From NCBI GenBank assembly GCA_011037195.1, contig JAAEAF010003062.1, positions 1-64,000 on the forward strand: a DNA stretch of 64,000 nucleotides, given 5' to 3'. Position 1 is the first letter of the stretch, and each line of letters opens with the position of its first letter. Below the pieces are notes generated by a model. It worked only from the letters and a program-made list of their open reading frames with translations, had not been told where the DNA came from and did not search any database. This DNA is from Triatoma infestans. Taxonomy: Eukaryota > Arthropoda > Insecta > Hemiptera > Reduviidae. Shown one piece after another: positions 1 to 64,000 of the stretch. The position numbers and the translations under genes are program-made.

Positions 1-320
1 ATCAAGAATATCATTAGAATTTTATTCAATTTTGAAATATTGTATTTATATCAAGAATATCATTAGAATTTTATTCAATTTTGAAATATTGTATTTATAT
101 CAAGAATATCATTAGAATTTTATTCAATTTTGAAATATTGTATTTATATCAAGAATATCATTAGAATTTTATTCAATTTTGAAGTATTGTATTTATATTT
201 ATATCAAGAATATCATTAGAATTTTATTCAATTTTGAAATATTGTATTTATATCAAGAAATTACAATTTTGAAATATTGTATTTATATCAAGAACATCAT
301 TAGAATTTTATTTAAAAAAA
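1..320. repeat. 49-bp minisatellite array
   Basis: Head-to-tail copies begin at 1, 50, 99, 148, 203, 252 and 287. The first three are near identical with a 49 bp period. The fourth carries a 6 bp internal duplication (ATTTAT), the sixth has lost about 14 bp and the seventh decays into poly-A. The unit starts ATCAAGAATATCATTAGAA. The array is cut by the left window edge, so its full length is unknown. Confidence 0.95.
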
Positions 321-900
321 AAAGTTATGTATATATACATAATTTTACTAGAAATTTTAATATTGTATCCATATATTAATAAACAATTCTTAATTCAGCA
401 AAAATTAAACTACGTTAGTATTTAAGTTCAATATATGTAAATGAATAATTATTAATCAATTCTTATCTATATTTGCAAAATGAAATCAATCCCAGCAATC
501 TGTCAATTATATGATAAAGATGCTTATCATGCAAAACTAAACACATGCTGTATAACAATGTTCATTTTATCTCTTCATAATATGTTAAACAATAAGCTTC
601 AAACAGCATGAATTGAATTGTCATCTAAATCCAAATGAATCCATGATGCACATAATCAGTATTGACTTGACAGAAAAATTTGTAATATCATTTTCAGCAA
701 AACTCCTTGTAAATATAATTCTTACTCTTAAATGATACTTAGTAATGGATTTACCAAGTAACATAGTAAATAACTCAGTAACATAAACAATTGGCAAAAT
801 AAAATAAAAAATGTAAATAATTAATTGAATAGATGTAGATAATTTTCATGAGCCAATTTTCACAAATGTAAATAATTTTAAATTTTCAATGGCATCTGGA
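321..900. other. AT-rich stretch without recognised feature
   Basis: No reading frame, RNA gene or known repeat was recognised. Short motifs resembling AATGTAAATAATTA recur and become an ordered duplication just downstream. Confidence 0.5.
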
Positions 901-1000
901 TTACAAATGTAAATAATTAATGGATCTCTTAATACTTCTAAAACCAAAAATTACAAATGTAAATAATTAATGGATCTCTTAATATTTCTAAAACCAAAAA
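901..1000. repeat. Tandem duplication, 2 x 50 bp
   Basis: Two adjacent 50 bp units starting TTACAAATGTAAATAATTAA at 901 and 951 differ at only one or two positions. A degenerate third copy of the leading motif lies upstream near 866. Confidence 0.9.
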
Positions 1001-1291
1001 TGCAGATCCAATATCATGTATTGAAATCATTAGTTTTTTTCTCAAATTATGTTAATGACCAACCATGTAAATATTGTTCTATGTACATATTTAAATTACT
1101 GCCAAAGACTGCTCCAAATTTTAAATTCTCTATGACAGACATGACAACACTGGCTCTCATAAAAACAGCATGCTAGTCGCATATCACTAGCCACATATGC
1201 TACAAATTCAGCAGCATCAACATCATCATTTTAGCCAAGCTACCAACGCTAATTTTTCGCAAACGAAAAATTACTTCAGGAGGGGGGATGA

Positions 1292-1635
1292 TGTAGGGGT
1301 AGTGAACCCCGACCGCTCATCCACTCTAGCGGAGAGAAACAGCCCCTCTCGCACAGAGAGGAGAGGCTCGGCGAGTGTATATATATATACGAGAGAGACA
1401 GTCAGATCATTCTGTTCAATTCAGTCTTACACATCAGACATCATTCTGTTGATTCACACTCCGTACATATTTTAGCCACGTCAGTCTGTCAGTTCAGTTC
1501 AGTTCTAGATTCTAAAGTGTAAAGTCCTTGGCACTTAGTTATATATATACATATATCAATTATATATCTTAAACCAATCTTAAGGTGTTTATCTTTCATC
1601 ATCATCAACCAACATCTCCTTACAACACCCTTACA
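1292..1635 (+). mobile_element. Probable solo LTR (344 bp)
   Basis: The segment begins TGTAGGGGT and ends ACCCTTACA, so it has the TG...CA ends and a short imperfect terminal inverted repeat typical of LTRs. It contains a TATA-like run near 1377-1390, followed by a TTCAATTCAGTC stretch similar to the one after the TATA box of the LTR at 20109. No clean target-site duplication is visible (ATGA against TGCA), and no internal gag or pol region adjoins it. A solo LTR is the best reading; strand is inferred from the TATA box. Confidence 0.5.
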
Positions 1636-2903
1636 TGCATATATCACTAAAATACTTCTATAAAAACATAAATAAGTAACGACCCATAGGCTGGAAGAAA
1701 GAATAATAAATTCAATTTTGTGCTATACATATAAATAATGCACAACAATAAAAGCAAGTAAAATGGATGTAATAAACATAACAAACATAACCTGACACAA
1801 GTAACGTAAATTACAAATTCACACGCAATATCGTTGGAATTAAGTATTTTGTTGTTCATTTAAATATTTTTGCTACTATATTTTATTTATATTTAATGAA
1901 AAATATGTTTGTAGCTTAATTATTAAATTTGTCGAAGCTGTGGTTATCTTTTTTCTGCCTTTCTATACTCCAAATTTGTCGTTCATAATACCTATCCTGA
2001 CCGGCCGACAAATAGCATCCAGAAAAGTTTTAGAAGCTTTGTTGGATGTGTTGGAGAAACAGATATCTTACCTAAACTCTCCCATTTTTTTTAAATTTCT
2101 ATGATTTATTCCAGGCACTGGAACATTTTGGCTCCTGGGAATATACTAATGAAAGCAAAATTTCTACTAATTCCAGAAAATATGGAAAAGCGATAAATTT
2201 TTATAAATTAACATTAATTCTTGAAGGGTTACTAATGTTTTGTTACAAATTTTAGTAACGATTTTTACATTAAGAACCATTCTCCCGTTTACACAAGCAA
2301 GTTCTAACGATTTGAAGAGAGAAAGGTATATGAATCATCCATTTCAATATCTGAAACAAAATCAGTTTTTCAAAATGATCGTGCGAAATACAAATATATA
2401 TAAATATAGGGTCTTCATGAGTTGTGATTCTAATAATAGTTTCAACAATCATGACCATAGTGTCCCTCATAATATTATACAAAACGTATTTATAAAGCAA
2501 ACATAAACTATACAAAAATAAATAACCGAACACCGATGATCCTCTTACTAGAAGAAGAACGATGACGTGCTATGATGTCATCTGTGTTAAATTGCATCAT
2601 CTTAAGAGTTGGGTCTGAATTGTATTCTTCATCAAGGTTACACTATCGTCTATATACTTTACCCAGTAAGTCCTCTTTACTTAGTCATTTCATATGCAAA
2701 ACTTGAGATTTCAAAACATGCCTATGTGTGTGTGATAGTGTTGCAAATAAAAAAGTTAAACATTCAGAGTAGTTAATTTAAAAATAAATATGTGTTAGCC
2801 GCTTTCATTCAAATATTTGAAAAAGAAAGAAACTGTTGTGAAATACTCATATGACTTGTACGGCTCTTATCACAATTTTATAAATATGAAATGCCAAATT
2901 TTA
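1636..2903. other. AT-rich stretch without recognised feature
   Basis: Several short frames exist but none has a recognisable domain. The 88 and 87 codon frames at 2240-2533 overlap on opposite strands, which fits chance. A faint trace of the TAAGAG element end is present just before 2904. Confidence 0.4.
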
Positions 2904-3815
2904 TTACTTTCTCTTACTCTCCCTAGTAAGAGAAAAGTACTGCGATCTTGCCAGATTTTCGAAATTAAGTTTTCACAGGAAGGTCCGCTGAATAAAAAAA
3001 AAATGTTCTAGCCAATAGTCTGTATATGTATGTGTATGTATGTTAACAGAATATCTCGAAAAAGAAAAGTCGCAGGAAGCTGAAACTTGTTATATCATTT
3101 AGGGATAAACACCGCTTCAGACACGAAGCTTTTAGGCAAAATCCATCAACCACACAATGGCGAATTTATTGAATGTTTTTTCTTTTCAGTTTTTCGTGTT
3201 TTTTCTCGAAACGGCGTCAACGATTTTCTTTAAACTTGGAATACATTGGTCTAGTGGCTAGCGCTTTCCCCTTTAGTGCGAGAATTCAGGGTTTGATTTC
3301 CGTGAGGGCAAATTCGGTGTTCAAGGAATCGTGAAAAAAAGTGGGAAGCTACAGTTAGTAGCGCCCAAGGTAGCAAAGGCTGGAACTAAATGGCGAGGGA
3401 ACTGCGGCGTACTTACCACACGACCCCCCCCCATACAAATCGCCGTTGGCAAGCCTTGGCCCTTCATAGGCTCTTGCGCCATAGGTTTTTTTTTCTTTTT
3501 TTGGAATGCTTGCTGCATAGATAGAAACGTATCACTTTTATTTAAAGCGTTTTTCTGAAAAAATTGTTTTTAGTGGTTCTGTGGAGTCTGAGACGTTAAA
3601 ATTCAAATGTGTTTGTTCATTATTGGCTCTCTACAGTGGAATCATTCTGTAACTGCTATTGTTGGTAAGTTGACACTCCCCCCGCCCCCCACCGCTGTAT
3701 TTATGTTAGGACATCCGAGCAAAATTTTAAATTTAAAATAAATTTGTCATTTTTTATATAACTGTTAAAAGGAGAAAGTGGAAATCGTGTGAGTATTTCA
3801 CACCAGATTTTTTTT
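2904..3815 (+). repeat. TAAGAG element, variant B, split by a SINE
   Basis: Reads from the terminal hairpin near 2906-2935 through GTATGT-rich DNA and the ATTTTC/CAACGATTTTCTTTAAACTTGGA module, then is interrupted by a tRNA-SINE at 3243-3500. It resumes at GGAATGCTTGC and closes with GAGAAAGTGG...TTTCACACCAGATTTT. Variant B differs from the commoner variant A by GACACGAAG in place of the CATGGGATCCGACAG segment. Confidence 0.75.
3243..3500 (+). mobile_element. tRNA-derived SINE, family A, copy 1
   Basis: An RNA polymerase III A box is visible as TGGTCTAGTGG at 3247-3257 and a B box as GGGTTTGATTTCC at 3289-3301, the spacing of a tRNA head. A tRNA-unrelated body follows, ending in a T/C-rich run. 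The insertion is flanked by TTGGAAT (3236-3242 and 3501-3507), a 7 bp target duplication that falls inside a TAAGAG element, so the SINE is the younger insertion. Two more copies are at 29818 and 34062. Confidence 0.85.
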
Positions 3816-3820
3816 TTGTT

Positions 3821-4145
3821 TTTACTTTCCCCTCTCCTAGGTAAAGATCGTGGCCAGATTTTTTAAAATTGTGTTTTCAGCGGAAATATATGTTTTGAGG
3901 TTCGCTGTATAAGAAACATTTTAGCGAATGGTCTGTATGTGTAAGTGTATGAGTGTGCTGTGCGTTTGTGTTTTAGCAGAATATCTCAAAAATGAAAAGT
4001 TGCAGGAAACTCAAATTTAGAACCACTTCCCCCGCATCAACCATAAAGATTTCTGGCAAAATTCATCAACCGGAACTGCAACTTTAAGTGAATGGGTATT
4101 TTCAGTTTTTCATGATTTTTTTCTAAAAAGGCTCAAACGATTTTT
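3821..4145 (+). repeat. TAAGAG element, variant B, 5' half only
   Basis: Begins a few bases after the end of the previous copy (CAGATTTTT, then TTTTTACTTTC), so the two copies are head to tail. It breaks off at CAAACGATTTTT, where the next copy starts. Confidence 0.75.
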
Positions 4146-5146
4146 ACATTCTCTTACTCCTTTAGTAAGAGGAAGTATTGTAATCCTGTCAAAGTTTCGA
4201 TATTGAGTTTTCACCGGAAATATCCGTTTTGAGGTACCAGAACGTACCAAAAAAGTGGTTTTAGCATAAATGGTTGTGGTGTGTGTGTGTGTGTGTGTGC
4301 GCTGTATGTATGTGAACAGCAGTAAGCTCAAAAACGAAAATCGTAAGAAAGTTCAAACAATTAATCTTACGTTTAGTATCAACATGGAATCGACGTGGGT
4401 TCATCTGTCCAAAATTCCTCAATCGAAATCCACTTTACTAGTTGTTTTTTTTTTTTTTTTCCGTGTTGCGCTTTCTTCAAAAATAGCTCCGACGATTTTC
4501 TTTAAAATTAGTTATATCAACTACACATACAAACAGCTACAACTTTTATTTGAAACATTTCTCTGTGAAAATTTATTTGAGGGCACTTCTGGAGAAGGGG
4601 TGGGGTTAGGTTTTCATCTAAAGTGCTATTTCAGTTTATTAGACAATTCTGTCATCTAAATAATGTTGGTTAGAATTGAATATTTTGTTGAAATTCCGAG
4701 ATTGAAAAAATCGGATAACCGGAAGTGCGTTTACTTTACCACTTTACTAAATGATTTTTTACTTTTTCGCAATTTTCTCAAAATTAGCTCAGACGACTTT
4801 CTTGAAACTTCCTATATAAACTAAACATACAAAGATCTAACAACTTTTATTAAACATTTCTCTGGGAAAATTCATTAAGGGGACTTTTGGGTAGGGTGGG
4901 GTTATGTTTTTCTCTAATGCTGTCATATTTATTATACATTCGATCATCCAAACAAAATTAATCAGAAATAAATAGATCGCTAAAATTCCGAGTTTGAAGG
5001 AAATCAGTAACCCGCTTTTACGAACAGTTTTTTTTTCAGTTTTCGACAAATTTCATTTATTTTGGTACACAAATTATTAAATTTGTTAATAATAATTTTG
5101 AGAACTGGAGTAAGAGAAAGTTGTGTAAGTGTTTCAGACCATATTT
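4146..5146 (+). repeat. TAAGAG element, full-length variant A (about 1.0 kb)
   Basis: Complete copy. It has the end hairpin CTCTTACTCC/AGTAAGAGG (4151-4172), a GT microsatellite at 4276-4299, and internal modules each ending near an ACCGGAAGT motif. It closes with GGAGTAAGAGAAAGTTG at 5108 and the TTTCAGACCATATTTT tail. The reading frames at 4270 and 4837 lie wholly inside it and are not genes. Confidence 0.85.
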
Positions 5147-5379
5147 TTTGGTTTTAAAACATGGAATGGTTGTTACGTTTTAGAGTGGTATTGGGGGTCT
5201 GTCAGCTAATTAATAAATTCAAATTTGTTGAAGCTTTCTTGGTTTTGATTTAGAGTGCTCCATATTACAAGATATAGAAGTAAAATCCCCAAACACCATG
5301 TTTAATGACAGCCCAACCAAATATTGTAGCGCTGCAATTTTAAAGAAAATTTCTTGATTAAATTGTATTAATTAGAGTA

Positions 5380-5660
5380 AGACATCTGAGTGTTTCACTC
5401 CAAATTTTTTTTTAACTTCAAATTTGCCTAAATGAAATATCAAATTTGAGCTGCCTGCAATTGATCCGCATAAACACCCAATGATCATTTGTTAAATAAT
5501 TTTGTTCGAACCCAAGGGATCTGAAAACATATACTTCCGGTGGAAAATCAATTTCGAAAATATGACCATAACAAGTACGTCCTCTTTCAGCAGGAATAGA
5601 AAGTAAACAAAATCTGGAATGTTATACTCCCCCGACTTTCTCTTACTCCTAATAATACAA
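5380..5660 (-). repeat. TAAGAG element fragment
   Basis: Holds the TTCCGGTGGAAAATCAATTT segment and a decayed end near 5580-5615. A second terminal ACTTTCTCTTACTCCT at 5635-5650 marks another truncated unit. Confidence 0.55.
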
Positions 5661-6049
5661 TAATCTATAAGATGACGAATGTTTTTAGACTCCTATTTTA
5701 CATAATATTTGTCCTAAGACGAATATATATGAGGTAGGTTGGGAGGGGAGGGGAAAGTACTTACTACTAAACTGGCAGGTAGAGAAGTAGTAACTAATAG
5801 ATCACATAAATAACATTTGAACCAATTCCGTATAATATTTAAAATTTTACTCCATAAAATCCGCACAACTTATTAAAATAAGTTTTTTTTGTAAAATTGT
5901 TTCACATAAAAGTGAGATGTTCTGTCTGAGCAGTTAGCATACCAAGTTTAAAGGAAATCATTATAGGTATATTCGAGACAATCCTGAAAACGTCAAAAAC
6001 TTACTCTATAATCGAATGCTGCTGCCTTGCAGGGGAGTGGCAGCGAGAG

Positions 6050-6815
6050 ATTAAAGAGGTTTAGATATTTTCTGACAGTCAGGCCGTACTGAAGGCTTTG
6101 AGCAAGCCGTGTTAGAGTTCGAAATTGGTGGGAGAATGTAGGAGAAGGCTTAACGCCTTAGTTAGGAGGGGTAAGGTGCGGCTCTATTGGGTATCCGGAC
6201 ATGCGGGAATATAGGGCAATGATAGGGCGGATCCTCTTTACCTTTTTGTGGTCTCGAGCCAGCCTTTGCCGTCACTAAGAGGTTCTGTGATAAACAGATT
6301 AGACTTTGGGAGACGAGAGCCTTGGAAAAACACTGTGAGGACACGCAGGGGTGCTCCAGGCTAAAAGATTTATAAAAGGAATCAGGCAGGCGGTTTCGGA
6401 TTACCTCCTGTCCCTTAGTAGGACAGGTCTGAGGACCTTTGTGAGTGTAGTGACTGAACACACTTGGGTGTCTAGTCACTTGCATAATATAGGAAGGACG
6501 TCTAGTCCCACTTGTCAGAACTGTGATGATGGAGTCAGGGAAAGGTGTACCACTACACTTACACCACATAGTCAGTGCCCCCGGTCCGCTACACTAGATT
6601 TCGTGTATTCGGGAGGGCACCACTCTCGCGGGATTGCCTGGGTGAGTTGGAGTTGAAGGATATCTTGAGATCCTCCTTTGCAGAGATGAGATTGACCGGT
6701 AGACTACCGGAGGAGATTAATTAGGGGGTTGAATTGGGGGTAAATGTGGGGATAAAAGCCATACAGGCTTAGGTCCCAAGCCATTAGGCACCCGGATTCA
6801 ATAATAATAATAATG
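6050..6815 (+). pseudogene. LINE 3' end with RNase H domain (I/Jockey-like), broken
   Basis: Conceptual translation of frames around 6060-6240 gives SDSQAVLKAL, then YWVSGHAGI and a GND.AD triad. These are the signature motifs of the RNase H domain carried by I-, R1- and some Jockey-group non-LTR retrotransposons. In-frame stops and a frameshift interrupt it. Around 6514-6582 a C-x2-C...H-x4-C pattern (CQNC, HSQCP) matches the C-terminal cysteine motif of these proteins. The copy ends with an (AAT)n tail at 6799-6815, a common 3' end in the I group. It is truncated at its 5' side, where no reverse transcriptase adjoins. Confidence 0.75.
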
Positions 6816-6844
6816 TCTATGATAATGATTCAACTCTATAATGT

Positions 6845-7095
6845 CGCATTGCTTAGTAAAGTCGCACTTCCGGTTGAAGGATTTTGCCCGGAACTTTCGT
6901 GTCTGGTTGAATACCAAATTCGTGAGCTTCCTATGATTTTTCATTATATCTCAAATATTTTGTTCCCATACATTTGCTACAGGCATTTTTTTTTGTACTC
7001 AGAAGACCTCAAAACATCTATATCCGGCGGAAACTCAATTTCGCCAATTTGACATGATCGCAATACTTCCTCATACCACGATTAAGAGAATGTAA
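6845..7095 (-). repeat. TAAGAG element fragment, variant B
   Basis: Contains GCACTTCCGGTTGAAGGATT, the CTCAAATATTTTGTTC segment and the ATATCCGGCGGAAACTC segment. It ends in a decayed terminal hairpin at 7065-7092. Confidence 0.75.
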
Positions 7096-7860
7096 TTTAT
7101 AAATGGACAATTCTAATATAGGTGTCTGGTTAATATTGAAATATTTGCTCAGAACAATGGAGTTTTTACATTAAAAATGTAAAGCTTAATAATTTATTTC
7201 TTCATTAGTTCTTATAAATTTATTATGTGCATTAAATAAAAAATAAATATTAGCAAATTATTGACAAAGACAAAAAGAATAAATTATCTTATAAATAACG
7301 TCATCCGTTAGATGGCATATATTTTTTTTTTGAACAGACGGCACACAGATTTATTGTTTTAGTAGGACACTAAGCAAATAACCCTATAATAAAAGTGAAT
7401 ACCATCTTTTGCAAACTAAATAACTGCTTCATATTATCCAAGAGAAACGATACCAACAAAATTCTTACGGTACTAAACATCATCAACCAATAATAACGAC
7501 CGGTTTAACTGACAACTCCATTACTTATTGAAAGATATCGTGTCTCGGATTTTGAATATATATATAATCTTGAACTAAGCTAAAATATCCAAATTACAGT
7601 TCTATTACTATACTTAAAAGTTCATAGTATTTATAGTTTTCATATAAGGCCAATTTATTTATAATAATGGAAGTATGCAACTAAACGAATTTACTGAATA
7701 TAATTTTGGTAAAATTAACAAAAATATAAAAACTATTACGAAAAACTGACACGAATTTCTCTTGTAATTATTAGAATTCCAATTAATAAATTTTCTTTAA
7801 ACTTGCAATATTGACTAAACGTTAAGTTTGACAACGAAGGCCCCTTACACAACAGTTTAA
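7096..7860. other. AT-rich stretch without recognised feature
   Basis: No coding frame or structured element was recognised in this low-complexity DNA. Confidence 0.4.
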
Positions 7861-7865
7861 GGGTC

Positions 7866-8425
7866 TTCCAATTAATCCCAGTAAGACCAGCTGATTTTAT
7901 TTACTAATAGGAGGAAGATCGTGGGACTAAAAAACCTCCTAGGTTATTAGGAACTTCTGTTCAGATTTGCAAATCGGTGAAGTTTCTTGGAGTGATTCTT
8001 GACAGTAAATTAAATTGGCCGGAACATGTTAAGGCATAGCATCAAAAGGCAATTATTTCCTTTTGGCAATGTCGAAGAATCGTAGGTAAAAATTTGGGGG
8101 ATTACTCCCAAGATGATGTTTTGGATTTATGGCATGGTTATTAAACCTAGGTTGTTGTATACGGTTGTGCTGTGGTGGCGTCACATTGAGATAAGATCCG
8201 CTAGACTGCAGCTTGAGGATATTCAACGCTTGGCTTGTCTGGCGGTAACCGGTGCGATGCGGACCACACCTACAGCTGCAATGGAGACTTAATTAGGAAT
8301 TCCACCGCTCTTTGCAGAGGTGAAAACTATGGTAATGAAAGCCTGTTATAGAATTAAACAGGCAGGTTTTTGGAGGGTAAGCGATATGGTCACTCTACCA
8401 TTCATCGCGAGATTCCGATAAGAAG
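7866..8425 (+). pseudogene. LINE reverse-transcriptase C-terminal fragment (I/Jockey-like)
   Basis: Frames read LILFTNRRK, VKFLGVILDSKLNW and FWQCRRIVGKN, and later a QRLACL..TGAM.TTPTAA pattern. These are the motifs between the reverse-transcriptase catalytic region and RNase H in Jockey- and I-group elements. Stops and frameshifts are frequent. It lies downstream of the RNase H fragment at 6050 but belongs upstream of such a domain in an intact element. The two are therefore separate insertions, not one element. Confidence 0.75.
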
Positions 8426-8439
8426 GGTTTTCACTTCAA

Positions 8440-8530
8440 CATAAGTCATCAATCGGAAGTGCTACTTTACTAAATGGTTTTTTTTGCGTGATTTTCTCGA
8501 AAATGGTTCCAACTATTCATCTACACCCAC
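8440..8530 (+). repeat. TAAGAG element fragment
   Basis: CATAAGTCATCAATCGGAAG followed by a T-rich run and GATTTTCTCGAAAATGG match the internal module of the TAAGAG element. Both ends are missing. Confidence 0.6.
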
Positions 8531-8789
8531 AAATACAAGTAAGTGAAAGTGAGATTGGTGTGAACGGACAGCGAGTACAGGATCAGTATTTGTAGAGAGT
8601 ATGGCAGTATCGTCGGCTAAAGTGTAAGTGGAGGTAATGAGATCTTAAGGTAAGTCGGCTGTGTATATTATGTAGAGGAGGGGAGCTAACACACTTCCTT
8701 GGAATACCTCAGCGTGGATAGGATAGATAGAAGATTGGGAAGTGCTTTGGATTATTTGAAAAAAAATCTTTCAGACAAGTAGGATTTAA
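8530..8789 (-). pseudogene. Jockey-like LINE reverse transcriptase, 3' part
   Basis: Read on the minus strand, this holds a ...GSVLAPLLY-like stretch and LADDTAI (codons for A-D-D at 8610-8618), the catalytic reverse-transcriptase loop. It continues the frame of the fragment at 9170-10118. Both were one coding stretch before a foldback element inserted between them and duplicated 15 bp of it. Confidence 0.75.
8775..8789. repeat. Left target-site duplication of the foldback element
   Basis: ACAAGTAGGATTTAA here is identical to 9170-9184. Confidence 0.9.
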
Positions 8790-8829
8790 TCAGAGACATT
8801 TTCCGTGGTAGCCTGCTTCATTTTGTGGT

Positions 8830-8866
8830 CATCGACCGGTTTCGGGCGTTCGCCATCTTCAGGATG
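8830..8866 (-). ncRNA. Hammerhead-like motif, left arm of copy 1
   Basis: On the minus strand: CATC, the core CTGAAGA, a short stem GGC-GAAC-GCC, GAAA, then CCGGTC and GATG. CATC and GATG can pair as stem I. The A before CCGG and the T after it close a self-complementary stem III, and GTC is the expected cleavage triplet. One G of stem II is lost compared with the best copy. Confidence 0.6.
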
Positions 8867-9059
8867 CGTTCTTCAGACAGTGTGTCAACACAGACTCGTA
8901 CAGAGACTTAGCTTCACACTAACTTTGAGGTTAGTGTGAAGTAGTTAGTGAGACGCTAGGTTAGTTAAGTTAGTGAGACGTAAGAGATGCTATGCCTTAG
9001 AGAGTTAGTGTGAAGCTAAGTCTCTGTACGAGTCTGTGTTGTCACACTGTCTGAAAACG

Positions 9060-9097
9060 CATCCTGAAGATAGGCGAACGCCCGAAACCGGTCGATG
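9060..9097 (+). ncRNA. Hammerhead-like motif, right arm of copy 1
   Basis: Same order as its left-arm partner: CATC, CTGAAGA, a GGC-GAAC-GCC stem, GAAA, CCGGTC, GATG. All core residues of the hammerhead family are present. One or two extra bases sit between the final A of the core and stem II. Confidence 0.65.
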
Positions 9098-9169
9098 ACC
9101 ACAAAATAAAGCAGGCTACCACGGAAAATGTCTCTGATGCTTTCCAGCTCTGCGGAACCAACCACCACA

Positions 9170-10118
9170 ACAAGTAGGATTTAAGTTTGTCGGTCTGTGT
9201 GATATCCAAGAATAGCCCAGCGCAAAATTGTTCAAGTTCAAGAGATGTGGCTAGGGTGTCAACAAATCGATGACCCTGCTGCATTGTCCAGTGGAAGAAA
9301 CGAAAACCAAATGGATAATATTAACCGATTATGGATAATATTAATAATTCCGAAAATTTCTTGAAGGCGTGGAAAAAGGAGTCTTTCAAATTCTGCTTAG
9401 GATGGAAAGGAAGCTGATGGGCCGATAAAAAGAAAAGAAGATATGTTGGTTTGTTAGGTTTGGTTATCATGTGTGTGGTGGAGAATTTCCAAAGAATGGG
9501 ATAGTGAGTTGTCCTTAAGATTGAGTTATAGATAGCTGTAAGGAAGATTAGTACTTTTTTAGGTAAATGTTGGAGAATACTGGCTATTATTAGATCATAG
9601 CCAGGACTCTTTTTCTTACGAAGAAACTTGTGATAAGGATGAAACGTTTAGGAGGAAGCGAAAGCGGTAAAGTTATGTCCAATACGATTATCACGTCCAT
9701 TGTATGTTGTATGTTTTCAAAGTCAGGATGTGGGATGAAGACGGAGGAAAAATTTGTCGCTAATAAGTCAGCTTTTTCTTGATCTGATTTGGCCCAGGAG
9801 TCGTCAGGAGAACGAAGTAGGAGGGATGTAGGTTGGAATTTCAGTATTCGTTTAGCAGTAGTCCAGACTGTGTTATTGTCAGATGAGAATCCCTATTTGG
9901 AGTGGTATGTTGTATGTTATCCGTTCAGTTCGTTTTGTTGGGCAGCTTATCTTCACTTACCATATGCTCTGTGTTTGGCAATAGTAAAGTTGTCAACAGT
10001 ATCATCTAGTTGTTTTGGCGTTTTTAGAGATGTTTTTAGATTAATTTTCTGCGCAAGTAAGTCCCATACTATCGATCCATTGATTATTTCTCCCCAGCTT
10101 AATAAAAATAATTGATCA
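9170..10118 (-). pseudogene. Jockey-like LINE reverse transcriptase, 5' part
   Basis: Read on the minus strand this gives LLRSPDDSWAKSDQEKADLL, then a SPGYDLI motif (the K.PG.D block of Jockey-group reverse transcriptases) and a GHRFVDTLATSLE stretch. LFLDITQ follows, the first catalytic motif region with an expected A-F-D step just at the break. Stops and frameshifts make it non-functional. The fragment is cut at 9184/9170 by the foldback element and resumes at 8789. The 108 codon plus-strand frame at 9789 is its shadow. Confidence 0.75.
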
Positions 10119-10236
10119 CTAGTTTGGAATACTTGAATAAAAGTAATTGAATTAAATTAATTAGGATTTCTTTTCTATCTGGCGTACTTCACGAGGCAAG
10201 TGATTAGTGCAAGTTAAATTGTCACCCTATATATAT

Positions 10237-10630
10237 AGTAACGCAGCCACTGGTGCCATCTAGGAGAGAAAGCAGGTACCTCAAGTTCTCCTAGTGGCAG
10301 CTAGGAAGCGCTGGCGGCGCGCTCTAGCCCTTTCTAGAACAATCTATAACCTTCTAGAACCCTTCTCCACCAGTATAAATAGTGGGACAACAAGAGTTTG
10401 GAGAGATTCTTGTTAGAAACGAAGTGTGCATTTGTGAAAAGTGTATAGTGAACAAAGTGAACTTTTGTTGGTTTAAACTGTAAATTAATTATTATTAAGA
10501 GTTTTATTTGTAATTTATTGTGTAAAACAATAAATTGGTGTTTTTCTTATTGAAGTTTAGACTGTTTTATCTAAACGAACCCACTTAGAACTAGTTGCAG
10601 TAGCTAGTTTAGAGGGAAAAACGTTACAAT
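10237..10630 (+). mobile_element. Solo LTR, Ty3/gypsy 17.6-like
   Basis: Begins AGTAACGC and ends CGTTACAAT, giving an inverted terminal match, and is flanked by ATAT on both sides (10233-10236, 10631-10634). An AGT start with an ATAT/TATA target is the habit of the 17.6/297 group of insect Ty3/gypsy elements. Promoter and end signals are readable. A TATA box (TATAAAT) lies at 10374-10380 and a polyadenylation signal (AATAAA) at 10529-10534. No gag or pol adjoins, so it is a recombination remnant. The flanking DNA is AT repeat, which weakens the duplication evidence. Confidence 0.75.
10374..10380 (+). promoter_or_regulatory. TATA box of the solo LTR
   Basis: TATAAAT inside CCAGTATAAATAGTGGG; transcription would start about 30 bases downstream, near the ACAAGAGTTTGG stretch. 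Confidence 0.6.
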
Positions 10631-10639
10631 ATATATATA

Positions 10640-11849
10640 AAATAATCCCTGGGAAGTCACAATCTTCTGAAAGCCTTGAATCGGCCATGCTTATCCATGA
10701 TAATATATTAATTCGCTATAAACATAAAATTAAACAGATCAGTCTAAATTTGCTAATTAACATAGGGTGTATACCAATATAATACTTTACAATGTATAAT
10801 TGTCTTGTTTGTTATATGGGCACTAGGCTGTAAAAAACTTCTAGTTAAGTACATAGATAGTACGGTTTGTTGTCTTGTTAATATGTATGTTTGTGTGTAT
10901 AGGGAGTCTGTGTGTAGTTGGTAGGGCATATTGGGCAGACGGTGTTTATAGAGTGTGTAATTATGTGTAACTGTAACATCCAATTGTGGATTTATAGGGA
11001 GAAGATCTATGTCTCTGGTTCTTTTATTGTAATAACATGTCCAGTAAGATTATGGGTGGATCCCCTATGTTTACACTACGCCAGACATGTAGTTTCTGAG
11101 GCTGGCAGTCTCCTCTCCGACTAGCATCTCTCCGACATGTAATTTACCTTTTTACATCGTGAACAGTTTGACCTCTCTCCGACGTCTGCTTCTTGTTTTT
11201 ATTTCTATCTAGGCCATTGAGATACCTTCTCACTCTATTTCTCTATTCTCTCTTTCTACCTTTCCAACCTGTGTATTTATTATAGAGTAAAATGCATTTT
11301 CACATATTGTAAATCGGCTAAGGTATAGGAATACTTATTTTATTTTTATGCCCTTCAGTTATACTATTCTCACGATATTGTAGATTTCACTTTAGATCAA
11401 ATACTGTCAATGATGTAATGACAATAACCACAACAATAATAGTAATAATGTCAGGTACATAAGGCATAGCTAACGCCAGAGTTTGGCATTAAAGATATAC
11501 CACAAATTAAGTTAACTAAGCTCTTAAATTGTGTAACGGTGAAAAGAATTTTCGCGCAGAAACTAGGTAATTAATAACAACTATATACAAACTTGTACTT
11601 CCATGCTTGTCTGGCATAGTTAATCAGATTTGTGCAAGTACACACATTACTTAAAGAAACTATTCCAAATTATGCTGATACAAATTTAGATTTTATGGGA
11701 ACTTCATTTAGTTACCGTAAGTGATTCAACAGTGTGTTTAGGCCCAATTTTGCTATAGTGACTTTATCTTTAAACTGGTTTTTTAGGTCCAATTTGCTGC
11801 CGAATCTTTATCTTTAATGTGATGAATATAGAAGAGACGAGATTACAAC
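10640..11849. other. Stretch without recognised feature
   Basis: Mixed AT-rich DNA. The region 11040-11230 is less AT-rich and holds repeated CTCTCCGAC motifs, but no domain, tRNA box or known repeat was identified in it. Confidence 0.4.
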
Positions 11850-11862
11850 ATAACACCAAGAT
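11850..11862. repeat. Left target-site duplication of foldback copy 2
   Basis: ATAACACCAAGAT; the partner at 12535-12547 is ATAACACTAAGAT, one mismatch in 13. Confidence 0.8.
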
Positions 11863-11936
11863 GTTGTGGTGATTGGTTCCGCAGAGCTGGAAAGCATCAG
11901 AGACATTTTCCGTGGTAGCGTGCTTCATTTTGTGGT

Positions 11937-11974
11937 CATCGACCAGTTTCGGGCGTTCGCCCATCTTCAGGATG
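11937..11974 (-). ncRNA. Best-preserved hammerhead-like ribozyme motif
   Basis: Minus strand, 38 nt: CATC (stem I), CTGAAGA (core C3-A9), T, GGGC-GAAC-GCCC (stem II with a 4 nt loop), GAAA (core 12-15.1), CTGGTC (self-pairing stem III ending in the GUC triplet), GATG (stem I partner). Every residue required by the hammerhead core is present. The stem III is too short to close alone, which in Penelope-associated hammerheads is solved by two copies pairing. The single T before stem II departs from the textbook core. Confidence 0.7.
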
Positions 11975-12450
11975 CGTTTATCGGACAGTGTGATAACACA
12001 CACACAGAGCAAATTCGCTTTACACACTGACTGGTTTTTTTTAATTGTATTTAAAAACTAAACTCTTAAACTAGGTCAAGAGTGGTATAGTGATGGTACC
12101 TGAGTGGGAAAAAGGAACATGTGTTTGGATTGTTAAAGGGGTAAATTTTCTTAAAATGGAAACAACATTTGAGGGTCTAATTTTTAAACTCTGTTGTTGT
12201 AGAGAGATTCACTTTACAATTAACTAACCAAAATAAATTTAAAATTAAATTAAATAACGATTTAAATTAACATAATTTAAAATTAAGCGATTAAAATAGT
12301 AAAAATGAAAATAATTAACATAATCAAAGCAAATAAACTACTTAACCTAGTTTAAGAGTTTAATGTTTAAGTACAATTAAAAAAGACCAGTCAGTGTGTG
12401 AAGTGAATTTGCTCTGTGCAAATCTGTGTTATCACACTATCTGACAAACG

Positions 12451-12487
12451 GAACCTGAAGACGGGCGAACGCCCGAAACCGGTCGAT
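12451..12487 (+). ncRNA. Hammerhead-like motif, right arm of copy 2
   Basis: Core CTGAAGA, stem GGGC-GAAC-GCCC, GAAA and CCGGTC are intact. The 5' half of stem I has changed from CATC to GAAC and would pair poorly with GATG. Confidence 0.6.
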
Positions 12488-12544
12488 GACTACAAAATGA
12501 AGCAGGCTATCATTGACTGGAAATGATGTCTCTGATAACACTAA

Positions 12545-12898
12545 GATACTTGTAGGCAATTGTTATTTCGATTTGACACCATTAAATTTCCATTTTACCT
12601 CCAATCTACCAAAAATTTCCAATCTACCTCCTCTTCTAAAAAGTACAAATTTTAATTTTTCCATAACATTTAAATGATATTGTTGGTAATATTTTTCGAG
12701 AATATTAATGTTCCGCTGTAAACCGATAGGTTAATCAGAGATAATCACCAAGTCGTCGGCATATAATAGGGAGTTGATCTTCAAGTTACCACCAAAAATA
12801 CCGCCCTCAAATGCAGAAGGAATATTATCGACAAATAGAGTGAAGAGGAGAGGGCTCAGAAGACAACCTTGCCTCACTCCACCACTATCCACAGAAAA
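12545..12898 (-). pseudogene. LINE reverse-transcriptase fragment with YADD
   Basis: Read on the minus strand, 12894-12734 gives GVRQGCLLSPLLFTLFVDN and then LLYADDLVIIS, the two reverse-transcriptase catalytic blocks in correct order and spacing, uninterrupted. Further along, an F.RRGGRL motif and a NGV segment match the stretch after YADD in the family of the 17-19 kb element. The rest of the protein is missing. It abuts the foldback copy 2 target duplication, so the retroposon landed at or next to it. Confidence 0.8.
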
Positions 12899-12899
12899 A

Positions 12900-14809
12900 A
12901 ATCAGAAACTCCATCTGTCCCTCACACCGGTGAGCGTGAATGAGAATAAACATATTATAGCATGTTATATCATAAAAATGAATATCGAAACATAAAAACC
13001 ATTCAAAAAAGTTTGCCTTGCTGTTCATCATTTTTGTTTGTTTAAAACTGGGCATTTTTACAACAAATTTAGTTTTTGACAGTATAATGCGAATATATTA
13101 AAAAGTTGCTTTTAGAGAAGCCCAAGGACAATGCTCCTTTTTATCCCAACAACGAAAATCTAGGAAGACGCATCCTCAGTTGATAGCGTTTGACCGAAAA
13201 CTTTGCGCTGGAAAAAATGTAATATACGTAAATTGCTAAATTTTGAGATGCGATTTTTCGGGTATGAGCGTTGCGCTCGGGGGCCGCCCGAATGGTGTGT
13301 TAATTAACAAAATTTTCGTTTTAGAATTATGCCGTTCTCTCACCCCATTATTCACACTCCCTCACTCTTTACAAATAGTAAATACTAAATTATTTCTAAA
13401 GTAATCTACGGCTCTTAAAATGATATAAAAATAAAAACATTTCCTGAAATAAATATATAAAAGATAAATACTATTAATTTAGAATACAAGGAGAACCAGC
13501 AAATGTTTTAACAATTGATGAAGTAAAAACAGAGAAAAAAGAAGAGAAGAATACAGATTTACTGTATTTTAATTATTCTAAAGAAATGGTGATTACTGGT
13601 GCAGTCATTATAGTTAAATACCTCTATGATTCCTTACGATAGGGCCAAGCAAGTTTCTCATAGTTTACAATATTCCGGGAATTATCACGATCGTTCAAGC
13701 GATCAATGAGTTCGAACTGCGGTAAACACTGATCGACCAAAATAGGAACTGCATATTTCTAATAGAACTGAGCAGTTAGCCATGAAATAGCAGATAACTT
13801 CTTTAGCTCGGCTATTACACAATGAACAAAATCCCCCCACTACCATTTAGGGCTAAGAAACAAATTTCCAAATTTACAATTTGTCAATTTTATAATCGTA
13901 TTAACGGCAGTATGAGAAAATCGTTTAACTATTTCACATCCACGTTTTACGCATTAAACACTTCCTATAATTACATATAGGTCCAACCATCTATCGCTCA
14001 TATATACGAATAATTTCAAATACACCACATGGAACGAATCTAAAATAGAAGTTAAATACTAACTATTAATTTTTTAATTGATAGAAGATACAAGAGCCTG
14101 GTAAAAGGTATTGTTCTGAATATATTAGAACAAGGGTAGCTCTATAGATCTTATTGTACATCGTTTAAGTGGGCCGGATGTGTTTTATTTGGTCAGGATT
14201 AACACTGTGTATTGAAGACATGTTGTTGGCATCGTTCTGATTCTTCTTCGTCTTGTTTTATTTTTATTTTTTGTTTGTTTGTTCGTTACATCCATAAAAA
14301 ATATAATATAATAAAACAATCCTGCAGCATACGTGGAAGTATGCTTCAAATAATTCATTATTACATGTTAAAACCTTGGGCATAATTTCTTCAAGGGCGG
14401 TTTTTTGTCATGATTATGTCTAACTGAGATAGATAAACTGATACATTAAGCTACCAAAAAACGAAATTAAAAAGAATTGATTTTATGATTTACTTACTTC
14501 TTTGTAATTATAATTTTAGATTTTAATATATTCTGGTATAATGAGATATAAAAATGATACCAAAGGCTTTAAATGATTCGAAATTTTAATGGAATGTATT
14601 TTAAGAATAATGTTGAAAATAGTGAATGGTTGGTGATGGGTTAATTGATAAACACACGAACTGGCTATTTACCCATAATTTATATTTTAGGCTTTTCTAA
14701 TTAAAAAGAGAAGAGCGTATGGAGGGGTAGAGTGACCGAGCAAAGAGTACGAATCGCTTGAAGACTGATTTGACTAGAAAGCTAGTAAGGCCAGCTTGAA
14801 ATTCTGGTG
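12900..14809. other. Stretch without recognised feature
   Basis: AT-rich, with one small GC-rich patch at 13255-13300 containing GAGCGTTGCGCTC, a short hairpin, and CGGGGGCCGCCCG. No gene or repeat family was identified. Confidence 0.4.
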
Positions 14810-14816
14810 AACGAAA

Positions 14817-15076
14817 CATCCGAGACATTTTCCGTGATATCCTGCTTCTTTTTGTGATCATTGAGCGGTTTTGGGCGTTCGCCCATCATGAGGATGTTTG
14901 TTGATACACTGCAGTGTATCAACTGTACTTGCTCTGTGCAAGTGTATGTTATTACACTGTTTGACAAAAACATCCTGATGACGGGCGAACGCCCGTAACC
15001 AGTCGATGACCACGAAAAGAAGCAGGCTATCATGGAAAATGTCTCTGATACTTTGCAGCTCTGCGGAACCAACCAC
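14817..15076 (+). mobile_element. Hammerhead foldback retroposon, copy 3 (compact)
   Basis: Left arm from CGAGACATTTTCCGTGAT, a nearly loopless centre (TGATACACTGCAGTGTATCA, a perfect palindrome), right arm to ATGTCTCTGAT, then the tail GCAGCTCTGCGGAACCAACC. AACGAAA at 14810-14816 and 15077-15083 is the likely target duplication. The left-arm ribozyme has lost the core G5 and G12. The right-arm one (14971-15007) keeps CTGATGA and the GGGC-GAAC-GCCC stem but has GTAA for GAAA. Confidence 0.85.
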
Positions 15077-15120
15077 AACGAAAACTTTAGGTCTTCGAGT
15101 TGAGATTGCGACAGGGTTTG

Positions 15121-15285
15121 CTATAAAACGACATTTTGGCCCATGTTGCCACATGCTTTTTCAGGGTAGTGTGGAGTTAATCAACTCCACACCAAAAGCC
15201 AATCGGCTTATATTGCTTTTTGCTTGGCAAGTCAACACTACCCTGGCAAATATGGCCGAAACAACGTTACATCGTTTTATAAAAA
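15121..15285. repeat. Imperfect palindromic element
   Basis: Nested inverted repeats. The outer arms are TATAAAACGAC and TCGTTTTATA, then GGCCCATGTTGCC against GGCAAATATGGCC, GGGTAGTGT against ACACTACCC, and an inner GTGTGGAGTTAATCAACTCC with its partner. Either a MITE-like insertion or another foldback retroposon; the right arm contains GGCCGAAAC, as in the hammerhead-bearing families. Confidence 0.55.
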
Positions 15286-15289
15286 ACTC

Positions 15290-15500
15290 TTCGCTCAATC
15301 CATGTCCTACCAAACTCTATTGAATTTCGTCCATCCATTTTCTCCTGGGTCTTCCTCTTTCCTTCTTCCTTCTACTTCCCATTCCAAAATTTCCTTTAGT
15401 AGCCTTCCATCTGTCTTCATTTTCACATGCCCAAACCAACGTAACCTCTGCCTTTCTACTATTTCCAGAAGGTTTTCCTTCACGTCCATCATACTTATTA
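15290..15500 (-). pseudogene. LINE C-terminal fragment
   Basis: The minus-strand frame 15492-15307 reads RQRLRWFGHVK, then an EWEVEGRRK stretch. This is the R.LRW.GHV...G.R...RP pattern at the C-terminus of RTE-type and related reverse transcriptases. Only about 60 codons remain and no catalytic domain is present. A TTTA-rich run adjoins on the right. Confidence 0.65.
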
Positions 15501-15655
15501 TTTATTTTATTTATTTATTTATTGCTTATAAGTTTAACACTTGTAGCAATGAGTTGCCCTCATTATACTTTCAATATACAATTACAATATCAGCATTATA
15601 ATATAGTGTGTATATACATAATATTTCAAATAAGAAAATAATAATAATAAAAATT

Positions 15656-16320
15656 ATACCCCGTAGGGGGAAGTGGACTAGCCACTTCTTCAGGGATCTA
15701 GGTGTCCCTGCGGATTTCCCAGCCTAACAACACTACATATACACTCATACTGACACCCTTGACAGTACACACTACACATAGGACCTGCAGAGGTAGTTGA
15801 TGTGTGCAACTACTTGGGTACAGCGCACCCACAGGTAAACTTGAGCTCCCCACCACACACACTCACTCACACCTGAACACTCGACACTTTACAGACGACC
15901 ACACTCATTGCACGAACAAGGACACGCACTCGTTGAGAGCTCGGAGTATAAATACCTCTCCCTCGTGCTTGCCGGCACGAGGCTTTGGGGCTAGGGTGGA
16001 AAAGGGGAACCTGGGCATTGAGGGAGACGACAACCTGCGGGCGTCCGATCCCAACACATGTCTTTGGCCTCGGCTTCACCTGAGAGCCCTACCTGGGGAA
16101 TAGCCCGACTCCAGGAAGGCTAGGGAATTCCGCCTCAGGCGGGTTCCTAGGGTTAGGAAGGGGGCCGCGGGGACACGGGTCAATGCCTCGGTATTGGAAC
16201 GCTGTCTTCCGTGGCACCGGACTATGTCGAAGTGCGATGGCCCACCCGGATAGTAACCGGGTCCAGTTGAGCGTCCGTGGAGGCGGGACCACGTGCTTCG
16301 ATGAATCCCTATTGATTATT
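15656..16320 (+). promoter_or_regulatory. GC-rich 5' region of a LINE with internal promoter
   Basis: This block is far richer in GC than its surroundings. It begins near CCCCGTAGGGGGAAGTGG, carries a TATA box at 15947-15954 (GAGTATAAATACC) and runs into the ORF1 start at 16321. It contains several hairpins, for example CTCGTGCTTGCCGGCACGAG at 15961-15980. On position and composition it is the 5' untranslated region of the LINE whose ORF1 follows. The minus-strand sequence around 15660-15700 (CTGAAGAAGTGG...) faintly resembles a decayed hammerhead. Confidence 0.5.
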
Positions 16321-16894
16321 ATGAATAATCAAAATAACATTCCTGGGCCTAGCCCAACTTTTTCTACCTTACACACAACCTATCCCCACCCTTTACCAAA
16401 CAATCCCTTCCCGACATCCTATAACCTTCCCATAACAACTTCCTCTACCACGTCATCAATTCCCCAACCTGCTGAAATAAATGGTAATCGATAAGGCTTG
16501 AAAATGGACAACACATCTGGAACATCATCAACTGGTATGCAGGTTACTCTGCAACCATATATCCCCGCCGAGGAAGAAAGCTAGGGGCGGCAACTGGAAG
16601 GAAAGAGAGGTAAGTTCAGAATTGTTTTTAGACTTAGAAAGAGAAAATCGGGGTCGTTTTTTTGTAATAAAAAAGAAAGAGGGAACATTCTCCAATGAAT
16701 GTTCATTCAAACTTCATAAATTTCTTAAAAGTACTTTGGGCAAAACGAAAAGTATCAGGAAGCTCAATGATGGTTCTATTTGCATTGAAGCAGATAAACG
16801 TAGCCAAATCGGTGCCATCATGAATCTACAGAAATACATGGATGCTGAATTGGAAGCCAGTCCCAACAAAGGTGTTGTGCAAGAAGCCAACTAG
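16321..16894 (+). pseudogene. LINE ORF1 (gag-like) relic
   Basis: Starts ATG at 16321 with a Pro/Ser/Thr-rich leader (MNNQNNIPGPSP), stopped after about 58 codons and frameshifted. It resumes at 16622 with FFVIKKKEGTFSN, LHKFLKSTLG, SIRKLNDGS and EADKRSQIGAIMNLQK, ending SPNKGVVQEAN. The pattern of FVI..., a K.L..G..L.EV stretch and SPNK...GVV is that of the N-terminal gag-like domain in Jockey-, I- and LOA-type ORF1 proteins, which bind element RNA. The zinc knuckles expected downstream are missing; the next kilobase belongs to an opposite-strand LINE. Confidence 0.65.
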
Positions 16895-17129
16895 GTTAGC
16901 AGCATTTGTCATCCCAGATCGAGCGGCGTTAGTAAGAGAAAGTAAATAATGATTTGGGGGCGCTAATAATCACAGTAGTTGATGCGCAAAAAAAAAAAAC
17001 TATTCTGATAAAATAAATGAACTTCAGCAGATATTAAAATAAAGACAAATAAAATAAAAGTGGAAGATAATAAATTAACCAATAGATATTAAAACAAACA
17101 TGTATCTGACTTAATCTAGTACTAAAGAG

Positions 17130-19330
17130 TTTCGGAGCTTTAAACTATTTACTGTATACAGATAAATATTTTTTAATTTTGAATTGGAGTCGATATTCAG
17201 TAAATTCTCCAATTGAACCTGAGGAGGTAGTATAGGATTAATATAATTTTGTAAAAATTTTGTCCTAAAGGATTTAATATATGACATGATGACAGAAAAT
17301 GTGATATATTATCCTTGTCAAGAAAACATAATGGGCAACAATTTTCAGGGGAAAATTTATAATTTATACCTTTAGGTAATATTCTGGGGTGTTTTTTGAA
17401 ATTAGTCTCATCTGGCTGGCGACTCTGATCATGTCAATATGTATTTTATATCGATATAGCCTTCACCCAACCCAAGAGAACTGATATTCCTGAAGTGTAA
17501 GTTAAAACTGGATTGTACAGCTAGTTCGATATCTTTGCTCACTAAATGGTTATTAAATTTCTTCAGGATGTCACCATACTTAAGTGAGACCAATTCTCCA
17601 TCCTGGAGGTCCCAAACATTCTGTCCCCCAATTACAAATAACATATCTCTTAATCTAGATACCCAATTAAACGGGATATTCTTATTATTAATATTCTTTA
17701 CTAAAGAATCATAACAGATACGCGGCAATCTTTCAGCAGACATGGAGAGAATTTTAATCCATAGATTGACAGCCCGCCTAAAAATTCTAGATATTAGATG
17801 TACAGAACGTGTCTCCAATCTGACTTAATAATCTGGTATATTTTGAGGCAAACCTAAAAGAATCTTCGGAATTTAAGCTGTACCCTTTCCACGATGTCCG
17901 CATAGCACAGTCCCCAGACTTCCGAAGAATATAATAATATACTAGTTATAAGAGAGTTAAATAAATACATTTTAGTTTCCCAAGCATATGACTTTGATCT
18001 GGACAGTAGAGACATTATTGAGGGGATAGCTGCTGAGCTTTTAGACTAAGTTATTAGCGGCGGAGAGAAACCTGGCATAGCAGGTAAATGGGACTCCAAG
18101 ATATGAGAAAGAATGTACCGTATCAATTTATAACTAAAAGACTGAAAAACATTTTTCGAGGGTCTTCCTTTATGACATGGCATGACAAATGTTTTTGTTG
18201 TGTTAATTTCAAGAGAATTATTATCACAATATGATTTAAGTATTTTAAATTTGAAATTGACATCACTACCGGAATAACCAGAAATAGCTAAGTCATCTGC
18301 GTATAAAAGCATTAGCAATTCTTTATACTGACACCTCTGGCACCTTGTTCATTGACGTACCCTACAATGTCCGCAATATATAGATTAAATAATAGAGGGC
18401 TCATTTTTTCCCCTTGTAATACCCCTTTGTTTATATCTATTAATCCCAGATCATTTGTATAATCGTCAATCACTAATGTTGCTTTGTTATATAAATCTTT
18501 CAAGACTCGAATCATTTTAGGACTTATACCTAAGATTATGCCATAGTCTTAAGTGTGGAACCTGTCAAAAGCACGCTTAAAATCGACAAAAATAACAAAA
18601 ATTTGCCTTTTTTTTCTCCTTTAGGTTTATATTTAATGTACTGGACAAAACGAATATTGCATCAACACAGCCCCGACCCACCCTAAACCCATTCTGTTCC
18701 TCCGGAATTAACAATCTCTCTTCTACCCAACACATTAGCCTGCCACATATTATTTGAGTGAATAATTTCACTATGTTATTAATAAGCGCTATTCCTCGAT
18801 AATTTAATGGATCACTATGATCGCCTTTTTTATATATCATTTTCATTTTTACGCGGGTCCAAGTAGATGGTATAATTTCGTTGATCCAAACTTCATTAAA
18901 TAAATTGAGCAGGTAATGCTCCCAAGCAGGGGTCAAACACTTAAATGCCTCATAAGGCTACTTATACTTTCCTGAAGTTCATTCAAAGTTATATCATCCT
19001 GGCCAGGATAGTATGTACCAACAAAAGTTAAGTCGAGCCTAATTTCAGTCGGGAAGTTATTTTGGAAGAACTCATGCCACTGAGTTAAACAGATGAGGTT
19101 TTCTTTGAATGAAGAACCCCGAAATTTTCCGACAACTCCCCAGAATTCTTTTGGATTGTTTATATTACGAAAAGAGTTTTTTATCTCCTCTTGGTATGCT
19201 ATTTTACAGGTTTTAATAAGCGACTTATGGTTTTTCTTTGAATTTAAATACTCTGTCAAATGTGATAAAGTTTTTGATTTTTTAAAACTTTTATAAAGGA
19301 AATTTAAAGATTTTTTTGACTGTTTACATT
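17130..19330 (-). pseudogene. Non-LTR retrotransposon ORF2 relic (reverse transcriptase)
   Basis: The longest LINE remnant. In minus-strand order it begins with an endonuclease-RT linker (19259-18933, PKEFWGVVGKFRG). The reverse-transcriptase N-terminal blocks follow at 18936-18577 (MKMIYKKGDHSDPLNYRGIA, EEQNGFRVGRGCVDA). A +1-type frameshift leads into VDFKRAFDRF, then GVLQGEKMSPLLFNLYIADI (18515-18312) and LLYADDLAISGYSG (18318-18046), a C-terminal segment (17818-17429) and a final C-x2-C...H-x4-C cluster near 17330. All catalytic motifs are present but split among at least five frames by stops and frameshifts, so it is dead. The endonuclease domain is absent. The K.FVMPCHKGRPSKN motif after YADD is shared with the fragments at 12545 and 52787. 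Confidence 0.85.
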
Positions 19331-19540
19331 AATAAGTATACCACGGGTTATACAAATCGGGTCTTTATGGGCAAAACAAAATAAATAATATTGATGTTTT
19401 TGGTGTTCGTTACGACTGCTGGATTCAATGTTGTAAATGTTGTAAAATTGCTGGAGTAAAAGTGTTACAACACTTGGTGATGGTGTGGCACAGGTTAAAC
19501 TAGATTAATTACTACTGGAATTCTAACTGAAAATTTTTCT

Positions 19541-19620
19541 GAAGAAGGCAATAAATTGCCGAAACGTCGGTAGAAATTTAAAAAGAGTTCTTTTGTATGA
19601 CCGAACCTCAAAATCCAATT
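19541..19620 (+). ncRNA. Hammerhead-like motif with CAACAACAA tail
   Basis: CTGAAGA, A, GGCAAT-AA-ATTGCC (perfect 6 bp stem), GAAA, CGTC. The core, stem II and a self-complementary ACGT stem III ending in GUC all follow hammerhead rules. The flanking stem I is weak. Downstream AAAATCCAATTTACAACAAC resembles the tail of the foldback retroposons. This is probably the end of a Penelope-like or related non-autonomous element; no Penelope reverse transcriptase is present. Confidence 0.6.
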
Positions 19621-20029
19621 TACAACAACAATAAATAATATGTTATGGAATATATAAAAATAAATTACAATTGAGATAATAAACAGAATACTAAAGAATA
19701 CTTCTTTAGAATTCTAAAGGAATCATTGGAAGCTAGGCAGATTTGGCTAATAAATTTAATTTTTCTAAAGTTCACTCTATCCCTTTAGAATCTAATTTAG
19801 TAATCCAAAGACGATCTGTCATCAAACAAACAAGAACCCTCTAGTATATCCTCATCAGTTTTCTCTTAAATTACCAATTCGACAATTAAAGTCACCCATT
19901 ACGATAATTTTAGTATTTTCTTCATTGATGCTCTCTAACTCATATAATACATCTGAAATACAATCTAAACAATTGGTAATTGAATTAATAATTTATATTG
20001 AAAATCAGTATATCACAAAGTTTAATGAT

Positions 20030-20425
20030 AGTACCTAAACGATACACCAAGTTTAAGCTTCCATCGATTTTTTTCGTTTTTGAGATATTTTGTTCAAACA
20101 CACCGGACTGTAACAGCAACCAAAGAGAGCAAAGAGAAGCTCAACCACTCTCTCGGACTTGAATGGGAGAAGCTGTATAAATATAGCGACGGACAGCCTA
20201 TACAAACACAGTTGAATTCAGTTCAATACATCCAATTACTACGTGTCATTTTTCATACCACTCTACCTTAAAACATTTCTCTATTGTAAAGTGCAGGCAG
20301 TCAGTATACTTAATTAATATATTAGTTAACCAGTGTTAACCAAGTCTTCTTCTTATATCATCAACCAGACCTAATTCTCTTCACCTAACACATCCATTAT
20401 AGGACCGTTCGCTAAAAACATTTTT
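20030..20425 (-). repeat. TAAGAG element fragment hosting an LTR
   Basis: The stretch AAGTTTAAGCTTCC...TTTTGAGATATTTTGTTC (20050-20108) and CCGTTCGCTAAAAACATTTT (20405-20425) are contiguous in intact copies, where they read ...GACCATTTGCTAAAAACC. They are separated here by the LTR at 20109. Confidence 0.8.
20109..20401 (+). mobile_element. Solo LTR (293 bp) nested in a TAAGAG element
   Basis: Begins TGTAACAGC and ends CATCCATTATA, flanked by GGAC on both sides (20105-20108 and 20402-20405), a 4 bp target duplication. A TATA box TATAAATA lies at 20176-20183, followed by an initiator-like TTCAGTTCAATAC. Insertion is proved by the flanking repeat, which is continuous across the site in other copies. 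The TATA-to-TTCA layout resembles the LTR at 1292. Confidence 0.8.
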
Positions 20426-20720
20426 ACTTTCTGTTAATCCTAGTTAGAGGCGGCAGTATTGCGATCGTCCCAGATTTTCGAAATTGAGTGTTTACCGGAA
20501 ATACACGTTTTAGTTTTCCCGGAATACCAAAAAAAAAATGAAAGTTTCTTGAATACGGTTCCAATGGTTTTCTTTGACGTTGGCATGCTAATTGCACTGG
20601 CCCATCTCTTTTATTTGAAATAATTTTGAGGAACACTTGATTTAGGGGGTGTTCTGGGAGAATCGGCACGTTATACTTTAACTTTAAAGTGGCAAAACAT
20701 GAGTTGCTAGGGACTGGTAG
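20426..20720 (+). repeat. TAAGAG element fragment, variant B
   Basis: Starts with a decayed terminal hairpin (CTTTCTGTTAATCCTAGTTAG) and runs through TTTACCGGAAATACACG into the GGTTCCAATGGTTTTC module. It faces away from the fragment immediately to the left, giving a head-to-head junction. Confidence 0.7.
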
Positions 20721-21589
20721 TCTATAAATAATCACATTCAAGTACATTCATCGCTATCCTCTATTTGTATAAGTATTTCTATGGCAAAATAAACGTTATA
20801 GGAAACATTTCATGTTTGATAATTATGATGTGAGAAAGTGGTACACTGGAGTCTCAGAGGAGCCAAACAGAATTTCGGAACTTTCATTACCATGGCAACA
20901 CTAAGATTATTCCAATAAGATCACTCGTTTTCATAGAAAGGTGGTTGTAACAGGAGAGAGAATATATAATGTTCTAGATATAAAATGATATGATCCCCAT
21001 ACTTTTTGGTTGTGAAATGTATGCAAGAGATAGTATAGATACTGTAATTTACATGAAAGCATCCAGCCAACAATCTCTCTACATAAACTGCTAAGTACAT
21101 TATTTGCATGCTGGTTGGTACTTAACCGTCAACCCTGACAACATGAAGATTTAAATTTGTTGAATATTCATTGAATACGTTACTGTTCTATTGATAAGAT
21201 ATATTTAATAAGATATTAAATTAAAATAGAAAAATAAATTGACACCTGAGATAATTCAATTAAATACAGTATAAGGAAACAGTCTTTTTTCTAACAAATA
21301 ATTCTATCAATTATTCATATATTTTATTTTCTAGAACTTTCCTCACTAAAAGTTCATTTCAAATCACTAGAATGTTCTAATTTTGCTAATGGAATGTTAA
21401 GAAGTTATAACTTTCAAAACAAGTTTAATGATGATATGTCCGGCTTTTATTAGGTTATACACATACTGACAGAGTCCTTGCGTACAAAATTTGGTTGTTG
21501 GGTGTTCTGTTATTTGAGTGCTAAACCTATCCTAAACTTTATTTAAAAAATTCAGAAGGAAATTTTGATAATAAAATTTCTGTGTTGGA

Positions 21590-22140
21590 AGCTTCTAACA
21601 TTGCTTGGACGTAGGCTAATAAAATGTCCAAGTTGGCAGCAGAAATAACTGCCAGGAGTTAATCCTTCCTATTATGTCGGGTATAGGGTTTTTACCGCTA
21701 TCGCTCAGTATGGGTTTGAAAAGTTAGAATTCAGGAATGCTCTCTCCGAGTATTCTATTGTTAGTTCCGGTCCTGATCTCACCTCCCCGCTTGTATCATA
21801 AATATAAATGTTTCAATACTGTGCCTCCCTTGGTCTCGGGCCGCAAGGTGCCTTACTTGAACATCTTTGCTGCATTTAATTTAAATAATAATAATACAAG
21901 GAAAATTACCAGGACTTGAATCAAAAAGCAACTAGCTATTCAGTGAAAAACAGTGGATAAAGTGTTAACTATGCCAGTTGTAATATCCGCCCTGGGTATA
22001 CTACCACGAAACCTTGAAAGAAGTTTGCTATCATCGGGGTTAAACAGAGGACTCATGACGCAGATCAAAAAAAGTCGTAATACTCTGCGCAAGTCACATC
22101 ACATGAACTGTGATAGCAGCCGGCCCAGAATGGGGGAATA
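21590..22140 (+). pseudogene. LINE C-terminal fragment (PVVISALG motif)
   Basis: The frame from 21953 reads KVLTMPVVISALGILPRNLE and continues to GLNRGL. This motif ends the proteins of a group of non-LTR retrotransposons in which the C-terminus carries a restriction-enzyme-like endonuclease. The stretch upstream to 21590 is AT-poor but not readable as one frame. Clade assignment is tentative. Confidence 0.5.
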
Positions 22141-22199
22141 TATATAAATCTTCGCGTCAACCTAGGGCTTATAAAAAAAATTAATACTAATAAAGATGG

Positions 22200-22910
22200 C
22201 CATAATAATTCTGAGGAAACTGAGGAATCCTTTATTGGGGATCAAGTAGTTGCCACTAAGTATTATAATCATTAAGGAAGATGTCAAGGTCCTGGATGTC
22301 AAAGCAGATGATGTCACCCTGCCACTATTCAATGTTGACACAAACAGAGTACCTCAGAATCCCAACAATTTGGAGAAGATACTGCATAAAGAGTTGGCAT
22401 TGAAGTTAGGCATGTGCTCAATTCTTCCCACTTAGCTGTCGGTATAACGAAACCGATACTGGAAGCTCCGGGCACGCACTTTATTGGGATTGTGCAATGC
22501 TCATGGATTGCACAGTGGCTGGCGATATTGCATGGCACAATAAGTATGAGGGCAAAGTTTTCATAATTGATACCAAAGTTCCGGACTCAGCTAATGTTGT
22601 GTGAGCCTGCAATAAGTATAGAGAGTTAGCTGCTGAGTATGTCTACTAATTCTACTGTGATCAGCCGCTCGTCATCTCTGCAGTTAGGACTACAGTAGTA
22701 AGTAACTCGTGCCAGGAAGGACTAGCCAAACTCGATATTAATAAAAAGACGGCCCCTAATAATATTAATGGGCCCTGAATCCCTAATGACCATAATCACA
22801 CACTGACACTCGATGATTTGACATTACTATCACTATTTACCAGTTGATAAATTACTTATATCGACACAGGAGCCACCCTTGCCTAAGGGTTGCGAGGCTT
22901 CATCAAAAAG
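22200..22910 (+). pseudogene. LINE 3' end with possible restriction-like endonuclease remnant
   Basis: Frames give HKELALKLG, APGHALYWD, DCTVAGDIAWHNKYEGKVFI and IDTKVPDSANVV, then PLVISAV. The I-I-D-hydrophobic-x-V-P block and the R-H-N...H-x-x-L-A pattern fit the C-terminal nuclease of R2/R4/Dong-type or related LINEs. The order repeats the motif seen at 21953, so this is a second fragment or a rearranged copy. A 3' untranslated segment with GCCTAAGGGTTGCGAGGC ends in an A-rich run at about 22905-22920. Confidence 0.55.
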
Positions 22911-23033
22911 AAAAAATATAATAATGTAATATACTTATATGTATATTGCAATTTTCTTACAATTTTTTACTTCGTTTTAACCCTCTTCTGAAATGTATTA
23001 AACTTTTAAAACTGTTTTAACTTTCTTCATGTT

Positions 23034-23351
23034 GTGTCAAGGTCTAGAAAGTTTAAGAATGATAATATTTTTCTCGACAGTTTTCTTAGAAATCACATTT
23101 ATATCACAATAAAGTACGGTTTAGATAAAAAAAATGAGATAATTTTTATTAAATTTCGTGAAATATTCAATAATATTTTTGTCATTAAAACTACAGATAA
23201 AATAGAAGTTGGAAATATTTTTAAATGGTTGATTAGGAAGATGAAAGAAGAGGGAGTGACTGTTGGAATTGGGGCACTATCAAAAGAGAGATGTATATAT
23301 ATAACAACTCTTTTGAAGTCATTTTGTAAATATACTTTATCTATCCTTTGA
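23034..23351 (+). other. Unrecognised 105-codon open frame, no ATG
   Basis: An open frame without an ATG start (first codon GTG), rich in Ile, Lys and Phe, with VGNIFKWLIRKMKEEGVTVG near its centre. No domain is recognised. In DNA this AT-rich, roughly one frame of this length is expected by chance in a window of this size. Kept only because nothing else explains 22920-23480. Confidence 0.15.
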
Positions 23352-23486
23352 TTTAGATGTAAATGAAATCTTTATTGCTTAGAGAGCTATAAATCTCCAT
23401 TACAAGATGGTACTAAAAATCGAAATAAACAAACAGAAAAAATAAAGAAAGAAAAGTATAAATATGGAGCAAACTGAAATTTAGAG

Positions 23487-23600
23487 ACAGTGTTGTCTGT
23501 AGCGAGAGAACACGGTCCGGAGGCCAGCAGTGCACTGAAAAGGCTATAGGCGCCAATGATCATAGATCTGATGCGCCTTAACTTAAAAAAAAAAATTTGA
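23487..23600 (+). mobile_element. SINE family B, 3' half
   Basis: ACAGTGTTGTCTGTAGCG...GGCCAGCAGTGCACTGA...GGCGCCAATGATCATAG and a poly-A tail match the body of the full copy at 33818. The tRNA head is missing. It faces the copy at 23817, making an inverted SINE pair around about 210 bp. Confidence 0.8.
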
Positions 23601-23816
23601 TGGCGCCATTTTCGAGTAAAACGCGAAAAACTGAAAAAAAAAAAAATCTAGAAAAGTGCATGGAATTTGATTGAAACTTTACTATCAGACGCTATGTCAT
23701 AAAAGGCCACTGTGATTTTTTGTTTTTGAGATATATTGTTCAGATATATATATATATATATATATAATTTAAAATTCGACTTTTAACTTAGGATAGTATT
23801 TTTTATTTTATTTTTT
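23601..23816 (-). repeat. TAAGAG-related fragment with (TA)n
   Basis: GGCGCCATTTTCGAGTAAAA and TTTTTGTTTTTGAGATATATTG recall the minus orientation of the TAAGAG element. The usual CA microsatellite is replaced by (TA)n at 23741-23764. Confidence 0.45.
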
Positions 23817-24038
23817 AATTTAAGGCGCGTCAACATCTATAGTCATTGGCGCCCGGAGCCTTCTCAGTGCCCTGCCAGCGTCCGATAGTGTTCTCTCGTT
23901 ACAGACAATACTGTCCATCACCGGACAGTGAGCTGTAGAGGCTCCTACGAAGAAAAAAATCTAAGGGTAGCACAGCTGGACTCGAACCGGAGTCCTCCGC
24001 GTGGGTGTCCAGTACGCTAACCACTAAGCTATTCCCTT
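23817..24038 (-). mobile_element. SINE family B, full copy
   Basis: On the minus strand the tRNA head reads GGGAATAGCTTAGTGGTTAG (A box) and CCGGTTCGAGTCC (B box). The conserved body with CACTGTCCGGTGATGG follows, and it ends GGCGCCAATGACTATAGATG with an A-rich tail. Confidence 0.85.
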
Positions 24039-24829
24039 CCCTGTTTCTTCTTATTTTTATTTGTTTAATTGCACTTATAGTTTGTCCGATCCCTTTTTTT
24101 TTTATGCTGTTGCAAGGAATCTAGGTTTGGATTGCATTAGCTCATGCGTAGATTTCCAATTTTACTCTCTTTCAGTACTGTTTCAATGCTTTGTGGACTG
24201 CGCCACACAGTAACATTAAGGAAAATGCAATGAATAGCTAAAAACTCCACATTCACATTTCACACTTGTCTTCTACACTGTGATAGATTAATTATTTACA
24301 GCTAAATATTTCTTTGAAAAAACAGAATTTTTTGTCTCCTTAGGTATTTTAATAAATTATCAAATTGAGCGATGAAAATATTTATAAAAAAAATGCAAAA
24401 AATCAAGTTATTTCTAACATATTATAAAATTAATGTGAAATATAAGAAGAAAATTGTGAATTTTCCCTCCATTGTTGAAGAAGAAGGCATAAGAGAGTTA
24501 GGCGGAAATGCAACCACAATGTCAATCCGCCATTTTTATTTGGCCGTTTATACTAATGGAACAAAATAAAATTGATGTTAAACACAATTTTCACAAAATA
24601 TTCCAAAAAGGAATTCATAATATTCAGTCTATAAACTTTTCTTAGATCTTGAGTTTTTAGCAATTCATTATATTGTTCTTAATTTTATTGAGGCGCAGTC
24701 CACAAGTTATTGAAAGAGTACTGTAAAGATGGAAATCTACGCATGAGCTAATTCAATCAAAATCTAGTTTTTCGCAACTGCATAAAAAAGGAATGGAACT
24801 AATTATTAGTGCGATTACACAAAGATATT
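24039..24829. other. Stretch with an inverted segment, otherwise unexplained
   Basis: CTAGGTTTGGATTGCATTAG followed by CTCATGCGTAGATTTCC (about 24121-24160) recurs inverted at 24730-24775 (GGAAATCTACGCATGAGC, then AATTCAATC). The two flank about 570 bp, including a matching pair TGTGGACTGCGCC and GGCGCAGTCCACA (24192 and 24692). This is a large imperfect inverted repeat of unknown family. Confidence 0.6.
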
Positions 24830-24834
24830 ATAAT

Positions 24835-25205
24835 AAGAAGAAGAGATCTGGCGTGAAACACTCACACAACTTTCTCTTACTGCAGTTTACAAAATTGAAA
24901 TTGACAAATTTATAGTTAGTATACCAAATTTTATGAAATTCATCGGTATTTTTATGGAGGAAATCGCAAAAACAGAAAAACTGTTCAGTAAAAAGCATTT
25001 CCGGTTTCACATCCTAAATATTCTCTCTATCTGTAATATTCCCTACACCTCCATACTTAATGTTTGGGCAACTGAGTAAACAGTTTACCAAGCTAAATAA
25101 AATTTGTCACTTCAAAAATGGATTTCTGTTGGAAAAAAAAATTTTGAAAATTTGATATAATCGCAATAATTTCTCTTACAAACAGAAGAGAAAGTAAAAA
25201 AAAAA
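24835..25205 (-). repeat. TAAGAG element, deleted copy
   Basis: Starts ATCTGGCGTGAAACACTCAC, then ACTTTCTCTTACTG, passes a TTTCCGG motif and ends in a decayed hairpin CTCTTAC...GAAGAGAAAG at 25172-25196. The internal modules are mostly lost. Confidence 0.8.
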
Positions 25206-26850
25206 AAATAAATAAATAAAGAAAAGTAAAAACACATACTAAAATAGTTTTTGTGCATTATTGTTCACAAAAAAATAAATAAAATAAATCTGATTGTAAA
25301 CTAAAGATGATAAATAACAATAAAAATCACCTTACCGTGTCTATAAATCATCGAATTAAGAAGAGAAAAAAAAAATCACTACGCATGGTATACAGAGAGT
25401 CATACCCGTCGTCCATGACTAGTGTTGGTTGTGTGTATGATAGTAGAAAATTATGGTGAGAAGTTGTTTAGAGGTAAAGGTACAACAACATCTTCCTATA
25501 CTCTACCGTCAGCGTCCCTTCAAGAGAGGTATAAGGAGAGAAAGGAAAAAAAAACGAAAAACTAAACAAAAAGCCTTAAGCCCTACACACAAGATAGTTG
25601 TGATGCCGGTCTGTTATTAGCTGTATGAAGAAGGTAAACCTGTCGTTTGAAAAGGCCTTGTTTGACGGCACTGTCAGCGCTGCGCTTCTAATTGCATACT
25701 ACTACAACTGAGGCCACCCTCAACTTCAGGACACATACATATACACACATCCCTCTCATATATATATATATATATATGTCAATTAAATACCTTACTCCTT
25801 CCTTTTTAATTCTTTCATTTCCCAAACAAACCACCGGCTCCAAGTTAGATAAAAATTATTTTTAATAAAAAGCCATTTTGCCCACCTTCTCAATTTACTT
25901 TTCTCTCCTGGTTTTTATAACATATATTTTTTTTAATTTTTATAATACTGTGTTTCTCCTTCACTCTCACTCTCTCTCTCTCCTCTCTCTCCCATTCCAT
26001 AACAAATTTCTCTCATATTTTCCTTCCTTTCTCAACAATCCATTTTCAGCCTTTGCCCACTTGTGGAAGTTTCCTTTCAAAATATTTGTTTAAGGGCGGA
26101 GAAAATATTCTGTTTGTTTTTGTATACCTGTCGGCTTTTTTCCCTTCACTCTCTCTCCTCTCTCCATTGCCCATTCTTTTTATATATATATATATATATA
26201 AGAGGGCTCTCCTTTTTTACATAGCCACCCCACCCTGATAAAGTGATGGGCTAGATAGGTATACCTAAATACCCTGTCAGTATGGTGTTTGTTTGAAAAA
26301 GCTCGCGTGCTCATTTTTCTCTCTTCCCCTCATTTTTTTCTTTCGTTTCTTTTATATATACACACCGAGGGTTTTGTGTTTTTCTTTACCATTTCCGGGC
26401 GTGTTTGTTCCTTTCTTTAACAAAATAGTTCAATCATTGTAAAGTAATACGTACCATTATTAATATAACAACTGTTATATTACTTTCTCTAATTTTTTTA
26501 TTGACAAAAACTAATTTTAAATCAGATTAGTTGATATCTAAATTATTCAAAATAATTTTATTTTTATTTTTAATAACTTCGGCACAAATTTCTTGAATCT
26601 GAGTTTTTGTCCAGAAATACATGTTTAGCTAATTTTGTTTTTATTGTTTTTTTGTGAATTTGAAATCTACTAAGTTTGTTGTGGTGGTCTTCTTCTATAT
26701 TTGTTTGGATTAACAATAAATCTATAGAACTATTTTCAAGATTTTTCCCTTTCCCAGTAATAAATTTTCAAAACTAGAAATTTTTATTTAACATTTAGTT
26801 ATTTCCCCCTAACTTCTCGTCCGAAAAGAGTAACAGGTTTCAAAAAAAAA
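25206..26850. other. Low-complexity and pyrimidine-rich stretch
   Basis: Contains (TA)n at 25761-25777 and 26181-26201 and long CT-rich runs (25960-26000, 26150-26165). Two related short blocks, GGTAAACCTGTCGTTTGAAA near 25632 and CCCTGTCAGTATGGTGTTTG near 26270, suggest copies of one small repeat. Frames at 25878 and 26053 are pyrimidine-run artefacts. Confidence 0.4.
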
Positions 26851-27859
26851 AAATCTGATGTGAAACATTCATACAACTTTCTCTTACTCCAGTTTTCAAA
26901 ATTTTAATTGACAAATTTTATAGTTAGTGTACCAAATTTAATGAAATTCGTCGAAGTTCGCCGAAAACTAAAAAAACTGTTCAGTAGAAGCGCACTTCCA
27001 GTTTTATTAATTTTCTTGAAACTTGGAATTTTGGCCATGCATTCAATTTCTAATTAATTTTGTTTGGATGGTAGATTTGTATGATAATTATGATAACACT
27101 TTGATAACTATGATAAAGAGAAAAACATAACCCCACCTTGCCCCAAAAGCCCCCTTCAATGTCATTACCGTTAGAAGTGTTTCAAATAAAAGTTGTAGCT
27201 CTTTATATGTGTAGTTCACATTACTAGTTTAAAGAAATTCGTTGGAGCCATTTTCTTGTAAATACCAGAAAACTGAAAAAATATATTTCAATAAAAACGC
27301 ACTTCCAGTCATTCGATTTTTTTCAAACTCGCAATTTCAACATCATATTTAATTATTATAGTTAATATTATTTAGATGATAGAATTGTGTAATAAACTGA
27401 ACTAGCACTTGAGAGAACAACCTAACCCCTTCCCTCCCTCTCAAAAGTGCCCTTAAATGAATTTCCCCACAGAAGTGTTTCAAATAAATGTTGTAGCTCT
27501 TTGTATGTGTAGTTGATATATGAAATTTGAAGGAAATTATCGGGGCCATTTTTGAGAAAATCGCAAAAAAGTGAAGAAAAAAAAAAATTCAGTAAAGTGG
27601 TACTTCCAGCTGAGGAATTTTGACAGATGATCTACTGTCGGGTCCCATGGTAATACCTAAAAGGAATATCAAGTTTGAACTTTCTAAGGTTTTTCGTTTT
27701 TTAAGCTATGCTTAAACCCACCTACCCAAAGACCATTTTCTAAAAACCACTTTTTTGGACTCAGGGGATCTCAAAACGGATATATCCGGTGAAAACTTGA
27801 TATCGAAAATTTGGTACGATTACAATACTTCCTCTTACTAGGAGTAAGAGAAAGTAAAA
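26851..27859 (-). repeat. TAAGAG element, full-length variant A
   Basis: AAATCTGATGTGAAACATTC, the subterminal ACTTTCTCTTACTCC, three internal modules each opened by an ACTTCC(A/G)G-type motif (26990, 27300, 27600), and the terminal hairpin CTCTTACTAGGAGTAAGAG at 27834-27852. The CA microsatellite is reduced to a few bases, unlike most copies. Confidence 0.85.
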
Positions 27860-27884
27860 ATCATATGTAAAATGCACCCCGCAC

Positions 27885-28460
27885 GACTTTCTCTTATTTA
27901 TTTATTTTTTTAGCGCATCGACTGCTTTCGCCATTAGTATCACTTATTCATTATTTTCTTTCTCGATCCGTGTTGGGATGGCCCAGCAAAGGTCAAGTGG
28001 AGCCCCTAAGTCATGGTGATACACTCCACACATCCCCTCATATATCATCAAGCCAGTTGTTGAGGAGGAGTATGGAATATTAATTGTCCATCCCTTATCT
28101 ACTACGGTTTGTACATTTAGGCAAAACTAAGAGCATTAATTTATTTCATTTTTTTAATACCTAAATATATTTTTTTTTGTACACCTAAATAACGAATTAG
28201 TTATATAACTTTTTCTAGGGACGCCATTTAATGGACAATTTAATTGGGCGTGCAGTACTTTTAACAAAAATTTCGCTGCACACCCTATAAAGGATTAATC
28301 CTTTATATTGAGCTATGATATTCTTAGACACACAGACACATGTAGGCCATTTTCTAGAAATTACTTTTTTGAACTCAGTGGCTCTCAAAACGTGTACTTC
28401 CGGTGAAACTCTAATCGAAAATTTGACACGATTATAATACTTGTAAAAGAAAGTAAAAAA
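27885..28460 (-). repeat. TAAGAG element end fragments around an unidentified insert
   Basis: A left terminus (GCACGACTTTCTCTTATT) at 27886 and a right terminus (GTACTTCCGGTGAAACTC, then AAAAGAAAG) at 28395-28458 bracket about 400 bp. That insert includes a less AT-rich block (27960-28110) of unknown origin. Confidence 0.6.
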
Positions 28461-29049
28461 AAAAAAGTTCAAAAACAATAAGGAATCTTTCTTAAAGCAT
28501 ATGGTCCACATCATTATACCTATTTTCTCATAAATTACCTAAAAATGGTCCAAAAATCTCCAAATTAATTGTTTTGCCATGAATTTTAATCCTACTTATT
28601 ACACAAATTAAAATTCTTCTTTGCGCCCGAAGTTTCTAAAAGGTTGGCAACTCTTGCTGTATGACTTATTTATAAAGTCTGTCTTTTAAGAAAAAAGAAC
28701 AAACAAAGAAAAGACAAAGAAATCATAACTTCAACTTACAACAATATTTTTCTAATCCTAAGAAAAGATACTCGTCAGTAATTTGTTCTTCCAAATTTGA
28801 AATTGCCGCGCCTCACTACAAACATTTTTCTTATCCCTCCCTTCCCACCCTTTAACAGTTTTTAAATTTCAGTCTCAACGTTCTCAACGTTCACTCCTCT
28901 CCTACCCTAAAGGTATCTTTATCTTATTGTTAATATCATTTTATTATTTAATTTACTGTTTTATAATTTCTTCTGGTAATATTTCTTTAATTTAAATTTT
29001 TCTTTCTTCTTTTTTTTATTTATAAATCTATGAACTTTTCATAACTACT
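28461..29049. other. AT-rich stretch without recognised feature
   Basis: No gene or repeat recognised. Its right end leads into the hammerhead-like motif at 29068. Confidence 0.4.
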
Positions 29050-29067
29050 ATAATTGTACAATAAATC

Positions 29068-29110
29068 TTTTTAAGAGCTCCTGAAGAAGAGCACCAATGG
29101 TACCCGAAAT
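29068..29110 (+). ncRNA. Hammerhead-like motif with strong stem I
   Basis: GCTC, CTGAAGA, then AGAGCACCAATGGTACCC (imperfect stem II), GAAA, TGTA, GAGC. GCTC and GAGC pair perfectly as stem I, and GUA is an allowed cleavage triplet. The sequence after it (AAAAAACTCTTCTGG... GTACAAAAATCTC) parallels that after the motif at 19541, so both belong to one family of element. Confidence 0.5.
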
Positions 29111-29319
29111 GTAGAGCAACAAAGAAATTTTTTTTCTTAAAAAACTCTTCTGGCCATTGCCGTACAAAAATCTCATTCTAATATAAATTTAAACATTTAT
29201 TTTTAAAGATTAATTTGGACAATCAGATTGAGGTCGTACTGAAAGAGTTCCTTGCAACTCCTGGGGCTCGCCACCCCAGCCATACAGTAGTCTGAAAAAG
29301 TACATTAGAGAAAAGTCAG

Positions 29320-29580
29320 GGTTCACACACATTTCGAGATAATTGTTTCAAGTAAAAGTGATAGAGAAATCTGTAACGTCGCCTTCCGGTTGACTGAGTG
29401 TGATCGAAACTTTCGCATATCAGTTATAATGGGTACTAAACGGACTACCAATCAAGTTTAAGGTTCCTACAATTTTTTCCGTTTTTGAAGTGTTTTGGGT
29501 CATACAGAAAAAACATACGTTAAAAACGTTTATTAACCTTAACATACAGAGGTGCAACATTGTTTTCCCAAAAGGGACCT
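29320..29580 (-). repeat. TAAGAG element fragment, variant B
   Basis: GCCTTCCGGTTGACTGAG, GGACTACCAATCAAGTTTAA and TTTTTTCCGTTTTTGAAG match the middle of variant B. Both ends are missing. Confidence 0.6.
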
Positions 29581-29817
29581 CAAAACAATAATTCTATTAG
29601 ATATTTAAAATGGATAACCATGTTCGGTTAGAAAAACTGATTTTTCAATTTTCATGGACGTTTCGGCAAATTTATAATTGCCATCTTAAAATTGTTGAAA
29701 TATCGGTGAAAATTTGGAAATCTGTTTTTTTTTTTTGCCCGAACCTCGGATATCAAATACAACAGTTGAAAAGAACATCAAACATTACCATGGATAATAT
29801 ATAGAGTTTGCAGATAA

Positions 29818-29995
29818 CCAAGGCTTGCCAGAAGGCGATTTATTTGGGGACGTATGGTAAGCAGGCCGCAGTTCTCTCGCCGTTTAGTTCTGACCTTCGC
29901 TACCTAGGTGCGCTACCCATTTTTTCTCACGATGCTGAGTCAACACCGACTTTAACCTCACGGAATCGAACGCAATTAAAATTCCCACTTCGTTA
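29818..29995 (-). mobile_element. tRNA-derived SINE, family A, copy 3 (decayed)
   Basis: GGCTTGCCAGAAGGCGATTT, GTTTAGTTCTGACCTTCGCT and CTCACGGAATCGAACG match the minus orientation of the copy at 34062. The A-box end of the tRNA head is lost. Confidence 0.75.
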
Positions 29996-30769
29996 AAAAA
30001 AAACTTTATAAGCTGAGTGCTGCAATAAGAGAGTTGAAGAATATTTCGCTTCAGAATTTCTTCGCCTTTAAGAAGATATCGCTAGTGGGGGTGTACAAAA
30101 CTAACCTTTATTTTTATTTTGAGTGGAAAATGATTGACTCTGAAGGTATGAAATCTAACGAGGATACAAACGAAATAAAACTCTGTAAAGAAAAATTCTC
30201 CAAAGTAGATATAACGAGCTTGCAAGTTATCTCTCCCCCCCACATAGCAGTGGGAAGAAGAAAGAGGAAGAATAGAATAACAATATTTTAAATGATCGGA
30301 TTTATTTTCTTTTATGTTAAACGTTTAAAAAAAATTTTTTTTTTTTCATATTGAGAACACATTGAATAAAACATTTTAACTATGATGGAATATATATATA
30401 TATATGTATAGATAATAATGTGTTAAGTACATGTAATAGTCCTTTTAATATCTTAGACTGTCATAATAAATTACTTACGCGCCAGAAAAGATGATCGGAA
30501 ATTATCTAGTAGAAAGAGTTCCAGGCTAATGTCAAGATTAAAGTAGTAAATACTTATAGTTTAGATTAGTTTTAAGTATGAAACATGGTGATCGGAATAA
30601 GTAAGAAGCTTTATGATATTAAATAAAAAAAAAAATTAAAAAAAGAAAAACCTCTTAAGAGGTGGTAACAATGAAGGCCGACTCAGGGCGTATGCAGAGA
30701 CGCATCCGTTTAGGACCACGGGCCCCAGCTAAGTAGAAGAGAAGCGGACAATGAATTATACGAGTAAAA
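29996..30769. other. AT-rich stretch with a GC-rich patch
   Basis: Mostly unexplained. An 85 codon frame at 30034 has no recognised domain. The patch 30655-30740 (AAGGCCGACTCAGGGCG, ACGCATCCGTTTAGGACC) is markedly richer in GC and could be the 3' end of an unrecognised retroposon. Confidence 0.35.
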
Positions 30770-31000
30770 AGTATAAAAATCGTTGCAACAGTTTTTTGTA
30801 AAATCTAATCTGTAAAATTGTACTTCCGGTTAACCAATTTTCTTCAAATTTGGAATTATTATCCATCCTTCCTAACTAGTTTAATATTTCAAGAATCGTA
30901 ATATAGTTTATAGGTAGAAAAGTTTGTGATCCTCCATAAGGCAACAGTAAAAAAATAATCTTAATATTACATTCTTGTCATTGTAATTTCACTATCAGAA
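30770..31000 (-). repeat. TAAGAG element fragment
   Basis: GTACTTCCGGTTAACC, then TTTTCTTCAAATTTGGAATT, match an internal module boundary in minus orientation. Confidence 0.55.
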
Positions 31001-31319
31001 CAAAAACTACTTTCTCATAATAATGTGATGGCAATTTCACAATTCTGCAATTCTGTTTGTGTTAGGCATTCGCTCATCGAAGCATGAGGTCAAAACATAG
31101 AGGTCTCTCTAGTTATCATTTTTAGCATCTAACAATCTTCACAGATAAAATTTACAATAGATTCTGTAAGCAATACTGCATATATTGCTTTTGAATACTT
31201 CATTCACAAGAATGTAAGATCAGCAGAGTTAAAGCTGGTTGAATGCCGTAACTTTTCGAAGGTAAATAATTGGCGATAAAAACTCCAATAATGGTACACA
31301 ACAAGGATTTACGCTATTG

Positions 31320-32142
31320 GAAGATGTGTACAATTTAACCTCGATAGGGGATATACGGACCAGGAGATTGTCATCCTTTCCGATAGTCAAGCAGCCATTA
31401 GAGCATTGAGTACATCAGTTCAACTCTAAAATGGTCTGGGAATGGCTAGATAAACTTAATAAACTAGGCAGGAGGAACAAAGTTACCCTTTGGTGGGTGC
31501 CGGGGCATGCTGGCATTGAAGGGAATGAGATGGCCGACGCCCTGGCGCTACGACCCCGCTTCTAGGGCCGGAACCTTTTTGTGGGGTTAGCGACCAGTTT
31601 CTGTTGGAGGAACTTAGGAAGAAAGAGGTGACGTGGAGATCTCAACTCTGGTAATCCCTCCCCGGTTCGCGGCAGGCCAAGATCTGCTTGGAAAATCATA
31701 ACCGACGGAGATCGGAGGCCTGCAGTGGATTGAGCAAGAACAAGCTCTGCGTTCTTACGGATTTCCTCACGGGGCTTTGCCGACTTAGAGGACACCTGGT
31801 GAAGCTGGGTTTGAAAAGTGACAGCTCATGCAGATTCTGTGAGGAGCTGGAGCAACATCTCCTAACAGACTGTGAGGCTGCCACTTAGAGAAGGTTCAGG
31901 AACCTGGGCAGCTACCAGGTGGAGGAGGGGGACATACCTTCTTTAGAGCCCGTCAGAATACTGGGGTTTCTTAGGGATCTCAACCTGCAGAACAGGGAAC
32001 CTGACAATGTGTAGAACGGATGTTCAGCTGGGACATCTGCTCGGGTGATGTGGGCAAGCCTGCGGCACCCAGGTGGCACAGCACAATAGACCGGAAAAGG
32101 TCACAGTGCTTGGCCCCCTCCAAAAAAAAAAAGAAAAAAAAA
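31320..32142 (+). pseudogene. LINE 3' end with RNase H domain
   Basis: Translation gives ILSDSQAAIRALST (31373-31414) and, after a frameshift, NKVTLWWVPGHAGIEGNEMA continuing DALAL (to about 31555). These are the catalytic D, the H-A-G block and the final D of LINE RNase H domains. Downstream SKNKLCVLTDFLTGLCRLR and CRFCEELEQHLLTDC (31829-31873) form the C-terminal cysteine motif. A 3' untranslated stretch ends in a poly-A-like tail at 32119-32142. Two or more stops and one frameshift disable it. The better-preserved motifs suggest a younger insertion than the one at 6050. Confidence 0.85.
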
Positions 32143-32148
32143 AGTACA

Positions 32149-32300
32149 CTGTTTGTTATAAACAGACGTTTCGCCTCTATTGCAATAGGCTTGATCTGCT
32201 TACTACTCATTAGTGTTGATCTAATAATCGCGTCAACAATATCCTGAAGAAGCCTACTGCAATAGAGCCGTAACATTGGTTTATAACAAGCTATTGACGT
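32149..32300. ncRNA. Inverted pair of hammerhead-like motifs
   Basis: Minus strand of 32149-32200: GCCTATTGCAATAGAGGC, GAAA, CGTC, then TGTTTATAACAAAC, with a decayed core (CAGATCA). Plus strand of 32231-32295: CTGAAGA, A, GCCTACTGCAATAGAGCC, then GTAACATTG and GTTTATAACAAGC. The arms are inverted copies about 45 bp long. Each has lost a different half of the core. The layout equals that of the foldback retroposons, but the sequence is a different family. It begins just after a LINE poly-A tail. Confidence 0.6.
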
Positions 32301-32680
32301 GCTCTTAACACGAAGAACCAAATGTTTTGCAAGCTATTGGTCAAGGAAATCAGAAAAATTAAATTTCTAAAAGTCAATAAATTAGAGTGCCAAAACTTAT
32401 TGGAAAAAGAGTTCAGTGTACAAAAGCTTGCTGAGATAAAAGACTCTGACGTATAAACACACACACACACACACACAAGAAATAAACTTGAAGTATTAAC
32501 AATCAAGTTATGAAGAGGGATGAATTCATTAAAAAACCTGATTATTAAGTGGGTTTATTGTCTTTAGTTAAAAATAAAAAATAAAAACAAACAAAAAAAA
32601 AAACAAAAATTTATTGTTTTAATATATGTCAGTTTTACATATATTATTCATGCAAAAATAATACATAATACTAAGCTTAA

Positions 32681-32713
<33 letters not shown>

Positions 32714-33009
32714 GCATTAACTTTATCTTAAAACGGTAAATCTTTAATTGGTTATTAGCAAGTAAATCATTTTTTAACCGGGAAGTAATTAACAGTTTAT
32801 TACACTAAATCACTTCAACTAAACACATACTGAGATGACGAAGAAGTTATTTTGTTGAATGTCTGAGGTTACCTGAGGCAATATTTCAGTGTTTAAAGAT
32901 GTAAACATAATGTTAACTGATGCTAAATACAAATCAAAATGTCAAAAAAAAAAAAAAAAAAAAGACAATAAGCAAAAGGTGATATTTATGTGCAACATCC
33001 AGTGATAAA
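32301..33009. other. Low-complexity stretch
   Basis: (CA)n at 32457-32477, poly-A at 32682-32710 and 32945-32962; otherwise AT-rich without recognised features. Confidence 0.5.
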
Positions 33010-33444
33010 TTTAGTGTGAAACACGCACGCAATTTTCCTAATTATATAATTATATATAAAAATGATTAATTTCCTTTTCACTTCAAATTTTACTCATTTG
33101 TCATAACATAACAAAATATAGGAGGTATTGGGGGACAAAGTACCCACCCAGACATGTACATGTAGAAGTGATAACAAAATTGGAAATTTAGCGTCCCCCT
33201 GATTTCACAGATCCCCTTAAAAAATAATTTTTCACGAAAAAAGCTTTTAATTTACATTAATATTATATAGGTAAAAGAACTTGGATCATAGTCCATTCAC
33301 ACTTCCGGTCAATGAAATTTTCCCGAAACGTTCGTGTTAGAAGTAGTGGTGGTAATGGCTAAACGGATTACCATGTTTGAGCTTCTGGCAATTTTTCGTT
33401 TTCGAGATTTTTTATTCTCTCTCTCGCTCACTCACTCACTCACT

Positions 33445-33475
<31 letters not shown>

Positions 33476-33577
33476 AAAAACTATTCACTAAAATCATTTA
33501 TTTCGTATTTTGTGGGTCTCAATATATGTATTTCTGCTGAAAACTCAATTTAAAAAAAAATTGGCAAGTTCCGAATA
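33010..33577 (-). repeat. TAAGAG element, diverged copy
   Basis: GTGTGAAACACGCACGC at the left, CACTTCCGGTCAATGAAATT at 33300, a (CTCA)n/(CA)n tract at 33427-33472 and a decayed right end. Confidence 0.65.
33427..33472. repeat. Microsatellite (CTCA)n then (CA)n
   Basis: Located where other TAAGAG copies carry their CA/GT tract. Comparable tracts lie at 4276-4299, 32457-32477, 43080-43127, 44693-44722, 46974-47020 and 50611-50660. Confidence 0.9.
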
Positions 33578-33809
33578 TTCCGTTTAAGATCCATCATAGG
33601 AACTGACTTGAAGATTTCAGGCAAAATATATCAGCTGAATTTAGTGGAATACATTGCCTATTTTTTTTCTGTTCTCTATTTTTCTAGATGGGGCACCATA
33701 GATTTGCAAATATGTTTTTCAATATAGAAAGTCCTCTCATTTTATTTAGAATAATTTTCGGGGAAAGTTTATTTTTTCGAAGTGTCCTAGGGACGTTTTT
33801 TTTAATAAA
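33578..33809 (+). repeat. TAAGAG element fragment, variant B
   Basis: ATTCCGTTTAAGATCC, TTTCAGGCAAAATATATCAG and the CGGGGAAAGTTTATTTTTTC segment match variant B. It ends at the SINE insertion site. Confidence 0.6.
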
Positions 33810-33817
33810 AGAGATAT

Positions 33818-34052
33818 TAGGGATGGGAATAGCTAAGTGGTTAGCGTACTGGACTCCCACGCGGTGACCCGGGTTCGAGTCCAGATGTGCTATCCTTACA
33901 TTTTTTCTTCCTAGGAGCCTCTACAGCTTACTGTCCGGTGATGGTCAGTGTTGTCTGTAACAGAGAACACTGTCCAGAGGCCGGCAGTGCACTGAGAAGG
34001 CTCCGAGCGCCAATGACCATATATGTTGACAGGCCTTAAATTAAAAAAAAAC
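33818..34052 (+). mobile_element. SINE family B, reference full copy
   Basis: tRNA head GGGAATAGCTAAGTGGTTAG (A box) and CCGGGTTCGAGTCC (B box), a body with CTGTCCGGTGATGG and AACACTGTCCAGAGGCC, and a tail GGCGCCAATGACC-like segment ending in poly-A. AGAGATAT at 33810-33817 and 34053-34060 is its target duplication. Confidence 0.9.
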
Positions 34053-34061
34053 AGAGATATA

Positions 34062-34326
34062 TTTTTTTCCTATGGCGCAAAAGCCCATGAAGGGCCAAGG
34101 TTGCCAGACGGCGATTTGAAAGGTGGGAAGCGTATGGTAAGCACGCCATAGTTCCCTCGTCGTTTAGTTCCGACCTTCGCTATCTAGGGCGCTACTAACT
34201 GTAGATTCCCACTTTTCATCACGATACCGGGTCAACATCGACTTTGCCCTCACGGGAATCAAACCCTGAATTCTCGCACGAAAGGCGAGTGCGCTAGCCA
34301 CTAGACCAAAGCTTGAGGACAATAAA
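34062..34326 (-). mobile_element. tRNA-derived SINE, family A, copy 2
   Basis: Minus strand: GGTCTAGTGGCTAGCGCACT (A box) and GGGTTTGATTCCC (B box), then the body to GGCAACCTTGGCCCTTC and ATGGGCTTTTGCGCCATA. AGAGATATA at 34053-34061 and 34327-34335 flanks it. The left duplication is shared with the neighbouring family B SINE. Confidence 0.9.
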
Positions 34327-34335
34327 AGAGATATA

Positions 34336-34714
34336 CATCTATCACAATATCCTTCATCTGTGTGTGTATACTAGCAATACAATTCTGAATAGTATTAAAT
34401 ATTTTTAACATACAACCAAAGTTGAAGAAAATCCTTTAGAGAATCCAGAAAAATTGATGTTAGGAAATTCTGGAGGCATTGAGAGGCCTAACTTAAAGAA
34501 CTAATCAGTATCACAATCGTATCCCTATCTGGTGGGAGTTAACTAAACAAAATATATATATATAGCAACACCATCTTTTGAAAAAATTCGTAAATTAAAA
34601 CTGGAGATAATTACAGTCAAAGTAATTGGTTTTAACAGGAAGTTTAATTTGCAAAGAACGTATATCCTCTTTTTGGTTTATTTTTAAATATTCAAATATT
34701 TACAATTGAATGCA
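34336..34714. other. AT-rich stretch without recognised feature
   Basis: Nothing recognised. Confidence 0.4.
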
Positions 34715-35070
34715 ATTTTTACTTTCTTTTACTCCTGGTAGAAAGGAAGTAGGTATTGCGATAGCGTCAACTTTTCGATACGAATTTTCACCGCAAATGC
34801 GTGTTTTGTATTTTAAATGTGACAAAATTGGTCCCCTGAGTTTAAAAAAAAAAATTGTTTTTAGCCAATAGTACACAATATTGGCGGACACAATTGAATG
34901 GTGGACAAAATATTTCAAAAAATTAAAATCGCTCGAAATCCAAACTTGCTATTCCGTCTAGGTATTATCACCCCATCTGACACGAAGGTTTCGTGGAAAA
35001 TCCATCAACCGGATGTGCTATTTTACTGATATTTTTTTCTTTCAATTTTTTGGAATTTTTCTCGAAAACG
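34715..35070 (+). repeat. TAAGAG element, 5' half
   Basis: TTTTTACTTTCTTTTACTCC with a partly decayed hairpin, TTTCACCGCAAATGCGTG and GACACGAAGGTTTCGTGG (variant B). It breaks off at TCTCGAAAACGCC. Confidence 0.75.
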
Positions 35071-36205
35071 CCTTTATATAATAATTTTAACTTTAAATAA
35101 TAATTAATAATAATAGATTATTTCTTTTAAAATTATAGTTTTATCAACAGTGTTTTGGTTAAAAATATGCGCGCGTATGTATGTGATAGATGTATAAAGT
35201 GGGGAGAAATACTCCCCACCTATTAGGCTGGAGTCTATAGAGTCCAGATAAAGGCACTACAGTACTGTCTGTACAGCTCATTCCAGTCTTGACAACCAAG
35301 TTTGGACGATTTTCTAAGCCGTCTGTATTTAGCTCGTAACCGTTTTATTTTTTTTTCTTTACTAAAAAAAAACATCGTCAAAATCAATTTTGTGAACAAC
35401 CGTGTTCCAGTGTGCTAGTGACATTCCGTCTTCTGCCAGATTTTTTTTTTCTGTCAAACTTCAATAAAAAAAAAAAAATAAGGTAAAAAATTCAATTTTA
35501 TTTTTAAATAAAAAAAAAAATGATAATATATCAAAATATAAATATATATAAGTTATATCAGTTTTATTTTTTATCGTAATATTTATTAGAAGAATATAGT
35601 CAAGAAAAATTTAAATTTCACCCGAACAATGTTTTTCATATAAATAAATAATAATACTACGAAAACGAGAGTTTGGAAAAAAGAAAAATATTTAATTAAT
35701 TGATAAATGAACCTTTTAACTGAAGTGTACAACAATGTTTGATATCCCTTCTTTTTTTATTTATTTATAGAGGGATGATTTTTTTAGTTTTTATTATTTT
35801 TTTTTCTCTAAGACATCTGAAATAGTTAGTAACAATTTTGTTGTGATAGAAAAATTCAAAATAAATACTGATCCATTATTAAGGGATGTTAATAATAGTG
35901 CTGAGGGATTATAGATGTACAAAGAGAATAATTTAAGGGCTAATTTTAGTGTAGTTATATTATAATGAAGATGATTGGCCAGTATTTTACTGGAAGTAAA
36001 CCTGATGAATTATTATACTACGTATAACTTAAGATAAAACCTCGATTAACAAAAGTTTAATGTAAATATCAAATAATTTAACAATATTGACTGAAGTAAT
36101 TGATATTTCTTGCATTATTACAATCCTATCATATTTCCAAAATTGTGAGTTCTCAATATAAATACAGGTTTTTTTGCACCTTCTTGAAATCCGGTTGTTT
36201 TTTTT
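35071..36205. other. AT-rich stretch with one strong hairpin
   Basis: GTGGGGAG-AAATA-CTCCCCAC at 35199-35219 is a perfect 8 bp stem. The following 35220-35350 block is less AT-rich but unrecognised. The rest is AT-rich and featureless. Confidence 0.45.
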
Positions 36206-36695
36206 TCTTTTTACTTTCTCTTACTCCTAGTAAGAGGAAGTATTGTATTCGTGCCAAATTTTGGATATCCAGTTTTCACCGGAAATATCCGTTTTGCGGT
36301 CCCCTGAGTCAAAAAGTGGTTTTTAGAAAATGGTATATGTGTATGTATGTATGTGTGTATGTATGTTGTGAACAGCATAGCTCAAAAACGAAAAATCGCA
36401 GAAAGTTCAAACTTGATATTCCGTTTAGTTATGACCATGGGATTTGACAGTAGGTCAGCGGACAAAATTCCTCAGCCGGAAGTACCGCTTTACTGAATGG
36501 TTTATTCACTTTTTTTGCAATTTTCTCAAAAATGGCTCCGGCGATTTTCTTTAAACTTGGTATATCAAACACACAGACAAATAGTTTTTATTGTGCATGT
36601 TTCTCCGGGATAATTCATTTAAGGGCACTTATGGGGGAGAGGTGGGTTAGGTTTTCCTGTAAAGTATTATTTCAGTTTATTTTATATCAATTTGC
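36206..36695 (+). repeat. TAAGAG element variant A, 3'-truncated
   Basis: Intact terminal hairpin at 36218-36237, TTCACCGGAAATATCCG, a GTAT-rich microsatellite, CATGGGATTTGACAG and the first module up to TTTCAGTTTATTTT. The second module and the far end are missing. Confidence 0.85.
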
Positions 36696-38079
36696 TTTCC
36701 AAATATGTATATAAAAAGAAGACAACACACAAATAAAAATTTTGTGTTGTGTATGAGTATATTACCCCGGTGTCGATTTTTTAACCAAAACCGCGTAAAA
36801 TAGTATGTAAATTTTTACCCCCCTGAATTATCTCCCCAACCCCTCCCCCCCGTTTGCATCAATTTTCCCCAAACAGTCCCCCACTTTTATTTATATATTA
36901 TTATTTATTTTTTTTGAAGATTTTTATGAACACAAGATCTTTCACTTTTATATAAAATATAATTTTTGTTTTCGATAATAATAATTTTTTTAGCATTTTT
37001 TGAGCGTTGGATATTATGCTTACATTCTTATACATATGTTCTACTTGTATATAATTCCATTTTTATTATAAAAGAATTTTCAATTAATACTTTTCCGGAA
37101 TGTAAGAAAAGAATGGTTGTATTGTGTGTGTGTGTCACGTAGGACCTTCACTTTTTTTTTTGCCATTTAATGGTTGCAATAAAGTTGAAGCAAATTAAAT
37201 TAATAATTATTTTATTGCGAGTGTTGTCTATTAATTATATGCTTGTCCTTTCTAGTGATCATTCTCTTAGTTTGAATATTATTTGTTCGACACATTTTTT
37301 CTTGCTTTCTTTCTCATTTCCTGCTACTCTACTGTGGTGAGGCTTTGATTGAGCGAGCGAGCATCTTTTAAAGTAAGATTTTGAAGTACTTGCAAATGGT
37401 GCTTTCAAAATGTAGCTTCAGAATACTTTAAAATGTTCTTCTTATAAAAATTTTAATCGTAAATAATATTGTATAATAATACTCGTATAATTAGCAATAA
37501 CTGATATAAAATTTTTACGATCGTTTTTTTATTTTTTTTTATTTCATTTTACAAGTGGATTATGTTCATAAAACAAGTTATTAATAATTATAATCCTCAT
37601 GCATTTTTTTTTTACCGTTGGTGGTCATTTTTGCTGCCTCCATTAAGGCTCTTTATGGATTCAAATATATGTACACACAACAAACAAACAAACACACATA
37701 TATTCATATTATTATTATATATTAATATATTTACTATTTTTTTTATATATTTTAATATATATTATTTATATTAATATATTTATTTATTTATTACATATTT
37801 ATATATATGTCCAACTAAACAAATATATTTATGTATACACATAATTTTATATTATATACTAGTATTAAGGGTTTTTTTTTTCATGTTTTTCTGTTTTATT
37901 TATTCATAATCGTAATATATATGTTTTTTATTTAGAAATTTTTATCCAATTTTTTTATGAATTTAGAAAACATCATTTTAAAAACCCCTCAAGTAAATTT
38001 TTGAAATATATATACCTTGTTTTTAACTTCAAGATTTTTTAAAAAATTATTTACTTATTCTCTTACTCTTCTATCTTGC
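36696..38079. other. Extremely AT-rich stretch
   Basis: A C-rich run at 36818-36890 is the only compositional break. The region 37680-37820 is nearly pure A/T. Nothing else recognised. Confidence 0.45.
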
Positions 38080-38520
38080 AGTGTAGAGAATTTGGAAAAG
38101 AGTTGCCATCCGTCTCCATCCTGACCATTCATTTAGCCTTGCCTACTATCGTGCCAGTTTCCCCAAGGGTTTCTAGTAATATTATCTAGTCAAGTGATTC
38201 TTCTTCTTCCTCTTGGTCTCTTACCAGTGGCTTCATTGTTATCCATAAAAGCTCCATCCTTATAATATGCCCATACCATATTAGTTGGGTACGTCTGATT
38301 CGCTCCACAATCGCTTCACAACCCAGATTACTTCTAATAGTAGTGTTCCTTACTCGTTCCCTTCTTGTCTTACCCTCCAATCTACTGAGGTATCGCATTT
38401 CCACCACTTGTATATGGCTTTTGCAATTTTTCGTAAGGGCCTAGGATTCACAACCGTATGTGAGGGTTGGGAGGTATATTGAATTAAAAATCCTTAGCCT
38501 TGTTTGCTTAAAGACCTCTC
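38080..38520 (-). pseudogene. LINE C-terminal fragment
   Basis: The minus-strand frame 38407-38186 reads EMRYLSRLEGKTRRERVRNT and then IVERIRRTQLIWYGHIIRME. This is the R.R.TQLRWYGHV.RM pattern near the C-terminus of many insect and other invertebrate LINE reverse transcriptases. The catalytic domain is missing. The flanks to 38520 continue the same protein in other frames. Confidence 0.75.
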
Positions 38521-38689
38521 TTTTGCTAATGAATTTTTGGTTGATGGATTAGAACAGATCAACCTTTTTAAAATTAATTAACTTACTTTTTTCATCGCCA
38601 AAAAATATAATGTGTTTCTTCCTGGGGGGCTGGAGGAGGTTCCAGAGACAGCATGGTATCAGTGGAACATTGTTAAGTGATACTTTAAA

Positions 38690-39115
38690 CTGGCCTGAAA
38701 TGTTTTTATTGTTTTCTTTGTTTTTGATTTCATCGTAAAATAGTTCCAGTACTTTTCATTGGCATACTGAAACATGTGCTTATCTTTGATTTTTTTTTTA
38801 TGGAAAATTAATTTAGGGGGATTCTGGGGGAATTGAGTATTATTTTTTTTTCCTTAGATTTCTCTGTAAAGTGCCATTTCAATTCTACCACTATAGAGTT
38901 CTTATTTAAGGAAATTAAGGACTTAATAAAGATTTCAGATTTGAAGAAAAAATGATCAGTAATTAAAAATGTGAGAATTGCAAGTAAAACAAAAATCATA
39001 AGTAAATAATCATTCATTTTTTGTTTCAATCAATTTTACGTGTAAAGTGATTTTATTGATATTTGAAAAGGAAGACGTCACAGTTGTCGTGTTCAACTTT
39101 CTCTAATTTTAGAAT
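38690..39115 (+). repeat. TAAGAG element fragment, variant B, decayed
   Basis: ATTGGCATACTGAAACATG, GGAAAATTAATTTAGGGGG and ATTCTGGGGGAATTGAG match the module of variant B. Ends not preserved. Confidence 0.45.
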
Positions 39116-39450
39116 TAATTGCCAGCACCTCTGCCCCATCCTAATTGGAAGCAATTAAATACGTATATTATAAAAATATGTAGTTTGAATATAATTTATC
39201 TGATGAGATTTGAGGAAATGAAAGAAAGACACGTTAAGGCTTACCCATGAAATTTTGTTGATGCTTCAGTTGGATAAACTTAGAATTTTTACTGGAGTTT
39301 ACAAGTTTACTGTGGGCAAAATAAAAACTGTAAACTGTTTGATATTTTTAGATCCCTTAACAGCGCTTCTAACAAACCCCATTTTCTTAAATATTTAAAA
39401 TTCACGTATGAATTTGAGTCTTTTTTTTTTTAGATAACCTAACATCATAG

Positions 39451-39709
39451 ATCAGTGATATTTTCCGTGGTTGCCTGGGGTCATCGACCGGTTTTGGGTC
39501 TTCACAATTTTTCATAAACATTTCAAATATATCAAGAGTGTGAAAAACTGATTTCTCGCACTGCAATTCTATGATACCATAGTGTCTAGAAAAATATATT
39601 GAAGATGGACGAACGCCCAAAACTCGTCGACCAGTTTTGATCACTATTAATGAAGTAAAGAAAAAAAATAATTGCTGTGTTCCAGCTCTGAGGACACAAG
39701 CCACAACAA
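39451..39709 (+). mobile_element. Hammerhead foldback retroposon, copy 4 (old)
   Basis: ATCAGTGATATTTTCCGTGG at the left and a tail TTCCAGCTCTGAGGACACAA and CCACAACAA at the right. TAACATCATAG (39440-39450) and TAACGTCACAG (39710-39720) match at 9 of 11 positions and are the likely target duplication. The arms are strongly diverged, GGACGAACGCCCAAAAC being all that remains of the right ribozyme. Confidence 0.75.
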
Positions 39710-39720
39710 TAACGTCACAG

Positions 39721-40605
39721 ATTACCAAAAATTCTCCATAAAAATTGAATTCATCACAAAAGTGTTTTAATAAATAAATTTTATAGGTTTGCAAATGTGA
39801 CGTTAGCACTCCAAAAATCTTCGGAACAATTCTCTAGAAAATATTGAAAATTGAAAATTCCAAAAAAAAACAACATTTAATTACATGCAAAGTTCTGAGA
39901 AAAATCATTGAAATCGTTTCCTAGAAAATCGCTTAAAAGAATATAGTATGCAGTAAATTTGCACTATGGTTGCGACAGATTTTGACAAAAAACCTTTAAT
40001 GTAGGTTTGAGCTTTCTGTGAATTATTTGTTTTGTGAGATACTTTCTTCACATTCATTCACAAAACACACGCGATGCAGATTAATTTGCTAAAACATTTC
40101 GGAAATACGAGTTCACTGATTTTTTTTTTTTTTTTTTAGTTTTTTGCGATTTTCTTGGAAATAGCCAACGATTTTCCTTTATTTCTTCGTCTATTATCAA
40201 CCTACACAAATACTATCACTTATTTGAATCATATTCCCCCGGAAAATTGATATTTTGTGGTTTATGGAGGAGAAAAAAAGGGTTAAGCTTTCCTTAACCA
40301 CTTCAGCACCGTATGTGGTTCTACCACCTTTATAATATTAATATACTTTAGAAGCATTGGAACACTCCCAAATTTGAATAAAATAGGTTAACCGGAAATG
40401 CGATTTTACAAATTGGGGGTGGGGAGATTTTATCGAAAATGGCTATAAGAATTTTTTTTAAACTAGGAACGGTAAATGCACCGGATATAAAATCGATCAC
40501 TTTTATTTGAAACATTCTTCCGGAAAAATTGCTTTTCTGCAGTTCTGCCGGAATTGGTATAACTGTTAAATTTCAAATGTAATATGGGGATAGTTGGATG
40601 TTATT
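39721..40605. repeat. Decayed TAAGAG element pieces, both orientations
   Basis: 39715-39840 and 39950-40085 read in minus orientation. 40095-40605 reads in plus orientation (TTTTTGCGATTTTCTTGG, then CCCCGGAAAATTGATATTTT, and AACCGGAAATGCG at 40390). They probably represent one inverted or two colliding copies. Confidence 0.5.
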
Positions 40606-40609
40606 AGTT

Positions 40610-40843
40610 TTTTTTTTTTTTAATTAAGCCGCATCAACGTCTATAAGGTCATTGGCGCCGTTAGCCAGCTCAGTAAACTGCCGGCTTACGGTTACGTTCT
40701 TTCCTGACAGACAACACTCGCCATCACCACCGGACTGCTCCTTGGGACGAGTAAAAATCAAAGGGAGCCATGTGGGATACGAACCCGGGACCTTCATGTT
40801 ATAAGTCCAGTACGCTCCTTCTGTACCTACTACAGTATAACGC
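40610..40843 (-). mobile_element. SINE family B, diverged copy
   Basis: Minus strand: CGTACTGGACTTATAACATG and CCCGGGTTCGTATCCC (B box), then CAGTCCGGTGGTGATGG and GGCGCCAATGACC with an A-rich end. The A box side is decayed. Confidence 0.8.
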
Positions 40844-40929
40844 TTGTTTGTATCTGCCTGAATAGATAATGGTCCCCCTACTAACTCTATGCTAATGTAG
40901 GACAAATGAGTCAAGTTTAAAGTTCATAG

Positions 40930-41005
40930 ATAATTGTTTTATATATAATTATTGTAGTAACAGCCGTAAGAGAAAGTCGTGTGAGTGTTTCACATCAACT
41001 TTTTG
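40930..41005 (+). repeat. TAAGAG element right end
   Basis: CGTAAGAGAAAGTCGTGTGA and GTGTTTCACATCAACTTTT form the right terminus. It runs straight into the next copy, a head-to-tail junction. Confidence 0.75.
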
Positions 41006-41713
41006 TTTTTTTACTTTCTCTCACTCCTAGTAAAGAGGAAGTATTGTAATCGTGTCAAAATTTCAATATCGAGTTTTCACCGGAAATATCCGTTTTGAGG
41101 TCCACTGAGTCCAAAAAAGTGGTTTTTAACAAATGGTCTGTGTGTGTGTGTGTGTATATATGTGAACAGCATAGCTCAAAAACGAAAAATCGTAGAAAGT
41201 TCAAACTTGATATTCCGTTTGGGTATCATCATGGGATCCGACAGTAGGTAAGAGGTCAAAATTCCTCAACCCAAAGTACCGCTTTACTGAATGTTTTTTT
41301 TTCACTTTTTTGCAATTTTCTCAAAAATGCCTCAACGATTTTCTTCAAACTGGTATATCAACTACACATACAATGATCTACAACTTTTATTTAAAACATT
41401 TCTCTGGAAAAATCATTTAAGGGCACTATTGAGGAGGGGTGGGGTTAGTTTTCCTCTAAGTGCTATCATAGTCGATTTTACTATTCTACCATCCAATCAA
41501 AATTAATTAGAAATAAATAGATGGCCAAAATTCCGAGTTTAAAAAAAAAATAAGTAAACCGGAAGTGCGCTTTTGCTGAACTTTTTTTTCAGTTTTCCAC
41601 GAACTCCAACGAATGTCATCAAATTTGATAAACAAACTATAAAATTTGTCAATTACAATTCTGAAAACTGGAGTAAGAGAAAGTTGTGTGAGTGTTTCAT
41701 ACCAGATTTTTTT
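41006..41713 (+). repeat. TAAGAG element, complete short form (about 0.7 kb)
   Basis: Left end ACTTTCTCTCACTCCTAG, a GT microsatellite at 41142-41156, CATGGGATCCGACAG, one full module, AACCGGAAGTGCGC at 41559, and right end GGAGTAAGAGAAAGTTGTG with CATACCAGATTTTT. It has one internal module fewer than the 1.0 kb form. Confidence 0.9.
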
Positions 41714-42220
41714 AATATGCGATCAACTTTATAAACGGAATTATTATATTATTAGGTAAGTGTTGCATAGAATGTAATATAAGTCACGAAAGGAATATCT
41801 TTATATTCATAATAAAAACAGAATTAATAATTTAAAAAAAAAAATAAATAAATAAAGTATTTTTGGTATTTATTAATTAATTTATTTATTTTAAATATTT
41901 TAATAATCATACTATTGAAGTAGAATGAGTCAGTCAGGTGGAAAAAATCCCAAGCATTGTGTTCATAAAAGAATTAGAATTTCTGGCATGCTTTTTCCCG
42001 CATTCCTTATAACTCATTCACTTTTTTTCTTTTCTTTTTTTTTTTTAACAAAGCATTGTTCTATTTATTTGGTTTTATTTTTATAGCGATGCAAAGTCAA
42101 CATACAGAAAAAAGACATGTTTCGCATTTTGATGAGGGTCAGTCGACTGGACAAATTATTATCACTCTTATTTTTACCGCTTTATACTACATAGATACCA
42201 TTCATAAAAAAAAAAAAAAA
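41714..42220. other. AT-rich stretch without recognised feature
   Basis: Nothing recognised; ends in a poly-A run at 42208-42222. Confidence 0.4.
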
Positions 42221-43258
42221 AATCTGGTGTGAAACACCCACACAACTTTCTCTTATTCCAGTTCTCAAAATTATAACTGACAAATTTTATAGTTAGTGTA
42301 CCAAATTAATGAAATTCGTCGAAAACTGAAAAAACTGTTCAGTAAAAGCGCACTTCCGGTTAACTTAATTTCTTAAAACTCGGAATTTTAGCCAGCTATT
42401 TATTTCTAATTAATTTTGTTTGTATGATAGAATTGTATAATCAAACTATGAGGGCACTTTAGAGAAAAATATAACCCCACCCCTCTCCCAAAAGTGCCCT
42501 TAAATGAATTTTTCCAGAGAAATGTTCTAAATAAAAGTTATAGATCTTTGTATGTTTAGCTTATGCAAAAAGTTTCAAGAAAATCGTCGGAGCAATTTTT
42601 GAGAACATCGCGAAAAAGTGAAAAAAAATCATTTAATAATGTGGTAAAGTGAACGCACTTCCGGTCATCCGATTTTTTCTCAAACTTGGAATTTCAACAA
42701 CATATTTAATTATAATTGACATTGTTTAGATGGCAGAATTGCCTAATAAACTGAAATAGCACTTCAGATGAAAACCTAACCCCACCCCTCCCCCAGAAGT
42801 GTCCTTTAATGAATTTTCCCAGAGAAATATTTAAAATAAAAGTTGTAGCTCTTTGTATATGTAGTTGATATACCATGTTTGAAGAAAATCGTCGGAGCTG
42901 TTTTTGAGAGAATCGCAAAAAGTGGAAAAAAAAAAGACTAGTAAAGTGGTACTTCCGGTTGGGGAATTTTGACAGATAACGTAGGGTCAGATCCCATCGT
43001 GATAACTAAACGGAATATCAAGTTTGAACTTTCTACGTCTTTTCGTTTTTGAGCTATGCTGTTCACATACATACATACCACACACACACACACACACACA
43101 CACACAACACACACACAACACACACACCCAGACCATTTGCTAAAAACCACTTTTTTGGACTCAGCGAACCTGAAAACGGATATTTCCGGTGAAAACTCAA
43201 TATCGAAAATTTGACCGATTACAATACTTCCTCTTACTAGGAGTAAGAGAAAGGAAAA
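42221..43258 (-). repeat. TAAGAG element, full-length variant A
   Basis: AATCTGGTGTGAAACACCCA, ACTTTCTCTTATTCC, ACTTCCGGT at about 42352, 42657 and 42951, a long CA tract at 43080-43127 and the hairpin CTCTTACTAGGAGTAAGAG near 43231-43250. One of the best complete copies. Confidence 0.9.
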
Positions 43259-43640
43259 AACAAAAATCTGGTCCGAAACTCACACACAGTTTACTACTAT
43301 TTACATGGTTATAATTGACAAAATTCCCTTTAAACTTGGAATTTTTACTACTGGACCCAGTATTATATAGTTGGGAGAACTAGAATATAATAAAACTACA
43401 TTTTAAGGAAAGCTTGACTTTCAATACCCCAGAAAATCCCCCCAAAATCAATCCAGCTTTTATTTTTTTCAAACTTGTGCTGTTGGCCACACATTTAATT
43501 TATATTAACATATTTTACACTGGGATTATCTTTCTAGACTGCTCTCTTAAAGAATTATCATGGATTTTTATAAAAGTGACAAATATTGGCAAAGTTTCAA
43601 ATATTTTCAAGGAGAAGCGACTACACAGATAAACTACAAT
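43259..43640 (-). repeat. TAAGAG element, variant B, internal deletion
   Basis: AAATCTGGTCCGAAACTCAC starts a few bases after the previous copy ends. CTTTAAACTTGGAATTTTTAC and CCCCAGAAAATCCCCCC follow. No right end. Confidence 0.6.
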
Positions 43641-43840
43641 CTTTTTTTTTTACTTTCAAATACTGTTGTTAATGGAGAGAAATTACTGCGTTTTTTTTAC
43701 TTCTTCTCCTTGGCTTCCGTCTTTACAGATTAGCCTGACTTGATATGCCAACGGCCATACCATGTTGAATAAATGTCTGCGTTCGAATTATATTTTCTGA
43801 AATTGACTTTCCACAGGAATTCACCTTTTGAATTAAAAAA
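43641..43840. other. Short stretch without recognised feature
   Basis: Nothing recognised apart from T-rich runs. Confidence 0.4.
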
Positions 43841-44689
43841 AATCTGATGTGAAACACTCACACGACTTTCTCTTACTCCAGTGCTCAAAATTATAATTGA
43901 CTAATTTTTGTTAATGTACCAAATTTAATGAAATTCGTCGAAAACTGAAAAAAACTCTGTTCAGTGAAAGCGTACTTCCGGTTTACTGATTTTCTTGAAA
44001 TTCGCAATTTTGGCCATCTATTTATTTCTAATTAATTTTGTTTGGATGATAGAATTATATAATCAACTATGCATAGTACTTTAGAAATAAATATATAATT
44101 CCATTCCTCCCCTAAAAAGTGCCCTTAAATGAATTTTCCCAGAGAAATGTTATAAATAAAAATTGTACATTTTTGTATGTGTAAGAAAATCGTCGGAGCT
44201 ATTTTTGAGAAAATCGCGAAAAAGTGAAAAAAAAAAATCATCTTAGTAAATGGTGGTAAACTGGTAAAGTAAACGCACTTTCGGTCATCTGATTTTTTTT
44301 CAAACTCGGAATTTCAACAACATATTTAATTTGAATTGACATTTTTTAGATGGCAGAATTGTCTAATAAACTGAAATAGCAATGTAGAAAAAGCCGTAAC
44401 TCCACCTCTCCTCCAAAAGTAACCTTAAATGAATGAATTCTTCCGGAGAAATGTTTCATATAAAAGTTGTAGCTCTTTGTACATGTTGTTAATGTGCCTG
44501 TTTCAAGAAATCGTTGGAGCCATTTTTGAGAAAATCGCAAAAAAGTGGAAAAAAAAACTAACTAGTAAAGTGGTACTTCCTGTTAAGGAATTTTTACAGA
44601 TAACGTACTATTAGATCCCATACTGGTACCCAAACGGAATATCAAGTTCAACTTTCTATGGTTTTTTCATTTTTGAGCTATGGTGTTTT

Positions 44690-44726
<37 letters not shown>

Positions 44727-44838
44727 TATTTCTAAAAACCACTTTTTTGGACTCTAAACGGATATTTCCGGTGAAAAATCGATATAGAAAATTTGGCAAA
44801 ATTACAGTACTTCCTCTTACTAGGAGTAAGGGAAGGTA
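43841..44838 (-). repeat. TAAGAG element, full-length variant A
   Basis: AATCTGATGTGAAACACTCA and ACTTTCTCTTACTCC at the left, GTACTTCCGG at 43972, a CA tract at 44693-44722 and a hairpin with one change (GGAGTAAGGGAAGG) at the right. Confidence 0.9.
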
Positions 44839-44959
44839 AAACAGAAAAAAATTAACGATTACAGCACGGGCAAGAAAATGTTTAAAAAATGAAAAATCCC
44901 AAGAAGATAAGTTGATATTCCGCTTAAGAATATTGTAACGTTTCGTTCATCGACAAGTT

Positions 44960-45240
44960 TGCCTCCGACTTACTGGGCATTCCTCCAACATTGCCTCTTA
45001 CACCGATCACCCAGTCGCAAGTCTGATGCTCCTCAGTGCATCTCCTCATTAAATAGAATTTTGCCATTGCCTTCTTTCTCTTGAGCTTCTTCTATCCTCA
45101 TCTGGAGCCCACTATCTAAATTGGTTAGGCCACTTCTCTTCCTTCATTCTCCTTCCTTACATGATCCATACTATGCAAGCTTCCTCTTCATATCTTCTCT
45201 TAAATTGTTTTCTTTACCTTCATCATCTCTCTAATCCTCT
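44960..45240 (-). pseudogene. Possible LINE C-terminal fragment
   Basis: Minus-strand frames hold a W.P....S-like and R.QWQN stretch that loosely follows the W-P-x-K...R-R-R-G-R-P pattern of RTE-type C-termini. Too decayed for a firm call. Confidence 0.25.
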
Positions 45241-45289
45241 CATTGATTTATTATATAAAATGCAAACTCCAAATTTTCTTATAATATAG

Positions 45290-45345
45290 GCATTTACAGT
45301 GAGAGAAAGTTGTTTTAAGAGAATGCTCACACCAAATTTTTGTAA
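45290..45345 (+). repeat. TAAGAG element right-end fragment
   Basis: CAGTGAGAGAAAGTTGTTTT and CTCACACCAAATTTTTG resemble the right terminus, with an insertion. Confidence 0.4.
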
Positions 45346-45589
45346 TAACGTTTGTTTCAATAAGGTATTTAAAAATATGGAGAAAAAAACTTTCTCCAAA
45401 TTCTCTTTAAACTTCAAATTCTGCTCATTTGTTCTGAGTCATATATATAGAGACGGTGGTAGTGAGAGTGGGGGCAATTACCAACTTACCAAACCCAAGC
45501 AGGTAGTAAGGGAAGTGAAGAGTGCGCCAATAACACAAAACCAACCCTAAATATTTGAAACGTATCACCACAAATTTCGCAAACTATGT

Positions 45590-46127
45590 AAATATCCAAT
45601 TTTTGGGTGGGGGGCGATGTTTCATATAAAAGTGATAGTTTTATATCTGTGCAAGTATTCCAAGTTTAAAAGAAATCGTTATTGTCATATTCAAGATAAT
45701 TTCAAAAAAAAAAAACAACTCAAAAACTTATCTAAATTGCATTTTCGGATTTTCTTCAAATTTGGAATTCTAGCAATATTCTAATGTATATTAATATTAT
45801 ATAGTCGGCAGACATTGGACTGCCGATTAGAGGAAAGCTTTACGTTCCTCGGACCCCGCAAAAAATCCATTTGCCAGGGTAAATGTTTTCAATAACAGTG
45901 ATATGTATTTATGTAGTGTAGTTAGTACACGATGTTTAAAAGAAATCGTTGGAACCGTTTTCATGAAAATCGCGTAAAACTGAAAAAGAAAACGCAATAA
46001 AGTCGCCTGGAAACCTCTGTGTTAGATGCGATGGTGGTAGTATCTAGACGGAATACCAAATTTGAGTTTCCTGCTGGGACTTTTCGTCGTACTCAGAGGA
46101 ACTCAAAACATGTATTTGATGTAAAAA
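45590..46127 (-). repeat. TAAGAG element, variant B, left end missing
   Basis: GTTTCATATAAAAGTGATAG, ATTTTCGGATTTTCTTCAAA, GTACACGATGTTTAAAAG and CTAGACGGAATACCAAATTT follow variant B. It is joined directly to the next full copy. Confidence 0.7.
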
Positions 46128-47154
46128 AAATCTGGTGTGAAACACTCACACAACTTTCTCTTACTCCTGTTCTCAAAATTATAATTGACAAATGTTATAG
46201 TTTGTGTACCAAATATAACGAAATTCGTCGAAAACTGAAAAAGCTGTTCAGTATAAGCGCACTTCCGGCTTACAATTTTCTTAAAACTTGGAATTTTGGC
46301 CATCTGTTTATTTCTAATTAATTTTGTTGGATGATAGAATTGTATAATCAACTATGATACCACTTTAGGGGAAGCTGCAACCCCCCCTCCCTTGAAACTG
46401 CCCTTACATGAATTTTTCCAGAGAAATGTCTTAAATAAAAGATGTAGATCTTTGCATTTTTATTTTGTATACGAAGTTTCAAGAAAATCGTCGGAGCCAT
46501 TTTTGAGAAAATCGCGAAAAAATGAAAGAATCATTTAGTAAAGTGTCAAAACAAACGCACTTCCGGTTATCTGATTTTTTCAAACTCGGAATTTCAACAA
46601 CATATTTAATTCTAATTAACATTATTTAGATGACAGAATTGTCTAATAAACTGAAATAGCACTTTAGATGGAAACCTAACCCCACTCCTCCCCCAGAAGT
46701 GCCCCTAAATGAATTTTCCTGGAGAAATGTTTCAAATAAAAGTTGTATGCTCTTTGTAGGGTAGTTGATTAAAGTTTTTAAATTAAAATCGTCGGACCGC
46801 CATTCTACTGAGAACATCGCATCAAAAACGTAAAAAACAAACTAGTATAAGGTGTACTCCGTTGAAGGAATATTGACACATTTACGCACCGTCGAATCCT
46901 ATGGGGATACCAAACCTTTATCATCAAGTTGAATTTCTAGATTTTCGTTTTTGAGCTATTCTGTCACAACATACACACAGACACAACAACCACACACACA
47001 ACACACACACACACACACACGCAGACCATTTGCTAAAAACAACTTTTTTGGGCTCAGGGGACGTCAAAACGGATATTTCCGGTGAAAATTCGATATCGAA
47101 AATTTGAAACGATTACAATACTTCTTCCTCTTACTAGGAGTAAGAGGAAGTAAA
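46128..47154 (-). repeat. TAAGAG element, full-length variant A
   Basis: AAATCTGGTGTGAAACACTC, ACTTTCTCTTACTCC, ACTTCCGG at about 46261 and 46559, CA-rich tract 46974-47020 and a hairpin CCTCTTACTAGGAGTAAGAG near 47126-47145. One module (46800-46870) is scrambled by small indels. Confidence 0.9.
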
Positions 47155-48207
47155 AACTTCAAAATTTGGCACGATCGACAAACAAATCAAATCCTAACAA
47201 ATGAACTTTCATATCCTCACTTTTATTTATAGCTATTATTTGATTAGAGTTTTACTATATTCTCAACTTCAGTCAAAAACATTCTTCAACAACAGTAAGA
47301 ATTCATCGTCTCCCCCAAACATTTTCTTCTCTTTAACATCCTTCCTCTTCTTATACATTAGATCTAATACAGTAACGGTAAATTTTACAACTTCACGACA
47401 TAAAATTGCAGTAAGTTTGTAATTACCAACACAGAACTATACCTCAGTCAAAAAAACAGCGAGCTTATTTATTCTATAAACTTTTAAATATTATTCTAAC
47501 TAAAAATAAGTTTGTTCCCATAATTAACTAACTAAAAAAAAACATAATCTAATTTAAGATATAATTTTATAATAAAAAATTTCTTGGATTTTTATATCAA
47601 TTAACGATAAAGTTTAATTAATTATGTATTTTTTTTTAAAGACAAATTTTCCCAAAACTTATTAATTATAACTTTAAATAAAATAATTACTGTGTAATTA
47701 ATTGATAAAATATTAAAAGTTTTAAATAAAATTATTAAAAGCAAATAAAAAGCTAACACTAATTAATTATTGCTTTTAATTAAAAAAAAAAAAATTCTTA
47801 GAGGAATTATAGTGATTAGGACAATTTTTTGAAGATTGAGTTTAACCGGAAATACTTATTTAGTAAGGACACTCATTTAGCCGGATTAGTTTCTCACACT
47901 ATGTCTTTCTCTAGTGATGTGTACGTAAGTGAGGTTTGCTTAAACATGAAATGGCTGTACACTTTTTTTCCCCCCAGAAATAACGTAGAATTACTATTAT
48001 ATCGTAAGACACAGGTCATGGTTTTGTAAAAAAAAAAAAAAACTCACTATTGAACTGACAATTTGAAAAGGAACATAAGATATATAGAAACACTCTGCAG
48101 AGCTTAAAGATTAATATAATAACATAATTTGTAAACATGAGACCTATATGGATAGGATTTGAATTCCATGGAACTTCTTTAGTTAGAGAAACGATCATAT
48201 TCTTTTT
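47155..48207. other. AT-rich stretch
   Basis: Mostly unexplained. 47820-47950 (TTGAGTTTAACCGGAAATAC) is a faint TAAGAG fragment. Confidence 0.4.
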
Positions 48208-49168
48208 TACATTCTCTTACTCCTAGTAAGAGGAAGTATTGTAATCGTGTCAAATTTTCGATATTGAGTTTTCACCGGAAATATCAGTTTTGAGGTCTCA
48301 TGAGTCCAAAAAGTAGTTTTTAGCAAATGGTCTGTGTATATATATATATATATGTGAACAGCATACCTCAAAAACGAAAAATCGTAGAAAGTTTGAACTT
48401 GATATTCCGTTTACTTATCATCATGGGATCCGACAGTGGGTTATGTGTCAAAATTCTTCAACCGGAAGTACCACTTTACTAGTTGTTGTTTTTTTTTACG
48501 TTTTTGCGATTTTCTCAAAAATGGCTCCAACAATTTACTTCAAACTTGGTATATCAACTCACATACTAACAACTATAACTTTTATTGGAAACATTTCTCC
48601 GGGAAAATTCATTTAAGGGCACTTCTGCTGGAGGGGTGGGGTTAGGTTTTCATCTAATGTGCTATTTCAGTTTATTAGAAAATTCTGCCATCTAAATAAT
48701 GTTAATTAGAATTGAATATGTTGTTGAAATTCCGAGTTTGAAAAAAATCGGATAACCGGAAGTGCGTTTACTAAATGATTTTTTTCATTTTTTTACGATT
48801 TTCTCAAAACTTCGTATATAAACTAAACATGCAAAGATCTACATAATTTATTTAAAACATTTCTCTGGGAAAATTCATTTAACGGTACTTTTAGGGGACG
48901 GGTGGTGTTAAAGCTTCCTTTAAAGGGCTATCATAATTGATTATACAATTCTATCATCCAAACAAAATTAATTAAAAAATAAATAGATTGCTAAAATTCC
49001 GAGTTTCAAGAAAATTAGTAAACCGGAAGTGCGCTTTTACCGAACAGTTTTTTTTTCAGTTTTCGACGAATTTCGTTAAATTTGGTACAGAAACTATAAA
49101 ATTTGTCAATTATAATTTTGAGAACTGGAGTAAGAGAAAGTTGTGTGAGTGTTTCACACTAGATTTTC
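48208..49168 (+). repeat. TAAGAG element, full-length variant A (reference copy)
   Basis: Left hairpin CTCTTACTCCTAGTAAGAG (48214-48232), TTCACCGGAAATATCAG, (TA)n in place of GT at 48336-48352, CATGGGATCCGACAGTGGG, ACCGGAAGT at 48461, 48755 and 49022 (294 and 267 bp apart), right end GGAGTAAGAGAAAG at 49127-49140, then TTTCACACTAGATTTTC. Short frames inside it (48436, 48988) are not genes. Confidence 0.92.
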
Positions 49169-49199
49169 TTCTATATTCACCCCATTATAAATATACATA

Positions 49200-49575
49200 C
49201 AAATATTGCTAGAAATGCAAATTTGAAGAAAATTAATTAACCGGAAGTGCGACCTTTTATACTGGGTTTAGAAGTTTTTTTTTTTAATTTACTCGAAAAC
49301 AGCTTCAACGATTTTCTTTAAACTTAGAATGCTAACTTCACAGATAAAACTTATTATCATTCTTATATTTTTTTTTCACGAAAATTGAATTTGGGGGGGC
49401 TCTGGGGAATTTGTCACATGAGATTACAAATATTGGGTTTGGTTACGGCACTGCCTTCTGGACTGGAAGATAATCACATTGAACCCAGTTATGCGTGTGT
49501 AAATTTGTAGAAAAGAATTATCAATTTTATAATTGTATTAATTGCAGTTAGAGAAAGTTGTATGATCGATCTGTT
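49200..49575 (+). repeat. TAAGAG element, variant B, 3' part
   Basis: AACCGGAAGTGCGACC at 49240, CAACGATTTTCTTTAAACTT and AATTGCAGTTAGAGAAAG follow the end of variant B. Confidence 0.75.
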
Positions 49576-50280
49576 TCTACATCTTTTTATGTATTTACTG
49601 TCAAGTTGAAATGAAATACTATTGAAATAAATTCCATGCAATATATAAAATACGTAAATAAAATATGAATGGAATGTAATAAAGTCTAATATAATGAAAA
49701 ATAAATTGAACCAAAAATTTCATAAATTCTATAATAAAAAATATTTCTCTTTTAATATTCCAGATCTTATCTTGAATTGAAGGAATTCTTTATTTGTTCA
49801 TTTTTTTAAATTGCTTTTGTTTTTTTTTTTAATTTAAATTTCTTTCTACAAAATAATTCCTTTTATTTAATATCAGACATAATATTTGTTTAATGCTATT
49901 AATTGCCCTTATGTGGTCTATATACATTAATCAACGCTCACACTGCAAAGATATTCTCCGACAACTTTCAGCAATTAGCGGGTAATTTGCGTTCCATTCA
50001 TAAACCTTAACGTAAATGGCTTTGCAAAAGAATTTGAAACATTTAAATGGCTTCTTCAAAGTTTGTACAGAGAAGAAGTTTCTTATCAACCAGCTTTTTT
50101 TATCCATGGGATTTGATTCCTTTTATATATGGCAGAGAAAAAAAAACAGTATCGAATTAAAATGCAAAAAAATATTCCTAATCACTGAAAAAACTTTTAC
50201 TTACGGAATACCTAAACTTGTAATACCTAAACATATTAGTATTCCAGAATTTTTCATTAAAAATATTTTCAATATTTTTT
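49576..50280. other. AT-rich stretch without recognised feature
   Basis: The 94 codon frame at 50016 has no recognised domain and is probably chance. Confidence 0.4.
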
Positions 50281-50470
50281 TGTGGCGTGTGTTGGTGTAA
50301 TGGTTATGAGTATGGACTTGTATGTGGGAGGACCCCAGTTCGAATCCCGCGTATAACTGCTAAATTTTATATTTATTAAAAAAAAAAATGTTAATGGGGT
50401 AAAATAAGACCTTCCGACCCTGTCAACGACACCCCCTAATTGGTAGTTGGGCGTTAAGCCCGCCTAAAAA
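50281..50470 (+). mobile_element. tRNA-derived SINE, family C
   Basis: TGGTGTAATGGTTATGAG (A box, 50293-50310) and AGTTCGAATCC (B box, 50338-50348) form a tRNA-like head. It has no clean acceptor stem, and a tRNA-unrelated body follows (GACCTTCCGACCCTGTCAAC, TTGGGCGTTAAGCCC). Only one copy is present. A decayed tRNA gene is the alternative, but the body argues for a SINE. Confidence 0.6.
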
Positions 50471-50549
50471 ATCTGGAAAAAATGTTTGAAATGTGTCATT
50501 TAGGTTTTATAAAGTTGATTATTAAATGCAGATTTTTTAAATTTTTTTT

Positions 50550-50609
50550 AAATGAAATTTGCCACTTTCTGAGAATAAATTTATTAATGGGAAAATAGTC
50601 TGTTTGTTA

Positions 50610-50642
<33 letters not shown>

Positions 50643-51432
50643 TGTGTGTGTGTGTGTGTGCGACAACAAAATATCGGAAAAACGAATATTCACAGGAAGC
50701 TCAAACTTGGTATTCCGTTTAGATACTACTTCCGTATCTGACACGAAGATTTCGGGGAAAAATCAATCAACCGGAAATGCGACTATATTGAATGATTTTT
50801 TGTTTTAGTTTTTCGCGATTTTCTTTTAACTCTGTGTACTATCTACACACACACACAAAAATATCTATCACTATTATTTAAAACATTTTCCTGGAAAAAC
50901 CTGTTTTTGGGGGGGAGGGGGAAGTGCTGAGGGAAACAGTAGCATTATGCTTTCCTTTAAAGTACCACTTCGGTAAAATATATAGTTTTGCTATCTATAT
51001 TAAAATGTTAATATACATTAGAAGCATTGCTGGACTTCCATTGAGTTTTTTGCAAATTGCTGGCAAAACGATTATAACGACGACTTACTTTAAAAACATT
51101 GGAATGCTAAATGCATAGAATTAAAACCTATCACTTTCAATTGTAACATTTTTTTCTGTAAGAGTTGTTTTAAAAAGGTAGTTCTAAGGAATCTGAGACG
51201 TTAAAATTCCAAATGTGTTTGTTTAAAATTAGTGACGCTCTCTACTATGTAATAATTCTTTACCTGCTTCTGTTGTTGGTAGGTTGGCACTTGTTCCCTG
51301 CCATCCCTATATTTATGGATAAGACATATGACCAAACTTGGAAAATTTAAAGACTTTTTTTTCATTTTACTAATAAAACTGTTAACGAGGATTAAGAGAA
51401 AGTCATGTAGGTGTTTCATACCAGATTTTCTT
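50550..51432 (+). repeat. TAAGAG element, variant B, near full length
   Basis: GT tract at 50611-50660, TATTCCGTTTAGATACTAC, GACACGAAGATTTCGGGG, AACCGGAAATGCGAC at 50770, TGGAATGCTAAATGC and right end GATTAAGAGAAAGTCATG with CATACCAGATTTTC. Confidence 0.8.
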
Positions 51433-51955
51433 TTTTTGTCTGACAATTCGTCCTCCATTCATATTCACTTGATATTCACTGTTGAATGTTTTCGCCATTC
51501 ATACTACCTATAACGACAGATTGTTTATTAGGAATATACAATTGTGATATAACCTAATTAATATTTATTTACATAGTATAATCTCCCACATAGTCATTCG
51601 GTGAAATGTGTGGGAAAATCAATGAAAATCAACATTTCTACACAATCTGGCTAGACTGAATACGGCAACATAGATGAACATCCAGTAACAAGTTACAAAA
51701 TATCTGTTGAGAAATATGCACACATTTATATATGTTAATAAAATTTTATATATAAAATGCCAAATTTTCATTAAAATTCGAAGTTTATTCAATTAATCTA
51801 ACCTCTGCTGCCTGATGAATAGATGGGGCTCCGCAGGAGTAGAGGCTGCGGAGATGCGGTCTTTTTCCTTTTCACTGATCGATGCTGTTAATAGTACTTT
51901 GAGACTTAAAAAAAGAACGGTATTTTGGCACTTTTGTACATCTGAAGTGAGCATT
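51433..51955. other. Stretch without recognised feature
   Basis: Nothing recognised; leads into a LINE fragment. Confidence 0.4.
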
Positions 51956-52786
51956 TGATTCGGTTCCGCATGCGTTCTTTAATTTCATTATCTCTCCTAA
52001 CAACTGTCTTTCTGCTGAAATCCCGGCAGCTGAACGTCTTAGAAGAATTTGGAAAAGTAATGAACAAGCTCGGCTTGCGAATAAATGAAGTGAAAACCAA
52101 ATACATGATGACCTCATCAAGAAGAAGAAATGAAGAAACATTGGTTGCTCTAGGCTTACATAGATTTGAGGCAGTTAGCCTTTATAAATACCTAAGAGCA
52201 TATATTACAGAAAATAATGAAGTAGCTGAGGAAATCAAAGCCACGATCATGGCTGCTAACAGATGTTTTTGGTCGCTTCAAAAGGTGCTACGCTTCAAAG
52301 AGCTATCAAGGGAGGCGAAGCAGGTAATTTACAGATGTAGTAATTAGGCCTGTAGTGAGTTAGGTAGTGAAAAATTGTCCCTAACGAGAATTGGCGAGCA
52401 CCATTTCAGTTTATCGAAAAGAAAAATACTGAGAAAAGTATTTGGACCAGTTAAAGATGGGGAGGATTGGAGAATAAGGACCAATCAGGAATTAACCAAG
52501 ATTCCGTAAGAAAACCAAGATTTGGTTGGATTTATAAAGAGTGAAAGGCTTAAATGGATTGGGCAGTGAAGGATGACAGGATCCCTAAAAAGAAATGTGC
52601 CGGGCATCCGGGAGGAGGAGAAGAAGAGGAAGACCTAGGTCGCGATGATTGGAAGGGCTGGAACAGGATTTAAGAGAGATGGGAGTTAGGAGATGGCGTA
52701 GATTGGCCTAGGACAGGGCGGAATGGGCAGTTGTGATTGAGAAGGCCAAGATCCTTCAAGGATTGTAGAGCCAGAGAAGAAGAAGA
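51956..52786 (+). pseudogene. RTE-like LINE, C-terminal third
   Basis: Frame 51955-52347 reads MNKLGLRINEVKTKYMMTSS, a KYLRAYITENNEVAEEIKA stretch and MAANRCFWSLQKVLRFKELS. This is the thumb and linker region after the catalytic site in RTE-clade reverse transcriptases. Later frames give RKILRKVFGPVKDGEDWRIR and a decayed R-R-R-x-R-P-R-x-R-W block, ending in a GCCAGAGAAGAAGAAGAAGG tail, the usual AAG-rich 3' end of this clade. At least five stops. It is 5'-truncated and is joined at once to a different LINE at 52787. Confidence 0.8.
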
Positions 52787-53156
52787 AGGTGTCCTGCAGG
52801 GGGAGGTTTTAAGCCCGATTTGGTTTTCTTTATATATCTGTAATATTATAATGTTTACTAAAGAGAGGGCTTGCCCACGCATTAGTATTATTTCTTCAAG
52901 GGATTTTTCCAATGATTTTATTTACTGACGACAATGTTTTATTATCGTCCACCCGCATTGATGCCCAACTACAGTTGAAGACTCTCAAAGAGTACTATGG
53001 CGTCCATAGCCTCTCGGTCAATACTGACAAAAAATTTGTTGTACCTTTCCAAAGATGCTCCACAGTTGGTAAATTAAAAAATCTTTATTACAATAATCAG
53101 AAAATAGAGTATACACACTCTATTGTTTACTTGGGCGGTTACTCTTTCGCATAGGT
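52787..53156 (+). pseudogene. LINE reverse-transcriptase fragment (same family as 17130-19330)
   Basis: VLQGEVLSPIWFSLYICNII, then LFTDDNVLLSS (YADD position changed to FTDD), LKTLKEYYGVHSLSVNTDK and NNQKIEYTHSIVYLG match the catalytic core and following region of the element at 17130-19330. One frameshift near 52925. The N- and C-terminal parts are missing. Confidence 0.75.
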
Positions 53157-53389
53157 ACCAGTAAGTTTTGTAAAGCTTGTGACGCTTCAATAGCTAAATT
53201 TAATTAGTAAATTCTTTCCGAAAATTACTTCATAGTAAAAAAGGTAACATTTCAGGAATGTGACATTTCTGAGAAAAATTAGTGTTTTAATAAAAAATAT
53301 AAATTTTTGTGTTGAACATTGAATCAGAAATATTACTAAATATTTAGTCCCGCTATTGTAAAAAAAAAAAGTGGCATTACAGAGGGGAA
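53157..53389. other. Short AT-rich stretch
   Basis: Nothing recognised. Confidence 0.4.
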
Positions 53390-53880
53390 GCCTAACGTTT
53401 TAGTTCCTCGGAACCGCCAAAAATATTTTGTCCGGGAAAATATTAAAAATAAAACTTCGACCTTTAATTTGTATAAATAAGTGTGTATAGCAAAATTAGG
53501 AAAATCTTTAGAACCATTTTGAGAAGATATTTCTCTTTTAAACTACGTATACATGTAATATAATTCTGCACTGAAAAAAAAATTGAGAAACCATTGAGAA
53601 ACAATTGAGAATAAAATATGAAAAAAAGAAACCATTCAGTAATATTGCACCTCCGGTGGTTTACAGAATTTGACCGAAACGTTGTCACATCCCCCGATAG
53701 TTTCTATAAAGCAAAGAAATTTATACTTCTTGCGTGCTTTCGTTTTTTGGAATATTTTGAAATATTTTTTCCCTACTCATCTGACTAGAAAGTCAGATTT
53801 TCAAAAGAAAATCAATTTCCAAAATTCGAACGCGATCGCAATATTCACTCTTACGAAAGGAAATGAAAGTGAAAATTCAT
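53390..53880 (-). repeat. TAAGAG element, variant B, decayed
   Basis: TTAGTTCCTCGGAACCGCC, GCACCTCCGGTGGTTTACAG and GAAAATCAATTTCC follow variant B in minus orientation, with a decayed hairpin (CACTCTTACGAAAGG) at the right. Confidence 0.65.
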
Positions 53881-56250
53881 AATTCCAGGACGTTTGAAAA
53901 TGAAATTTGTTTATATCGCATAGAAAAAAAAAAAAATATTCATTTTCCTAATATTTACAGATACCATTTGACTGCAAAAGAGAAAGTTCATCAGCTGGAA
54001 GTTAAGAAACAGTTAAATTGAACTTAAGAGATAAATGTGTGTAAATTAATTAAAGTGTACAGCGTTACAAACTTCTTTTTTTTTATTTTTATTAAAGAAA
54101 TAATTGTTTCTCACCGATTATGGAAATTTTTTATAATAGATAATTATATATTCAGTTAAAAAAAAAAAAAAAAATTATTTAAAATTACTTTTATTATAGT
54201 ACAAATTATTTTGCCGTTAATAACAAACTCGTAAAACATTATGGTTTCAGAAAACTTTCCATCTGAGGGGACGAATATTTGTTTGCTTTCTTTCGTTTTT
54301 TTTTTTTTTGGAATATGATAAAAGTTGTATTGAAGAGGAAATATCTGTTTTTTTCTTTGCCAAAAGTGGAAACTAAGTCCTCTAAGTTTCCGACAAGTAT
54401 AAAGTTCCCACCTGTCTCAGTGTATATATATGTATGTATGTATGTGTTGTAAAACTCTTCATAACGGAAAGTTATAAAGATTCATTCCCCTCTTATTATA
54501 TGAATCGTTGACCCTGACACATTACTTACGTATATTATAAAAACCCTTATTACATTATATTTGCAGATTATTATTTATAGTGCGTTAAATCTGATATCTT
54601 CATTTTGTATTTTCACTTTGTGCGTAGAAAAAGCAAATCTTATATTTATGTTTAATTTATTTATCACCACAGAAAACAGTATCTTTATATCACTTGATAT
54701 TTAATTCATTACTACACTTTTTTTTATTATTGATTAATTTCTTACGGGTTTTACTATAAAATAAATCTGCAAGTCTTTCGTTGACGTGTAATTGCAAAAC
54801 AAAAAAACTACTTTCTGCTTGCTTAATAACAATTACAAAACAAAATCCATGCGAGGATGATGGGTATCTTAAACACTTCAAAGACGCTGCCCCACAATCT
54901 TACGGGGAACCTTGATCCCAGTTATGCCAATTAATTTCGTGAATATAGTATTCTGGTGAAATGGTTTTAAAAAAATAAAATAAAATAAAATAAAATTAAA
55001 CTTTCACAATTTAATTTTGAATCAGTTTGGTCATATTCGAGAATTGTTAATAAAATATTTACAAAGAATTCTCTTCCTACTTACTACTTGGTCCTACGTT
55101 CCTATAAACTATAGGAAATAAGAGTAACTCTCAAGTAAAGGAAATGCCGGACAATATTGGGAAACCGCCAGTCCCTCCCACTTTCATCAGCAATCTTTCC
55201 AAACAAATCTGATAGGAAACTTAATAAATATTGTATTCTCACCAACTAACTGACCAATTTTTTCTAGAAACTTCCATAATTTTCAAAATATTTATAATAC
55301 TTAAAATGTGTTTAGTTAAAGGAACTTTAAATAAAGAGAAATGAAATTCAGACTCATTATTTCTTTGTATTGGAATCCAAAGACCATTTTTTTTTTATTA
55401 TTATTAAGAAATGATTAAAAGCCATGTCTTTAAAATAGATAGAAGCTCAGAATTTCTGCACTATGCAGACAAAAGAAAGAAATTAGACATTATGAAATTA
55501 TAAAACATGACATTTTTGCAAGTAAACAGCATTGTCTTTTGAATTAGATAATAAACTTTCAAATTACTCGTGTTAAAAAACATTATCAGTCAATGACTTA
55601 AAAACAATAAACCGATAGAAAAAAACAATATGTAGATTTGAAAATGCAATTTTAATTAGAAACTTTCATTGGCCTATTGTAAATTTATTATACGTTGCAG
55701 ACTAATTTGTTGTGTGTAAAGAACATTTATAACCCTTGTGTTAGTCTACAGTTTTATCTTGATTTTCAAATGTGTTAAACCGACGTTTCGGCCTATAAAG
55801 AACGAACTGTGTATTAAAGAAAATCATTATTTGTTTTATATTAATAAATTATAGTGTGATATAGTGTAAACAGATCATAAAATAATACCTTAAGATATTA
55901 TTTTTTATATATTACTAGTAAATGCAGTCATTGCATTAAGATTTTGTATTATCCATATTTATACTTTTACAGTGCTGTTAACTTATATAAAATAACGTTC
56001 ACCGCCTGACAGACAGCATTTTTTCCCCTGTAATTTCTGTCTTCTCTAGTGACAGTATTAAGAGTCTTACTAGAAACTTGTTGTATAGGGGTCGAGTTCA
56101 TAATACTGGACAGTATTTGAGATTTTCGGAGTCAGAGTCTATCCTCTTCCTTTTTCAGAGTTGTAGGAAACGTTTGAATACCCCTTTTCAGTGTTTTATT
56201 CACACATATACTGGGAATTAGTGGATGGATAGGATTCGAAACCATTCAGT

Positions 56251-56286
<36 letters not shown>

Positions 56287-57059
56287 TATGATGACGGACG
56301 TAATGTCAGATCCTAAAAAATTTTTTTTTCTGCATTTTTCAGGAAAAAGTTCAACGTCAAGGTTCAGATCTAAACGTTGAAAAATCTTTGCGAATCTTCG
56401 TGCATTTAAGGAGAGAAAGAGAAAAAGGACGATAAAATTTATAATTCACTTAAACACCTAGGCGATTTAATAAAACACAAAATAAATAAGCACGAGAACG
56501 TAAGTGTAACATCGTACAAATCATACAGTACATCTAGATCTCTCTATAAACGCAAACAGGACACGGGATAGTTGTGTTAAAGACCGCGGACCCTACAGGT
56601 GGCTACACAGCTCCTCCGTGCGGATATTGTAGTGTGTCGGTCGCGCTCTCTTGCATTCTTTAATAACAAACTCTTCCCAACTCTACCGCAAAACCTCTTC
56701 TCTAGAAGTGACTTTCTTGGTCAAATTGTACTGTTACACTGTATTCTTTGGTATTACTATCTATTAAATATATCTTTTTTTTACTTTCTTTTTTTGGTGA
56801 AGATTTACTAACATTAAAAAATATGACAACATATGGAAACCACAAATATAAACAGTCAATAAAAGCATAAATTAAAAAAAAAAAAAAACTACTTATATTT
56901 ATTAGTTTCTATTTATGCAGTACCACCTTCTTCTTATGTTTGACCATATAAGTATTAGTAACTTTTAAGGAAGCTAGTAAATAGCACGTTCTGTAAATGT
57001 AATTCATCATTATCTATTAGTTATAATAGTTAGTTTACTTACCAATTATCATAAATATT
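53881..57059. other. Long AT-rich stretch, mostly unexplained
   Basis: Contains a faint TAAGAG trace (54240-54480), a partial hammerhead-like end on the minus strand at 55785-55810 (GGCCGAAACGTCGG without the CTGANGA half), (GA)n at 56255-56281, and a GC-richer block at 56575-56660. No gene recognised. Confidence 0.4.
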
Positions 57060-57372
57060 GGAAGTTGTGTACGGGTATATCGAGAAAATAGCAACAACCT
57101 GAAAAAAAGAAGAAAAAAAAAAAAAAAGAAAGTCATTCCGTAAAGTAACAATTCCGGATTTACGGATTTGAACCTTCAAACCGGATTTGGTGTGATCGAA
57201 AAGGAAATATCTAGTTTTTTCAAGTTTCCTTTATTTTCCGTTTTCGTGACATTTTACTTTATATTCACAGATATCATATTTTTTAGAAGCATTGATAGAA
57301 TTCCAAATTTGAAGACAATCAGTTAACCGGAAGTTAACGACTTCTTTGCAGAGTAGGTTTTTGAGTTTTTTT
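57060..57372. repeat. TAAGAG element pieces, variant B
   Basis: 57060-57235 reads in minus orientation (AACAATTCCGGATTTACGG). 57290-57372 reads in plus orientation (CAGTTAACCGGAAGTTAACG). Confidence 0.5.
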
Positions 57373-57373
57373 T

Positions 57374-58070
57374 TACTTTCACTCACTTCTAGTAAGAGGA
57401 AGTATTTATAGGTAATCGTACCAAATTTTCGATATCGAGTTTTCATCGGAAATATCCGTTTTGAGGTCCCGTGAGTTTAAGAAAGTGGTTTTTAGAAAGT
57501 GGTATGCGTATATATATACAGCACAGCTCACAAATGAAAAATCGTAGAAAGTTCAAACTTGATATTCCGTTTAGGTATAATCATGGGATCTGACTGTAGG
57601 TTATCTGTTAAAATTCCTCAACCGGAAATACTACCTTTACTGAATTTTTTTTTTTTACATTTTGCGATTTTCTCAAAAATGGCTCCAACGATTTTCTTCA
57701 AACTTGGTATATCAACTAAACATACAAACAGCTATAACTTTTATTTGAAACATTTCTCTGGGAAATTTATTTAATAGTTTGACGGGAGAGGTGGAGTTAT
57801 GTTTTCCTCTAAAGTGCTATTTCAGTTTATTACACAATGTTATCATCTAAATAATATTAATTATAATTAAATATGTTGTTGAAATTCCGTGTTTCTAGAA
57901 AATTAGTATACCGGTTTTTACTGAAGTTTTTTCCATTTTTTGTGTGATTTTCTCCATAAAAAACGCCGATGAATTTCATTAAATTTTGTATCCTAACTAT
58001 AAAGTTTCAATTACAACTTTTGAAAACTGAAGTAAGAGAAAGTTGTGTGACTGTTTCACATCATATTTTT
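57374..58070 (+). repeat. TAAGAG element, complete short form
   Basis: ACTTTCACTCACTTCTAGTA at the left, TTCATCGGAAATATCCG, a nearly absent microsatellite, CATGGGATCTGACTGTAGG, AACCGGAAATAC, one module, and the right end GAAGTAAGAGAAAGTTGTG with TTTCACATCATATTTT. Confidence 0.9.
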
Positions 58071-58459
58071 GTTAATTTAAAAAACAACATTCTAAACAAA
58101 TTATAACAAAAAAAAAACTTTGAAATATAGATCACAAAGAATTTGCAGGGTGTAAAACTACGATATAATAACTATGACATTCTGTGCAAAAGGTTTCCAT
58201 TATGCGGTCAAGTTGGGCAGGAAAAAAAAAAAGATTCTGGGTTATACTTTAAACATGTGCTGGCGCACGTCTTCCTTGTTAAAAACTAATGTCAGTATTA
58301 TAATAATGTATTATAATAATATATGAACTTCCTTGAGAACGCGACAACGAAAGGAATCAGGCCAATATTGTTGGGCGAAATGTGTTTACGATCAGTTCTA
58401 CTGATATTCAATAAATTAAAATCAGGAAGAACCAGCATACCGTAAAATGAAGCTTTTTT

Positions 58460-58685
58460 TCTTTTTTAATTTTCCTTACTACTGCAAGACGAAATTGGGA
58501 TCTGATCAAGTTTTCGAAATTGATTTTTCAACAGAAAGAAAATGTTTTTTAGCGAATTGTTCGAAAATTATCATTCAAATAAATCTGTTGAAAATTTGTC
58601 ATTCATAACTGCAGTAATTCATAAATTTATAAATTGCAGTGCAGTAAGAGAATACAGTGGCAGTGTTTCACACTAATTTTATTTT
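58460..58685 (+). repeat. TAAGAG element, deletion derivative (about 0.2 kb)
   Basis: Left end TTTTCCTTACTACTGCAAGA, TTTTTTAGCGAATTG, then directly the right end GCAGTAAGAGAATACAGTGG and GTTTCACACTAATTTT. All internal modules are lost, as in a MITE-like derivative. Confidence 0.65.
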
Positions 58686-59447
58686 TCTAATCAGAGCACG
58701 AATTTATTTTTAAATTTCTTATTGGTTTAAAGATGGGTTTATTTTTGCTGTTCAACAAACTTAATAAAAATTGATAAAAAAAGAGAATAAGAAATCAAAG
58801 AAATTATCTCAGAGAGTTAATTAATATCATTATTAACATCATCTTTTTCACTTAGTTCCCAATTAATATGTTATAAAAGTATCGCTGAGGATGAATTGCT
58901 ATTTGTCTTAAGAGAATTTAATTAATTATATTTTTAAAATTCAACCTCCTTAATATAGCGAGTCACTTTTTTGTTTGACTATATAATACTTTTTCTAAAT
59001 CATTTGTTTAACTATCTCAATATAGATAAATAAAGGAAACATAACACATAGCTCTTTTACAAACTTCCAGATTACAAATTCTATTTTCATGTCTCACATT
59101 GAGTGTATTCCATTCAATTAGTGGGGAGGGGGCTATGTATTGACAAGTTATCTCTTAACACTTGTCATACATGTACATAGCTGCATTTTACTAGTTTTGT
59201 ATTATTACAGGCCATTCCTAGTTTCTAGGAAGGTATTATAGAAAGAAAACACATGTTCACTGCCATTCATTCATTATGTTGACATTTTCCAGACAATGTT
59301 TGTAGCAATAAATGATTATTTATTGCTACTCTGTTGAATGAATATAAGTAAAAATATTTCTATGTAAGCAATGTTTAACCATGTTTTAAATCTTGGTGTT
59401 TTATGTTTTTTACTGTTAAATGAAACTTGAACAAAAAAAATAAATAA
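58686..59447. other. AT-rich stretch without recognised feature
   Basis: Nothing recognised. Confidence 0.4.
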
Positions 59448-59530
59448 ATCTGGTGTGAAACACTCACACGACTTTCTCTTACTACGAAATGGCAAATTTT
59501 CTTCACACTTAACAATTATTCTTATTAGTA
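59448..59530 (-). repeat. TAAGAG element left-end fragment
   Basis: AAATCTGGTGTGAAACACTC and GACTTTCTCTTACTACG, then broken off at the foldback element. Confidence 0.75.
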
Positions 59531-59706
59531 TCAGAGATATTTTTCGTGATAGCATGCTTTTTTGTGGTCATCAACTGGTTTTGGGTGTTCGCCCGTCATC
59601 AGGATGTTTTTTATCAAAACAGTGTGATAACTTAGACTTGCACAGAGCAACTTTAGTTGATACATTCAATGTAATTATAATGGGTTTGAGAAGGTGAGAA
59701 CTTGAG

Positions 59707-60300
59707 TTAGAGAGATAAATGAACTAGAAGCAAAGTTGAACACTGTATAATAGTAAGGTAATCCAAACGCCTCGACTTTACATTAAAATATATTAAATGG
59801 TAAGTGACAGGTAAAGAGAAAGGTTGTTGACGCGTTGTGACTGCTGTAGAACCCTGCTGCAAGACTGTCGGGTTTTTAGACTCTCTTCTTCTTTTCCTTT
59901 CTGGATCTATGCCTGGCAGGTCCTTGGCCGCCTTTAGCAGACTGTCCCAACCATCTCTGTCTGCGGCTTTCCTTTTCCACTGTCTGACGCCCATCTTCAT
60001 CAGATCTGCCTCCACATCCTGCAGCCAACGTAACCTTGGCCGGCCTCTAGGTCTTCTACCTCCTGGGTGCCCTTCATAGACCTTTCGAGGGGTTCTTTCT
60101 ACACTCATCCTGTGGAGGTGTCCCAACCAGCGCAACCTTCCCACTTTTATCGCAGCCACAAGCGTCTCTATTCCATAGAGCTGATACAATTCAGCGTTTT
60201 TACGTGGACGGAACACTCCGCCCTCAACTACTGGGCCATAAATACAGCGCAAAACTTTCCTCTCCCAGCAGTTCAATCTCTGCTCATCTGCTGCACTCAT
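59707..60300 (-). CDS. RTE-like LINE C-terminal fragment, open for 197 codons
   Basis: An uninterrupted frame, the longest in the window. It reads LNCWERKVLRCIYGPVVEGG, LRWLGHLHRMSVERTPRKVY, GRRPRGRPRLRWLQDVEADL and MGVRQWKRKAADRDGWDSLL. This is the C-terminal region of RTE-type reverse transcriptases (W-E-R-K-x-L-R..G-P, G-R-x-R-G-R-P-x-x-R-W, R-x-W-R..A-x-D-R). The catalytic domain is missing, so it cannot work alone. The first Met is arbitrary. About 60 residues after KAAKDLPGIDP are probably untranslated tail read through. The preserved frame suggests a recent insertion. It lies within the loop of a foldback element. Confidence 0.75.
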   Translation of the reverse strand: MSAADEQRLNCWERKVLRCIYGPVVEGGVFRPRKNAELYQLYGIETLVAAIKVGRLRWLGHLHRMSVERTPRKVYEGHPGGRRPRGRPRLRWLQDVEADLMKMGVRQWKRKAADRDGWDSLLKAAKDLPGIDPERKRRRESKNPTVLQQGSTAVTTRQQPFSLPVTYHLIYFNVKSRRLDYLTIIQCSTLLLVHLSL

Positions 60301-60359
60301 AATGTAAGCCTACAACAATATACTTTGATTAAAGATATAATGGTATGAGAGTTTCGAGA

Positions 60360-60420
60360 AACTTGTTACGCGTTTGTTGCGTAGAACCCTCTGCAAGACT
60401 GTCGGTAGACTCTCCCGCAG
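60360..60420 (-). repeat. Partial duplicate of the LINE 3' region
   Basis: TTGCGTAGAACCCTCTGCAA and GACTGTCGG repeat, in the same orientation, the LINE tail at 59835-59875 (GTAGAACCCTGCTGCAAGAC). Confidence 0.7.
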
Positions 60421-60946
60421 ATGTATTTAAACAGTTTCTCCCACTCTAGTCTGGTCTAAGCTAGAGAGTGATCTTGTCAAATTTTATGACTCTCTCTATC
60501 TACTATGGATCCCTTTCTTCGGATCCTATTGCATAATGTTATGTTGATACACTCAGTAACAACTAATTCTGCTCTATGCAAGTCTATGTTATCAAACTGT
60601 GTTGACAAAATATCCGGATGATGGGCGAACGCCCAAAACCGGTCGATGACCACAAAAAAAAAGCACGCTATCACAGAAAATATCTCTAATAGTAACATAA
60701 TGGTGTTGATTATTGATTTTAAATTGTACGTCGAATGAGTTAACTCTGCTGGTTTCTTTTTAACATAACTCTCTTCCACAGACTGACAGACTTTGGAAGT
60801 AACGAAGGCTTCTTGAATTAGTAGGGTTTATTTATTGTTTGCCACTTCATATTAGCACAAAATAATAGAAACTTCAATTTTTACTACAATAATTGGGTAA
60901 ACAACTGTAAAAAATAAATACAACAAAATAACAGCAAACTTTTAAA

Positions 60947-61217
60947 TTACATTGTTGTTGTGGGTGGGTCCGTCAGAGCTGGAAAGCATCAGAGATATTT
61001 TCCGTGATAGCCTGCTTGTTTTCATGGTCATCGATCGGTTTCGCGCGTTCGCCCATCATCAAGATGTGATAACATTTATCACAGAGTGTATCAACTAAAT
61101 ATACTGTGTGCAAGTGTAATATGTTATCACACGGGTTTTAACAAAACATCCTTATGAACGCCCGAAATCGGTCGATGACCACGAAAAGAAGCAGTCTATC
61201 CCGGAAAATATATCTGA
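60947..61217 (-). mobile_element. Hammerhead foldback retroposon, copy 6
   Basis: Tail on the left (TTGTTGTTGTGGGTGGGTCC, AGAGCTGGAAAGC), then ATCAGAGATATTTTCCGTGA, and a right arm ending GGAAAATATATCTGA. TTTAAA at 60941-60946 and 61218-61223 may be the duplication but is low in complexity. Ribozyme motifs (61029-61065 minus; 61148-61181 plus) are damaged: the left has TTGATGA, the right lacks part of stem II. Confidence 0.8.
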
Positions 61218-61223
61218 TTTAAA

Positions 61224-63630
61224 GCGAATATTTTTGCCACCATTATCAACAAATTAATATATATATACAATTAAAATTACCAGTGTTTTGTGGAAAGAAA
61301 TTTACTTTAACGCTCTGTTAAATAAAAACTTTTATATTCAAAATAACTATAGAATTAAATAGTTGTTTAAGGAACACACGATTAATATAATTATTAACAA
61401 AATTACATATATTTTTCTCTCTTTAACTGAATTTATCGTGCCTTTGTTTTTTTTTGTTTTGTTTTTATAGCGCTTACTTTAAAAAATAAACACATTATTA
61501 AGAAAGATAAAACAATAAGTTTATATAGGTTTTTGTGATCAATTCGTGACTGATTTCTAGTTTCCGGTCAATTTTTTTCTTGAATTAAAACAACTAGTGT
61601 TTATTTTATTTTTTTTAATAGCATATATATATATTTCTTTTGGTCCAATTTCTATAAGAATAAAGTGAGGGCTGTTTAAGAGAATTCATGGTACGTTTAA
61701 TAATATAATTATATAGATAGGAGAGGCTTACCTACTACCGCCAGCAAGGGTGGTCCCTTTTGTATGTTCGTATACCTTTCTTTCTTAGTACTCGTAGTTA
61801 ATGTATGAAGGTACTATTCTACATAAGCATAGAAGATACATGTTTAAAAACTATGGTAACTTTCTTAAAAGTGTTTTAGTAGATGAAACAAAGTCATGTT
61901 GTATAGTTCATGATATGTAAATAAGTTCATGTCCTACAGGCTTGATGTTTAATTATTATAGCAGTAGGGTGGGACCACCCAGATTTATAGATGTCTTCAT
62001 ATAATATGTGTATCTAACTTCTTCTAACCTACATTCACCTCTGTCTTGTAAGCTGTTATATACCTTCTTTTTTTCTTGAAAAAAAAACAAAAAAAACTAA
62101 TAATATGATTTCGTTTCTTTAGAAAGAAAGAAAGAAAGAAGAAACTGAAAGAAAGAAAAAAAGTTCCATCTGTATTATAAATACTTAATTTTGACTTCTA
62201 ACTAAGATGTTATTATCATATATTCTTCTTTCTTATCTTTCAAGATAAATTATATATAAACAAGAATTTATAAATATTATATTATATATATATTTAAGTA
62301 AGGTGCTTTTTATTCATAATCTCTATTTAATGTTAATCTATTTATATTAAATTTATACAGAGAACAGTGTAGTCTGGTTTAAATATATTAATTTAATAGA
62401 GCATTGCAGGATTACTGAGGGGGATTTAAAGAGATTTAAAATTGGTCTTAAACTAAGAATTTTTATTACAACCTAATTATTTATCTATTTTTAAATAAAT
62501 TATAGGTAAGTTCATTTATCCTATAGAGAAATTCAAGCTTAATCAGTCCATAGGTGGGTAATAAACTGGCCAGTTTCCAGGCACACTTCTTTTTTTATTA
62601 TACAGTAATAAAAATTACATTATCTTATTACCGTATCATAAAATTTTTAAATTAAAAAAAAAAAAATAAATAAATTAGTTTCTTAATTGCAATATTAAAC
62701 TCAATTTGAACTTCTTCCTTACTTTACTATTGAATTTTACTGGACTTTTTAATATTTATTGGCACAAGTCTGGCCGCCAAGGATCAGTCAATAAATGAAG
62801 AGAGAAATAAAGTTTAAATCAAAATATATCTACATAAGAATAATGATGCTATCAGAGCCCCTGTATTCCTGTTATCGGCTGTGTAACCACTTTAAGAGCA
62901 TTACATAACCTCTATGTATTGCTCACTCAAAAGACGTCAAGTCTTCAAGAAATTTGCACTTTAAAAGAATAAAGTTGAGTGATTTGATTTCTGAGGGAAT
63001 AATAAAAAAAAAAACATCTGGTATTCATTCACCAAGCAATATGTGGTGTAAGTTGCATGAATCCTGAAAATTTGTACAAGTGTGGTCCTGAAAATGCTAT
63101 ATGCACAGTTCGAGGTTGTAAGGCTTGCAAACCCACGCGCAGTATTTTCTTTCAGCCAAATCAGGAACCAAACCAAGGAAGAAAAAAGAAAACCGTTATC
63201 AAAGAATAATAAATAATTAAAATACTTTAATTAATAAAAAAAAAAATTCTGATAATCAAATTTAATTAATTAAGCGGGAGAAACAATGAAAAATCAATGT
63301 AAAAAAAATTGTTGCTAGTTACTTCCTCAATATATTCTTTGTTTAATTAAATTTTTGAAGTACTTAAATTCTGCTTCAAAACTTTACTTAACTTGACATC
63401 AACTAAACTTCGCATTGAATTACATTTATCTGCATTTTTAGGCACTTAAGAAGTTTAGCAATTTTACTTTTCTTTTTTTTTTCTTTTTAGATGTGCGCTT
63501 TGATTATAAAAATTATTCTTCTTTCTCAATATTTTAAATTTGAATTTTAAGAAAATGAATAAGAGTTGGTGTTTGTAGGAAGTCTCGTTTCTTTTCTGCC
63601 CACCTCCACCGAATAAGTGTTAAACCAAAT
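61224..63630. other. AT-rich stretch without recognised gene
   Basis: Contains a (GAAA)n tract at 62119-62160 and many A/T runs. No domain, SINE head or TAAGAG copy was recognised, making this the longest repeat-poor part of the window. Confidence 0.4.
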
Positions 63631-63638
63631 TCTTTTCC

Positions 63639-63831
63639 GCATCAGAGATATTTTCCATGATAGTCTGCTTGATTTGAGTGTATCTATTACTACATATACT
63701 GAGAGAAGTGTCATTACACTGCTTAACAAGACATCCTGATGATATGCAAACATAGACTGAAAAGTGGTCAATGACCACGAAATGAAGCAGCCTATCACGG
63801 AAAATATGTCTGATGTGAACCAAACAACAAC
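63639..63831 (+). mobile_element. Hammerhead foldback retroposon, copy 7 (short)
   Basis: ATCAGAGATATTTTCCATGA at the left; CACGGAAAATATGTCTGATG and a shortened tail AACCAAACAACAA at the right. TCTTTTCC at 63631-63638 and 63832-63839 is the target duplication. The left arm has lost its ribozyme segment. The right arm keeps CATC and CTGATGA but stem II is scrambled. Confidence 0.85.
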
Positions 63832-63934
63832 TCTTTTCCAGATGTTGTAAACAAAAATATATTTTGTTATCTTAAAATTGGCTAAATTAAAATTATTCTT
63901 TAAGCTTCTTCTTTTTTCGCGGAATATATTGTGT

Positions 63935-64000
63935 AGTGCGACCTAGAAGATCCCCTAGTGGTGCCATGTGACTCTGCATGATGCAGACTCTGGTGGCGCA
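63935..64000 (+). mobile_element. Possible start of another 17.6-like LTR
   Basis: AGTGCGACCTAGAAG and CTAGTGGTGCCATG resemble the opening of the LTR at 10237 (AGTAACGCAGCCACTGGTGC). The segment turns GC-rich at this point and is cut by the window edge. Confidence 0.4.

Follow-up and report, generated by a model that had tools for sequence, protein, structure and literature searches.

Judged from their sequence, the palindromic repeats in a 64,000-nucleotide stretch of the Triatoma infestans genome (contig JAAEAF010003062.1, positions 1 to 64,000; here called the window) are gene-less copies of Penelope-like elements whose terminal repeats (pLTRs) stand head-to-head. Very probably the foldbacks as a whole are of this kind, with a hammerhead-type motif overlapping the start codon of the full element, a tail mostly on one side only, and insertion likely effected in trans by the protein of full-length copies.

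Scanning of the window for arms gave seven head-to-head pairs (Table 1). The 16-mer ATCAGAGAYATTTTCC was matched 13 times at up to 3 mismatches, in comparison to 1.73 matches expected; 12 of these were arm ends and the remaining one (at 12734) was a stray. Both results bear out an earlier, sequence-only reading of this DNA, according to which seven palindromes share their ends. The arms of copy 1 are 97% alike and are 97-98% identical to the end of the full element L090 described below. A 33-bp tail, overlooked in the sequence-only reading, is present on one side only in five of the seven copies; by eye, a shortened tail may follow copy 7. The start codon inside the hammerhead-type block, an extra nucleotide in it and the ACAAGTAGGATTTAA duplication at copy 1 had been overlooked as well. 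The interior of copy 5 holds a 200-aa stop-to-stop frame on the minus strand (59707-60309) which has no match in Pfam. The Penelope gene is absent from the window copies: other loci, but no part of the window, were matched when the L079 protein and the L060 reverse transcriptase (RT) fragment served as queries in a translated search. The window copies are non-autonomous derivatives of Penelope-like elements.

Table 1. Foldback copies of the window with their parts; positions are counted from the first letter of the window
Feature	Positions	Strand	Remarks
Foldback copy 1	8789..9171	+	plain arm 8789-8903 (-), loop, arm 9024-9138 (+), tail 9139-9171
Target duplication ACAAGTAGGATTTAA, left	8775..8789		flank of copy 1
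Target duplication ACAAGTAGGATTTAA, right	9170..9184		flank of copy 1
Hammerhead-type block, copy 1 left arm	8830..8866	-	catalytic letters present, 1-nt deletion in stem II
Hammerhead-type block, copy 1 right arm	9060..9097	+	catalytic letters intact; predicted cut after GGTC, before GATG
Foldback copy 2	11863..12536	-	tail left (11863-11895); arms 11896-12011 (-) and 12414-12536 (+)
Hammerhead-type block, copy 2 left arm	11937..11974	-	catalytic letters intact
Hammerhead-type block, copy 2 right arm	12451..12488	+	catalytic letters intact; stem I strand changed
Foldback copy 3	14813..15079	+	tail right; both cores broken
Foldback copy 4	39451..39709	+	degenerate; tail right; both cores broken
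Foldback copy 5	59527..60690		no tail seen; 0.9-kb interior; both cores broken
Foldback copy 6	60954..61218	-	tail left; both cores broken
Foldback copy 7	63639..63815		short arms; left arm without block; right block degenerate

A full Penelope-like element, L090 (G000:C132), is present in the 941-Mb host genome. It has an 823-aa open frame that starts MGERPKPVDDHKMKQATTENVSDAFQLCGTNHHN, the first 34 codons of which are the outer arm plus the tail. The order of L090 is inverted pLTR, pLTR, gene, pLTR, and the extra inverted pLTR stands head-to-head; by eye, a tail lies at each end of the element and no target duplication is seen. Taken from codon 2, the L090 protein has no Pfam match of its own. 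It shares 27% identity over 718 aa (4e-65) with the L079 protein, itself a match to RVT_1 and GIY-YIG. Homologues of the L090 protein number 127 in the protein set; a simple pattern for a PKPV-like start was found in none of 120 homologous proteins within the first 60 residues. L079 belongs to a second Penelope family of the same genome and carries hammerhead motifs in both direct pLTRs, and L086 of that family has an inverted pLTR standing head-to-head. Direct pLTRs were found in L090, L094 and L079, and an inverted pLTR in L090 and L086. In a GIY-YIG search, in which 150 of 1157 candidates were scored, the first lead was this other family (L079, L086-L089); L091, matched by a sibling RT fragment, showed no arm match. 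The sequence-only reading was right to bring in Penelope-like elements, but they are more than the analogy that it saw in them: since a full Penelope-like element of this genome has the arms as its ends, Penelope is the parent. Coding constraint on the arm frame in the foldbacks was considered and in part rejected, the third codon positions being the least variable in 123 aligned arms. The arm frame is real in the full element and shows no sign of upkeep as a gene in the foldbacks.

The arm end has 30,958 exact occurrences genome-wide, in comparison to 1 for the control. A survey of 67 loci and the window gave 61 head-to-head pairs and 35 more arms without a partner. The AC-rich tail of 33 bp was found on exactly one arm in 54 pairs and on none in 4, was uncertain in 3, and was never present on both. 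An exact target duplication of at least 7 bp accompanied 34 of the 54 one-tailed pairs but only 1.9% of 10,593 shuffled pairings; the other 20 pairs had no exact 7-bp duplication. The one-sided tail and the variable length of the duplications bear out the proposal that the palindromes form a retroposed family. Arms within one element are 87.0% alike, in comparison to 81.6% between elements (0 of 2000 permutations, 48 pairs). Aligned arm lengths in the 61 pairs range from 8 to 280 (median 104), the long 5' part of the pLTR being mostly gone in many, and the inner junctions vary among copies. Only 7 same-strand arm neighbours were seen within 1.3 kb against the 61 inverted pairs, and among 40 loci fetched by the arm end, 22 of 51 arm groups were single arms.

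The loop of one unit has 7 exact occurrences and none at 1-3 mismatches. The loci L018, L080 (the same as L081, with the same flanks), L082 and L083 lie within 0-3 letters of L018 in approximately 347. Inspection by eye gave a separate target duplication for each of the four sites. The presence of an identical loop at several sites, four of them with duplications of their own, therefore indicates that foldbacks are copied as units. L085, which has the same loop but the tail on the opposite arm, and L084, with 10 differences, go beyond what plain unit copying explains.

Three other origins were weighed against these data. Foldbacks could be leftovers of full elements that lost the gene by recombination between their two direct pLTRs, as in the formation of solo LTRs; L090 has the order needed and the product would retain the target duplication, but in many foldbacks little is left of the long 5' part of either pLTR and one loop is found at several sites with their own duplications, which makes this origin improbable. 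A stronger competitor, still on the doubtful side, is that a foldback is made anew at each insertion, both ends of a staggered cut priming reverse transcription (at the tail and at the arm end) and the cDNAs being joined head-to-head. In Anolis, both strands are cut and extended by the enzyme, and the tail corresponds to what lies between two start sites of the RT (PMC11167929); the differing inner junctions, the absence of two-tailed pairs among the 61 and the switched tail of L085 point the same way. The identical loop at several sites speaks against this origin, and the greater likeness of arms within an element is better explained by a shared template or by unit copying. As for transposase-driven DNA transposons of the foldback or MITE type, the long inverted arms and the high copy number recall them, but the duplications are variable, the tail is one-sided and the ends are common to an element encoding a reverse transcriptase; this origin, already disfavoured, is hardly credible. 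The symmetrical ends and fixed-length duplications of foldback DNA transposons were not found, nor were the tandem direct repeats of metazoan retrozymes, in which every monomer has a hammerhead. The features of Penelope-like elements were found: an RT plus GIY-YIG protein in full copies with the same ends, the pLTR arrangement, and the tail with duplications.

The hammerhead order that had been claimed for the block stands in the consensus, where the CUGANGA core, stem II, GAAA, H17 and stems I and III are all there. One extra nucleotide lies between A9 and stem II, and stem III is 3 bp long and self-complementary; a partner RNA would be needed. The start codon sits within the block, and in the full element start codon and hammerhead motif overlap. 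The claim that each arm contains the block had to be given up: the arm at 63641 has none, and the block has degenerated in the two arms of the copy at 39451 as well as in the right arms at 61101 and 63694. Of 12 window arms in an alignment that left copy 7 out, three keep all catalytic letters without a gap, namely the two arms of copy 2 and the right one of copy 1. In most window arms the block is either broken or missing altogether. Rfam matches to MIR821 on the hairpin of copy 3 were taken as chance, and the core was not matched in viral contigs.

The block could be no working ribozyme but a relic, or a coding stretch (PKPV) that happens to follow hammerhead order. In support of this view, the Rfam hammerhead models gave no match in the window even at E up to 10, the core decays like the rest of the arm, and the reading frame of the full element takes in part of the block. 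Covariation in the stems, by which the sequence-only reading would have had its proposal judged, gave it no support in 59 arms from the window and L039-L078, none fetched by core match: stem II had 4 two-sided changes against 32 broken cells and stem I had 3 against 17, in copies that resemble one another. The catalytic letters were intact in 33 of these 59 arms, in comparison to a control mean of 36.1, that is, without excess conservation; an initial excess (74 of 104 intact), in a set with 30 loci fetched by the exact core, was gone here. Still, this view is unlikely, since the consensus holds every required core letter, the only subfamily-variable site within the block is N7, the free position, and six motif matches outside foldback arms, some in the pLTRs of the separate Penelope family, all have the same extra nucleotide. 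Arm breakpoints at the cleavage bond, as indirect data on self-cleavage, also argue against it: 205 truncated arms start at the predicted bond, in comparison to two similarly placed positions with 61 (three bases upstream) and 93 (seven bases downstream) (raw counts, not normalised by anchor totals). A count of 140 at k=83 was set aside as not comparable because of its shorter anchor and its reasoned openness to single-base deletions. The excess at the bond is possibly a footprint of cleavage in vivo. A stop or snap-back of the reverse transcriptase at the small hairpin GGUC-GAU-GACC spanning the bond is an alternative source of the excess, somewhat less probable than not; this hairpin is part of the predicted minimum-energy fold of the right block of copy 1 and is absent from the folds of two consensus cores.

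The inverted geometry places one ribozyme on each strand, as the sequence-only reading had it. The RNA of a unit is predicted to form a hairpin of approximately 140 bp with the ribozyme buried in it (predicted energies of -278 and -296 kcal/mol, with z below -31), and the ribozyme of each strand is predicted to pair with its own complement within the same RNA. The hammerhead-type motif, locked up in this prediction by the opposite arm, would therefore likely be silenced. According to the preferred explanation, foldbacks would owe their insertion to the protein that full-length copies supply in trans; by analogy with Poseidon of Anolis (PMC11167929), reverse transcription would begin in the AC-rich tail and run to the far arm. 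A transcript of either strand would end in one sense ribozyme, and as its 5' arm would hold the complement, the ribozyme would be buried in the hairpin. Cleavage would sever the tail from the remaining template, and a buried ribozyme would therefore keep the template whole. Unmasked RNA, of single arms or of arms of different RNAs dimerising, may sometimes be cut, which would leave arms starting at the cleavage bond. The further proposal that the foldback is a ribozyme-masking device, a Penelope end that outgrew its parent because pairing with its antisense copy stops the template from cutting itself, and that the hundreds of arms starting exactly at the bond are a germ-line fossil record of unmasked templates cut in vivo, is rather unlikely. 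Against the preferred explanation stand the lack of an Rfam match, of support from stem covariation and of excess core conservation, the arm frame without a codon-position signature, the pairs without a 7-bp duplication, the single arms, the tail side of L085, the differences of L084, and L090 with two tails and no duplication. Furthermore, hammerhead mutants of the Anolis element left insertion in vitro unchanged (PMC11167929).

The sequence-only reading knew of no foldback family built in this way; head-to-head inverted pLTRs have, however, been described in the Pen families of Adineta vaga (PMC3846280), with an optional 31-bp tail on one, target duplications of 8-10 bp, pLTRs spanning the first codons, palindromic junctions, and unrelated DNA caught between solo pLTRs. 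There the gene is usually inside, whereas here it is gone and the arm end is present approximately 31,000 times. Poseidon of Anolis (PAc) similarly has a minimal hammerhead at the ORF start, cut 26 bp after the start codon, an AC-rich RT start and a tail of 30-40 bp, but in tandem copies with the gene, and no foldback is described in the available part of that report (PMC11167929). Penelopes of Heliconius are likewise short, non-autonomous and numerous (PMC6685494). Inverted pLTRs and short non-autonomous Penelopes are thus already in print, and the foldbacks vary that theme. Metazoan retrozymes share type I hammerheads in non-autonomous non-LTR elements, but their RNAs are circular and have hammerheads spaced 150-300 bp apart, in contrast to the inverted head-to-head arrangement with a tail found here (PMC7761336).

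The same source calls the in vivo role of minimal Penelope hammerheads still a mystery (PMC7761336). With approximately 31,000 arm ends, the ends of templates can be read from insertion breakpoints, which would make the use of the ribozyme in natural retrotransposition countable, and the foldbacks offer a clear way to ask if a retroelement gains from having its ribozyme sequestered.

The scan of the window for arms returned seven head-to-head inverted pairs sharing the ends reported for them, so the claim of seven palindromic copies from the sequence-only reading was borne out. In five of the seven copies an extra stretch of about 33 bp (the tail) was present outside one arm only; in copy 1 this stretch is GCTTTCCAGCTCTGCGGAACCAACCACCACAAC, and ACAAGTAGGATTTAA borders the copy at left and right. 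A conserved hammerhead-type block had also been described in each arm; it was indeed found in most window arms, but is absent from some and broken in the majority of those that carry it. In the alignment of 12 window arms (copy 7 was omitted) the catalytic letters are intact and gap-free in three, and one further arm has them but lacks 1 nt of stem II. The interior of copy 5 contains a 200-aa stop-to-stop frame with zero Pfam matches, which resembles the C-terminal portion of proteins of non-LTR retrotransposons and which may be captured DNA or a nested insertion. The window also contains a reverse transcriptase fragment (RVT_1, 22.3 bits, under the curated cut-off) and, adjoining copy 3 on the right, a second imperfect inverted repeat seen by eye, possibly an unrelated MITE.

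The 16-base arm end has 15,379 and 15,579 exact matches in the 941 Mb host genome (reversed-pattern control, 1), counts that take in the ends of full elements too, and the 37-base core has 989 (control, 0). The sample analysed consisted of 67 loci and the window; L010, L011 and L028 were removed as duplicates, and L001-L008 were omitted, the same DNA being covered by longer fetches. Because loci L009-L038 were chosen by an exact core match and L039-L078 by an exact match to the arm end, every locus in either set was required to have one exact arm. Arms in the sample formed 61 head-to-head pairs, and a further 35 stood single; the 40 loci chosen by arm end gave 29 pairs and 22 single arms, with at least one pair in 26 of them.

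The tail was found on exactly one arm in 54 of the 61 pairs, on neither in four and on both in none, three pairs being uncertain. It ends within an AC-rich run, beyond which the flanking DNA varies between copies and the first 12 bases are 78 % A+T. Exact target duplications of at least 7 bp, not constant in length, accompany 34 of the 54 one-tailed pairs, in comparison to 1.9 % of 10,593 shuffled pairings.

Foldbacks are probably copied as units, as the one loop counted across the genome indicates. The loop of the L018 unit has seven exact matches in the genome and none with 1 to 3 mismatches; comparison of flanks showed two of the seven (L080, L081) to be one site. Over about 347 letters, L018, L080, L082 and L083 depart from L018 at 0 to 3, and inspection by eye showed a separate target duplication at every one of the four sites; L084 shows 10 differences. 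L085 has a loop identical to that of L018 and the tail on the opposite arm, which would fit a choice of tail side at insertion or a source with a tail at each end. Arm likeness was 87.0 % within and 81.6 % between elements (48 pairs; 0 of 2000 permutations). Inner junctions vary from one foldback to another, and therefore new foldbacks arise.

The full parent element, L090 (C132), was among the matches to a reverse-transcriptase fragment from L060 and has an open frame of 823 aa counted from its ATG, codons 1-34 of which are the outer foldback arm and tail. A9, an extra T and the G that opens stem II together make the ATG, which would place the predicted cut after base 24 of the frame. L090 is preceded, head-to-head, by an inverted pLTR with a tail; by eye, the tail is also present at its right end and no target duplication was seen. 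The protein had zero Pfam family matches at E 0.01 and 127 homologues in the protein set, all species-named entries among the 120 listed being insects. By eye, the DNA to the right of L090 (L092) resembles a Tc1/mariner transposase gene fragment.

The Pfam GIY-YIG search led to a second Penelope family, L079 (G000:C1030), whose direct pLTRs each contain a hammerhead motif, and L086 (G000:C13330), with an inverted pLTR head-to-head. The L090 protein is 27 % identical to L079 across 718 aa (4e-65). L079 has an 809-aa stop-to-stop frame and pLTRs of 434 bp, and its downstream motif carries a C to G change immediately before GAAAC. A sibling family of Penelope ends has the tail GCATTGCGGATCCATCCAC, related to that of the foldbacks. 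In L060 such an end adjoins a reverse-transcriptase fragment, which used as a query matched all 150 scored candidates (of 634), with open frames of up to 841 aa; the matches on C3970 and C3704 may be fuller relatives of the sibling family.

Coordinates of the sibling-family ends and of additional features of the window
Feature	Location	Strand	Remark
Sibling-family Penelope end	L087:608-706	+	MDKNPKPV...ATTDQIPDVIQHCGSIH
Sibling-family Penelope end	L060:4145-4237	-	
Sibling-family Penelope end	L062:881-998	+	
Sibling-family Penelope end	L019:426-524	-	
Copy 5 frame	window 59707-60309	-	
Reverse transcriptase fragment	window 18580-18957	-	
Inverted repeat by copy 3	window 15120-15290		

In favour of a ribozyme, the arm consensus contains all required hammerhead core letters, and N7 is the sole site within the block to be bimodal, both among the full 123 arms and among the 59 not chosen by core. 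Against it, the Rfam search of the window returned zero hammerhead matches, no clear stem covariation was seen among these 59 arms, and 33 of them have intact cores against a control mean of 36.1, a decay like that of other arm sites. A loose motif pattern, whose loop rule overlooked most intact foldback arms, gave 26 matches across all loci. Six of them are non-foldback and Penelope-hammerhead-like (L009, L026, L079, L086 and two in L089), and in all six an extra nucleotide follows A9, likewise in the foldbacks, a point in the ribozyme's favour. Because stem III consists of 3 bp that are self-complementary, cleavage would need a second RNA, as minimal hammerheads with a short stem III do. PMC7761336 also describes this need. 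Whole-unit hairpins were predicted at -278.3 kcal/mol for copy 1 and -296.3 kcal/mol for L082 (arms of about 140 bases); in both the block pairs with the opposite arm, by which the ribozyme would be masked.

Among the late-beginning arms of the analysed loci, 6 of 30 begin at model positions 80-83, position 80 being the first base past the predicted cut; the 30 include L037, cut by the locus end, and L075, with an apparent internal deletion. Genome-wide, a breakpoint was defined as a 24-base anchor at a given position with the four preceding bases all unlike the arm. Raw counts, not normalised by anchor totals and with tail and plain arms pooled, were 205 at position 80, 93 at 87 and 61 at 77 (reversed-pattern controls, 0); if equal opportunities are assumed, position 80 differs strongly from 87 (7.7e-11) and from 77 (2.2e-19). 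By reasoning, a random prefix should be about equally likely to pass under each of the three patterns, and single-base indels should have little effect on them; the count at position 83 (140) is not comparable with the others. The prefixes at position 80 are varied (by eye, the commonest makes up about 5 of the 99 readable among those shown), so the excess is not the product of one amplified copy. A local hairpin, GGUC-GAU-GACC, spans the predicted cleavage bond, and a stop of the reverse transcriptase at this hairpin is therefore an explanation of the excess equal to cleavage.

PMC3846280 describes Penelope pLTRs standing head-to-head, with tails and target duplications, as well as unrelated DNA captured between solo pLTRs; hammerheads in Penelope are established (PMC6155905, PMC7761336 and PMC11167929), and PMC6685494 mentions short non-autonomous Penelopes. 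Searches of the open-access literature found neither a foldback Penelope that lacks the gene and is copied as a unit in such numbers nor the use of breakpoints as a record of cleavage. On a bold reading, the foldbacks would combine a ribozyme masked by the opposite arm with breakpoints that are the footprint of its cleavage.
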